A stretch of DNA of 64,000 nucleotides from Odontesthes bonariensis (taxonomy: Eukaryota > Chordata > Actinopteri > Atheriniformes > Atherinopsidae), in NCBI RefSeq assembly GCF_027942865.1, contig NC_134510.1:15776743-15840742 (forward strand). Direction: 5' to 3'. Numbering within the stretch: position 1 is the first letter of the stretch; the number at the start of each line of letters is the position of its first letter. Made by a program: the position numbers and the translations under genes. Below are positions 1 through 64,000 of this stretch, piece after piece. The notes below the pieces were generated by a model. The model searched no databases. It was not told the origin of the DNA and worked only from the letters and a program-made list of their open reading frames with translations.

Positions 1-999
1 AGGCAAAACATTTCAGAAAAGGCTGCTCTTATCCTCTGCCCTCCCATACATTTGGGACACTCTTAACAACAGACGCCAGGCATCTTTATAAGATGATTTT
101 TGAACCATTTAGGACACCATCAGATCGATTTAGTAAAACTCACCTCTTAAAACTTTTTGTAATTGTTCTCACAGGCTGATAAGAAAACTGGACTTTGTAT
201 TTCTCCACCAAATCTAGATTCCCTAATTATAGATTTAACAGCACATATACAATACCTTATAAACAAAATGTGCAATGGACGGAGCTTATTGAGAGTAATT
301 AGAAATGTACCATGAATACATCATCTTTATGTTTCATGTGTAATGTTATGTTTTATGTAAAATCTAACATCACTGCGTTTCTTTCTTTTCCTCTCCCATA
401 TTTGTCTTGTATTTTTCTCTCATCTCTCATCTATTTCCCCTTCACTCCTCTTAGTTCTTTGCATGTCTGACCACAGTGTGCTACGCAGGGAGCAGTTATC
501 TGAGCTACTGTGTCTGGAGAGCCAAAGAGGAGGAGCAGTAGCGTCTTTGACTCTTGATTTGTTGCAACATCTGTCAGACTTCCTTGTGCGTCATCGGCAG
601 ATAAAGAAACAACAAACACTGTCGACCCTGTAACTAAAGAGTGTTGAAGTTTGAGTTTGCTGATAATCCTAATCATTTGAACAAAACAATGGGATTTGAG
701 CAAGAGCTTGATTTCAACCAAGAAGAAGAGTTGCCAGATGTGTACTCCTTTGTACCCACTAACTGTCAGTGCACCGTGTCCCCAGATTTGGAAAACAGAA
801 TTATAAGAAACAGAACACCAAAAATATTGGGACAAAGGGTGTATTCTTGCAAAAGTCTTGAGTCACCCCTCACTTCTTTATGTATTGCCAGGAAAATGGG
901 AAATAGGTGCAGCGATTTCTTGTGTAACATGTGTAAACATACATGAAAATGTGGTATATAAAGCAAAAACAGAGTTTGCACATTTCTAACTAGCTTTAA

Positions 1000-1590
1000 A
1001 GTGTATGGCCACGTTTATTCTTCAACACAGTCTGAACCCTCTCAGACAAGCTTCATGTAATTGATTTAAGTAGTCTCAAAGGCAGGAATAGTTCTCCAGG
1101 CTTCTTGAAGGACATTCCAAAGCTCTTCTTTGGATGTCGGCTGCCTTTTCTTCCGTTCTCTGTCAGGATGATCCCACACTGCTTCAATAATGTTGAGGTC
1201 CGGGCTCTGGGAAGCATTCATTCCTCCAAAAGAGATGTAGCCACAGATTTTCACTCCAGTTCTTGTGTCCTTTGGCATACCTCAGCCTTTTCTTCCTGTT
1301 TCCCTTCCTGAAGAATGGTTTCTTGACAGCCACCCTTCCATGGAGACCATTTCTGATGAGGCTTCAGTGAACAGGAGATAGATAAACTGAAGGGCTAGAT
1401 GCATCTTTTGGTTTTTGTGTCAGGTCTTTGCTGGATTTTATTTTTCCCATTTCTTAATAACATCACTTTTAGATACTGATCACCTGCTGTAGATAGTTTT
1501 TTTTTAGGCCTGACACTTCTAATTCTGCCTTCCACTTCAATTATTTTTTTATGGACACATAGTACACCAAGGCATGTCAAGCGTTAAACT
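1000..1590 (-). mobile_element. Tc1/mariner-like transposon remnant
   Basis: On the minus strand, 1278-1066 reads as the C-terminal part of a Tc1-type transposase. The stretch SPDLNIIEAVWD is the DDE-region motif, and RQPTSKEELWNVLQEAW follows it as in fish Tc1 elements. Sequence to about 1590 resembles more upstream transposase sequence but is full of stops. No intact open frame or clear terminal repeats were found. It is a dead fragment; the subfamily cannot be assigned by eye. Confidence 0.75.
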
Positions 1591-1814
1591 GGGTTATATT
1601 TGGCATTTTGTTCGGAGATGCAACTGAAGGAATGTCAACAAGTGTTGACTGATAAGCTGCCGAGGACAAAGTGTCTTAAGATCGAATTTGACATTGGCTC
1701 CCCACTAAGTTTTCTGTTATGTATAGACACAACAGTAGTTGATCTTTTTAGTTCTTATGTTTAAATGATTCATATGTCATTGTGTTAAATGAGAAAAACC
1801 ACGTCTCTGAAAAT

Positions 1815-1960
1815 GGTCCGGACCAAGGCCTGGACTGAAAATTTGTGAAAAAGCAGTCAATGTCCAAAGAAGAATTTCAAAAGAACTTCAGAGATCCTGG
1901 AGAACTGTTGCCCAAGAACATTTTAAAAGATTACAAGAAAGTCTGACTCCTTGGAAACAC
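1815..1960. mobile_element. possible second Tc1-like fragment
   Basis: The plus strand contains a short stretch, including a reading of SKEEFQKNFRDPGELLPK, that resembles sequence found in fish Tc1-like elements. It lies beside the better preserved Tc1 remnant. The match is short and from memory, so the call is weak. Confidence 0.3.
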
Positions 1961-2473
1961 AATATAAAGACAAGAAAGGTGACTCAAGAAGTTTGCACGG
2001 TATTGTAATCAACTTGTTTTTTTATTTATTCATTTTTCATATAAATGTCATAATTCCTGGAATGTTTCAAGAGGAAACAATCACAAAGTACACCAGAAAT
2101 GAATATTTCACAATCATTCCTGTTTTTCTTTCAAATTTGTGTTCTTCACACGCTACATATTTTTGATCAAAAGTAAGTCAAATCTGTGTTTTTTTTTTAA
2201 TCCCAGCTCCAGATTGTACAATACTTTTAATTGGTTCTTCATTTTATACAAAAGAAAAGTTATGATTTAAACGTTTAGAAGATGCTTTACCCTTAACAGC
2301 ACAACAAATCAATAACCAAGACTGTAACCAAGACAGTAAACATTTATTCAATGTATTTATTCAAATTAAATTATTGCTTGTACTACTGTTGCAGTAATCC
2401 CAGGTATTTTGGCATTAGTACCCTTTTGATTAGATGTCAATGTTGAATCACTAATCAACATTTCAGCTTTTCA

Positions 2474-4415
2474 TTATTTACCAACACTGGTACCGTTGCT
2501 CTGTTCCATGAAGACCACCCCCCAGTAAGCTCCCAGTGAAGTTATCCCATTTCCATTGTAGCGGCCGCTCAGCAGTCTGAGCTCTGCGTCTGGGTGCACC
2601 GGGTAGAAGTTAAAGGAACTCTGTAACACAGAAGCAAAAAATTAGGCATCATCATGCGTTTCTTAGTCTTTCTTGCTGAAACAAGAGGATATGGCATGAG
2701 GTGTAGACCTGAACTGGCTGGCCGACATTCAGGGTGCGTCCTTGAGATGTCACAAAAATCAGCATGTGGATGTAGTCGGTGTGGTATTTACCAGAGATCT
2801 AAAACATGCAAGTGGCATGAGGAAGAAAATACCAATCTACACAAAATGATAGACCATTTATATTGCAATGCAGTTACAAAGGATTTCTCATTTAAAACAT
2901 TTTATCCAACTCATTTTACTGTGCCAATGTAAGACAGCTCAGTTTAGTTTGAGGTAAAGGCATGTGGACTCTTCATGAGGCAGATCATGTCAGGGAGCCT
3001 CACAACATGAGGACAACATCTCACCATTTTATGAAGAGAAACTCAACAATGTATGCACAGTGTTTTTATGTATTTAGTCAGGTTATTACAAATGTGTTTT
3101 ATGGTGATGCCTTTGAATAAAAAACGGATTAAAAAAATTATTTGGACAACAAACTACACATTTCATTAGCAGCGTTTTCTGCGCACGAGAATAATTCCCA
3201 TTGATGTGGATGTTTGGTTTTGAGACTTCGCAGACAAACTAAAAGAAAACTCTTTGGGTGGAAATAATAATGATCTATAATTTCAGTATCAATTTCATCT
3301 CTGACCTGAAAAATGAACTCTCCATCAAACAGGTCCAGCTCATTTGCATTTCCAACTTTGCGACCAAGCACTGGACTCCAGTTTTATTCGTAGCGTAGCT
3401 GAATACTGGAAATGAAAAGAAGACGGAATGGATATGCAGTGTTAAGCATCAAATGTAATATGAAGAAATAAACTGGATGATTAGTTAAAGTCCTGACATG
3501 ATGAAGCTGGTTCTTGTAATGACTCAGGAAAGGACAAAAGGGCAGTTCGCCACTGCCATAAATAAAAAGCTATGAATGACACTAAAAAAAAAAAAAAGAA
3601 AACTACACCACTTTCTTCACAATCTAAAATATATTAATATTACATATATATTCTATAATACGAACAATACCAGTACATTTCATTTAGTATCTAACGTTTC
3701 ATGACTGTTGCACCCTCTTGTCAAACTTGAATATGGCTGCAGTTCACCAACTTTATAGCTTTGATTTTACAAACTAAATATTTGCCCAAACCCAAAACTA
3801 TTGAAATAATAACTTAAAAAACTTTTGTCTTTCTGTAAAACATAAAAAAATGTAAGGAATAAAAGATTCCAATCACACGAAAAGGAAATATGGTCAGTGC
3901 ATTTACCCAAAAAACAAACTGGCCGGCCACTTTTAACAGCTAACTAAACAGTAACTGTCAGTGACTGAAGGGACCCCAGTGAGAACTGGTGGCACCTCTG
4001 TGCAGCTGAAAAACAATGTTAAACCTTCAGTTTTTAACACACATTGGCAAGAATCAAGAGAGACTGACCCTGTGATGTAAGAGCTGGAAATCTCCCAGAC
4101 CCTGACGGCTGTGATCCTTCCTTCCCCCTCTGATGAGAAGGATTCGCCGGACCCGCCTCCCACAGCACGAGAGTAAGAGTAGTGCACCAACCCAGCTGGA
4201 GAGGTTCAAATAAGTTACACAGTTACAAGGAGAGACCACTGCACTTGACTCAATTTCTGCCAGCCATACAAACATGAATAAAGGAGTCATTAGATAATTA
4301 ATGTTCATTTCAAAAGTATAATATTGAAGTACAAAGTGTTAGATAGATGCGTTACTTCCTTACGTTTTGCCAGGCAGCTTGCGCAGAGAGCAGCAAAGAA
4401 CAAGAGGGAAAACAT
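2474..4415 (-). pseudogene. ZG16-like jacalin-related lectin gene with an in-frame stop
   Basis: Five coding exons on the minus strand, all with AG/GT borders and compatible phases: 4415-4364, 4195-4069, 3405-3306, 2798-2709 and 2620-2474, 172 codons in all. Exon 1 encodes a signal peptide (MFSLLFFAALCASCLA). Exon 2 gives the glycine-rich start of a jacalin beta-prism (AVGGGSGESFSSEGEGRI, then VRVWE). Exon 3 has NELDLFDGEF, exon 4 ISGKYHTDYI and GRTLNVGQP, and exon 5 LRLLSGRYNGNGITSLG with W and Y of the carbohydrate-site region. This is the pattern of fish zymogen granule protein 16-like lectins, secreted mucus or pancreatic lectins. The seventh codon of exon 3 (3386-3384) is TAA, ending the protein after 66 residues. 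Everything downstream stays in frame, so this is a recent nonsense mutation, a null allele or a base error. Confidence 0.8.
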
Positions 4416-4615
4416 TCTGAGATGTAAAAACCTCCTCAGACAGCTCTGAAATCAGAAGTTACACAGAGGTTACAAAGCACAACCAGCAATTTCTCTATGG
4501 TCTTAAAGTTAATGTTAATAACGATAGAATAGAATTTAAAATTGTGCTCCCGTAGTGATAGATAAATCTTATGCTGTAATTGCTATTCTCAGTTGTCTTC
4601 AGAGACACAGAAACT

Positions 4616-4710
4616 CAAACTCACCAGCAGTTGTGATCTTCTGAGAGTAGACTGAGTTCCGAGCAAAGGATGAGCCAACACTGTGGCACTGTGGCGATGG
4701 CATTTATACA
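4616..4710 (-). promoter_or_regulatory. TATA box and 5' UTR exon of the lectin gene
   Basis: A TATAAAT box lies at 4708-4702 on the minus strand. A likely non-coding first exon follows and ends at 4625 with a GTGAGT donor. The next acceptor (CAG, 4419-4417) sits directly before the start ATG at 4415. The arrangement fits a secreted-lectin gene with an untranslated first exon. Confidence 0.55.
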
Positions 4711-4904
4711 TATACGCTTTCCTAAAGACAAAGGCAGACACGCCAACATTCCAGAGTCAGACAGGTGAACAAAAGAAAACTTGTTTTTATCTCAATGAGA
4801 GACTGGCATCTCAGGCAATTTAATATATGACCAGGAAGAGAAAACAGGTTATAGATGATTATCACACTTACCCTACATACAAAGTGAATTAAAAAAAAGC
4901 AGCC

Positions 4905-5790
4905 AAGCTACAACAGATTGCACTGAAACTTCTCTTTTATCCAGATCCCCACCTTGAGCCTGCACGAGGAAACCGTAGAGAGAAAAAACTCCCTTTTAAC
5001 AGGAAGAAACTTCTGGCAGGAACCGAACACAAGAAGGGTGTTCATCAGCCCCGACCAGCTGGGGTTTGATAGGACAGAAAAGAGGGGACACCAAACACCA
5101 TAACGCCAGGCTAGGGATACCTGCTGAGAAAGAGAAACACAAATTAATGACAACAAAAATGTTATATGCTCATGGTGAAAAAAGAAAGAGTGAGGAAAGA
5201 TGCAACGCAATATAGCAGCTTAACAATGGGATGTTTCAGGGTCACCTGAGCCATCTCTAACAATAAGCTTTGTCAAAAAGGAACGTTTTTTACCTAATCT
5301 CAAAGGTAGAAAGGGTGTCTGCTTCCTGGACATATACTGGCAACTGGTTCCACAGAGAGGGGCCTGCTAACTGAAGGCTCTGCCTCCCATTCTGCTTTTA
5401 GAAACTCTGGAACCACAAGTAAACTTGCAGTCTGAGAGCAAAGTGCTCTGTTGGGAAAATATCTAACAATGAGATCTTTAATATATGATTGACTTTGGTC
5501 ATTAGGAGCTTTATATGTGAGGATTAGAATTCTAAATTGTAGTGAATTTAACAGGGAGCCAATGAAGAGAAGCTAAAACTGGAGAAATATGATCTCTCCT
5601 GTTAGTTCTCATCAGAACTCTGGCTGCAGCTTTTTGGATCAGCTAGAGGTTTTTTTTTAGAGGATGTTTAATAATAATAAAGAATTACATATACAAATGC
5701 ATGGACTAGTTTTTCTTCATCACTCTGAGAGGATTTATCCATGTTGATTAATTAGAGAGTTGGTAACTGGTCATTCGGTATTTTTACTCA
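4905..5790. repeat. common teleost interspersed repeat (unclassified)
   Basis: The plus strand carries two recognisable blocks. One reads ctcccttttaacaggaagaa. The other includes a run about a customary fish-repeat phrase (5341-5410, 'ctgaaggctctgcctcccat'). I recognise these as parts of a single, very abundant teleost repeat often seen in introns. No coding capacity survives. I cannot assign a class without a repeat library. Confidence 0.6.
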
Positions 5791-7380
5791 ACCTCAAGAT
5801 TGTTTTTTTTCGCTCTACTTAAATCACTCTCTTTATGACAGTTTTTGTAAACCCATTCATGTTCTTTACTCCCTGCTGGCCTAGTTATTAGTTTCTGCAA
5901 TTCTGTGGATATCAAACACTTGTTGCCCTTTCACAGCTTATTTAAACATGCTGCTTGAATTAGTTTTGTGATGATCCTCTTAGAGAAATTTTCTCACGTT
6001 TTATAAACTTTCTCAGATTCTATAAATAAAGGATCAAACAAAATAACTGATAGGTTCCCTTTGTGCTATATTCAACTCAATATGGGAGTTAAAAATGGTT
6101 GTCATATCATGGCAATTCTTTTTTTTTAATTCACATTCTCCTCAGTGTCCCAACATTTGTCTAGAAAATAAGGAAACTGTACATTCCTTGAGGGAATGAA
6201 TCATAACCTCAGCTTATGTGAACTCTATCATGGAACAAGGAAGCAACATGAGAAAAAATCCACTGCATTGTTTCAACTGGTTCTTCTGGAAAAAACAAAA
6301 TGCAGACACGTGTCATTGTTCCTTTACATTTATGTATGAAACTATTTCAGCAACAAAACGTCCTGCTTGTGAACTTGACTCTGAGTACAGTATGTGATGT
6401 TAATACTAGAATAAAACTGGTGAGCAAAAATAGTTCAAAATAACAGTAATCGCTGTAAAAATGACTAAAGTACAATCATTTAATTTCACAAAAAGGTGCA
6501 TCAGTGTTACTGTGTTCATATATCTACACCAAAAACAGTCACTCAACTGCAGTGTCTACAAACACAAGTGTTTGTCTAAAACAAGGTCATGACCATTCTG
6601 GTTTGTTTATATGATGATTAACAGCATCATAGGTGTACTGTGTGGCTTCTCTTGTATGATGAGACTGGACCCAGACCCTCAGCATTGCAGAACTCTCATT
6701 TAAAATGACTTGGCTGCCCTTTTACAACCTTGTGGTCGTGTAAGGTATAGCGTATTTATTGCATGCAGCACCGTGACACCATCATGGTTTATAAACTATG
6801 GACAGGGTCGCCTGTAAAAGTGTATATGGGATCTTCCTAACCTCCGCTCACTGTCAGTAAGCTGTTGTTTGACAGGTCGACAGTACAAAAGAATAAAACA
6901 CACAAGGAATTCTGATGTATTGGAAAAATGTAGATTGTGTGTTACAAATGACTGAAATGAGGTAGAGTCAGGGGTCTGTACTCGTCTGGGTCTGGACTTT
7001 TCCAACCCTGACGATGAATGTGTTAAGATGGGTGGTGCTGGCACTTTATAACCAAAAGCAAACATTGATCTGAACCCATGCAAACTATGACGCTGAACAA
7101 ATATGAGAAATCTAAATATATGAGCCAGGCTGAAACTAGCACAGTTGACCCTGCCAAAGCCAGAAGGGAGAGCTGCCAAAAATAAGCTCTCCCGAGTGCC
7201 TGGTCAAGGCATGCTGCAGATGGATCTTTGAGGTGGGTGAGACAATTCAACTCATTCTTTCAAATGAGGCAAAATCAAGCCTGATTTTTACCATCAGTTA
7301 TGTTTACAGTTAAATCAAAGAGTAAACTGATATTCTGCGACATGTTGGCAATAAAATCTAAAAAGAAAACACAAAGACGG
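5791..7380. other. gene-free stretch
   Basis: AT-rich sequence with short homopolymers. Open frames between 6796 and 7250 have no recognisable domain, overlap one another and lack splice context. I see no supported gene here. Confidence 0.5.
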
Positions 7381-7387
7381 CATCAGA

Positions 7388-7426
7388 ATCCAATCATCCT
7401 GAATGGTCCGTTCAGGATGATTGGAT
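7388..7426. repeat. perfect 16-bp hairpin
   Basis: Positions 7388-7403 and 7411-7426 are exact reverse complements (ATCCAATCATCCTGAA) separated by a 7-base loop. It could be the joined ends of a small foldback element. Confidence 0.8.
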
Positions 7427-7639
7427 AGTGTTTTTCCTAGATTGTACGTCCTAGAGGCCACTAAAACTTTTCATATTTGTGTCAAAACTTTTAATTAATT
7501 GGTTGCAATGGGGGTGTGAAGAGTATTTCAAGCAATATGTAAAAAAATGTTCCAGAAAAAGATCCCCTACACCACCTTTAATCTATTCCTAAACAATCTC
7601 TCAAACCATTTGTACAACTTGAATATGAGAAAATAAACA

Positions 7640-7680
7640 TATTTAGGACATATATAAATATATATATATATATTTATATG
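7640..7680. repeat. TA microsatellite
   Basis: An imperfect run of TATA/ATAT around 7650-7675. Confidence 0.6.
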
Positions 7681-7824
7681 AATGAAGATATAATGAAACT
7701 GGTTCAGATGTTTTAGATAACTTCACAACAGTGATTTAGAATTCACTCAGCAAATTTTATTTGATCTATCAATGTTATATAGTCAACATGAAGAGAGCTT
7801 TAGTGCTTAAATGAATCATTGGAT

Positions 7825-8502
7825 GGTGGAATGCCCTCTCCGGGTCGGGAATGAGATCCTTCCCCAAGTGGAGGAGTTCAAGTATCTCGGGGTCTTGTTC
7901 ACGAGTGAGGGACGAATGGAACAGGAGATTGACAGAGGGATCGGTGCGGCGTCTGCAGTGATGCGGGCTCTGCACCGGCCCGTCGTGGTGAAGAAGGAGC
8001 TGAGCCAGAAGGCGAAGCTCTCGATTTACCGGTCAATCTATGTTCCTACCCTCACCTATGGTCACGAGCTGTGGGTAGTGACCGAAAGAACGAGATCGCG
8101 AATACAAGCGGCCGAAATGAGTTTCCTCCGCAGGGTGTCTGGGCTCTCCCTTAGAGATAGGGTGAGAAGCTCGGTCATCCGGGAGGGGCTCAGAGTAGAA
8201 CCGCTGCTCCTCCGCATCGAGAGGAGTCAGATGAGGTGGCTCGGGCATCTGGTTAGGATGCCTCCTGGACGCCTCCCCGGTGAGGTGTTCCGGGCCCGTC
8301 CCACTGGGAGGAGGCCCCGGGGAAGACCCAGGACACGTTGGAGAGACTATGTTTCTCGGCTGGCCTGGGAACGCCTCGGGGTCCCCCCAGAAGAGCTGGA
8401 GGAAGTGGCTGGGGACAGGGACGTCTGGGTTTCTCTGCTTAAGCTGCTGCCCCCGCGACCCGATCCCCGGACCAGCGGAAGATGATGGATGGATGGATGT
8501 AC
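7825..8502 (+). mobile_element. 5'-truncated LINE, C-terminal part of the reverse-transcriptase ORF
   Basis: An open frame to 8485 encodes the region downstream of a LINE reverse-transcriptase catalytic core. Landmarks are VEEFKYLGVLFTSEGR, KAKLSIYRSIYVPTLTYG, LRWLGH-like LRIERSQMRWLGHLVRM, and RPRGRPRTRWRDYVSRLAWE near the end. The RT catalytic motif itself is absent, so the copy is 5'-truncated. The 3' end is a short GATG-type tail (about 8482-8502), typical of target-primed insertion. Base composition (GC-rich) contrasts sharply with the AT-rich surroundings. Two more fragments of this family occur at 25,640 and 28,000. Family not assigned with certainty (RTE- or Rex-type). Confidence 0.85.
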
Positions 8503-8529
8503 TTTGGATATGCAGTTGCCTCCTCTGAG

Positions 8530-9320
8530 AATGTATAAATCTGTCATAGAGATGCCTGTCAGTAAAAGCCGTTGAGGCGTTATCCCCACCTCACGCTCGC
8601 CACATTTAGTATAAAATCCGTTCATACAAGTTGGTCTTGTGTCTCAAGTTAGGTTTCCATCATAAGTTGTCACGTACTCAGTGAACAAGCTGCGTGACTC
8701 TAAAAATCCAGAGTTTGTCCTGGAGCTCAAACTTGCTTTGTTGTACACACTCTTATTCAATTTACAACTGACAGACTGACATGTATATTTATACATAAAT
8801 GAACAATTAACAACATATTTGGCAGCAGCTTAGTATATCTTGTTGATGTTAGCATTTTTTACATGAGGAAGTTGAAGGGAAAGCACACAAGATATTGATG
8901 TGCATGATAAGAAGGGAAGATATGATCTGGTATTTCAATTTTAAAAGTATTGCTAGTATCTTGATTTTGTGTATTATATAAATATACAACTGTATTACAT
9001 GATTAGAATCACCATCTCTGTAATTTGAAACTAATGATTCAGTAAAGCTGAGTTTCAAAGCGCACACATAAAGAGACCACAGTTGGATCTTTATCACATG
9101 AAATTGGTGTGTGTGTAAATCTTAAACTTTTTTTCTCTACGTTTCATACATCAGAACCACATGTTTTCTTCTATTACTCTGCCAGCTGCTGCACTTGTCA
9201 AACAATAGGTTCCCACACCCACCTATGAACCTTTCTGTGCAGCTGAATAATTGTGCTATTATAAAAAAATAAATATTTTTGTTATTGTGAACACCTTTTC
9301 ACTGTTTATGTTTTTCAGTA
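8530..9320. other. gene-free stretch
   Basis: AT-rich DNA with no coding signature, splice-linked exons or recognisable element. Confidence 0.5.
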
Positions 9321-9323
9321 TTT

Positions 9324-9497
9324 CCTCATCCTGGTCCTCAGGACCCACTGCCCTGAATGTTTGTCCCTGATTCACATAAGTGAATCATCTCATCAGCTTG
9401 TCATCAAGGTCTCCAGATGTTCGGTAATAATCCATTGATTTGAATGAGGAATGTTGGAGCAGGGCAGTGGGACTCAAGGACTAGGACTGAGAAACAC
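9324..9497. mobile_element. small inverted-repeat element (MITE-like)
   Basis: The left end (9331-9355, ctggtcctcaggacccactg) and the right end (9470-9492) are imperfect reverse complements, both containing the core CACTGCCCTG/CAGGGCAGTG. The interior matches a short dispersed fish repeat I recognise by its gagaaacactgttct ending. No coding capacity. Confidence 0.6.
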
Positions 9498-10127
9498 TGT
9501 TCTATTCTAATGACTATAAATGGATTGTATATCTGTATTTTTCATTTAACTTACTCATGTCAGAATCCAAAAGCAGTAAGTTTTGATGCTGAAATATCGG
9601 AGCAGAGCATGAGATGTGTCTGCTTGTGGTTCCTCCTTTCGAACCAGTTGTAAGCACACTATAGAACTATTCACACGTTTTTCCTGGTCATATCACAGAG
9701 TTCATGTGTGTTCAAGTCATGCCATAGTTGAGTGAGGGAAATACAACGGCCCTAAGTGTAACACAGCATAAAATGTAAATAGAAAATAGAATCCAGTGAT
9801 ATGAAAATCATTTCAGCTCTATATTCAACTCTATATAGTTAAAAATTCAAACCAAAATGTAATTGAAGTGACAAAAAGAAAGTGACAATTCATATCTTGC
9901 CAAAGTGTAAGTGAGGGCATTTGCCACCAGAGAGCGATGTGGTCTGACTTATTATTGATTTAATACAGAGCAGAACAAAAATCTGTTTCATCAAGTTAAA
10001 TGGTTGCCTGAAACCATTCTGTGTTTCATGAAAGCATCAGTTGTCATCTCGATATAAAACAATTCGATTCGATTAGATAGAAATAGATTCTGTGGGTGTT
10101 TTAAGATTCGGTCACAGACTGTAGGAC

Positions 10128-10375
10128 AGTCTGGGAGGTTTGCACTGTTGCCTCACAGGAAGACGATTCCTGGTTCAAATCCTGGCTGGGGCCTTCCTGT
10201 GTAAGTTTATATGTTCTCCCCATGCATGTGTGGTTTCTCACTGCCTTCATCCTACAGTCCATTTTAAACATGTATGTTGGTTAAGTAGTGATTCCAAATT
10301 GACCATAGGAGTAATATGTGGATGGTTTGTCCCTGTGATGGACGGGCAACCTGTCCAGGTAGCTACTAATACCAA
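10128..10375 (+). mobile_element. SINE-like common fish repeat
   Basis: The run from 'cactgttgcctcacaggaag' through 'ttctccccatgcatgtgtgg' to 'gatggacgggcaacctgtcc' is a decayed copy of a highly abundant fish repeat. A B-box-like ggttcaaatcc lies at about 10172-10182, suggesting tRNA-related ancestry. The short open frame across it is not a gene. Confidence 0.65.
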
Positions 10376-11035
10376 GGACACTAAACACAAAGTTTCAACT
10401 CAAGAAGCAGAGGAAGTCCATTCATTGATAATGGGGTTCAAATTAAAGGAAGCAGTAGGTGGACAGGTCAACATCAGCCAACATTTCAACTTATAACTTA
10501 TAAAGTGCCATAAAGCATAACAAAACACTATGCTTTATATTTATATATATAATTATTATTATAATTATTACTAAATACCTCACCATCACCTTAGCCTCTC
10601 TTAAATGCCACTAATTTGGTCAACTGTGTCCAACATCTGAAACTAGCCCCAGCAGGCGCCATTGTGATTTGATGTCACCTCACTTTTCATTTGTATGCCT
10701 TCATCTGGAGCAGTGAACATGGCTTCAACGATAGCACCACATTATCTCCGACAAGAGCAATGCCCCCCTGGACCTGTGCTTCTCCACCTTTCTCAGAAAC
10801 AAAAACCACGGGTTCTCCCATGTCACCCACTGTGGCACAATCCCTACCTGGAGAAAAAGGACAACCGAACATTAAACTCAGTCATGGGAACAAAACCAAG
10901 TTCAGGCATGTTCAGACTTGTGGATGACACTAAATCAAAACTCAAGAGGTAGAGGCCTTCACCGAGCACAAATCAACTTGGTGGATTGCAACATAAGTGA
11001 AAGGATGTGAAAGATAGTAATCTGATTCTTTTTTT
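10376..11035. other. no supported gene
   Basis: Three overlapping open frames lie at 10687-10952 on both strands. None has a recognisable domain or splice context, so none is called. The interval abuts a Penelope-like fragment and may be transposon-derived. Confidence 0.4.
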
Positions 11036-11039
11036 CAAC

Positions 11040-11278
11040 TGTGCTGTGCACATTAAGGAGGACAGTAGTTTCAACACTGTGGTTTACCAGAACCGCACAC
11101 ACGCAGAAAAGATTCTGCTTTTTGACTCACACTACCCACAGAAACACAAACTGTCCGTCATCAGAGCACTGCACAGGTTAAGTCAGGTTAAGTTTGTCCC
11201 CACGAAGGGAAATCAAATAAAACACTGTTGCATAAAGAAAGCACTTCAGACCTGTGGAGACCCTTTATCAAGTTAGCT
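11040..11278 (+). mobile_element. Penelope-like retroelement fragment
   Basis: The plus-strand frame contains VVYQNRTHAEKILLFDSHYP followed by QKHKLSVIRALHRLSQ and KALQTCGDP. This order (Y-x-K/N-x-T-H..L-x-F-x-S-H-x-P, HK.GVIR.L..R, then AL..CGYP-like) is the region between the reverse transcriptase and the GIY-YIG nuclease of Penelope-like elements. The fragment is isolated, without RT core or nuclease. Confidence 0.6.
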
Positions 11279-12109
11279 GAGAAATTGAAAAAAACAAACA
11301 AACAAAAAAAAAAACTGCGGAGGCAATGGCAAATGGATTCAAATCTATTGTTATTCCAAATGTGGCAGGGGTGTTTGAGAAACTTCTCGCAGTACAACAT
11401 CCCCCTGAACTTCCTACCTAACAAACATCCAAAGCGAAGTGAATACAATATATATGTAAATATAATATAGATATTATATATCTATAAAACTATAGACCAT
11501 GACAGAATCACCACCTTGATTGTCCTCCTCATGCAGTTTCATAAGCATTCCCTTTATTCATGCGACCAAAGCATTTCACGAGTCAGTTAACAACTCAAAG
11601 GTGACAATGACCCCAGAGAATGGGCACGTGGTTCAGTCACGTCATGTCACCTCAATGATTCTTCAACTCTTCAAATTTTCGAGATTACTTGAAACTAGTT
11701 TGTTCTTATTGGAACTTATACTATAAATGCTTGATAAATCATATATTTGAAGAGACACTTTTCTATTTCTATTTTTTAGTTTCTATTTTTGACATATACA
11801 ATAAGTCTAATGTAACACAAATATTGAGCACATGTATAATGAAACACCAGCTGATGTATTTGTTCTTATTTTGACTTGTTGAAGTTATTGAGGTTATTTG
11901 GTGCTTTAGATTCGATGTACACTTCTAAAAAAATCCTTTCCACGTTTGATGTACTGGAAGCTGGTGGAACTGCAAACAAAATGAATTTTAATGGTCCCTT
12001 GTGAAGTAGTTCAGATATAATTCTAGGTATAATTGGGGACAAATCTGAACGTGAAGTAGTTCAGATTAGTCCCCAATTATACCCTGTCGTCCCACATCTT
12101 CATTCACAT
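11279..12109. other. gene-free stretch with a hairpin
   Basis: AT-rich DNA. The only structure noted is the 25-bp hairpin at 12026-12083, listed separately. Confidence 0.5.
12026..12083. repeat. 25-bp near-perfect hairpin
   Basis: 12026-12050 and 12059-12083 are reverse complements with one mismatch and an 8-base loop (gtgaagta). It lies just outside the left arm of the big inverted duplication. Confidence 0.85.
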
Positions 12110-13089
12110 TTTCAATGGAACTATTTGAAGATGTTTATTTGGTCTATTTGTCAAATTATATTATAAATGCATGAGCCAATTTTAAGCTCAAGACTTGAAA
12201 TTCACAAATCATACTTAGTCTTTACACTATATGGGGAAAACGAACCTTGTGGAAAAGGTGGCGTGGCTCAGGTGTGATGAGGTTTCATTGACAACAAAAT
12301 AAGACTGCTTGACTCAGTTTAAACAAGAAAGACAAAGTTTTTTAATGTGGTTTTTCAGAAAGAACAGTGGCAGCGCCAGCACTGCCTGTCATGCACAGAT
12401 TTACACACAAACACACACGCAGTCAAACCTAACAGATATATTGCAAATGAAAATTGACTTTGCTTTCCTGCTTCAGTTTTAGTAGAGAAAAATATCTAAA
12501 TATTTAGATAATAGAAAACATGAAAAAGATCTAAAATAATAACTTGACTTTTTCTCCAAATAGGAGTAGTACTGAGTACTCCAAACAGGCATGTAGGTGT
12601 GTCATTTACAAAAGCAGAGGTGACGTTAACGGTTGAGGTCCCTTCCTCTATAAACAGCAAACATCACAGATAACAACAGCAAGTTGTTTGTAGTGCAACT
12701 CAGAGGGTTTTTTATTTTCAACCTGCTTTTATTTCCTGCTGTAGTTTTCAAATGGAGTTAGCATCAAAACCAAACCTCTTGTAGGAGATCAAATAGGCTG
12801 ATTTGATCCCTATGATGTTACAGTGTCTTTACTATAAAAGAATGGCTTTAACATGAGAACAAAGGCACACTTAAACATAGATGTACAACGTATACTTAAC
12901 AGAAATATTGTAAACACACACCAAAAGAAGAAATATATTGAAAAATATCGCTCTTCAACATTATATAAAATTAAATAAAAAGTGTTTAGTTTCTGAATGT
13001 GCTTACAGTGGCTGCAGACTTTTCATCCAACACATTGGGTGAACTTTGAGTCATAATGCTCTCCATAATCAAAGCAGGGCACGGACGGC

Positions 13090-13266
13090 TTAAAGCTTGA
13101 TATGCCAGCTACTTTCTGGGCTTAGCATGGAGGTGCTGATAAATAGGCAGTAGTTCAACATAAAGCAGGAACCTGATTTACAGGATTCATGCAGCCACTT
13201 GTCTCTACCAGATACAGTTCGGCCAAGCAGAAAGACCAGTGTGAGAACTAGTCCGATAGACCTCAT
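13090..13266 (-). CDS. possible small secreted peptide, left copy
   Basis: A 58-codon open frame begins with a convincing signal-peptide-like stretch, MRSIGLVLTLVFLLGRTVSG, with predicted cleavage near VSG/RD. A short cysteine-bearing tail follows. It sits about 130 bp beyond the polyadenylation signal of the TLDc gene and on the same strand. It could be an extended 3' UTR, a small gene or chance. The right arm has the same frame with one substitution (Met for Leu). Because the arms are nearly identical overall, that is weak evidence of selection. Not recognised as a known family. Confidence 0.25.
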   Translation of the reverse strand: MRSIGLVLTLVFLLGRTVSGRDKWLHESCKSGSCFMLNYCLFISTSMLSPESSWHIKL

Positions 13267-13392
13267 GCTGCACGTTGGCTACGGGAGCCGATTGCAGAGA
13301 TGATGGCAAACGCTCCCTCAGGATAAAGCAGGAGCTAAGCCAAACGTCTTCCTCGAAGTCTTGAAGTTTTCCAGACAGGACAGCTTAGTTTT

Positions 13393-13398
13393 TTTATT
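13393..13398 (-). terminator. polyadenylation signal of left TLDc gene
   Basis: AATAAA on the minus strand, 18 bases after the stop codon at 13418-13416. The same hexamer is in the right arm. Confidence 0.6.
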
Positions 13399-13415
13399 AT
13401 TTCAAATGTTCCCAT

Positions 13416-16393
13416 TCAGTTCTGCACAGTCCAGACTTCAATGTCTTCAATAATAAAGTCTTCATGTGTGGACAGAGGTGCATTTTGAAAGGTAGGGCAG
13501 GAAAAGCTTGAACCACGGTACAGATCAGCATCCAGCCACAGAGCGAAGCCACCCCTAACAAAAAGTAAAACATTGCAATTTATAATATAATATAGAAAAA
13601 GTTGTTATCTCTAAACTCAGATAAATCCCAGAATACTATTTACAGTCATTTATGGTCTTATTATTATTACTTTATGACAAATTACATTTTTCTATGTTTC
13701 TATGTTTTACAGAAAAGATCAGTGAGCACATAACTTACCGTCCTCCACCAATCTGCAGAGATTCTAAGTTGCCGCTCACAAAGTATGAGTTCTCCCCACT
13801 CCACCTGTATTGCTGCAGAAAATTCAAAGATAAAACATAAGAAACTAATATTCAAGCATTGTGGACAACTTGCTCTCAAACCCGATGATGGATACAGTCT
13901 AATAACCATAGTGTAGGTAACAAAAATGATTCCACTCTTACCTGGAAGTCAGGGTTGAAGCTGAACAGGAAGGTCTCCCCGGTACCATAGCAGTATTTAC
14001 TGACTCTGAATGGATCAGACGAAAAAGCCCCAAACACCTGAAAATAAATACACAGCATTTTGTTAATCAAGATTTCAGTTTGACGGCACTTGTACTGAAA
14101 AGTCTTTGGGATTTTGGGAACCAAGATGCAAACCTTTTTGTGCATGTCTTTGATGACCAGCAGCACAGGGCTGTCCAGATCAGCCATATTTCTGTAGAGA
14201 GTCTTCAGGCTGCTCCCATGGATGGCTGTGCTGTAGACCAGATGCCACGGATAACCTTGGGTCCTTGGTGGCATGTGAGCAGCGAGCTATTGGAAAAGAA
14301 GTTGTTGATTAAATGATGTCCTTGGAGATCTGATGATGCCCTCTCAAGCTTATATAACTCGTATAACTTACTCTCTGCAGGTGGCCGTCATCTAACAGCT
14401 GGCTCTGGCTGCTCAGCTCAGGGAGAGCATCATCAACCTCCTGATACTCTTGCTCCTCCGGCTCAGAGTCTTCTGAACTGCAGAGACTGAGGCGACGCTT
14501 GGAGTCCTTCACTGTGATAATCTGCAACAGAGAACAAGATGAAACAAGTTGGTGAGAAAACAAATATGATTTAACTTTTTTTTTCTCATATAGTTCCATT
14601 CTTGCTTTTCAGAATGTTCCTCTCCTTTAGGATCATGTGGATTTACAGACAGTGCTCATATAGCTCCAGATTTATATTTAGATTTGATAGTAAGATGCTA
14701 TTTTAACCCAGTCCCACAAGCAAACTGACAGTTATGTTGCTGGATTATAAGCAGGAAGCATCTATGAATGGATCGTGACAAACAATTTTACAATCAAAGA
14801 ACAGCAAATTTTGCTTTACAAATGGGAACCTTCTGGTAAATTATCAGCATCTATAGCAATCTCACCTCAACATAGGGCTCCACACAGTTGCTGGCAAAAT
14901 AAAGCACCTTAATATTTTCTGACATGAACTTCATAGCTCCTGATTTCTCTGTCAAGTTCTGCACTCTGCTGTACCACATGTCTGCTCTCTAAAGGCAGCC
15001 TCTCACTTATATACGCTATGGGTTTTTTTCACTTTCATTGGTTGGAAGCTTGAACGGATGTCGGCTCATTGGTTAGCTCTGTTTCTTTCTTCCGTTACAG
15101 GAAAGTGAAACTTGGTTCTGGCACACAGAGGGGAGCAGAAAAAGGATGTCCATATATAGGCAGTGGGATTTCCCATAATCTCAGGGATAACTGCCAGCAT
15201 CTCTGCTTCCGTGATTGCTGTAAGTGAGCAGTGACTGCCTCTTCTCAAAAAAGTGTTTAAACAGCAGAGAGCTCACACACTTGAACACAAAAACCATACA
15301 AGGATTTTTGTCCTATATTAGGTAATTTATTTGTGTTTGAGCAAAACTAACCTCCCAGTCTTTAGCTGTTTTGGGGTTGTTCACAGATTTGCTGAGGAGC
15401 TTGTTGATCACAGCCATGTCTTTGTCTACAACCAGATAACTGTTCTGATGTTTCTCTCTGATGAGGTAGCGCGACTGGCTGCACTTGTTGTTGCCTTTAG
15501 TGTAGATATCTGGTGACCATTGCACAAAGAAGGTGTAGAGGTGTTCAGCCCTGTATGGACAGAGGGAAAATGTACATGTTATTACTAATAAATAAGCATC
15601 ATATATTCTATTTTTGTTGGTAAAGTTGGGGTGATTATTCATGTGTTCTGCCTTAGCTTAACTCAATAGCATTTTAATATAAAAGCAAAACACTTTAAAA
15701 CTGCAGAAAAATGATGACATAAAAAGATCATTGATTACGTCATAAAACCATTCAAGTAGAACTTATTTTCATTTTTCATGGGATTGAAAAAAACAACTGA
15801 CAGTTGAACAAATCTCCTCTAAAACATATTCAGATATGTCGGGGCATGAATAACTAGAAAGGGAAACATACTTTCAATGTATTTAGCATTAGTCATGCAG
15901 TACTGTCGCCATCCATGAACAAAGGTGAGAATTAGAAACTCCTCTTTAGAGTCTTTCATGTTCCAGTGCAGGTTTTAGGCTTTTCCATAAGAAACAGCTC
16001 TCTGTTAATTAAGTGCTGTTATCAAATTCCTCTTTTTCTCCTTCCCCTCGTCTCTCTCTCTATATCTGTCACATTAGCATGAGCTCAAACTCTCTGGCCT
16101 CCACAGCTCCATTGCAACATTTTGTCCGTGATAAGACAGAAACAACTGCCTTTCCTTCCTTTGCACACATGACAGAATGACAGCACCCAATACTTCTGCA
16201 TTTAAAATCCTGTCCAAGTTAGTGGAAAATGATCCTGTATGCACAAATTGTTTGCTTGGATTAAGTGAAGCATGCAGATCAAATTGCTGCTTAAACTTCA
16301 GAGAACAGCACAATGTTTAGGAAACAGCATCATATTGTTCACAGCTTTGTCAAAAACTTGTTCTTACTCTCCAACACTGTAGACAACTCCCAT
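13416..16393 (-). CDS. ncoa7: NCOA7-like TLDc-domain protein, left copy
   Basis: Coding exons on minus: long form 16393-16368, 15550-15352, then shared 14521-14372, 14286-14134, 14037-13942, 13812-13739 and 13554-13416 (278 aa). The short form replaces the first two exons with 14934-14866 (226 aa). All junctions are GT/AG and in phase. Exons 4-7 form a complete TLDc domain, with GYPWHLVYST, SLKTLYR, SPVLLVIKD, YGTGETFLF, RWSGENSYF, LWLDADLY and the IEDIEVW end. Exon 3 has IITVKDSKRR and an acidic linker; exon 2 has the YTFFVQWSPD block that precedes TLDc in full-length NCOA7. The LysM and GRAM parts of full NCOA7 are absent. Family knowledge: TLDc proteins bind the V-ATPase, and short NCOA7 is interferon-induced and restricts endosomal virus entry. 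Protein identical to the right copy; two synonymous changes seen (14174 region Ala codon; Ser codon 13788-13786). Confidence 0.92.
15000..15115 (-). promoter_or_regulatory. internal ISRE/CCAAT/TATA promoter, left copy
   Basis: Read on the minus strand, upstream to downstream: a full interferon-stimulated response element AGTTTCACTTTCC at 15112-15100, two CCAAT boxes (about 15072 and 15041), a second ISRE half-pair GAAAGTGAAA at 15036-15027, and TATATAA at 15013-15007. The short-form ATG is about 75 bp downstream at 14934. An in-frame upstream ATG (14979) lies too close to the expected start site to be favoured. Confidence 0.85.
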
Positions 16394-16504
16394 GACTGGC
16401 TGAAGATGAAGGCGTTGATGGTGAACTGTGAAGATGAAACACAAGTTGACAGCTTCAAGGCTCAGTGCTGAAGAAACATTTCCACTCTGAGTCTGCCATC
16501 CCTG

Positions 16505-16560
16505 CGTTTTTATAGGAGCGGATCAATTGCTGAGATAAGCCCCTTTGACCATTGACCCTC
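16505..16560 (-). promoter_or_regulatory. outer TATA promoter, left copy
   Basis: TATAAAA at 16514-16508 lies about 120 bp before the long-form ATG (16393). A direct repeat GGGTCA-A-TGGTCA (DR1-like nuclear-receptor or HNF4-type site) is at 16558-16546. No ISRE was seen here, so the two promoters probably respond to different signals. Confidence 0.5.
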
Positions 16561-16869
16561 CTTTTCTCAGTTTAAAGCTCCACACTGCACTGCGCATATT
16601 CTCGCAAAGATTTCACAACGGCGTTTGAAAGCCAAAGCTGGTGATATATTAACTTGACCTCTTCGGGGTCCCTGTCCTAAAGTTGGACAGGAGTTCAGCA
16701 GTTACTGTGTCACAGTGAGATTCGGTGGCAGAAAAAAGGTGACTGAACAGAAAGATAAAGGCCCGGATTTATGTCAGTCAGGTTAACTATCTGTGTGTGC
16801 CTTGCTGCCTCTTTGGATGTCTCGTCCATTTTATCATCTCATGAGTAGTGTGGAGTATAGAGGTTTACA

Positions 16870-17690
16870 AGGTCTAGCACTTACCCTGTACTTCACTACT
16901 CCTTCTACTGCACTTTATCTTTCTGTACTTTCCTCTATGCCTGCACTTTATCTCCACACTGTCACCCCTGACAGAGTCTGACTAGTGGTAGCTTCTATGT
17001 AGCTTATTGCTAGCTTTGATGTTAGCTGGAATGTTATATCCTCATTTGCAAGTGGCTTTGGATAAAAGCGTCTGCTAAATGCATAAACATAAACATAAAT
17101 GATACTTGATTGGAGTATTGTATTTTGCAACAGCAACTTAAAATCCAGTGATAAATACTGCACTTCTTAGCTCCCTTGATGACCTTAAACTTATTGATTT
17201 AAAAAAATCAGTCTTGGGCATTTAAAATACTTTTTTTTTTAACATAATGGATGTTAATGTAAATGCATAGAGAGAGTAGGACAAAGTAGTTGGTGCTGCT
17301 TGCGTGAAATTTATTCATGTAAAATGCCTAAATATGACATTGAAAGGGACCTTTCCGACTAATGATTCTGTGCAGTTTTGATACTGATACTAGGCGTCAT
17401 GCTGTGGATCATGCATACAGCATGACGCCTAAGTTAAGTCCTGATTGTACAAAAAAGATGTAACGTGTTAACTGATCATTTTTAGAAGTTGAGAATTTTC
17501 ACTTTTCTCTGTGACGACACCTTTAAGTTTTTTTAAGCTTTTTCTCTTAAGTCTGCCTTGAACATTGTAAACAATCTCACAACAGCTTGTTTTCCTAACT
17601 TAAAAGTAAAAGAAAGTTTATCACAGCAGGACGACGCATGCTTAATGGACTGATTATGGTGTCTGGTAAATGTATTCTAAGAGCAAGACT
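16870..17690. mobile_element. left-arm-specific inserted sequence with fish repeat
   Basis: This block has no counterpart in the right arm, which carries an unrelated shorter stretch at about 42,300-42,505. It includes the phrase ggataaaagcgtctgctaaa (17062-17081), the well-known 3' end of several fish retroposons, and a 15-bp perfect hairpin at 17391-17431. It is probably more than one insertion event. Confidence 0.6.
17391..17431. repeat. 15-bp perfect hairpin
   Basis: TAGGCGTCATGCTGT (17391-17405) is matched by its exact reverse complement at 17417-17431, with an 11-base loop. Confidence 0.8.
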
Positions 17691-20600
17691 ATCTGGTTAC
17701 GCGACATCAATAATTTTTGGGTTGATCATTCTTTGGCAGATCAAAATCATTGCATTTGCCCTTTTGAGAACACACAACGACCCAAACTAACTCAGTGATC
17801 TACCTGCCTGCATCTTTTGAGACGTTATTTGAACAGTCTCTATCCTGTCAGTATTACTGTAATCTCAAGCTTGATATCATGATTTAATCAGAACAGTAAA
17901 CCTTGATTACAGTGTTGTTTACAGTTGTAAAGAATCAATGTTCAATATTAGCCATTCAGACTTGATCAGTTTCCAGTGTTGGCTGTTATCGCCACTGTAA
18001 TACTCAAACACATTCACAGTGATGTTTGAGTTTTTCTAATTGTGCTCAACAAGTCAGAGTACCGACAAATAAACAGATTTAGCATTACAATAGCTTCAAA
18101 TGATCTGAGCACACACTGATCTGTTTAATCAGTTATCCTATCTGTGAGAGTTTGGATCTTTCTACCACCTTCTTTCCTTCCACAGATAATAATTTTGAGT
18201 CCTTTTGAATGAATCAATAAAAAACTGTAAAGTACAGATAATGTGTTAGAGCCACAGTGCCAGGGCTGTATTCAGACTTATGATAATGGTACCAGTGCAC
18301 AAGCACACTGTTGTGGATCTTCCTATATCAGGCCAGTGGTCAACAATAAAAACGATCTGGGGTCAACAATCAGGCTTAATGTTCTTACTCAAGAGAAAGA
18401 GGACGGAGAGGATCAATTTGAGACAGTGTCTATTCCGTCATAGAGACGCGATCAATAGATACACACACTAACAACCACATATGCAAATTTACAGATTATA
18501 CAGATGTAAATTCATGCAAACATAAGCAGACGTGAGCGCTCTCATATATGCACAAACATGTGAGTCCAAACGTGCACATGAGCATGTTTATTATTATTTT
18601 TTGTACTCACTAGGCTCATATTATGACTGCTGATGACATGTTATGATGTTTACAGTTCTGTCCAGCTGCTCAGACAATCTTTTAGCAGTAGCTTGAGTTT
18701 GTCCAGTTCATTGTATTAGTGGGAAGAATGCAGACTTCCCCTGAAAATACACATTACTTTTAGAGAAAGTCACTTTCATTCTTGTGAGAATGAACAGCTC
18801 ATATACTCTATCCAATTTTCCCCTTGAACTCAGCGATCGTGACTTTGAGAACAAACATTTATGCAAATATAATAAGTCCAGGATTTGGACGCTTAATATA
18901 ATAAAATCACTAAAATACAGTATTGATGATAGTTTTTAAAACATAGCAGGTGATAGAGGAATTTACCAAAAATAGTTGGGAATAGTTGGTTCGTCATAGC
19001 AATACACTTCTTGTTTGCTGCCAAAAGAACCAGTTTCTTCAGCTTTCATATACGAAAGCTAGAATATAATGAGTCATGCGGTCTTTCCAGTGAAATTCTT
19101 GCACTGTAATTGAAAACAGATGCTCTGCAGCCGTACGAGCACAGCGGGCCTTCGTCATTTCCTTGGCATTGGGGTAGAGAGACGCTTGTGTTTTAGCTCT
19201 CCTCCAATTCCAGTAAACCCTCTCTGCCCCTCGCATGCTCGCTGTGGCAAACGCTGGGAATACTTCTGTCGATGTTTTATTTTTGTTTGTTTTATTTTTA
19301 ATCGATCTGCAAAAGTTTCAAACAAATTTGTTTCACTTTGTCTTTATAGGGTATTGTGTGTAGAATTTTGGATTAAAAGATGAATTTAATCGATTTGGGA
19401 ATAAGGCTGTAACATATTGTGGAAAAAGTGGAGCGCTGTGAATACTTTCACTGTATGAGAAAGGTCATTGTGGGGCAGCCTGTCTCTCCCACACACACAC
19501 GCACAAGACAAAAACCCTCTAAAGGGTGAAATATTTTACTTTTTTCACTCTTGTGATCTCTTGTATATTTTTGGACTGGTTGATAAATCTAAATATTGAT
19601 GTCATATTGATGACATTTTTTCTCTGATGGTGAGATAAGATCAATGATGACTGAAGACAAAAATAGTCCGAGCTCTTGAGTTTTACACTGTGGGGGGGGG
19701 TCACTTGAACTTGTCGAGCTGTGCTTTGAACAGCCCTCATTAGTTTTTCCACTGTACATCACAATAAGTTAAAGAAATTGACATCAATGGCTGCTGAAGC
19801 ATCTCTATTGTAATAAGCAAAATACATTCCTGCTTCCCTCTTCGTAATGAAAGCACCCCACCAGTTCATTGGTTCAAAGCATTAGGTGTGAAGCTGCAAC
19901 AGAAAGGAAAAGTTGGGTCAACATGACCCACAACAACATAAAAAGCCCAGCTCTGATTCAGCTGAAAGGGTTGAAAAAACATTAAAAACAGATTGTAATG
20001 AATGTGCAAATTGGTACACAAAGATTGAACTCCAAGCCCAAAGCTTTCAGGTAGAAGCTATGAAGGGGTTGAGAAAGACATTTTAGCACATTTTAGAGGC
20101 AAAGAACACGAGAGAAGACACCTGTTGTACCAAATTCAAATCCAAACCCTTTTCATGTATAAGCACTGCCACAAGTTAAGTTGTAACCCAAACTACTCAT
20201 GATAAACTTCATGTGAAGGCACCACTTTAGAATGGATTGAATGCAGTGGACCTGCTACAGAGCAGAAGCAGCAGCTTGGCGCAGCTCTTCCCTGCTCAGA
20301 GGCTTGAGACTAAAACTATGTCATCACATATAAGCGCTAATAGAAAAACTGAAGACACTATTTTTTACTCTTTATAATCTTTTGAAAAAAGCTGTTTATT
20401 GTAATGTAGGACAAAATACATTCAATGAAAAAAATGTTGTATAATGCAATGGAATTCCAGTTTGTGTTTTTTAAAATTGAATACTCACATAATTTAAAAT
20501 CATTGATTGAGGAATTATGTCATGTCAGTATCTCATTCTGAAATATATTATCATGGGGCTTTGCCGTTAAGGAACCTTTTTCCAAACCGAGTACAATTTT

Positions 20601-20800
20601 ATTGTAATGAATAAACCCTTTTCACACCAGAGGTTGTCAGACAAATGACACAAAAAACTGACATTTTCAGTTCCAGTTTTAATCAATAAAAATAAAATGA
20701 AACAATGACAGATAAAATAACAGGAACAAAAAAGTTGCAGAGAAACAACAAGTCAGCACCTACATTTATCACACCTTACAATCTGTGAAGATTAGAATCA
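17691..20800. other. left-arm non-coding DNA
   Basis: No supported gene. At about 19,240-19,450 there is a Tc1-like 3' remnant (listed separately). A poly-G run is at 19692-19700. Short open frames here are mirrored in the right arm and look incidental. Confidence 0.5.
19260..19460. mobile_element. Tc1-like terminal remnant shared by both arms
   Basis: The minus strand carries the phrase 'acacacaataccctataaag' followed by 'acaaagtgaaacaaa', and 'gaatactttcac' at the edge. This is the terminal region of a widespread fish Tc1-like element. The same remnant is at 40,490-40,700 in the right arm, so it was present before the duplication. Confidence 0.6.
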
Positions 20801-20807
20801 GGGTGCC

Positions 20808-20974
20808 CTCTTTCTCCTGGCAGCGCACCCCAAGGAGCGCATGGCCAAGGTCACCTGTCTCCCCTGTCTGTTTTCCATGTTTGTCTGTCCGGATGGGTGT
20901 ACTGGACCTGTAATTTCGTTATGCTGTAAGGTGTAATGACAATAAATTCATCATTCATTCATTCATTCATTGCA
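20808..20974 (+). mobile_element. LINE/SINE 3' tail, left-arm-specific
   Basis: The block ends with 'gtgtactggacctgtaattt', 'aatgacaataaa' and an ATTC/CATT tetranucleotide tail (20948-20970). That is the ending of a fish retroposon 3' UTR. The right arm lacks it at the corresponding site (about 39,145), which accounts for the 158-bp offset. Confidence 0.65.
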
Positions 20975-23900
20975 TGCCATTCGATCATATTTAAGAAGTG
21001 ACAGGTTGAACCTGTCTTATTTGAACACATTGACCTCGAGGGTCTGATGCACTTGTTGTCACTGAAGTGTGTGGTCTTTTGGGCTTTCAGCTAAAAGGTT
21101 GTGAATGCTTATGACTGAGGCAAAGAACCTAAATATATTTCAAATGAGAAGAAAATCATCACCATTATATGTCCCTCGCATGGTACAAATGTCAAACAAA
21201 TGCCAGTTTGTGCAGCTGTGGCGGTTCCATCAAATTCAGCCGAGCAGAGTGTTTTACAGAAAAAGAAGCCTGTTTCAGGATTTCACAGGATCTGCAGTAA
21301 AACTTTTGTAGCTTCTGGTGTCAAAGGGCATGTGTCTATCTAATCAAATAGATTGCACAAATTTGACATGCGTGAGGAGGCCCGGGTGGAAAAATCCATT
21401 GCTCTCCAAACAGATTATTGGAGCACAACTACAGTCTGCAAATAAGTATATCAGCAACAACCAGGCCTTTGAGAGCCAAATACTCTGATCAGATAAATGG
21501 AAGACAAAAGTTTGGCAAAGACTAAAGAAAACTTCTCAAGAGAAGAACTTCAGACCAAATGGGAGTTGCTGTGCTGCCTGCAGTTTCATGTCATTGATTA
21601 AGTAAATAATTCTGCATCATAGAGTGCTTAAAAAACCATGAGAGCACATATCTGTAAAAGTTATGATTTTCAACTATAGGTGGACCTTTCAGCAGGATAA
21701 TGATGCTTAGAATATGGACATATCTGCAAATGGATTACTCAAAAAACAATATATATGGGGTGATAGAGTGGACTGGTTGGTACTGTTAAAAGCAAAGGCG
21801 CAATGGAGAGAAATATTTACAAGTTGGTCCCAGTATAGCCTGTTCATTCTGAACTGTTTTACAGCGCACATATCAAATCCAAATAACTTTACAATGCTTG
21901 AGAATGGCCTCAACTTGAAGTGCACATTACTCATTGCTTGCTATCAAGATAACTGTATTAACCAACAACAGTCTATATGAAAAGGACAAATACAGAGGAT
22001 TTAAACTTTTGAATTCTTCATTACAAAAGGAAACTTTTCCTAAAATGTGTACGATATCAGCCTCAGCAGAGCAACATCAGGTCACATGAATAGTTTTAAA
22101 AGTCCGATTATATATCTTATTACATAAAAATTATATTGATATATAAATTTAAAATATATATTAATAATGGTCATAATAAAGCACAATTTATGGGATTAGC
22201 CTCAAGCCTCAACCATTAATTGAATTTTGCTGGGACTTTGATTTTCAGCTATCCAAAGGTCCATCTGGGATTGCTGCTGAAAGTCCCAACATGTGAACGC
22301 TGGAGATGTTCTCCTCCCACACAAACAGTTGTGTGTCTTTGTGAGTCGCAGGGAATCTTCTGCTTATATTATTTTCCATTTATTAGTGTGAATGCATCAA
22401 GTCCAACTGATTGTGTAAGCATACACAGATGCAAGTCACCGCATCCATATCTAAATGATAGCACAAAAGGACTAAAGATTTCACACACAGGTTACAGGTG
22501 AAAGTGTGTCAGCATGGGTGTCCTGCTGTTTGAATTTATCCAGTGCACCTGTTTTGGATTAATTCATTCTTTCCCCAATGAAATATTGGTGATTTATGAG
22601 TAATCCATAGTGCTTCAATAAAAAGAATCCTCATTATAAGTAAAAAATGTTGATTTCCAAATATTTTTTCTCCTTTTAAGACTATAAAGAGGTTTTAAAG
22701 TCCTCCTTAAGAGTGACAATTCATATAACTTACAGATCTAAATATAAACAAATTATGTGCAAATGAGTGCTTCAGTTGTTTCTTCACCGTGTTTGGTCCA
22801 AAGCCCTTCCCTTTCTGTTTGTGCAGTTAAAGAGTTTTTCCCACTGGCTTGCTGGAAGATTGTGCACAGGCAGATTAATCCCACTGCTGCAGCAAATGTC
22901 AGAGTCCAAAAGCTGGTTTGTGCTGGATCAATCACTGCTGGTCTGGCAGTTAAGGACCAGAAACTGCAATATATCAATACAAGTAGATCTTTTGCATCCA
23001 GTACATTCTATAGCTGGGGATTGTAAACCCACATAATATTTTTTGTGACATCAGTATTCTCTCCATGTCTTGCTGTCAATTTCTCCTCTTTTGCCAAGTT
23101 GCAGCAGTTTATCCTCCCGTCCTCTCCTCGGGATAGACTGCCAATGCAGCACCTTTAACAAACTAAAATGATCGACTTTAAAAGCCATTTAGTGACACAT
23201 TGATGTAATGAGTGTACAACAGTAAAAGACACTTTTAGACGTCATGACAGCATAAGAGCTCAGTCAGGGTTAATCAGTGATGTCCCAGAGAGAGTAAGCT
23301 TTTTGTTGACCCACATATTGAACCGCACACATTTCTGTGCAAAGAGTTTAAAAAAAATCCTGAGAGTGATCTTTCAAACAGGGTGACAAGAAACCGAAAT
23401 GTGGCTTCCTCTGCCACTGGGGCTCCGCAACAAAGGAAACTCTCATGAGTGTAAGATAAAAGGAGAGTTTGTTATGTGCGTCATTTCTTTTTATTCAGCT
23501 CTTTAAAAAAGTCCTTCCATTGAATTCAACTGAAACTTGTTGCAGTCAATATAATTGAGAAAAAAAGTGACCCACAGCAGATGTCACTTCGTTTAGCTCA
23601 AAGTGAATGTTGTCTACACAAAGTCTTTAAGGCAAATCATCTACTTATATATATGCTTATGATCAATAATATAGTTTCTTTTTAATGAACTAAAATCACC
23701 CAGAAGCTCCTTAATAACTTTTGCATTTTGTCACCTTTGGTCTTGCAGCCACATGCCAGTTTGTTGGTCCATCCTCCACTTTGTTCCTGACTCTCAACCA
23801 AAGAATGATTTTTTATTAAATTCAGCCACAGTTTAAAGAGTTAGTGGATAAATAAACTGCAGACATGTCCGAAAAAGAAATGAATTTCCTGCTAGTGTGA

Positions 23901-25610
23901 GCTCAAACTTCAACAAATAGCTACATGCAAATTAAAGCAAAAAGATCAACATGTTTAACATCACTTGTAGATATTAGCACGTTCAGTACATACTGTGGGT
24001 GTCTGATTCTAGCCTTTGGTTCAAGGCATCACTACAGTTTCACAGAGCAGCTACTTTCCCTCCAGACTGTTTGTGATATGCTCTCACATTATTTGGTGGC
24101 ATTGTGTGGTTTATGTTCAGGAGATAAAGGCCTGGATATGTATTATTCACTAAGACCTGAGTTCAGTGAGTTCCACTGAGAGAATAATGTCTGTCTTTTA
24201 AATGTTTAACCTTTGTTAAAAATGTCAGCATCTGGTAGTCTGCCAAAATCAACCTGGCTCTCAGCTGCCTGAACAACTTCTGCACTTTAGACCAGACTGG
24301 ACTTTACTTAAAAAAATCCAAGGTCAGCTTTTTGCCACTACTATGCTTTTTTTATGGACTGCCATTAAACTAGACGTGTCTGTCTATGAGAGAATGACCC
24401 TGGACAATGTTGCATCAGATTGGCCCAGCTACAAACATCAATAAGATATTACAGAGAGACAGTGGAATTTTTGAGTTTGATGGGTTTGTTTATTAGTCAT
24501 TTGCTTTGGAGCAGTGGAAAACTAAAATAACTGAAACCACTTTATTCTGTGTTGGTAAGTTAGAAAATAAAATGATATAACATAGTCAGCTTTTAAAAAT
24601 TATACAGACCCTCACATAGATTTAGGTATATAATGTGTGCATATGTCAGAAGAGTCTGTGGTGTTCAGCAGCACCTCTGTGACCCATTTTACTGACTCAT
24701 AGGTGAACAAGCATTGGAAATTAATCTCACTGTAGGTCGCTTTGTGTGGGAGACACATCCTGTGTGTACATGAAACATTTTAGAGTTGTAGAATTGCATT
24801 ACTCATTTATCCAGCCACAAATGTGAAATCCTATGCCAAACAAACTTCACCCTTACATGCCTTATTGCTCCACTGTTGGGGTGAAAGCCAGTGCTTTTAA
24901 GGTACAGCCAGCTCTGTTGCCCTCACATGTGTTGCACGTCCACATGGTTTCAGTTCTATCAGAGTCCACCAGCTGTGAACTTTTTCTCTTCTACACGTGA
25001 AGGTGATGCCTACCTTATAAAATGCTGTCTGGCATGTACTAACTTTATTGTGACTGTAAAATCTATAATGGTGTATGAAGTGATATCTCCACATCTTCAT
25101 CAGTACAGTCACAGTATTGCTGATTTGAGCAGAATTTTTCACACATTGTAAAGTTTAACTTCAATCAACCACCCTGCAAAAAGAGTTTTCAGCTTTAGTT
25201 CATATACAGTACTTTTCCACACGAACCTCATCTAGTTTTTCTGGTCTGGTGAGTACTTTTTTGGATATAGATAATGTGAAAATACAATTTTGTCCTTTAA
25301 GGATAAACAATTAATTATTTGTTCAGTTGTGCATCATGTTACAGATTGGCACTGAATCTTTTCAACAGAAGGTGCATGAAGGTTACTTCATTATTTACCG
25401 ACACAATTTAATTACTGAAAATTTTTAAATGAACAGAATGTTTTTTTGCTATACATCTATTAATTTCCTGTCAGTAAATTCAGGTTAAAGGAGACAAATT
25501 TCAGTTTGTCGGAATTCATCAACTTCTGAAATCTGTTGTGGAACATCTTGTTTTTGAGATGTTATTGTTCATCCTGTATAATTGACAGTGTATGAAATTA
25601 CTCTAAATAG
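20975..25610. other. left-arm non-coding DNA
   Basis: No recognisable gene. Open frames at 22220-22501, 22757-23036 and 23925-24179 are present in both arms but overlap each other and lack domains. I treat them as chance. Confidence 0.5.
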
Positions 25611-25629
25611 TGTACACTGAAATCACGGA

Positions 25630-25815
25630 GGTTTTCCAGCCACGTTACATTAGGAGGAGGCCAAGGGGCACACCCAGGACTCACTGGAGGGATTATATAT
25701 CCCTTCTGGCCTGGGAACACCTCGGGATCACCCAGGAGGAGCTGGAGAGTGGATATCTGGGTTTCTCTCCTGGACCTATTGCCTTCACGACCTGATCTCG
25801 GATAAACTGATGAAA
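25630..25815 (+). mobile_element. LINE fragment, left-arm-specific
   Basis: The plus-strand frame reads RRRPRGTPRTHWRDYISLLA, then WEHLGITQEELE. This is the C-terminal end of the same LINE family as at 7,825-8,502. The right arm runs straight through this point (about 33,690), so the fragment arrived after duplication. Confidence 0.8.
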
Positions 25816-26825
25816 ATGGCTGGATGAAATCATGTGTGACAACACATGAATACCGTACATCAGTCTGAAACAGTTAAAAAGTATCACAGATTTCTTCACT
25901 TTTGTTGGCTTTACAGTTACAGAATTGGAACAGATATATCATTCATAACACTTTTAACAAAGTTAAAAACCTTCCCTTGAGTTGTGAAATCCATTCCCAC
26001 ATTATAAGAATAGAGCAGACTTAGAGAGATTACAGCAACTTTGTAAAGAGGTGAGGGGTTGTTTCATAACAGAGCTGCACATTTGAGCCATGTCAACATG
26101 TTTGGTAATGAACAATCTTGAAGAACTGGGAAGCCGATAGTAACAGTGCTGTTTCTAAAGATCTTTGTTGCTAAGTAGGTCCTAATTCAGATTCAGTTTG
26201 TCCTGGAAGAATGTGTGATTCTATACCGTCTCCCTCGCAGTACTCTACAGTTGTCCAGAGATATGAGCTTTTGAGGTGAGGGTGCTTTCTGAGAGGGTCA
26301 TGACGTACCTACCTGTTTCCCATAACCTTACAATGTGGTCAGCAACAGCCAAAACGATAGCTGAAAACATTTTGATAGAAAAAAAAACACAGGAGTTATT
26401 AATCACGTGAATTATTGTTTAATTCCATGTAGCTGGTTACATTTAAGGGTTTTGGTAATGTGCAAACTGACTCCCCCTCAAACTCACTGCGACACCTGAA
26501 CTGAGCCAAGCCATCATTAATGTTCTTAGTAACACATGTGCTCCTCCTGACATGACAAGTCTAAAGTCAGAAAGTGAAAGCTGGACTAGACAGAGGAGGA
26601 GAAATAACTATAAGTGCAAAATATGGGAAATATGTGTTAAATATGGGAAAATGCAGCATAATTTCAAAGCAAAATGTTCAGCCAACCAGTGGGCCTGTCA
26701 ATGCATCTGCATGCTCTCAACATTTTTCCTAAAATCATACAAACACTCTAAGTTTCCAAATATAGGAAATGACTGTGTTCAGTTGGAGAGGTGTGCTGTC
26801 CAAAACACATCAGTAATTCTAAAAA

Positions 26826-27347
26826 ATTATTACATGATTATTCTTAATACTGATAATTCTTTACACTGGCTTCCAGTCAGTCACAGAATAGATTTTAAAA
26901 GCCTGCTGATGGTTTACAAATCCCAGAACGGTTTAGGCCCAAAATACATCTGTGATATGTTCAGAGAATATAAACCCAGCAGAGCTCTTAGATCCAAGGA
27001 CTGAGGTCAGCTGGTCCAGTCCAGAGTCCAGACTAAACATGGAGAAGCAGCATTTAGCTGTTATGCTGCCAACAAGTGGAACAAACTGCCAGTGGATATT
27101 AAACTTTCACCAAATGAAGACATTTTTAAATCCAGGTTAAAAACATTTCTTTTCTCGTGTGTCTATGCATGAAATCTGCACGATATCTTTTAACTTATCT
27201 AGACTGTTGCTTGTTTTTATTAGTTTTTCTTTATATTCTTTTATGTATTTTTAATGCTTCTTGCACTCCCTGCTGCAATGCTTTTATTTTATGTAAAGCA
27301 CTTTGAACTGTTTGTACATGAAATATGCTATACAAATAAATTTACTA
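26826..27347 (+). mobile_element. LINE 3' end (CR1/L2/Rex1-type)
   Basis: The frame contains LHWLPVSHRIDFKSLLMVYK, SQNGLGPKYICDMF, SRALRS, then (after a stop) a shifted run with KHGEAAFSCYAANKWNKLPV and FKSRLKTFLFS. These are the C-terminal landmarks of CR1/L2/Rex1 group reverse transcriptases. The 3' UTR ends with 'aagcactttgaactgtttgt' and 'gctatacaaataaattta', also typical. Dead, with an internal stop. Confidence 0.8.
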
Positions 27348-27470
27348 TCTCGTAATTTTGAGATCTTATCTCGTAATTATGAGATAATTATCTCATAATT
27401 ATGAGATACTATCTCGTAATTTTTAGATCTTATCTTGTAATTATGAGATAGTTATCTCATAAGATAATGT
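27348..27470. repeat. palindromic TCTCGTAATTAYGAGAT repeat array
   Basis: Several tandem, self-complementary units of the type ATCTCGTAATTATGAGAT with small variation. A related array is at 36,478-36,563 in the right arm. Confidence 0.8.
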
Positions 27471-27997
27471 GGTGAATTTTTTAATTTTGAGTGAATTGCA
27501 AAGATGCACGTAGCGCGAGTCATTTCAATCAGGGGAAAGGCAGATATCGTGCGCGCCATAACACCAACAGCTGGACGGCTATCAAAACAACAAATAAGTA
27601 CACAACACTCACGTTACAGTAAATGAGGTGTCCGCTTGCATACCTCATGCTATGTACCGTTACATTAGCGACAGTGACCGAGCTATTAGCTGCAGAGCTA
27701 ACGACACAGACAGACTGACCGTTTTGACTGGAACCATGAATGAATCATTATCCTGATGAAATGCACTGAATTTGCGGATTCATTCTCCTTCAGGAAGCTT
27801 GAAGTAGGGGGTTTTGGTCTAAAATGAGCGAGCTAACCATCTCATGGGCATGCAAACACCTCCAACAGCCCAGTTGGCAGAGATGAGAGCTTGCAGATGC
27901 TATTAGCTGCATAGCTTTCTGGTGGTATTAACAAGCTATATAACTATACTGTACATAAAGGAAAGCAACACAATAATAGAGCGTTAAATTACTTACT

Positions 27998-28272
27998 CTC
28001 GGGAATGAGATCCTTCCCCAAGTGAGAGAGGAATGGGGCAGGAGATTGACAGGCGGATCGGTGCGGCGTCTGCAGTGATGTGGGCTCTGAACCAGCCCGT
28101 CGTGGTGAAAAAGGAGCTGAGCCAGAAGGCGAAGCTCTCGATTTACCGGTCAATCTATGTTCCTACCCTCACCTATGGTCACGAGCTGTGGGTAGTGACC
28201 GAGAGAATGAGATCGCGAATACAAGTGGCTGAAATGAGTTTCCTCCGCAGGGTGTCTGGGCTCTCCCTTGGG
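27998..28272 (+). mobile_element. LINE fragment (same family as 7.8 kb)
   Basis: The frame has AASAVMWALNQPVVVKKELS, KAKLSIYRSIYVPTLTYG and RRVSGLSL, nearly the same as the element at 7,825. It is truncated at both ends and has a short internal deletion near 28,024. Confidence 0.85.
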
Positions 28273-29275
28273 CTCGGTATTGGCCCAAGTTCTGGAAACA
28301 TTCCTCTGTGAAATATTTGGCGCACACACAAATCTCTTTGGTTCTGTCGTCACTTTCCCAGAAAAAAAACAAAATCTGTCCACTGGTTCTTTAGAGGTTC
28401 TGATGCAGGAGCTCTAAACAGATTTTTGACATCCATTTACAGCACAATGAGCTGGCCAAAGAGCTGTGGGCGGGAAAAGGCAGTTTATTGGCTCTGGGTG
28501 GAAACAACCTCCACGTCATAAGAGGCAGCTTTCCCGATCAGGCCATCTGCATTACCAAAGGCGGAGAATAATTTCCATTGCATGGTTTAGGTCTATCGTC
28601 ATTTTTAGCCACTGGGGGACCGCAGGCAGGCTAGAGGAACTCATATTAATGTTAAACAACCTTAAAAAGTGAAAATTTCATGCCATAGGACCTCGTTTTC
28701 ACATTTTCAGTTTTTTCAGTTTATGGGGTGTTCCATGTAACAGCAGACTGTTACAGCAGGTAGTAAATGCATCGGCATAGTCGTGTTGCTTTTTTTCTTT
28801 TTCTTTTCTTTTTTTTTTAAGGAAAAAGAGTTCCTGTTGCACAGTGATGAAGCAACACCAACACAAGAAAGAGTAGCCTACTCCTCAGGTTGTTCTACAT
28901 ATCTTTGAGACTATCCCAAAGTGGACACAAAAAGCTATCGTCGAAATATGTTTGCAAAGGTGTGTCTATAGCACCAACTCAAAGTGGATGCACAACCATG
29001 CTAATTCTCTCACAGAGTGACTGCAGCACCATGCAGCGACTATGAGGTTCTGCTGTAGTCCCAGTATTGTATATTTTATTATCAGAGGGTGTACTCAATG
29101 CTTTGAGCGAAAATCTGTGTACCTCTCTACTTCAGTCGTGCAGACTTGTGTACCACTGAGCTATTAAGGCACAAATTATGAATGTGAGTAAAAACTGAAA
29201 TAAACGGTGAGGTTGTGTGAGGGACTCATGCTACTTATTTATAAGTGATGAGTCCAAACAACAGAATAAAGGCTC
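28273..29275. other. non-coding spacer DNA
   Basis: No gene recognised. The stretch near 28,440-28,690 looks like a dispersed repeat (ending 'aaaatttcatgccatagg') but I cannot classify it. Confidence 0.35.
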
Positions 29276-29939
29276 TAGCATGGTTGCCGCGTCTGCTCGC
29301 GCGAGCGGTGTTGATGACGTCACAAGTTCGTGCCCGCCATAGGACCCTATATAGTGGCGCAAGTTGTTGCGCCAGTAGTTGCAATTTTCTCCGTCACAGA
29401 GGTGGCGCTGCTACGTGAAGGTTACCTCTACTCTACAACCACAAAAGTGGAGAAGAAAACAATGCCGCTGTCAAGAGCAGGAACACTGTAATTAATGATA
29501 CTGCTGCAGTTTTCGGATCATTTTAATTTTTTAATTCAGTCAATAGAGGTAAAGGTTTGAAGCCCCCGGCATCAACAGAGTCTCTGCCCTCTTCTTTGCC
29601 TTCACATATCTGTCCCGTAGCTTCTTCCACACATTCTTACAGAACTCTCCCTCTTTCCCCAAAGTTCTGCCCATCTCTGTGCACCAGTTTGGGGAGTTTA
29701 CGTGCTCCCTGTGCTGTTTCACTGCAGTTTCGTACAGCTGCCTGTACAAACGCACCTCCTCACTGAGCCTGGTCTCACATCGGTCCATCCGGTTCGTTGT
29801 GCTCGGCGCCGCCAAGTTACAAAAATCGACTGGTGCACGACAACGCGCTGCGCCGTCTTTTCAAGGGAAGCGCCAGGCCTGAAACGTCATTTTGACGTCA
29901 CGATCCACCACCGCCGTGACAGACGCGGCAACCATGCTA
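29276..29939 (-). mobile_element. PIF/Harbinger-like element with terminal inverted repeats
   Basis: The ends 29276-29295 and 29920-29939 are perfect 20-bp inverted repeats (TAGCATGGTTGCCGCGTCTG and its complement). The interior encodes, on minus, a MADF/Myb-like domain protein (next entry). That is the usual companion gene of Harbinger transposons. No transposase is present, so it is non-autonomous. Confidence 0.75.
29540..29815 (-). CDS. MADF-domain protein of Harbinger-like element (partial)
   Basis: A 91-residue open frame. From about residue 20 it reads EVRLYRQLYETAVKQHREHV, then W-C-x-E-M-G-R-T-L, then CKNVWKKLRDRYVKAKKR. This is the MADF fold: three-helix, Myb-related DNA binding with the central W, and W-K-x-L-R-D-R-Y closing helix. 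Harbinger elements use such a protein to help transposase bind DNA. The frame ends soon after the domain, so it is truncated or joins an exon not identified. Confidence 0.55.
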   Translation of the reverse strand: MAAPSTTNRMDRCETRLSEEVRLYRQLYETAVKQHREHVNSPNWCTEMGRTLGKEGEFCKNVWKKLRDRYVKAKKRAETLLMPGASNLYLY

Positions 29940-31071
29940 CCGCCTTAAGGCAATCCAAAATGAAAAATTTTGAGATAGAAAATTGCTCAGATTTGCGTAT
30001 GTATGGAAATCATTCACTACGAGGACAAAAAATAAGAAACAGCAGTCTGTGTGCACACAGAGGCAGGATATTCTGGCGAGAGATGAAATCATTCATCGTA
30101 TCTGTGCATCCTGTGAAGTTACAGTTGAACTCAACATGACTCCAAACAATATATATGCTGCATGCTTTTATTAAAAAAAGATATTGTATTTTGTTTTAAG
30201 TAAATTTTGCATCGTTCTTCTATTTTGTGTTTGTGTTCAGATGGAATTTCAAATTTTCCATTCTCAGTAGACACTGCTTTCTGATTAATTCTCGATCACA
30301 TGTATAATTATGGAGGTTAAATAGTGTAATAAAGCCTTTCCCAATTTAGGCATTGGTTCAAGTTATTATTGTTGAATATTAAGATGACTGAAATGACCAA
30401 ATGATTAATAAAAAAATATCTAATTTCTGGGATCATTAAAAGTTTGCACCATTCAAAAACACTATTTGACTACACTCTCCCATTCTTCTAGCCTCATAGT
30501 AAGTTCTCAAAGTCAGACGAACACCAGGTATTCGGTTCAAGTTACATTCAAAAAGCCAACAAACAGTCTTTGAAGGAAGTTGTACAAACGTATAATTTTC
30601 CTCTGACCTTGATTTAGACCACAAAGCACCCCGTTGGAAACTTGTCTGTTTTCTGTTAGTGAGAAGATATTTACCTAGTTAAACCTAGTGCTAGTTTAAA
30701 GCAGGTGCAACACTAACAAATCTGCTGCAAAAGATCAGAAGTTAGTCAACAACAGCAACCACAACAGCAACAAAAGCATATTAAAAGCTGTAAATGCACT
30801 TCTGTTTACGTCAAGTAGCTAAATTATGACGTCTGCTGGTCAGATGTGTAAATGAAATAGAATGACTATAATTTCAGCCAAAGCTCTGCGTCTCCTTGCT
30901 GCCAAGTACGTCATAAAAGGTCATCGATGAAATCTGTTTGGTTTTCACCAGATTCTCACTAAACTCAGACTGAAAAGAGTTCAAGTGAAAAAACTATATC
31001 AAAAACCTAAATGAAATAAAAATGTACTGAACTTTATAAGAAAATTATACTTATATAACTCGCATGTAGAC

Positions 31072-31076
31072 ACACA

Positions 31077-31131
<55 letters not shown>
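31072..31131. repeat. CA microsatellite
   Basis: About 60 bases of nearly pure CA repeat. Confidence 0.95.
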
Positions 31132-31133
<2 letters not shown>

Positions 31134-33126
31134 TATGTGCTATTTTAGTGCTCATCTAATTTTGATAACTCACTATGAGGCTGAAAGAATGTGAGAGCGT
31201 AGTCAAATACGGGAATTTTACCCCAAAAATCTTACATGAGACAAAGAGTAGAACATTTGAAATACCATCTGAATACAAACACAAATGACAACAATGTTGA
31301 ATTTTTTTTTTCAAATGACATAAACCTCCTCTTTTAATACTAGCATAATTATTTATTGTTTAAAGTTATGTCGAATTGAAATGAAACTTCACAGAATGCA
31401 CGAGCGTGATGAATAATTTAATCTAGCCATCCAGGTTTGAGCAAACTACTAACAGACTTTCCTGCCTCTGTGGGTGTACACTTATACTGCTGCTGACAAC
31501 ACTGTTGTGAACCTGTTCCCATTTTACCGACTCTCCAAAATATGTAGAACAACCTGACGCATAAGCTTGTCTTGCTTGTGTTAGTGCTGTTGCTTGTCCT
31601 TGAGCTTCATCATAGTTAACCTTTTCTTTAAGTTAAGCATAATGAACAAACAACTTATCTGTGGCTCAAAGTAAATGAGTGTTAGAAGTGACATTGTGTT
31701 TCTTGTGTGTATTCTTTGTTCTTATGTTCACCTTCTTTGCGAGGAGCTCTGCTAATATCAATATCTCCCTGAGTTAAATTCCCCCTTTCAACAACTTTGC
31801 AGTCATCCAAAGGTGATATCGTGTTAGCTTACTGGAATACTACACAAGAGCCCATTACCATAGATTGGTTTTTAAACTCAGTTACAGCAATCCAAAAGGA
31901 TTCAGACACACAACCATAAATTAGCTGACATGCTAAAGTGGAAAGTAACTGCTGAGCAGTTTGCAGAAAGGCCTTTCCCCAACTGCTCCTGTGAAATCTT
32001 GTTGTGTTCCCCAGAGAGATGCGATATACAGCATAGTCTGTCATAGTCAAAGCATAGTAAAAACAACCTGGTCACAGTACTGTGGAGGAATCCTGATCAG
32101 TTACTTACCAATAAAGCTGGTTACTTCTATTTTGACACAAAGGAGTAGACACTCTCTGCTGATTGACATCAAGCATTTTGTCACCTTTTTTCCATTGTGT
32201 CCTCTGTTAAGAGCACTTACAGTCCACTAACTACACTGGATCTGTGCTACACGTGCATCTATGCCTAATCACGGATATTGTATTTTTACAGGCAGTCAGA
32301 TGTTTAAAAAAAAAGAGTCTTGGCTGCTCACTAAGTGCACCAGCATATTAAGGCCATAAAACAACAGCACAGATCATTTACCCCTTTAAAAGGCAAACGC
32401 CCACAAACAAAAATCCCAACCAAAGAAAACAAACCTACTAGCTATATGACTTTTACTGAGAGAAAATTATCAGTCATTTTGTAGAATTACTGATGTGTTT
32501 TGGACAGCACACCTCTCTAACTGAACACAGTCATTTCCTATATTTGGAAATTTAGAGTGTTTGTATGATTTTAGGAAAAATGTTGAGAGCATGCAGATGC
32601 ATTGACAGGCCCACTGGTTGGCTGAACATTTTGCTTTGAAATTATGCTGCATTTTCCCATATTTAACACATATTTCCCATATTTTGCACTTATAGTTGTT
32701 TCTCCTCCTCTGTCTAGTCCAGCTTTCACTTTCTGACTTTAGACTTGTCATGTCAGGAGGAGCACATGTGTTACTAAGAACATTAATGATGGCTTGGCTC
32801 AGTTCAGGTGTCGCAGTGAGTTTGAGGGGGAGTCAGTTTGCACATTACCAAAACCCTTAAATGTAACCAGCTACATGGAATTAAACAATAATTCACGTGA
32901 TTAAAAACTCCTGTGTTTTCATTCTGTCAAAATGTTTTCAGCTATCGTTTTGGCTGTTGCTGACCACATTGTAAGGTTATGGGAAACAGGTAGGTACGTC
33001 ATGACCCTCTCAGAAAGCACCCTCACCTCAAAAGCTCATATCTCTGGACAACTGTAGAGTACTGCGAGGGAGACGGTATAGAATCACACATTCTTCCAGG
33101 ACAAACTGAATCTGAATTAGGACCTA

Positions 33127-33460
33127 GGAGGCCGTGGCTCAGTGGTTAGAGTCGGTCGTCCAATATCTGGAAGGTTGGCAGGTTCGATTCCCACTCTCGC
33201 CACTCAAAAAATTGGTGGAACTGATAGCTGTAGGGGTGTCAGTCCACCTCCTTGTCACGGCCGACATGCCCTTGAGCAAGGCACCGTACCCCCATGTTCC
33301 CCAGGTGCTGCAAATGGCTGCCCACTGCTCCAGGTTGGCATCTGTCTCTATGAGTGTGTGACCCTGTGCATGTGTGTGTCAACAGGTGCCAACCTGGATG
33401 GGTTAAAAGCAGAGGACAAATTTCATGTGTATGCTTGCAAAATAAATCTGATCTTAATCT
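33127..33460 (+). mobile_element. tRNA-headed SINE, right-arm-specific
   Basis: The head has an A box (tggctcagtggttagag, from 33135) and a B box (GGTTCGATTCC, 33181-33191). A body with 'gccgacatgcccttgagcaa' follows, then a tail 'aaaataaatctgatcttaat'. ACCTA flanks both ends (33122-33126 and 33462-33466) as a target-site duplication. The left arm has the empty site, with one ACCTA, near 26,185. Confidence 0.9.
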
Positions 33461-33989
33461 AACCTACTTAGCAACAAAGTTGCTGTAAGTCTGCTCTATT
33501 CTTAGAGAGTGGGAATGGATTTCACAACTCAAGGAAAGGTTTTTAACTTTGTTAAAAGTGTTATGAATGATATATCTGTTCCAATTCTGTAACTGTAAAG
33601 CCAACAAAAGGAAAGAAAACTTTCATACTTTTGAACTGTTTCAAACAGATGTACGGTATTCATGTGTTGTCGTACACAATTTCAGTGTACATCATTTAGA
33701 GTAATATCATACACTGTCAATTACAGAATGAACAAAACTTTTAGAGACAGGATGTTACACAACAGATTTCAGAGGCCAATGAGTTCCCACGGACTGACGA
33801 TTTCCTGCTTTAACCTGAATTTACTGACAGGACATTAATAGATGTAAAGCAAAAATATTCTGTTGATTTAAAAGGTTTCAGTAATTAATGTGAGTGGATA
33901 TAGAACGAAGGTTCGGATGCACCTTCTGATGAAAAGATTCAGTGCCAATCTGAAACTTGATGTGCACTTAAAAAGAAACCGGTGTTTAT

Positions 33990-34592
33990 CGTAAATTTCA
34001 CGAGTCTCCGGATTAAGGTGTGTTTTTCCTATTTGTCTAATTTTCCAATTTTCCCTCGTGTTGTTTTTGACTTCCCCTGTTTATGAGTATCTGTGTGGGG
34101 TGGGTGTGGTTTGCTCCCTCCTCCAGCAGGTTCCCAAGCACAGCTCTCTCTCATCAGCCTCATCATCACTGCTGCTTAAATTCTCTGGTCAGACCTTCGT
34201 TTCACACCAGATTGTTGTAACTCCTAAGTGGTACAATCGGCTGCTTAAACTTGAGCATTAATCGTGTTTGTCTTGTCTTGTCTTGTGTTTGTGAAATCAC
34301 TTCCTGGAAAAGGTGCCTGCTGAGAACTCTGGATGCCTGTTGTCTACCTGGATAGGAAACCCCATCCTACTCACCTGGGAATCCATCAGGACCAGAAAGC
34401 TTGATACTCATCTGGAAATCACTACTGTCTGTCGCTCACCAAGTCACTCGCTCTCTGAATCCTGTTCCTATGGAGAAAACTACACATATATCTTTAAGCT
34501 CTATAAATATCTGAGTTTTACCAATAAATCTGTTATTCATATCTTCGGTCCACAGTCTGCTTTTTGGATCCAAACCCACCTCCTTGTGACAC
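33990..34592. mobile_element. right-arm-specific insertion, possibly a solo LTR
   Basis: The left arm runs continuously across the matching site (about 25,300). The insert contains an AATAAA near 34,523, about 60 bases before its end. That suggests an LTR or retroposon tail. A TCTTG simple repeat is at 34,270. No coding capacity; class uncertain. Confidence 0.5.
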
Positions 34593-36474
34593 TAAAAGGA
34601 CAAAGAGTAATTTTCACATTATCTATATCCAAAAAAGTACTCTGTAATCACCAGACCAGAAAAACTAGATGAGGTACGTGTGGAAAAGTACTGTATATGA
34701 ACTAAAGCTGAAAACTCTTTTTGCAGGGTGGTTGATTGAAGTTAAACTTTACAATGTGTGAAAAATTCTGCTCAAATCAGCAATGCTGTGACTGTACTGA
34801 TGAAGATGTGGAGATATCACTTCATACACCATTATAGATTTTACAGTCACAATAACGTTAGTACATGCCAGACAGCATTTTATAAGGTAGGCATCACCTT
34901 CGTGTAGAAGAGAAAAAGTTCACAGCTGATAGAACTGAAACCATGTGGATGTGCAACACATGTGAGGGCAACAGAGCTGGCTGTACCTTAAAAGCACTGG
35001 CTTTCACCCCAACAGTGGAGCAATAAGGCATGTAAGGGTGAAGTTTGTTTGGCATAGGATTTCACATTTGTGGCTGGATAAATGAGTAATGCAATTCTAC
35101 AACTCTAAAATGTTTCATGTACACACAGGATGTGTCTCCCACACAAAGCGACCTACAGTGAGATTAATTTCCAATGCTTGTTCACCTATGAGTCAGTAAA
35201 ATGGGTCACAGAGGTGCTTCTGAACACCACAGACTCTTCTGACATATGCACACATTATATACCTAAATCTATGTGAGGGTCATATTATTTTTAAAAGCTG
35301 ACTATGTTATATCATTTTATAGGCTATTTTTCTAACTTACCGACACAGAATAAAGCGGTTTCAGTTATTTTAGTTTTCCACTGCTCCAAAGCAAATGACT
35401 AATAAACAAACCCATCAAACTCAAAAATTCCACTGTCTCTCTGTAATATCTTATTGATGTTTGTAGCTGGGCCAATCTGATGCAACATTGTCCAGGGTCA
35501 TTCTCTCATAGACAGACACGTCTAGTTTAATGGCAGTCCATAAAAAAAGCATAGTAGTGGCAAAAAGCTGACCTTGGATTGTTTTAAGTTAAGTCCAGTC
35601 TGGTCTAAAGTGCAGAAGTTGTTCAGGCAGCTGAGAGCCAGCTTGATTTTGGCAGACTACCAGATGCTGACATTTTTAACAAAGGTTAAACATTTAAAAG
35701 ACAGACATTATTCTCTCAGTGGAACTCACTGAACTCAGGTCTTAGTGAATAATACATATCCAGGCCTTTATCTCCTGAAAATAAACCACACAATGCCACC
35801 AAATAATGTGAGAGCATATTACAAACAGTCTGGAGGGAAAGTAGCTGCTCTGTGAAACTGTAGTGATGCCTTGAACCAAAGGCTAGAATCAGACACCCAC
35901 AGTATGTACTGAACGTGCTAATATCTACAAGTGATGTTAAACATGTTGATCTTTTTGCTTTAATTTGCATGTAGCTATTTGTTGAAGTTTGAGCTCACAC
36001 TAGCAGGAAATACATTTCTTTTTTGGACATGTCTGCAGTTTATTTATCCACTAACTCTTTAAACTGTGGCTGAATTTAATAAAAAAATCATTCTTTGGTT
36101 GAGAGTCAGGAACAAAGTGGAGGATGGACCAACAAACTGGCATGTGGCTGCAAGACCAAAGGTGACAAAATGCAAAAGTTATTAAGGAGCTTCTGGGTGA
36201 TTTTAGTTCATTAAAAAGAAACTATATTATTGATCATAAGCATATATATAAGTAGATGATTTGCCTTAAAGACTTTGTGTAGACAACATTCACTTTGAGC
36301 TAAACGAAGTGACATCTGCTGTGGGTCACTTTTTTTCTCAATTGTATTGACTGCAACAAGTTTCAGTTGAATTCAATGGAAGGACTTTTTTAAAGAGCTG
36401 ATTAAAAAGAAATGACGCACATAACAAACTCTCTTTTTATCTTACACTCATGAGAGTTTCCTTTGTTGCGGAGC

Positions 36475-36730
36475 CCATAGTATCTCATAATTACGAGATA
36501 AGATCTCGTAATTACGAGATAAGATCTCATAATTACGAGATAAGATCTCAAAATTACGAGATAGAACTAAGATACTAAGATATCTTAGTATCTTAGTTCG
36601 ACTAGTGTCGAACTAAAATTCATTTTCCATAGTTTGGGGGAATTTTTATAAGGAATTATATTCAATAACTATTACAGTGTAGTATCATAAACCTCAGGTC
36701 AACCACTCCCATTACCTCCTTGGTACTACA
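36475..36730. mobile_element. right-arm-specific palindrome-rich insertion
   Basis: The left arm lacks about 258 bp here (site near 23,417). The insert starts with an array of ATCTCGTAATTACGAGAT-type palindromes (36,478-36,563). A perfect 36-bp palindrome follows at 36,564-36,599, then a 10-bp-stem hairpin at 36,593-36,616. No coding capacity. Confidence 0.8.
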
Positions 36731-39700
36731 ACAATGTGGCAGAGGAAGCCACATTTCGGTTTCTTGTCACCCTGTTTGAAAGATCACTCTCACGAATCTT
36801 TTTAAACTCTGTGCACAGAAATGTGTGCTGTTCAATATGTGGGTCAACAAAAAGCTTACTCTCTCTGGGACATCACTGATTAACCCTGACTGAGCTCTTA
36901 TGCTGTCATGATGTCTAAAAGTGTCTTTTACTGTTGTACACTCATTACATCAATGTGTCACTAAATGGCTTTTAAAGTCGATCATTTTAGTTTGTTAAAG
37001 GTGCTGCATTGGCAGTCTATCCCGAGGAGAGGACGGGAGGATAAACTGCTGCAACTTGGCAAAAGAGGAGAAATTGACAGCAAGACATGGAGAGAATACT
37101 GATGTCACAAAAAATATTATGTGGGTTTACAATCCCCAGCTATAGAATGTACTGGATGCAAAAGATCTACTTGTATTGATATATTGCAGTTTCTGGTCCT
37201 TAACTGCCAGACCAGCAGTGATTGATCCAGCACAAACCAGCTTTTGGACTCTGACATTTGCTGCAGCAGTGGGATTAATCTGCCTGTGCACAATCTTCCA
37301 GCAAGCCAGTGGGAAAAACTCTTTAACTGCACAAACAGAAAGGGAAGGGCTTTGGACCAAACACGGTGAAGAAACAACTGAAGCACTCATTTGCACATAA
37401 TTTGTTTATATTTAGATCTGTAAGTTATATGAATTGTCACTCTTAAGGAGGACTTTAAAACCTCTTTATAGTCTTAAAAGGAGAAAAAATATTTGGAAAT
37501 CAACATTTTTTACTTATAATGAGGATTCTTCTTATTGAAGCACTATGGATTACTCATAAATCACCAATATTTCATTGGGGAAAGAATTAATCAATCCAAA
37601 ACAGGTGCACTGGATAAATTCAAACAGCAGGACACCCATGCTGACACACTTTCACCTGTAACCTGTGTGTGAAATCTTCAGTCCTTTTGTGTTATCATTT
37701 AGATATGAATGCGGTGACTTGCATCTGTGTATGCTTACACAATCAGTTGGACTTGATGCATTCACACTAATAAATGGAAAATAATATAAGCAGAAGATTC
37801 CCTGCGACTCACAAAGACACACAACTGTTTGTGTGGGAGGAGAACATCTCCAGCGTTCACATGTTGGGACTTTCAGCAGCAATCCCAGATGGACCTTTGG
37901 ATAGCTGAAAATCAAAGTCCCAGCAAAATTCAATTAATGGTTGAGGCTTGAGGCTAATCCCATAAATTATGTTTTATTATGACCATTATTAATATATATA
38001 TTTAAAATTTATATATCAATATAATTTTTATGTAATAAGATATATAATCGGACTTTTAAAACTATTCATGTGACCTGATGTTGCTCTGCAGAGGCTGATA
38101 TCGTACACATTTTAGGAAAAGTTTACTTTTGTAATGAAGAATTCAAAAGTTTAAATCCTCTGTATTTGTCCTTTTCATATAGACTGTTGTTGGTTAATAC
38201 AGTTATCTTGATAGCAAGCAATGAGTAATGTGCACTTCAAGTTGAGGCCATTCTCAAGCATTGTAAAGTTATTTGGATTTGATATGTGCGCTGTAAAACA
38301 GTCCAGAATGAACAGGCTATACTGGGACCAACTTGTAAATATTTCTCTCCATCGCGCCTTTGCTTTTAACAGTACCAACCAGTCCACTCTATCACCCCAT
38401 ACATATTGTTTTTTGAGTCATCCATTTGCAGATATGTCCATATTCTAAGCATCATTATCCTGCTGAAAGGTCCACCTACAGTTGAAAATCATAACTTTTA
38501 CAGACATGTGCTCTCATGGTTTTTTAAGCACTCTATGATGCAGAATTATTTACTTAATCAATGACATGAAACTGCAGGCAGCACAGCAACTCCCATTTGC
38601 CAAACTTTTGTCTTCCATTTATCTGATCAGAGTATTTGGCTCTCAAAGGCCTGGTTGTTGCTGATATACTTATTTGCAGACTGTAGTTGTGCTCCAATAA
38701 TCTGTTTGGAGAGCAATGGATTTTTCCACCCAGGCCTCCTCACGCATGTCAAATTTGTGCAATCTGTTTGATTAGATAGACAAATGCCCTTTGACACCAG
38801 AAGCTACAAAAGTTTTACTGCAGATCCTGTGAAATCCTGAAACAGGCTTCTTTTTCTGTAAAACACTCTGCTCGGCTGAATTTGATGGAACCGCCACAGC
38901 TGCACAAACTGGCATTTGTTTGACATTTGTACCATGCGAGGGACATATAATGGTGATGATTTTCTTCGCATCGGAAATATATTTAGGTTCTTTACCTCAG
39001 TCATAAGCATTCACAACCTTTTAGCTGAAAGCCCAAAAGACCACACACTTCAGTGACAACAAGTGCATCAGACCCTCGAGGTCAATGTGTTCAAATAAGA
39101 TTCAACCTGTCACTTCTTAAATATGATAGAATGGCATGCAATGGAATCTGGACACCCTGATTCTAATCTTCACAGATTGTAAGGTGTGATAAATGTAGGT
39201 GCTGACTTGTTGTTTCTCTGCAACTTTTTTGTTCCTGTTATTTTATCTGTCATTGTTTCATTTTATTTTTATTGATTAAAACTGGAACTGAAAATGTCCG
39301 TTTTTTGTATCATTTGTCTGACAACCTCTGGTGTGAAAAGGGTTTATTCATTACAATAAAATTGTACTCGGTTTGGAAAAAGGTTCCTTAATGGCAAAGC
39401 CCCATGATAATATATTTCAGAATGAGATACTGACATGACATAATTCCTCAATCAATGATTTGAAATTATGTGAGTATTCAATTTTAAAAAACACAAACTG
39501 GAATTCCATTGCATTAAACAACATTTTTTTCATAGAATGTATTTTGTCCAACATTACAATAAACAGCTTTTTTCAAAAGATTATAAAAAGTAAAAAATAG
39601 TGTCTTCAGTTTTTCTATTAGCGCTTATATATGATGACATAGTTTTAGTCTCAAGCCTCTGAGCAGGGAAGAGCTGCGCCAAGCTGCTGCTTCTGCTCTG

Positions 39701-42700
39701 TAGCAGGTTCACTGCTTTCAATCCATTCTAAAGTGGTGCCTTCACATGAAGTTTATCATGAGTAGTTTGGGTTACAACTTAACTTGTGGCAGTGCTTATA
39801 CATGAAAAGGGTTTGGATTTGAATTTGGTACAACAGGTGTCTTCTCTCGTGTTCTTTGCCTCTAAAATGTGCTAAAATGTCTTTCTCAACCCCTTCATAG
39901 CTTCTACCTGAAAGCTTTGGGCTTGGAGTTCAATCTTTGTGTACCAATTTGCACATTCATAACAGTCTGTTTTTCATGTTTTTTCAACCCTTTCAGCTGA
40001 ATCAGAGCTGGGATTTTTATGTTGTCGTGGGTCATGTTGACCCAACTTTTCCTTCTGTTGCAGCTTCACACCTAATGCTTTGAACCAATGAACTGGTGGG
40101 GTGCTTTCATTACGAAGAGGGAAGCAGGAATGTATTTTGCTTAATTCAATAGAGATGCTTCAGCAGCCATTGATGTCAATTTCTTTAACTTATTGTGATG
40201 TACAGTGGAAAAACTAATGAGGGCTGTTCAAAGCACAGCTCGACAAGTTCAAGTGACCCCCCCCCCCAGTGTAAAACTCAAGAGCTCGTACTATTTTTGT
40301 CTTCAGTCATCACTGATCTTATCTCACCATTAGAGAAAAAATGTCATCAATATGACATCAATATTTAGATTTATCTACCAGTCCAAAAAAATACAAGAGA
40401 TCACAAGAGTGACAAAAGTAAAATATTTCACCCTTTAGAGGGTTTTTGTCTTGTGCGTGTGTGTGTGGGAGAGACAGGCTGCCCCACAATGACCTTTCTC
40501 ATACAGTGAAAGTATTCACAGCGCTCCACTTTTTCCACAATATGTTACAGCCTTATTCCCAAATCGATTAAATTCATCTTTTAATCCAAAATTCTACACA
40601 CAATACCCTATAAAGACAAAGTGAAACAAATTTGTTTGAAACTTTTGCAGATCGATTAAAAATAAAACAAACAAAAATAAAACATCGACAGAAGTATTCC
40701 CAGCGTTTGCCACAGCGAGCATGCGAGGGGCAGAGAGGGTTTACTGGAATTGGAGGAGAGCTAAAACACAAGCGTCTCTCTACCCCAATGCCAAGGAAAT
40801 GACGAAGGCCCGCAGTGCTCGTACGGCTGCAGAGCATCTGTTTTCAATTACAGTGCAAGAATTTCACTGGAAAGACCGCATGACTCATTATATTCTAGCT
40901 TTCGTATATGAAAGCTGAAGAAACTGGTTCTTTTGGCAGCAAACAAGAAGTGTATTGCTATGACGAACCAACTATTCCCAAGGATTTTTGGTAAATTCCT
41001 CTATCACCTGCTATGTTTTAAAAACTATCATCAATACTGTATTTTAGTGATTTTATTATATTAAGCGTCCAAATCCTGGACTTATTATATTTGCATAAAT
41101 GTTTGTTCTCAAAGTCACAATCGCTGAGTTCAAGGGGAAAAATGGATAGAGTAAATGAGCTGTTCATTCTCACAAGAATGAAAGTGACTTTCTCTAAAAG
41201 TAATGTGTATTTTCAGGGGAAGTCTGCATTCTTCCCACTAATACAATGAACTGGACAAACTCAAGCTACTGCTCAAAGATTGTCTGAGCAGCTGGACAGA
41301 ACTGTAAACATCATAACATGTCATCAGCAGTCATAATATGAGCCTAGTGAGTACAAAAAATAATAATAAACATGCTCATGTGCACGTTTGGACTCACATG
41401 TTTGTGCATATATGAGAGCGCTCACGTCTGCTTATGTTTGCATGAATTTACATCTGTATAATCTGTAAATTTGCATATATGTGTGTTAGTGTGTGTATCC
41501 ATTGATCGCGTCTCTATGACGGAATAGACACTGTCTCAAATTGATTCTCTCCGTCCTCTTTCTCTTGAGTAAGAACATTAAGCCTGATTGTTGACCCCAG
41601 ATCGTTTTTATTGTTGACCACTGGCCTGATATAGGAAGATCCACAACAGTGTGCTTGTGCACTGGTACCATTATCATAAGTCTGAATACAGCCCTGGCAC
41701 TGTGGCTCTAACACATTATCTGTACCTTACAGTTTTTTATTGATTCATTCAAAAGGACTCAAAATTATTATCTGTGGAAGGAAAGAAGGTGGAGAAAGAT
41801 CGAAACTCTCAGAGATAGGATAACTGATTCAACAGATCAGTGTGCTCAGATCATTTGAAGCTATTGTAATGCTAAATCTGTTTATTTGTCGGTACTCTGA
41901 CGGTCGGTACTCTGACTTGTTGAGCACAATTAGAAAAACTCAAACATCACTGTGAATGTGTTTGAGTATTACAGTGGTGATAACAGCCAACACTGGAAAC
42001 TGATCAAGTCTGAATGGCTAATATTGAACATTGATTCTTTACAACTGTAAACAACACTGTAATCAAGGTTTACTGTTCTGATTAAATCATGATATCAAGC
42101 TTGAGATTACAGTAATACTGACAGGATAGAGACTGTTCAAATAACGTCTCAAAAGATGCAGGATGGTAGATCACTGAGTTAGTTTGGGTCGTTGTGTGTT
42201 CTCGTGGAGTGTAACCAGACAGATTTTTTTCTTAGAATTTATTTACCACACACCACAATCAGTCCATTAAGCATGCATTGTCCTACTGTGATAGACACTC
42301 TTTTACTTTTAAACTGTTATTTTATATGGCTGAATGAAAACCTGAGAGAAACATACAAGATGTAGAAATATTTTTCTATTTCATCTATTTCTATTCCTTT
42401 GTATGGATCTTTTAGAATTTTTTTTCTTTTAATTTTCCACTGAATTTTAAGTAAAGTCACAAAATACAGTTTTCCAGTCAATACCCATTTGACCCTCATT
42501 AAGTGCAAACCTCTATACTCCACACTACTCATGAGATGATAAAATGGACGCGACATCCAAAGAGGCAGCAAGGCACACACAGATAGTTAACCTGACTGAC
42601 ATAAATCCGGGCCTTTATCTTTCTGTTCAGTCACCTTTTTTCTGCCACCGAATCTCACTGTGACACAGTAACTGCTGAACTCCTGTCCAACTTTAGGACA

Positions 42701-42780
42701 GGGACCCCGAAGAGGTCAAGTTAATATATCACCAGCTTTGGCTTTCAAACGCCGTTGTGAAATCTTTGCGAGAATATGCG
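36731..42780. other. right-arm non-coding DNA
   Basis: Mirrors 16,600-23,400. The shared Tc1-like remnant lies at about 40,490-40,700 and a poly-C run at 40,258-40,266. A short right-specific segment is at 42,300-42,505. No gene recognised. Confidence 0.5.
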
Positions 42781-42814
42781 CAGTGCAGTGTGGAGCTTTA
42801 AACTGAGAAAAGGA

Positions 42815-42865
42815 GGGTCAATGGTCAAAGGGGCTTATCTCAGCAATTGATCCGCTCCTATAAAA
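42815..42865 (+). promoter_or_regulatory. outer TATA promoter, right copy
   Basis: TATAAAA at 42859-42865 and a DR1-like GGGTCA-A-TGGTCA at 42815-42827, upstream of the long-form ATG at 42980. The left copy has the same elements. Confidence 0.5.
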
Positions 42866-42979
42866 ACGCAGGGATGGCAGACTCAGAGTGGAAATGTTTC
42901 TTCAGCACTGAGCCTTGAAGCTGTCAACTTGTGTTTCATCTTCACAGTTCACCATCAACGCCTTCATCTTCAGCCAGTC

Positions 42980-45959
42980 ATGGGAGTTGTCTACAGTGTT
43001 GGAGAGTAAGAACAAGTTTTTGACAAAGCTGTGAACAATATGATGCTGTTTCCTAAACATTGTGCTGTTCTCTGAAGTTTAAGCAGCAATTTGATCTGCA
43101 TGCTTCACTTAATCCAAGCAAACAATTTGTGCATACAGGATCATTTTCCACTAACTTGGACAGGATTTTAAATGCAGAAGTATTGGGTGCTGTCATTCTG
43201 TCATGTGTGCAAAGGAAGGAAAGGCAGTTGTTTCTGTCTTATCACGGACAAAATGTTGCAATGGAGCTGTGGAGGCCAGAGAGTTTGAGCTCATGCTAAT
43301 GTGACAGATATAGAGAGAGAGACGAGGGGAAGGAGAAAAAGAGGAATTTGATAACAGCACTTAATTAACAGAGAGCTGTTTCTTATGGAAAAGCCTAAAA
43401 CCTGCACTGGAACATGAAAGACTCTAAAGAGGAGTTTCTAATTCTCACCTTTGTTCATGGATGGCGACAGTACTGCATGACTAATGCTAAATACATTGAA
43501 AGTATGTTTCCCTTTCTAGTTATTCATGCCCCGACATATCTGAATATGTTTTAGAGGAGATTTGTTCAACTGTCAGTTGTTTTTTTCAATCCCATGAAAA
43601 ATGAAAATAAGTTCTACTTGAATGGTTTTATGACGTAATCAATGAACTTTTTATGTCATCATTTTTCTGCAGTTTTAAAGTGTTTTGCTTTTATATTAAA
43701 ATGCTATTGAGTTAAGCTGAGGCACAACACATGAATAATCACCCCAACTTTACCAACAAAAATAGAATATATGATGCTTATTTATTAGTAATAACATGTA
43801 CATTTTCCCTCTGTCCATACAGGGCTGAACACCTCTACACCTTCTTTGTGCAATGGTCACCAGATATCTACACTAAAGGCAACAACAAGTGCAGCCAGTC
43901 GCGCTACCTCATCAGAGAGAAACATCAGAACAGTTATCTGGTTGTAGACAAAGACATGGCTGTGATCAACAAGCTCCTCAGCAAATCTGTGAACAACCCC
44001 AAAACAGCTAAAGACTGGGAGGTTAGTTTTGCTCAAACACAAATAAATTACCTAATATAGGACAAAAATCCTTGTATGGTTTTTGTGTTCAAGTGTGTGA
44101 GCTCTCTGCTGTTTAAACACTTTTTTGAGAAGAGGCAGTCACTGCTCACTTACAGCAATCACGGAAGCAGAGATGCTGGCAGTTATCCCTGAGATTATGG
44201 GAAATCCCACTGCCTATATATGGACATCCTTTTTCTGCTCCCCTCTGTGTGCCAGAACCAAGTTTCACTTTCCTGTAACGGAAGAAAGAAACAGAGCTAA
44301 CCAATGAGCCGACATCCGTTCAAGCTTCCAACCAATGAAAGTGAAAAAAACCCATAGCGTATATAAGTGAGAGGCTGCCTTTAGAGAGCAGACATGTGGT
44401 ACAGCAGAGTGCAGAACTTTACAGAGAAATCAGGAGCTATGAAGTTCATGTCAGAAAATATTAAGGTGCTTTATTTTGCCAGCAACTGTGTGGAGCCCTA
44501 TGTTGAGGTGAGATTGCTATAGATGCTGATAATTTACCAGAAGGTTCCCATTTGTAAAGCAAAATTTGCTGTTCTTTGATTGTAAAATTGTTTGTCACGA
44601 TTCATTCATAGATGCTTCCTGCTTATAATCCAGCAACATAACTGTCAGTTTGCTTGTGGGACTGGGTTAAAATAGCATCTTACTATCAAATCTAAATATA
44701 AATCTGGAGCTATATGAGCACTGTCTGTAAATCCACATGATCCTAAAGGAGAGGAACATTCTTAAAAGCAAGAATGGAACTATATGAGAAAAAAAAAAGT
44801 TAAATCATATTTGTTTTCTCACCAACCTTTTTGCATCTTGTTCTCTGTTGCAGATTATCACAGTGAAGGACTCCAAGCGTCGCCTCAGTCTCTGCAGTTC
44901 AGAAGACTCTGAGCCGGAGGAGCAAGAGTATCAGGAGGTTGATGATGCTCTCCCTGAGCTGAGCAGCCAGAGCCAGCTGTTAGATGACGGCCACCTGCAG
45001 AGAGTAAGTTATACGAGTTATATAAGCTTGAGAGGGCATCATCAGATCTCCAAGGACATCATTTAATCAACAACTTATTTTCCAATAGCTCGCTGCTCAC
45101 ATGCCACCAAGGACCCAAGGTTATCCGTGGCATCTGGTCTACAGCACAGCTATCCATGGGAGCAGCCTGAAGACTCTCTACAGAAATATGGCTGATCTGG
45201 ACAGCCCTGTGCTGCTGGTCATCAAAGACATGCACAAAAAGGTTTGCATCTTGGTTCCTAAAATCCCAAAGACTTTTCAGTACAAGTGCCGTCAAACTGA
45301 AATCTTGATTAACAAACTGCTGTGTATTTATTTTCAGGTGTTTGGGGCTTTTTCGTCTGATCCATTCAGAGTCAGTAAATACTGCTATGGTACCGGGGAG
45401 ACCTTCCTGTTCAGCTTCAACCCTGACTTCCAGGTAAGAGTGGAATCATTTTTGTTACCTACACTATGGCTATTAGACTGAATCCATCATCAGGTCTGAG
45501 AGCAAGTTGTCCACAATACTTGAATATTAGTTTCTTATGTTTTATCTTTGAATTTTCTGCAGCAATACAGGTGGAGTGGGGAGAACTCGTACTTTGTGAG
45601 CGGCAACTTAGAATCTCTGCAGATTGGTGGAGGACGGTAAGTTATGTGCTCACTGATCTTTTCTGTAAAACATAGAAACATAGAAAAATGTAATTTGTCA
45701 TAAAGTAATAATAATAAGACCATAAATGACTGTAAATAGTATTCTGGGATTTATCTAAGTTTAGAGATAACAACTTTTTCTATATTATATTATAAATTGC
45801 AATGTTTTACTTTTTGTTAGGGGTGGCTTCGCTCTGTGGCTGGATGCTGATCTGTACCGTGGTTCAAGCTTTTCCTGCCCTACCTTTCAAAATGCACCTC
45901 TGTCCACACATGAAGACTTTATTATTGAAGACATTGAAGTCTGGACTGTGCAGAACTGA
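42980..45959 (+). CDS. ncoa7: NCOA7-like TLDc-domain protein, right copy
   Basis: Long form (278 aa): 42980-43005, 43823-44021, 44854-45003, 45089-45241, 45338-45433, 45563-45636, 45821-45959. Short form (226 aa): exon 44439-44507 joined to the last five. Both first-exon choices enter exon 3 in phase 0, so the switch leaves the TLDc domain intact. Short-form residues 1-23 are MKFMSENIKVLYFASN-type, residues 24-73 the IITVKDSKRR block with an acidic linker, and about 74-226 the full TLDc domain. The human interferon-induced NCOA7 isoform has the same plan and similar length (about 219 aa). Expected role: V-ATPase binding at endosomes or lysosomes and antiviral restriction (family knowledge; not shown for this gene). 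Neighbours hint3 and trmt11 support NCOA7 orthology at the locus. The LysM-containing upstream exons of full NCOA7 were not found. Confidence 0.93.
44261..44366 (+). promoter_or_regulatory. internal ISRE/CCAAT/TATA promoter, right copy
   Basis: A consensus ISRE AGTTTCACTTTCC at 44261-44273, CCAAT at 44301-44305 and 44332-44336, a second GAAAGTGAAA at 44337-44346, and TATATAA at 44360-44366. The short-form ATG is at 44439. This compact order is what one expects of a type I interferon-stimulated gene promoter. Confidence 0.88.
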
Positions 45960-45976
45960 ATGGGAACATTTGAAAT

Positions 45977-45982
45977 AATAAA
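45977..45982 (+). terminator. polyadenylation signal of right TLDc gene
   Basis: AATAAA 18 bases after the TGA at 45957-45959. Confidence 0.6.
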
Positions 45983-46108
45983 AAAACTAAGCTGTCCTGT
46001 CTGGAAAACTTCAAGACTTCGAGGAAGACGTTTGGCTTAGCTCCTGCTTTATCCTGAGGGAGCGTTTGCCATCATCTCTGCAATCGGCTCCCGTAGCCAA
46101 CGTGCAGC

Positions 46109-46285
46109 ATGAGGTCTATCGGACTAGTTCTCACACTGGTCTTTCTGCTTGGCCGAACTGTATCTGGTAGAGACAAGTGGCTGCATGAATCCTGTAAATC
46201 AGGTTCCTGCTTTTTGTTGAACTACTGCCTATTTATCAGCACCTCCATGCTAAGCCCAGAAAGTAGCTGGCATATCAAGCTTTAA
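46109..46285 (+). CDS. possible small secreted peptide, right copy
   Basis: A 58-codon frame starting with the signal-like MRSIGLVLTLVFLLGRTVSG, mirrored at 13266-13090 with one substitution. It lies downstream of the TLDc gene's polyadenylation signal on the same strand. It has no known family, no obvious own promoter, and could be chance. Confidence 0.25.
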   Translation: MRSIGLVLTLVFLLGRTVSGRDKWLHESCKSGSCFLLNYCLFISTSMLSPESSWHIKL

Positions 46286-47563
46286 GCCGTCCGTGCCCTG
46301 CTTTGATTATGGAGAGCATTATGACTCAAAGTTCACCCAATGTGTTGGATGAAAAGTCTGCAGCCACTGTAAGCACATTCAGAAACTAAACACTTTTTAT
46401 TTAATTTTATTTAATGTTGAAGAGCGATATTTTTCAATATATTTCTTCTTTTGGTGTGTGTTTAGAATATTTCTGTTAACTATATGTTGAACATCTATGT
46501 TTAAGTGTGCCTTTGTTCTCATGTTAAAGCCATTCTTTTATAGTAAAGACACTGTAACATCATAGGGATCAAATCAGCCTATTTGATCTTCTACAAGAGG
46601 TTTGGTTTTGATGCTAACTGATGTTTGCTGTTTACAGAGGAAGGGACCTCAACCGTTAACCGTCACCTCTGCTTTTGTAAATGACACACCTACATGCTGG
46701 AGTACTTTGAGAATTTTAAAACTTTTTCGTATTTTCTATTATCTAAATATTCAGATATTTTTCATCACAAAAACTGAAGCAGGAAAGCAAAGTCAACCTC
46801 CTTGTATGTCAGTTAGGTTTGCTTATGTGTGTTTGTGTGTGTATCTTAGGCTGACGGGCAGTGCTGGCGCTGCCACTGTTCAACCTGTGAAACTGCATTA
46901 AAAAACTTTCCTGTTAAAACCGAGTAAAGCAGTCTTATTTTGTCATCAATGAAACCGCACCACACCTGAACCACATCACCTTTGCTACATGGTTTGTTCT
47001 CCCGACAGACATAAGAAGTTAACAGGAGAGTGTAAATCCAAAGTGAGATTTGAATCATTTAAAACTGGCTCAAGAATTTGTGATATAGTATGACAGGCGG
47101 ACAAAACAAACACCTTGAAAAATTGCTTTTGAAAGCACTCATGAAACACTGTCGGAACAAATTAGCAGTCCCACAGACGATAGGAAAGAAAGTATCTAAC
47201 CAGGGAGCTGTTTTCAGTGCCACAATCTTCCAGACCATCATACATGGAAATGATGTTTAAAGCTCTGAACCCTGTCTACACCAATAAACAACAAGGCAAT
47301 AGAAACCAGAAGAAATCCTCAGCTGGCATTTTATTTCAAATGTGGTGTATATTTGGGATTATTTCAGTGACGTTTGCATATGTTGAAAACAGAAGCTTCT
47401 TGTTAAAATTGGAAGCATAAGGCACTTATGGACAGAAGTATGACTTAAAATCTGTTATGAATCGTGTGATTCATCTCAAATTCCTAGTTTAATTTCCAGC
47501 AAAAACAAAACTGTACTTGTATAATTTTGTTTTACTTATTACGACATTATTTGTCTCTTACAG

Positions 47564-48462
47564 ATGCATATTTCAATAACAACGGCCGGCACTACGCCCA
47601 AAATCGAACGCTGCACGTCATGTTGCAAACTGTTTCACTGCCCTCTGTGCCTACAATTTAAACCAGCAAAATTGTCCAAGCTGCAGAGCCACTTAGAGGC
47701 ACATACAAAAGGTGGCATTTTATTTAAAGGTAAGCATAATGTATTTGTCTGTTTGTTTGTACTCATAAGTATTAGCCAACGCTACTAACTTCTGGCAGGT
47801 TGTGGTTTGGTTTGTAAAAGGGTAAAAGGAAAATGAAGGGAATGTAGGCTGCAGTGAAGAACATCTGACACCTCACTTTCTGTCTTTTAGAAACCTATCC
47901 CAGTAACTAAATCCTGGCAACTGGACAGAGAAAACTGGACTACAAATTCAGGTAAGAGTATAAAGTATGTATAATGCATGTATTCATATTAATAGTTGAG
48001 TACTCAGGAAGAAGAGCAGCAGGCAGAAGTCTCCAAGAGAGCCAGACTTGCTGATGTGGACACACCAGTGGAAGGCGTAAGCTTTTGCACAGTATCTATT
48101 GGTCAGATACTGTTGGTGTGGCAGCTATAGTACAGACATCTTTCTTTCTGTCTTTTCCATAGGACTCGGTTGAAGATCGCATTCTTCAAAATTGCAGACA
48201 TGCAGCAGAGTGGGCTGAGGCCAACAAACCACTGTTGTCTGCCAGAGTGGACCTGCCTGACGTTCTGGGCATGGGGGAAGAGGAACAGGCAGAGGCTGCT
48301 CTACAGTATGGGAGGTTGTGGAACGAAGAACTGGACAAGGATGAAAGAGAAGCGATCCTGGAGCCTTTCAAAATGATATTTCACAATATTAACGACAAGT
48401 TGATATTTTGTGAACAGGTCGACAAAAACAAAGATTTTTTTTGTCATATTGTGAATGTTTGA
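47564..48462 (+). pseudogene. uncharacterised spliced gene remnant, zinc-finger start (transposon-like)
   Basis: Four exon-like pieces with good splice sites. First, 47564-47729, encodes a C2H2-like finger (HCPLCLQFKPAKLSKLQSHL, then EAH), of a kind seen in fish transposon proteins; donor GTAAGC. Second, about 47891-47951, reads KPIPVTKSWQLDRENWTTNS in a frame that does not match the first. Third, 48008-48076, is an EEEQQAEVSKRARLADVD block that joins in phase to the fourth, 48163-48462. The last encodes 99 residues of an acidic, helical region (GMGEEEQAEAALQYGRLWNE), and AATAAA follows at once (48466-48471). The terminal two exons look real. The phase conflict upstream suggests decay or a missed exon. 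Function unknown. Confidence 0.4.
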
Positions 48463-48613
48463 CTGAATAAACACTACAGAACATTTGATCATGTTGTGAC
48501 TTGGTGTGCTTTTTATGTTTTCTCATTGATCACTTAATAATTTGACTAAGATTATACTGTAGATAATATCAAGAGTTAGGGTACTATTTAGTGGTACTAA
48601 GGTGTTCCAGCAG

Positions 48614-48616
<3 letters not shown>

Positions 48617-48677
<61 letters not shown>

Positions 48678-48704
48678 TACTTTTTCTCTCTCTCTCTCTG
48701 CCCC
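48617..48704. repeat. TC microsatellite
   Basis: A long (TC)n run to about 48672, resuming to 48699. Confidence 0.95.
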
Positions 48705-48880
48705 ATTTTCTTGTATGCTTATGTGTTTGTCTATGCGTCAACTGTCTAGTGTCATTTGTGTATATTTGTGTGAAAAAAAAAAGTTTATATGGTGGTATGT
48801 TGAAATATAATGGAAAATAACTGTAGTCGTGTATGGGCATACACTGTGAACTGGAGGAAGAGAAAGAAGAAAGGGGGAAA

Positions 48881-48884
<4 letters not shown>

Positions 48885-48919
<35 letters not shown>

Positions 48920-48928
48920 TATATATTT
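48885..48928. repeat. AT microsatellite
   Basis: A run of TATA repeats, with a second smaller one at 49092-49120. Open frames here are low-complexity artefacts. Confidence 0.9.
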
Positions 48929-49445
48929 TGATGGTGATGATGAAATTGTATATGTTGTACAAGTCTACTAATAAACAAAGTAACAAAAAAAAAAGAACAT
49001 AATTGGCATAGACATAGAACCAAACATGAAATTTATGGTGGTTAAGGATAAAAATACAGAATAATACAACAGAAAAACTAATTGAAACAAATATATATAT
49101 ATATACATATATATATATAAAGACCAGTGCGATAAAGTCAAAATGAAATGATAATGAAATAGCAGTGACTTACTCTATAGTACACAATACAATGTACAGT
49201 ATAGGCCTATGGCATCTTGTGAGATGTTGGCTTATGAATATGAGCCTAAGAGAAAATGTGTGCAGTGACCAAACAAAAGTTTACAATACAAATAAAAACA
49301 ATAGACCGGGAATTGATAGATTTTATGTCGTACTGTTAACTAATTAATTTATTTGTGTGGACCTCTTGAAAAATATAGCGTTTAAAATCGTTTAAAAATA
49401 CGTGCTTCCGATACACACGCTTTTATTTTGAAAGGCTTCGAATCA

Positions 49446-49515
49446 ACTTCCGGTCCTTACAGTGCACTTCCGGTCCTCACAGTGCAGGTCTGTGGGTCCT
49501 GACAGTGCAGGTCTG
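49446..49515. promoter_or_regulatory. tandem ETS-site repeat in the hint3 promoter
   Basis: A 20-bp unit repeats twice with ACTTCCGG (ETS/GABP core) at 49446-49453 and 49466-49473. Decayed third and fourth copies keep the ACAGTGCAGGTCTG part. It lies 150-220 bp upstream of the hint3 ATG, in a TATA-less, housekeeping-type promoter. Confidence 0.6.
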
Positions 49516-49664
49516 CAGCCAGACTCTCTTGGAAAGAATCAATGATATGTTAAACCAAATCGCACTCTGGCGGCAGATGACCGTCCATGCACTTTAGCAA
49601 TGCGGATCGACAACGTCTGGGATCGACGGCGAGGGTCTGAATTTTGACAGCTCACTGCTTTGCG

Positions 49665-50135
49665 ATGGCTGGAGTCCAGGCTACACAATCAGTCCAGGAG
49701 CCTCAGGTTGATATTTCAAAAACCAGCCCCGTGCCAGCTGAGGGATATGACAAGAAGTGTATTTTCTGCAAGATCGTGAACAATGAATTGGGCACAGAGC
49801 TTCTTCACAGCGTAAGGAAACGTGGTCGTTGAGTCATGTTGAGAGCCTAGCTAGCTAGCTAGCTAGCGTTAGCCTGTGTCTTTGCTGTGAACATGTCAGA
49901 AGCAAAGTAGCTAATTAGCTCTGTAAAACTTGGTTTGTGAGGATATAGCTAAAGTGTCATCTTACTTTTGACTGTAGCATGCAAAACAGTAACCCTCACA
50001 TTTGAGTCTCGTGCTTTAGCATGTCATGTAAGGTGGGTCACAAAAAGGGAGAAATATTTACTCAGACACATGCTAACGTTAGGGCAACTATAACACACAG
50101 AAAGAACAGATTTATTTATTTATTTTTTAAATCTG

Positions 50136-50168
<33 letters not shown>

Positions 50169-51369
50169 CAGGATGAAGAGGTCTCATGTTTCAGAGATAT
50201 TAAACCAGGAGCTCCACATCATTACCTGGTTGTCCCAACAAAGCATGTTGGGAACTGTAAATCACTCAGGAAAGATCACGTGCCTCTGGGTAAGGTTACA
50301 TAGCTTTTAACTGATGTTTTCTGTGGAGGTGGTTGCACTTTGATAAAGCATCTGCATGCAGTTTTCAATCCCTGTCGGTTCACGAAATGTCAGTGACAAA
50401 GCATTGCTGGCCAATGTAGTCTTACATTAAATAGTTTGCCACTGATAAAAGGCCAGTGGAAAATGAGATGTGTTTAATAGCAGATGTTTAAACCTTATCA
50501 AATACTTTTTGTTGTCTTGGATAGTGAAGCGGATGATCGACTTAGGGAAGGAGATCCTGCAAAGAAACAATGTAACAGATCTCGCTGATGTCAGGTGGGC
50601 TACATTTAGCAGTCAGTTGTACTTCATTGTGACTGCAGACACCCTGAAACAGTTTCACTGAATCACCTTTAATGCCGGAACTGTGATGACATGAGTTTGG
50701 ATCGATGATGCAAAGATGAGCATCTGTTACTTAAACTTAACCCCCTTTCTTTGTCTGCAGGTTTGGTTTCCATTGGCCCCCATTTTGTTCTGTCGCACAC
50801 CTACACCTTCATGTTCTTGCACCTGCCAGTCAAATGGGCCTCATGTCCCGCCTCTTCTACAGACTTAACTCCTATTGGTTTGTCACTGTAAGCTATTTGC
50901 TCCAGTATTAAAATTGTCACTATATGTCATTTTAGGATTCCAAAAGTTCAAGTTATTACCTCTCATTGCCATGTTCGCTCACCTTTGACCTGACTTGTTT
51001 GCAGAATCGTACAAAGGTTCACAGGAAACTTGCCACACCAAATGGGATTTTTTTTCCTCATACAAGTCTCTCGTAAAATGTTTCTTGGAGGAGCTGTGGT
51101 TTAAGATGTTGTGGGAATGTGTAGAATCTCATAGAAATAACCATTTTTGTGTTTTTGGAAGGGGAGAGTGAGGTGAGGTGTGTTCAGTTGAATGGTATCT
51201 GTTGTATATGCTGCTAGCTTTCACTATTATCTACACACTGGACTTATAAAGTAAAAAAAAAAAAGGTTACAGAACTGTCCATCTGATGTCTCTTCTGTTT
51301 GCATTTCTTAATGTTTTACAGGCAGACCAGCTGATTGAAACTCTAAACTCTAAAGAAGACTCAAACTGA
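49665..51369 (+). CDS. hint3: histidine triad nucleotide-binding protein 3
   Basis: Five coding exons: 49665-49811, 50172-50289, 50525-50594, 50761-50887, 51322-51369, all GT/AG and in phase, giving 169 aa. HINT-family adenosine 5'-monophosphoramidase/acyl-AMP hydrolase, cytosolic and nuclear. The core runs from [19 protein letters not shown] through [18 protein letters not shown] to the histidine triad HLHLHVLAP (H125, H127, H129, with catalytic H127 by family analogy). Length is close to the human protein (182 aa). The start is the first ATG in the frame; an upstream in-frame TTG is not a start. The gene lies between ncoa7-like and trmt11, as in human 6q22. A GCTA tetranucleotide repeat (49848-49867) and a poly-T tract (50139-50161) lie in intron 1. 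Confidence 0.95.
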
Positions 51370-53979
51370 TCACTTTGGAGCCAGTAATCCATTTCTCAAA
51401 TCACTGAACTATGATGAAGTACCTACACATCCTGCAGATGCCTTTTTGGGTGATACAGAAGTTACTTCTCTGTTTGTTGAGCATGTGGCAGTATTTCAAA
51501 CTGTTGGCATACCTATAAGAAGTGGCTACTTGATTTTTAGTTTTTATATGGACACCTTTAGAACTCAAAGTCAAGCAAAAGTTTAATTGAAGCCAAATTA
51601 TTATTTTTTTTTACCTCTTTAGACTTGCAAAATTTTACGGATAAAGTAAATTGCATCTCCACGAACCTGCCGTTAAACTATATAGAGATGTTCACGGACC
51701 AAGGAGCACTGAAACAGAGTGGTTTCAAACCCAGGGACACAGATGCAGCTCATAGGCAGTCTGATCTCCCATCCTGCTTAATAGGATAGGATAGGGTTTG
51801 TAGAGCTTTTTTTTCTGCATTTGAAAACAGAGAGATTTAGTTTATATGATTAAAACTTGAATTGATTTATTTTTTTTCAGTGAATATATTGAATGTTTTA
51901 GCTGTGTTCATTTTTGCGGCCTGGCTGGCTTTGATCAAAGTATGAAGCACTATCTTCATTAACTACTGTATTTGCCTTTAAAGTGGATTCCTCAGGTTAA
52001 TTCCCTGGAGCTGAAAGTAAAGAACAGTATGAATCAATATGAAGTCGACAAGCACTGAAAGCAGAGTGGTGCTTTTTATCAGCGTGGATCTGATATTTGA
52101 TTTGTTGTTCGGTGTAAATGTCATTTGCGATATGTTTTTACTAAAAAGTGCTCATAGACTGTATAAAAAGATGGATTTGGACATTGTGATGTCACTCATT
52201 GATTCTAGCGCAACTATTCTGAAACCTTTAGGGTTCTTTTGTCTTTTAAAGCAGACACAAGCAAAGGATTTGACTGAGAACCCATAGTCACTGTGCACAC
52301 CTGTACAGTATTGTTTTATTGTCCATTTTACTCTAATAGGGACCATATTTAGAAAATGAGTGAGTGAGATGAACCAAAAGTATCGGTTATAGCCATAATA
52401 AGAGCTGGTCTAATTCTCTAAATTATATGGAAATCGCTTCCTTTGGATTCTCATTTAGCACTCAGTCACTGGAGGGAGTGTCCTTTCTGAAGGAAAAGGA
52501 GGTCATTCCATCCCACAATTCCTTGTGGCCACAACATTCAAAACTATGCTTAATCTTTCATTTTTTTTACCAACTGGAATGCATGTAAATAAATATGAGG
52601 GGAGGAGTCGGTGTAACTTTTTCTTTACCCTTTTTGAGTTACAGTCCATAATAATGAAGCAATACTTTCCATTTTTGTCTTAACATGCTGACATAATATC
52701 TCAAATTTAGCCTCTGTGGAAAAAGTACAATGAGAACATGTTAGACGAAGTACCTGATGGGCTTTTTGTGGAAATGTGGTTATTTATTTATGGAAACTCT
52801 GTTGTTTCACCACTCCAGACCCCCATGACAGCTTAGTGTAACAGCAAACTATTGTTGAGCAGGATTCCTCCTACCATTTGAGTTTTTCCCAACTTTTTTT
52901 TTTTTCTCTCTCACCAGCCCCTGCTGACGGTGAGATAGAATGCAGCTGAAAGCGCTCACACATTTGTTTCTGTACGTCCATCTTTTATACACAGTTTATG
53001 GTATTGCCATCTGTATTATTGTATCTGAACTTATTGTAAAACTAAACACACTATGTATTATATAAAAGGTATGCACTTTAAGCTTTTGTCTAATTTAAAA
53101 ATAAATAATAGGGCATATCATTGCTTTTCGGTGCCTTTGTATTATCTGCTCTAAGCCTCGGTGCGCACATTCTTAACTTCATTACGTCAAGCAGTGCTTA
53201 CAGCACCTGAAGTCACTCTAAGCACCCAGGATATTGTTTATTTTCTTCATTTTAATACCTTAGCATGTTTAAGAAAAACAGTTACAATTTTTGGGGCCCA
53301 TTCACTTAAAAAGTATCCAGAATTATGGTATGCATCTTTTTATTAATCCACTTCCATTTTGCTACTCTATTAAAGCAGTATTTTTAGTTTGTTACGTGTC
53401 TGCCTGAGTGTGGTTCAACTATACTCAAACTGTCACAAATGCCTAATTCCAAAGCACGCTTGTAATAAATACATGCTCCAAAGCACCAAGCCGAGTCGGA
53501 TCAAGTTCATCCTATAGCACCATATTGTCTGTCACTGGCAGCCTCGTGTTCTCTTCTTCGTTTGTTCAGCCTCATTAACCCCCTCTGACCTTATTTCAGC
53601 TGCTCACTCCTCCACTTTCCCCTAATTAAAAAAAGCTGGAGGAGGAAATGCAACAAAGGTAGTTTAGCGGTCTTTGTAGTAATTGTTCCTTAGACCTGGT
53701 GTAACAGCAATTTCCCACTGTGTCTTGTAGATGTTCTTTTGACTTCCTACTAGATGTATCTATGTAAGTGTCATCTGTTGAGAATTCTGAGCTTTTACTT
53801 GGGTTGAAAAAGAAAGAAAGAAAGAAAAGGCTATTCTTTCATGAAGCAAATCTAGTTAAACATTTGGTGCAGTCCTCGTGCTATTTGTCTATTACAAAGA
53901 ATGCTGCTGTGAGGTGGCCGTGCACTTGTATGTGGCATGCAACCTGAATCAAGGCAACAACTCTAATCCAAGTATCTGG
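51370..53979. other. hint3 3' flank, no further gene
   Basis: Probable 3' UTR and intergenic DNA. An AATAAA is at 53100-53105, though which signal is used is unknown. Small open frames at 52039-52346 and 53161-53346 have no recognisable content. An AAAG simple repeat is near 53812-53826. Confidence 0.5.
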
Positions 53980-54522
53980 TCACAGCAGCAAAGTGATAAC
54001 TGCCTGATCATCCTTCCCCTGCCACAGCATCTCCCCTTCAAAGTCGACCAGCCTCTGCTTCCTGGCCCGTAAAAGTATTCCCACCAGTTTATTAGAGATA
54101 GTCACATAGTGCTCAAACAGCTTCCCAAATTCTACAGTGATCACTTTCCCATCGCTGCCACCTCCATCCAGATCTTTCTCTTTCAACTCTCCAATGTTCC
54201 TTATCACCTCGCACAGCTCCTGAACTTCTCTGCTGATGTGTGTGTGAGCATCCTTCCCACGCTGCTCTGTCAGGGAGCCCTGCGCGGGTCGTCCGTAATC
54301 ATCCCGTCCCCTCTGAGGGGCCGCCACACTCGGCCTGGTGTCGTTGCTGAAGGGGTTGTTTTTCTGGTACTGCTGGTGCTCGCTGGACCACTTCTGCCAG
54401 TTGTCTTTCAGGCCTTTCACAGAAACAATGCACACTGCAGTGTCATCGTTACACCGAGCAGGAGAGTGGACATCACCCTCGGTTTCACTGGTGGTGGTGC
54501 TCTGGCTGTTGGTCCCCATCAC
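53980..54522 (-). CDS. abra-like protein with costars domain
   Basis: A 180-residue single open frame on minus. The first 30 residues are Ser/Thr-rich. LKDNWQKWSSEHQQYQKNNP (about 38-57) matches the actin-binding motif of ABRA/STARS. Residues about 97-180 form a costars domain (REVQELCEVIRNIG, then VEFGKLFEHYV, LVGILLRARKQRLVDFEGEM, LWQGKDD). ABRA binds actin and activates Rho/SRF signalling in muscle. This protein is about half the length of mammalian ABRA (near 380 aa) but longer than ABRACL (81 aa), and has ABRA's central motif, so it is a shortened ABRA paralogue. No intron splits the costars domain in this frame. It is divergent to trmt11, about 1 kb away. ABRA lies beside OXR1, the NCOA7 paralogue, in human, which makes this a likely ohnologue. 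Confidence 0.85.
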   Translation of the reverse strand: MMGTNSQSTTTSETEGDVHSPARCNDDTAVCIVSVKGLKDNWQKWSSEHQQYQKNNPFSNDTRPSVAAPQRGRDDYGRPAQGSLTEQRGKDAHTHISREVQELCEVIRNIGELKEKDLDGGGSDGKVITVEFGKLFEHYVTISNKLVGILLRARKQRLVDFEGEMLWQGKDDQAVITLLL

Positions 54523-55069
54523 TGACTCAAGTCATTTCTGTGTACAAGAATATACTTTATATAATACATTATAGAACTATTTTAAAGCTTTTTTTTTTTT
54601 TGGTAATTATTCATAATTAAACAAACATATCTAAAACGTTTGATGCAGCAGAGTAAGTATATGAATGTATGGTTACATATGACTGAGATTTAATGATGAT
54701 TAGCAGTGACAGTCACAATCCAACCAGCAAATGCAACTGAGATTTCATCAAAACGGACAAAAAACCCCCACATTATTTAAGCATCAAACCATATATTAAA
54801 ATATAAAGGTGTGTATCCTGCTTTCTGAAGTAACCTCGAACTTCACACAACAATTCACAGATCCGGAGAACATCATCCATCTTACATGCAACCGATTCGA
54901 TCCTCAACAGCAGTAAAGCTCCATTGCAGTCAAAGCGCAACAGTCCCTGGTTACACTGTAACTATTTTATATCATTTAGCCACACTCCAGCTTTGCTGAC
55001 AGTAGCAGGAGGGAGTGCAGATGCCGATCGGTCATCAAGCGAAATCACTCTGATGGACATCTGTCTTGG

Positions 55070-55124
55070 CCAATGACGTAAAGGATTCGACCTGGACAGC
55101 AAATCAGCGCTTAGCGGGGCGGGG
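55070..55124. promoter_or_regulatory. CCAAT, CRE-like and GC boxes between abra-like and trmt11
   Basis: CCAAT (55070-55074) overlaps TGACGTAA (55074-55081), and GGGGCGGGG is at 55116-55124. They lie about 400 bp upstream of the trmt11 ATG and 550 bp upstream of abra-like, so which gene they serve is unclear. Confidence 0.4.
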
Positions 55125-55514
55125 ATTTAAGGTCTCTGAGTTAAAGCAGATTATGCTCCCTTTTAGAGAGGAGAGTTTATCCACGCACGCATGTCTAAGA
55201 TACAACACTACTGATGACAAGAAGTTACAGGCTAATCTAAAGTTTTATATAAAATTGATTCGGGTGAAAAGAAGCCAACAGTAATAATGTTATTAATAAC
55301 GTGACAACAGAGAATTATGATATTTAAGGAAAAAAATGTATCATAACGTGGGGATAACACAGACATGTTTTTACAAATATATGTTACGTGGTGTTTAACA
55401 CTGAAATGAATGCGATATCAAATTTTTCTGCCATCTATGGGCACGTCGTCACCAGGTGGAACTCTGCTTCACATCCCGGTTTTGAGCCGGACGTGTTATG
55501 AATGCGCAACAGAG

Positions 55515-58500
55515 ATGGCCACTTCCAGCAGTAGATCATGCCTCCAATATTTATTACATCTCGCTCAAGACAATCTGGATTTCAGGTTCCCGGTAATGAT
55601 GAAATTATCTCCATGTCTGTCTGGCTCTTAGTGTAAATGTTAAACCTCTTCGGAGTCGGCCTCCTCTCTCAGTTTGCTGTGTAAGCTTTTTCTTCATTCA
55701 AACTGTAGAAATCCTAAGCTTTTTTCTTTTCTTTTTCTGTTTGTGGAGGGGTATGATTGCATTTAGGTTTTGTTTTCAGGTCAGAATATTTTTTTCACGT
55801 GATAATAACACGATTACACGTTTCTCCATCACACCTCCTCCTTCACACGAGCATGATTTCTAACCCCGTTCTTATCCGTAAGTCTCACTGTGTAGAAAAA
55901 GACCAATATGCATGTTTATGTTCAGCTTTTGAAGTCAATGTAGTGCTCTCATGCAATTAACTATTCCTCCACAGCACTTTAAAACTTCACACGTTCAATA
56001 CTGCACCTCTTCTGTAATCTTTACTCAATCTGTCTGTCTTAAGTTAGACACTCTTTCCATGTGATGTTTCCCAACACAACGTAGAGCCTATCAGTTTTCA
56101 TCTCGTATGTGCTAATTCTTGCAGGAAATTAAGGCTTTGCTGGCTCTCAGAGCGAAATCATTCCGTCCTTGTGAAAACTTCAAAGAACAGGTTCGGAAGT
56201 CAACACCTGCATTTACCGTTGTGTCCTTTTCGTTTTATGTTTCGTTTCCTAACACATTGTTCAGCAGCAGACCACTAGATCAGAATGTTCTTAATTTCGT
56301 CCTCTCTTCTTGTTTCCCTTTAGTCTCCTTTCTGGCGCCTGGATGGTTTGTCTGAGGAGGATGTGCGCAGTGTTATGGCCAGATCTGTTTGTGCAAAGTA
56401 AGTGCTTTAACTTGGCTAGAATTCAATTAGTGGCCCAACATCTGTTGTAAACATAACATGCTGAAGCCTCGGTTATACGAAGTAGCTTCCGCTTGTGTTA
56501 CGTTGTTCTTCCAGGTCCGCTTTTGAGCTGTGGGGCCATGGCCAAACACACAGTGAACTCAGAACATCCCTCTTGAACTACCCACCGGAAAAAATGGTTT
56601 GTGCTGTTGTGTTGGACAGACAAATGCTTGCAATCCCATAAAAGGTTCCATATGAAGCATAGAGAACACACACTGTATCTTGATATATGTTTAATTTCTT
56701 TCTGAACAATCATCCCACATCTCCCCAGAGGCCATTCGTGCAGAGAGACTCTTCTTACAGAATTAATGTCTACACTTTCAACAAAACTTTGCTGTTTACA
56801 GACAGAATCAAGAGGATTGATGTGAGTATTTAATGTTGGCTCAATTGACATTAAATTGAGTGTCTTGTATCTTGTGCTGGTGTCTTAATGACCGTGCTCT
56901 TATCTCCAGGATATGGAATATCTTCCCTTTGAGGGCACGGTGAGCCTGAAGAGTCCCCAGCACATCTTCTGCTTGTTGGAGGATTATGGCACAGACCCCA
57001 ACAACATTCCAGAGCATCCCAACTACATCTACTTTGGCAGATGGGTGAGGCAACTTTGATTAAACTGATAAAGGGAGCTGGGGATCTGCAGCTAAACCCT
57101 TGTTATACTTACACATCAGATAGCAGATGGTCAGCGGGAGCTGATTCGCTCTCACAGCGTGAAGAACAGACACTTCATAGGAAACACCAGCATGGATGCT
57201 GGTCTCTCATTTATCATGGCTAACCAAGCTAAAGTCAAAGAAGACGACCTCGTGTTTGACCCCTTTGTTGGCACGGGTAAGTCCATGTTGCCTCTGCTTC
57301 TCAGACATAAACGCAGCTGTAGACAGTCACCCACTGTATCAGTGAATGCTCCCTCTTCTTTTTCTCAATCTGTTTAAAGGGAGCCTGTTGGTGGCATGTT
57401 CTCATTTTGGAGCTTACGTATGTGGAACAGATATTGATTACAACACCATTCACGGCAAAGGTAGGTTTGTCAGCTACAGCTGCTTTGTCGTATGGCTGTG
57501 CTTTACTCTGTTGAACACAGAATTGAATCCAAGCGTGCAAATGATGCATGTGCTCAATTTCTATGCAGACGAAAGCCGAAATGAGTTGATTTTACCACTG
57601 CCCCAATTTGCCAGCAGTACCTTTGTTTTGCAGGTCGGTCTAGCCGTAAAAACCAAAAGTGGCGAGGACCCGATGAGAACATCAGAGCTAACCTTCGGCA
57701 GTACGGAACAGAGAAGATGTATGTGGACGTGATGTTGTCTGATGCATCCAAACCTGTGTGGAGGAACGCTCCTATGTTTGACGCTATCATTACCGACCGT
57801 AGGTCCTTAGTTCATTCAAAGGATTGTTTGCCTAGATTCATGTTGACAGGCTTCAAATTGATGATAAAACCTTTTGTCTGACTTTCAGAGATATGATGTG
57901 GTAAAGTTTCATTCTTTTTACATCCCTTAAGTTCTTTGTTCAACTTGAATTTCAGTCAAATAACAAAGAAAGAAAAAAAGTACATCATTCAACACGTTTC
58001 CTATGATTGCCTATTGGTTACTATTTACTGGGTCATTTGTTTGAACCGCACTCAAGTCCAGCATTTCCCCAAACTAACTCTGGAGGAGTTAGAATTTTTC
58101 TTTATGGTTTTACCAACACAGCAGAGATGCTGCTGCAAGCATGATTCATGCTGCCTGAATTCTTCTTACCAGCACAGTGGCCGTTTGGGGAGAGTTTAAC
58201 GGACACACTGTTGCCACAATTCACAGATGTGTCCTAATTTTTGTTTGTTTATTTTTGATTCATATATTGCGTTTTGTTGGTAGCTCCGTATGGTATCCGA
58301 GAGTCTACAAGAAGAACAGGTTCCCACAAGGACATTGCTAAACCCCCTGATGGCAAGTAAGTTAACCAGGAAATGCTGCATTATTGTCTTGAATTGTATC
58401 TCTAACATTAATAAACCTGCCGTAGTTTTTACAGACATAAAACGTAAAGAAAGCACGGAAAGCCTAGCATTTATCTATCACTAACTTCTCTTTAATGTCG

Positions 58501-58760
58501 CTTGAAACGGTTCCCCGCTTGATTTTAAAAAAATGGACCACTTCAGAAAATCCTTTTGCGTTGAATGTTTTGCTATCATTGCTCTAATCTGAACCTTTGT
58601 GTCCTTCTTTTCATCTTTTGCCCAGCTATGTAGACTCTCACGTACCCGTCTCACAGGCGTACCACCTGAGTGACATCTTCACCGATCTGTTAAACTTCTC
58701 TGCCCACCACCTGGTCACGGGCGGGAGACTTGTCTATTGGCTGCCGATCTACAGGCCAGA
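55515..58760 (+). CDS. trmt11: tRNA (guanine-N2-)-methyltransferase 11, first 11 exons
   Basis: Exons 55515-55592, 56125-56190, 56324-56397, 56515-56596, 56729-56821, 56910-57044, 57120-57276, 57380-57460, 57634-57798, 58284-58356, 58626-58760, all in phase, give 379 residues of about 460. The enzyme (with TRMT112) makes m2G10 in tRNA. It begins with a THUMP-containing N-terminal half (SAFELWGHG, LPFEGTVSLKSPQHIFCLLE). A SAM-binding motif I DPFVGTG follows (223-229), then GTDIDYN and the catalytic D-P-P-Y of N-methyltransferases (310-313, split across an intron). The last exon found ends with GGRLVYWLPIYRPE. The final 80-odd residues were not found to the end of the window. Either a large repeat-filled intron runs past 64,000 or the exons lie beyond it. 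Confidence 0.95.
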
Positions 58761-60185
58761 GTGAGTAAACGCACTCGGTGTCATCAGATTATAATGCCAA
58801 GCAGCCATAGGGCGGCCTTTAACGCCCTTTTCACATGAGACGTGTAACATTAATGGCTTCATTAACCTTTTAAAGTGACAGCATTCAGTCATTTACATAT
58901 TGGTCATTTTCTCAATAGTGTTCCTCACGACTTGTGAAAAAAAGAGACAGAATGTGCGTGTGCGGAATATTCACTTATTGCATAGGATTGGACAATGTGA
59001 TGTATAATAAAATGGCCCTTATAGAGTCATTGGTAACTCACAACAAAATGTTGACGATAAAAACTATTCTCATTAACCTGCCAAGCGCAAGTAGTTGGGT
59101 GAAACATGCCAGTGGAGGATGGATGCAGCTGTAAATATCCCTTTTCTACATATTCAAGCTTATTGAATGTTCAAACTTGTGAAGGTTTGATTTCAATACA
59201 GTAACAGCCGCTATCGACTTGTAGGAAACATTTCATCAAAGGATAATGCTTCCAAATTTCAAAGGATGGGATCAGTTGAAATATTGATATATGGTTGGAC
59301 GGAGCAGGTCCGATGGTCAGGTACTGAGTGCAGTTTTTTTATGTTGCATACATTTTCTCACTTAAAAATAGCTCTAAACTTGTATTTACTTTGGATGCAA
59401 TGTATTGAAATAGAATTGCTCAGTACAAATGATGACATGAAGTATAATAGCCACATCATTAATGGTTAAAACAACCAGAAGTCGACATGGAAACTTGACT
59501 CCTTATATTGTTAAACATAAAAAGACAAACTTCGCACCTTACTTGCTGACTGAGCATTGACAATTCGGCCTATCAGAAGCATGATGGGAAACAAGGGCCA
59601 TATTAATTGCACTGCTTAACTTCTGTAAGGAACATCCACAATTGGAGAAAGCTACTGATTAAATGGAAACTAGTGGTATCACGTGAGTGTTTCGACTGAA
59701 ATTTTGCCTGGGCGGCATGAATGTCACATCCATGTGCTGTGTGAATTATGGTGCGTTTCCAGTACAAGCGCTATCAGTTACAGCTATAGGTTTCAATGGA
59801 CAACTCAGCAGTTTAATATGGAAATAAGAAAGAAGAGCCAACCTTAAAAAAAAAAAAAAAAAAGAAACTTTTAGGTGAGGGGAAAAAGAAGGCAATTTCA
59901 GGAAAGATAATCGATCATCGCCTACTTTGCGGATAAGATGGATAATTCTACCTGTCCTTGAAGATCCAACAAACAAGTGAACGCTTAAAGATTCAACGAA
60001 TACTTCATTTCACCCCACGTTAATGGGGGAAGTGAAAGTTGAACTCTTAATTTATTTGCTCAGTGATACAGAATACATGCATGTTGACTGATGGCAGTAT
60101 GTTGGCCTCCTTAAAGGGGCTCTTGGTTGCATTGCTGTATGATGATACTGCTTTCAAAGTTATATGCAGTAGCCTATTAAAGTAT
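58761..60185. other. trmt11 intron or downstream DNA
   Basis: No exon recognised. A poly-A run is at 59847-59862. Small open frames are unremarkable. Confidence 0.5.
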
Positions 60186-60187
60186 AA

Positions 60188-61121
60188 CCCCAATTCCCAA
60201 AAAAGTTTGTATACCGTGCAAAATGTAAGTAAAAACAGAATATAGAGTTTTATTCACAAAAATCAATTGCAAAACAGGGGGACATTTTTACTATTGTAAG
60301 AAAAAAAATGAGCCCATATGGAATTCGTTGGTAGCTACAGGGCTCAAAATAGTTGGGACAGGGCCACGTTTTACTTACTATTACAGCATTCTGTGAACTA
60401 TGGGAGAAGAATGTTGTCCCATTCCTGCCTGATATGGGATTCTAGCTGCTCAGAAGTCCTGGATTAAATGTTTTCAATTGGGGAAAGGTCTGGTCTGCAG
60501 GCCGGCCATTTCAGCACATAGACTCTTCTTCTGTGAAGCCATGCCATATCGTGAGAGATGCTGGCTTTTTTAGATGAGCGCAGATAACAAGCCAGATGTT
60601 CCTTCTCTCTTTTAGTCTGAGGTGTATACAGTGTATACAATTTGGATCCTGTTCACATACGGCTTCTTCTTTGCATGATAGAGCTGATAGAACTGCATTT
60701 GTGGATGCCACGGTGAACTGTGTTCACAGACAGTGATACCTGTAATCCTGGAAGTATTTCTGAGCCCACGCAGTGATTTCCATGACAGAATCAGGCCTGT
60801 TTTATTGCAGGGTTGTCTGAGAGCCCGGAGATCACGGGCATCCTGAATTTTACCCTTGTCTCCAAATCCTCAGAATCAATTGATGATATTATGTACGGCA
60901 GATGATAGAATATTCAACATTTGCTCCCTTTCCAACTTTTTTGATCTGTGTTGCTGCCACCAAATGTAGGACGAGGCAGCTTTTTTCATGAAACTGTAAA
61001 ATTTTTCACTTTCTGTGTTCTATTGTGAATGAAAATTTTGTGCTATAAGAGTTTTGAAAATCATTGTATTTGGATTTTATTTACACTTTGCACGGCTTTC
61101 TTTTTTTGGAATTGGGTTTGA
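60188..61121. mobile_element. non-autonomous DNA transposon with inverted termini
   Basis: The left end 'aaccccaattcccaaaaaag' (from about 60187) is matched by the inverted right end 'tttttttggaattgggttt' (to 61121). The interior is a decayed copy of a widespread fish element, with 'cattcctgcctgatatggga' and 'atgccatatcgtgagagatg'. No transposase frame remains. Confidence 0.7.
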
Positions 61122-62415
61122 AACATGCCACCTCGTGTAAAGCGTGCTGATTTCTATGACTATCATGTGAACTCTGCATCTGTGACTAATTACTGTTTGC
61201 AGATTCAAACACATTCACATTTTGAAACAAAATTGGAGCGTAACTAATCTTCAGAAGCTGAGAAAAAGAGCAGTTTTGCATTTAATGCCAGTAGGGGGCA
61301 GGCTCACACCATAAACCAGAGCTGCATCACGCTTGCTGCTTTTGGGCACTGCGAACATCATTTCAATTTATTGTTTACTAATAAATTTACCCCATAATGT
61401 GACGCAAAAGGGTTATTATAATGTTAATATGTTTGTTTTTTAATTTGAAAAAACTGGCTATAATTAAACAATCAAAATGTAAAACTTCACTCAGCCATAT
61501 GACTGTCTCAAAAATACTTTCCACCACTCTTTTATGCTTTGATATTATACTTCCCAGCATTTCCATTCAGCACTGTTACATTCCTGCTCCAATAAGCACT
61601 TTCCACTCTGTGTCATTTATATGAATGTCAGTGTTCAAACAGAACAGTACACAGGTGTGCTGAGGTAAACCACATCTGACACTACTGAGCTGCTTTTTAG
61701 GCTGACTCCTCTGAAACAGTGTTTTATATTGTTAAGTGTTTCATGCACTAGCAGAAAGTGAATAAGTGCAGGTGTGCAACTGTAAAGCTACCAACAGACT
61801 GCCACATCAACCAATGTGAGGGCAAGAAAAACCCCACAGGGCCTTCCTCATCACTGATTACAAGACTGTGAGGGAGATGAGATAATCCTGTAGATTTTGT
61901 GTGTAAGTGTGTGCTTGTGTGTGAGAGATGAGAATAATGTCTACAAACACAATGCGTGTCTCACTTTGCTTCTCTGTACATATCAATACATATGCAAGAA
62001 TGTGTGTGGTCTTGCGAATGACCATAAGTTTGTGTCATCATTTTCAAACATTTGTCTTTGCTGCTCATCTCATCTGCGCTCGACACCGTGCCTGTCAGAG
62101 CGCTGTGCCAAAATAAACATCTGAGGCCCGCCAGGCAGGTCAGATATATGAATTATCTGCCTCTATGGTCCACAGGCTGACCTGTGTATGTGTGTGTGTG
62201 TTTGTAAGCCCAGACGTGGCCTGTCTCCTGAGCCTAATCTGGGGCTCTACAGGGGAGCTATCATGTTTCTGTTGCCCCCCCCCCCCCCCCCCCCCACACC
62301 TGTGTGAGTGTGTATCTGTGGCTGTAATAGAACAGTAGAGACTGTGTGTGTCTGCAAGCTTCATAAGGATAGGACACTACTGATGTGTTTATATATATCT
62401 ATCTACACACATGTA

Positions 62416-62451
<36 letters not shown>

Positions 62452-63180
62452 AAATGTATATATGTATAAAGAGCAATCTGGTTGAGTTGAATTGTGATAA
62501 ACTTGCAACTACTGTCGTAGTATACAGGCAACATAAAGTCCTGTCAGCAAAAGGAAAATGAAGAAGGAAAAAGAATCAAGACAGACGATGCAATTTCAGT
62601 CATCACAGCCATAAAGTTTCCTAATTACAACATAAACTAGTGAAGCAACGATATGAAGTGGTTACATTGTCAGCAGTAATGCAATACTGTTGTAGAGTTA
62701 ATTATTTATCATTTCTCCGGTTATTTTTTTTTTTGAGTAACAGTTTCTGGACATATGCAGTGATTTACCAAAATGTTAGTGACGGTGGCATAGATAAAAA
62801 CTAAGGCATTCCGCTGCACTGCCTCTGTGGTAAATCTCCCCTTTAGGAAAAAAAAAAAGAAAAAAAGATGGATAAATGGTAAACTTTCTGATCTTCTGTT
62901 ACTGTCGAGCTACTTTCTTTTACAAGAGACTGCTGGGGCCGTTACCATGCCATTAAATGATATCAAATGATAGAAAAATAAAGCCAAAATGCAGAATCAG
63001 TTTATGAAAATTCAAATCACTGGAATCAAGAGGGTAAGTAGCAGCCAGGTGCTGCTAACCAAGTGCAAGTCAACTCCAAATTCAGACCAAAAGAGTTTTA
63101 GCTCAGACACTACATGCTAACTGAGTAGCATGTTGAAGTTAAGGTAAATAATTTTTTTTTTAAAAAGGTTCAAATTGGAG
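61122..63180. other. repeat-rich non-coding DNA
   Basis: Contains GT-rich tracts (61,900 and 62,190), a poly-C run (62,275-62,295) and a TA microsatellite (62,400-62,470). No gene recognised. Confidence 0.6.
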
Positions 63181-63199
63181 AAAGAGTGAACAAGCATGG

Positions 63200-63590
63200 C
63201 TTGTTTAGAAGGGTTTCAGGAAAAAGCCTCTTTAACGAGAAAAAACGGCAGCACAGCTTGGGTTTGCAAAGTCGCGTCAGAACAGACCACAAGACTTCTG
63301 GTACAGTGTTCTTTGGACTGAGATGTTTTGGTCATGTTTGGTGAAAACCAAACACAACATTTTAGGACACCTCATAGCAAATGTCAAATGTCAGGCATGG
63401 TGCCGCTGATGATTTGGGCTTGTTCTGCAGCCACATGACCAAGACACCTTGCAGTCATTGAGTCGACCATGAACTCCTCTGTGGATCTAAGTATTCTAGA
63501 AACAAATGTGAGGCCAGCTGTACCACAGTTAAAACTTGGCTGAAATCGGGTCATGCAACAGGACAATTACACACAATGCTTCTGTATTGT
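63200..63590 (+). mobile_element. Tc1-like transposase remnant
   Basis: Plus-strand sequence resembles the middle of a fish Tc1-like transposase gene. Phrases include 'ggtgaaaaccaaacacaaca', 'atgatttgggcttgttctgc', 'cttgcagtcattgagtcgac' and 'gggtcatgcaacaggacaat'. The reading frame is broken repeatedly. The minus-strand open frame across 63384-63566 is a shadow. Confidence 0.75.
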
Positions 63591-63897
63591 TTTACCATTG
63601 TTTTAGTTTAATACATAATGACACAGTGTAAAATGTCATGAGTTCATGAATACAATCTGAGGTTGTATTAACCTAATTTTTAAGAACTAGGTCCTGTAGT
63701 ACAAAGCATAACAAGTGGCTTAGCAAGGTAACTTAAGGACCAACACCGGATTTCAGGATCACAAAGCTGGTTCACTTATCAGCAATTAAGCAATAAACAC
63801 ATAAAAAAGCACAGCCTCCTGACCAATCAATTTTCTTAGAAAAGGAAAAAATGAAAAATCCACCTGTGTGTGTACAATGAGAATCTCTGTTCGACTG

Positions 63898-64000
63898 CAT
63901 TGGTAACTTGCTATAACTGTTCGTATGCATTGGTAACTTACTATAACCGTTCAACTCCATTGGTAACTTACTATAACCGTTCAACTCCATTGGTAACTTG
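63898..64000. repeat. 30-bp minisatellite at window end
   Basis: The phrase cattggtaactt recurs at 63898, 63928, 63958 and 63988, giving a period of 30 bp. Units contain ctataaccgttcaactc with small changes. The array continues beyond the window. Confidence 0.9.

Follow-up and report, generated by a model that had tools for sequence, protein, structure and literature searches.

A 64,000-nucleotide stretch of contig C6 (15776743-15840742) in the genome assembly of the fish Odontesthes bonariensis, hereafter the window, holds two long inverted arms, which raises the question of how the arms came to be so alike and what genes they carry. The reading we favour, with a probability of roughly 0.78, is an old inverted duplication whose core would later have been homogenised by arm-to-arm gene conversion, leaving two intact genes that face outward. 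Positions given without a contig name are those of the window; the genome searched comprised 945 Mb in 187 contigs.

Anatomy of the palindrome

An earlier note on this DNA had described inverted arms at 12.1-26.8 and 32.5-47.1 kb, and self-BLAST of the window confirmed them: 12110-26827 mirrors 47134-32476 in eight colinear inverted blocks of at least 200 bp and a ninth, shorter block (17600-17700, about 100 bp, 85% identity). Five of the inverted blocks have an E-value of 0, which excludes chance. The eight blocks (left arm / right arm, identity) are:

12110-12666 / 47134-46619, 73.9%
12756-16869 / 46619-42504, 99.3%
17766-20808 / 42203-39150, 97.9%
20968-23417 / 39143-36736, 96.9%
23420-25301 / 36476-34592, 97.2%
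25332-25623 / 33962-33679, 81.6%
25825-26026 / 33684-33483, 91.6%
26176-26827 / 33126-32476, 98.6%

From the outside inward and out again, the parts of the palindrome are:

11778-11978, plus strand: diverged outward continuation, mirror of 47209-47397, in two pieces (70% and 80% identity)
12110-12666, plus strand: left outer margin; identity is 74% over its whole length, with substitutions declining from about 30% on the outer side to nearly none on the inner
12756-26827, plus strand: left arm, putatively homogenised core, interrupted by two islands (17600-17700, 25332-26044) and by inserts that the right arm lacks
20809-20967, no strand: dispersed repeat insertion of about 160 bp in the left arm only, up to 98% identical to copies elsewhere
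25332-26044, plus strand: diverged island in the left arm, mirror of 33474-33962, with a left-only repeat-like insert at about 25624-25824
27496-28693, no strand: dispersed repeat, about 1.2 kb long, within the spacer's left half
29267-29949, no strand: dispersed repeat of 680 bp, with a MADF-domain frame at 29543-29860 (minus strand)
30081-30524, plus strand: innermost diverged mirror segments, left (30081-30264 and 30463-30524)
30525-31147, no strand: remaining loop of 623 bp, with an (AC)31 microsatellite at 31070-31131
31148-31424, minus strand: innermost diverged mirror segments, right (31148-31209 and 31245-31424)
32476-46619, minus strand: right arm, putatively homogenised core, probably in the ancestral position
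46619-47134, minus strand: right outer margin, mirror of 12110-12666

The mirror extends beyond the arms in both directions. Outward, sensitive settings recovered 11929-11978/47258-47209 (80%) and 11778-11881/47397-47289 (70%), and a possible outermost pair at 9897-9960/49600-49537 (77%), near the first HINT3 match described below; this last pair is absent from the genome-search matches listed (40 of 1,591 candidates scored). Inward, the arms continue as 30081-30264/31424-31245 (72%) and 30463-30524/31209-31148 (84%), pairs for which the genome holds no other copies (5 of 5 candidates scored). We controlled these matches with 60 dinucleotide shuffles per region and a same-strand comparison: the outer-end matches score 350, 49, 46 and 38 bits, against 32.8 for the best shuffle and 29.2 on the same strand, and the two spacer matches 93 and 68 bits, against 30.1 and 24.7. 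A third spacer match, of 56 bits, is a dispersed repeat. The central pair 28853-28910/31532-31589 was rejected as mirror evidence, being a dispersed repeat found elsewhere in the genome.

Since the mirror reaches 30524 and 31148, colinear but diverged (72-84%), no more than 623 bp are left as a loop. The earlier note's 5.6-kb spacer is thus partly incorrect, its inner part being diverged mirror. Part of its present length is due to the dispersed repeats of 1.2 and 0.68 kb. The larger has copies on several contigs at 89-94% identity (40 of 6,116 candidates scored), and the smaller, of which other contigs have many copies at 97-98% identity, is probably a young insertion of a recently active transposon family. 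Self-complementary tandem units of about 21 bp, of the ATCTCGTAATTATGAGAT type, occur in the spacer at 27343-27462 and at 36477-36564 in an insert found only in the right arm.

The gene-bearing piece 13000-16000 matches three places in the genome: its own position, the mirror copy (99%) and, on contig C29, an exon of 117 bp (78%; 3 of 3 candidates scored). For the inner arm, 17766-26827, the mirror is the sole match apart from small dispersed repeats (among 40 of 1,275 candidates scored), and for the outer margin, 12110-12666, it is likewise the sole genome match, with the best score after self (40 of 1,591 candidates scored). No matches came from scans for Rfam families or tRNAs. A Pfam scan of 90 frames (86 of the 140 frames of at least 50 amino acids in 12110-33000, and four from the right arm) returned 11 families at E 0.1, with only TLD (1e-19) and the MADF domain of the spacer repeat (5.5e-8) below 0.001; these frames give no support for protein-coding content in the inner arms at 17.8-26.8 kb.

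At thresholds of at least 300 bp and E 1e-5, a 144-kb region that takes in the window, together with 80 kb of C29, contains only two other inverted repeats, a 645-bp pair at 78% and a 0.9-kb hairpin. A 0.9-kb hairpin lies in the right flank outside the window (C6:15871529-15872451); it is 97% self-complementary and perhaps a foldback element. In the left flank, 1069-1281 (minus strand) weakly resembles a DDE transposase (Pfam DDE_3, E 0.00089, below the family cut-off), and a 224-codon frame at 7811-8482 (plus strand) looks like the end of a LINE reverse transcriptase; this frame has no Pfam match, and part of it recurs at 28021-28269. Both look like transposon remnants.

Divergence between the arms

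The arms align over 13,692 ungapped sites with 409 substitutions, which are very unevenly placed. The putatively converted core (12756-16869, 17766-25301 and 26176-26827) differs at 137 of 12,079 sites, whereas the ends, centre and islands on the same mirror diagonal, which would be of the same age, differ at 272 of 1,613 (1.1% vs 16.9%); the latter figure includes the 58 sites and 11 differences of the dispersed-repeat pair at 28853-28910/31532-31589. The locus therefore combines two long inverted arms of high identity with a tract more alike than the sequence outside it. Counted per 200 sites, the substitutions have a dispersion of 21.4, against 0.96 when permuted, a value reached in none of 2,000 permutations.

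The outer end fades gradually, as the earlier note had claimed. Substitutions per 40 sites from 12110 to 12643 number 13, 8, 13, 8, 5, 9, 6, 6, 7, 3, 3 and 0, a gradient over about 450 bp; beyond 12643 there is one substitution in 23 sites, and the count is low again past 12756. We had considered an abrupt boundary at 12667-12755, where the arms differ by 89 bp in length, but the 40-site counts do not bear it out. A graded margin of 450 bp is expected from conversion tracts with varying ends.

Within the arms, identity also drops to 82-89% at 17600-17700 and 25332-26044. In the second island, 25332-25623 has 42 differences (15%) and 25825-26044 has 16 (8%), 12 of them in its first 80 sites, between flanking blocks diverged by 1.3% and 1.2%; its right-arm counterpart, 33474-33962, has no genome match other than itself and the left arm (20 of 20 candidates scored). 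Both islands adjoin length differences between the arms, where the alignment is less sure. The insert at about 25624-25824, present only in the left arm, is flanked by what appears by eye to be a short direct repeat, and the right arm carries a 259-bp insert of its own at 36477-36735. In the core alone, differences are mildly clustered (dispersion 1.48, reached in 15 of 2,000 permutations); given such mild clustering, and islands beside length differences, individual or separate recent tracts lie below what can be resolved.

Conversion is suggested by this mosaic, in one genome, in which young-level blocks are bounded and interrupted by ends, a centre and islands at the old level, all along one diagonal. 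A real paralogous duplication kept alike by gene conversion, as the earlier note had proposed, is the best reading; the old-level divergence in the centre and islands, which that note does not mention, supports it more strongly than the outward fade. The nearest competitor is a single young inverted duplication of about 1% divergence that involved no conversion, the weak matches at the ends and centre being unrelated repeats or conserved elements. The core is indeed fairly uniform, at 0.7-1.5% per block, and one weak central match did prove to be a dispersed repeat, but the diverged segments share the mirror diagonal on both sides of the core and within it, and those tested are pairs that lack other genome copies and score above shuffles. 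Islands at 82-89% amid blocks at 97-99%, and a 450-bp graded margin, are not readily left by a single event, and we consider this explanation improbable.

Less probable again is an assembly artefact in which two haplotypes, or a hairpin molecule, were joined tail to tail. Alleles in an outbred fish could reach the 97-99% identity of the arms. Joined haplotypes would, however, repeat the outer flank, and the 52 kb to the left (40 kb and window positions 1-12109) and 57 kb to the right (window positions 47135-64000 and 40 kb) do not match each other at E 1e-5, a threshold below which the short mirror pieces near the arms score; the two sides are thus not versions of one flank. A hairpin would give near-identical arms rather than two classes of divergence 15-fold apart, some insertions occur in the left arm only and others in the right arm only, and the locus lies inside a 42-Mb contig. 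The unrelated flanks and arm-specific inserts thus support the earlier note's preference for a real duplication over an assembly mirror, and an artefact appears unlikely.

Equally improbable is that purifying selection on function, in place of conversion, keeps the arms alike: the gene-bearing block 12756-16869 is the most alike (0.68%, against 1.2-1.5% for the other core blocks and 1.4% for 17766-25301; Fisher p 0.0006 for the latter comparison), but its introns and flanks are as alike as its exons (3 of 726 coding and 25 of 3,388 noncoding sites differ; Fisher p 0.46), so that exon constraint does not explain the identity, and some 9 kb of inner arm with no Pfam domain below E 0.001 are 97-99% alike outside the island.

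A short NCOA7-like gene in each arm

A predicted gene resembling the short, virus-induced form of NCOA7, with TLDc as its only domain, lies in each arm. The relevant features are:

13416-14979, minus strand: NCOA7-AS-like gene, left copy, six predicted exons (14979-14866, 14521-14372, 14286-14134, 14037-13942, 13812-13739, 13554-13416)
15013-15112, minus strand: putative promoter of the left copy, with ISRE GGAAAGTGAAACT at 15100-15112 (plus strand), GAAAGTGAAA near 15036 and TATA box TATATAAG at 15013
15349-15570, minus strand (right copy 43803-44024): residual upstream exon of long-form NCOA7, open and divergent, upstream of the short-form promoter
44261-44367, plus strand: putative promoter of the right copy, with ISRE at 44261-44273, GAAAGTGAAA at 44337 and TATA box at 44360
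44394-45959, plus strand: NCOA7-AS-like gene, right copy, with length and splice sites as in the left copy (exons 44394-44507, 44854-45003, 45089-45241, 45338-45433, 45563-45636, 45821-45959)
49644-50905, plus strand: HINT3 exons downstream of the right copy, found with a human query; two exons also match C29

In both predicted genes all five introns are GT..AG and the frame is intact, with 241 codons and a stop; the copies differ at 3 of 242 codons, by L9F and two synonymous changes. The product contains a TLDc domain (Pfam TLD, E 3.2e-50), and its nearest PDB chain is NCOA7 (NCOA7B, E 9.1e-81), OXR1 being much weaker (1.1e-16). The layout, one unique first exon followed by five C-terminal NCOA7 exons, is that of NCOA7-AS, and residues 22-38 of the first exon align to the N-terminal part of the NCOA7B chain. 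Genome matches to this first exon are confined to the palindrome's arms (22 of 22 candidates scored, although a short, fast-evolving exon could be missed). Because the TATA box lies 34 bases before the first ATG, the protein probably starts at M16, with 226 amino acids of which 23 are unique, rather than at the first ATG with 241; with that start, L9F would fall outside the protein and the two copies would encode identical proteins.

In both copies the ISRE GGAAAGTGAAACT lies about 90 bases before the TATA box, and the putative promoters may thus be interferon-inducible, judging from their motifs. The pattern GGAAANTGAAACT occurs twice in the window, at the two promoters only, and none of 100 shuffles holds two. 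Looser ISRE cores are common, with 22 in the window on both strands, and carry no evidential value. We rejected a shared bidirectional promoter, the two TATA boxes being 29 kb apart.

Genomic setting and the C29 paralogue

With human queries, the right copy is followed by HINT3 on the same strand, ABRA (minus strand; supported by Pfam Costars) and TRMT11 (plus strand). On C29, 14676834-14681971 holds a full-length NCOA7 with LysM, GRAM and TLDc exons, again followed by HINT3 on the same strand; this gene is compact, at about 5 kb. Since HINT3 follows the right copy as it does on C29, the right arm would preserve the ancestral order and the left arm would be the inverted copy. An HDDC2 match was found only on C29, near 17.18 Mb. 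An open frame at 48163-48459 (plus strand) matches C29:14690532-14690777, on the opposite strand, at 36% of amino acids; it has no Pfam or PDB match. This apparently conserved gene lies downstream of the right NCOA7-AS copy and before HINT3.

The C29 gene seems to be without the short-form exon and promoter: the intron expected to hold that promoter measures 160 bp and contains no GAAANNGAAA core. Conversely, no LysM or GRAM exons were found in the window and 40 kb on each side with the same query that found both on C29. The long-form exon at 15349-15570/43803-44024 may be a relic or still be used. With short-form parts apparently absent from C29 and LysM and GRAM exons not found in that stretch of C6, the paralogues may have split the isoforms between them. 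In the simplest reading of this one genome, the isoforms were divided between two paralogues that the fish genome duplication perhaps produced. A fuller version, which we put forward only tentatively, is that after genome duplication C29 retained the long form without the interferon promoter and C6 retained the interferon short form alone, which was then doubled in a palindrome where conversion has long preserved two identical, co-inducible copies of an antiviral gene.

Proposed origin

Under the reading of an old duplication with a homogenised core, a fold-back or template switch that left a short loop may have made the palindrome. The copied unit would have been a truncated NCOA7 gene, the interferon-type short form, together with DNA upstream of it, with the right arm in the ancestral place and the left arm as its inverted copy. 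The original duplication looks old. Recombination repair that paired the inverted copies would then have homogenised 12.8-26.8 and 32.5-46.6 kb by arm-to-arm conversion, whereas both outer ends, the centre and some islands within the arms would have escaped, reaching about 15-27% divergence. The outcome would be a pair of intact genes that face outward, have the same promoter and encode almost the same protein. Together they would be expected to supply twice the dose of a V-ATPase regulator inducible by interferon. Cruciform formation and inversion by recombination at the palindrome are possible.

Relation to known systems

The best-known examples of palindromes kept by conversion are on sex chromosomes and concern fertility genes. 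In livebearing fishes, LWS opsin duplicates are reportedly in inverted arrangement, with gene conversion discussed. Like those opsins, the genes described here are closely linked fish paralogues for which conversion comes into question; the gene family is another one, and here most of a 14-kb arm would be homogenised. Primate Y palindromes, as described in PMC3403216, resemble this locus in their gene-bearing inverted arms, their spacer and an identity held high by conversion, with a divergence of 0.021-0.028% given there for the arms in human and chimpanzee. In contrast to the palindromes of that account, the arms here are far smaller (14 kb), their core identity is 98.9% by substitutions, the gene is of an immune type, and the locus is not known to lie on a sex chromosome.

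According to PMC8648102, human NCOA7-AS has a unique N-terminus of 25 residues and five C-terminal exons of the long form. PMC8329711 places the human short isoform under type 1 interferon through an internal promoter, and reports that human NCOA7 isoforms interact with the V-ATPase and that endolysosomal acidification is increased. The predicted fish genes share with the human form so described the unique short first exon, the five C-terminal exons and the TLDc domain (PMC8329711, PMC8648102). Where human NCOA7-AS has an internal promoter, an ISRE and a TATA box stand here just upstream of the first exon. In these sources human NCOA7-AS is an isoform of one gene, whereas here it would be a stand-alone, mirror-duplicated gene with no LysM or GRAM exon found in the window or the 40 kb to either side.

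Titles and the starts of abstracts in the fish NCOA7, immune-gene and teleost palindrome literature (for one search, the best 15 of 6,557 records) did not contain this arrangement. Conversion-maintained palindromes as such are already known; what is unusual here is the gene, the readable unconverted parts and the apparent split of isoforms. Because the unconverted divergence can be read at the centre, ends and islands, the limits and rates of conversion tracts would become measurable within one locus. A partition of long and short NCOA7 between paralogues, if true, would be a natural separation of two functions, and the palindrome, under the tentative fuller version given above, would be preserving an immune dose on what is possibly an ordinary recombining chromosome.
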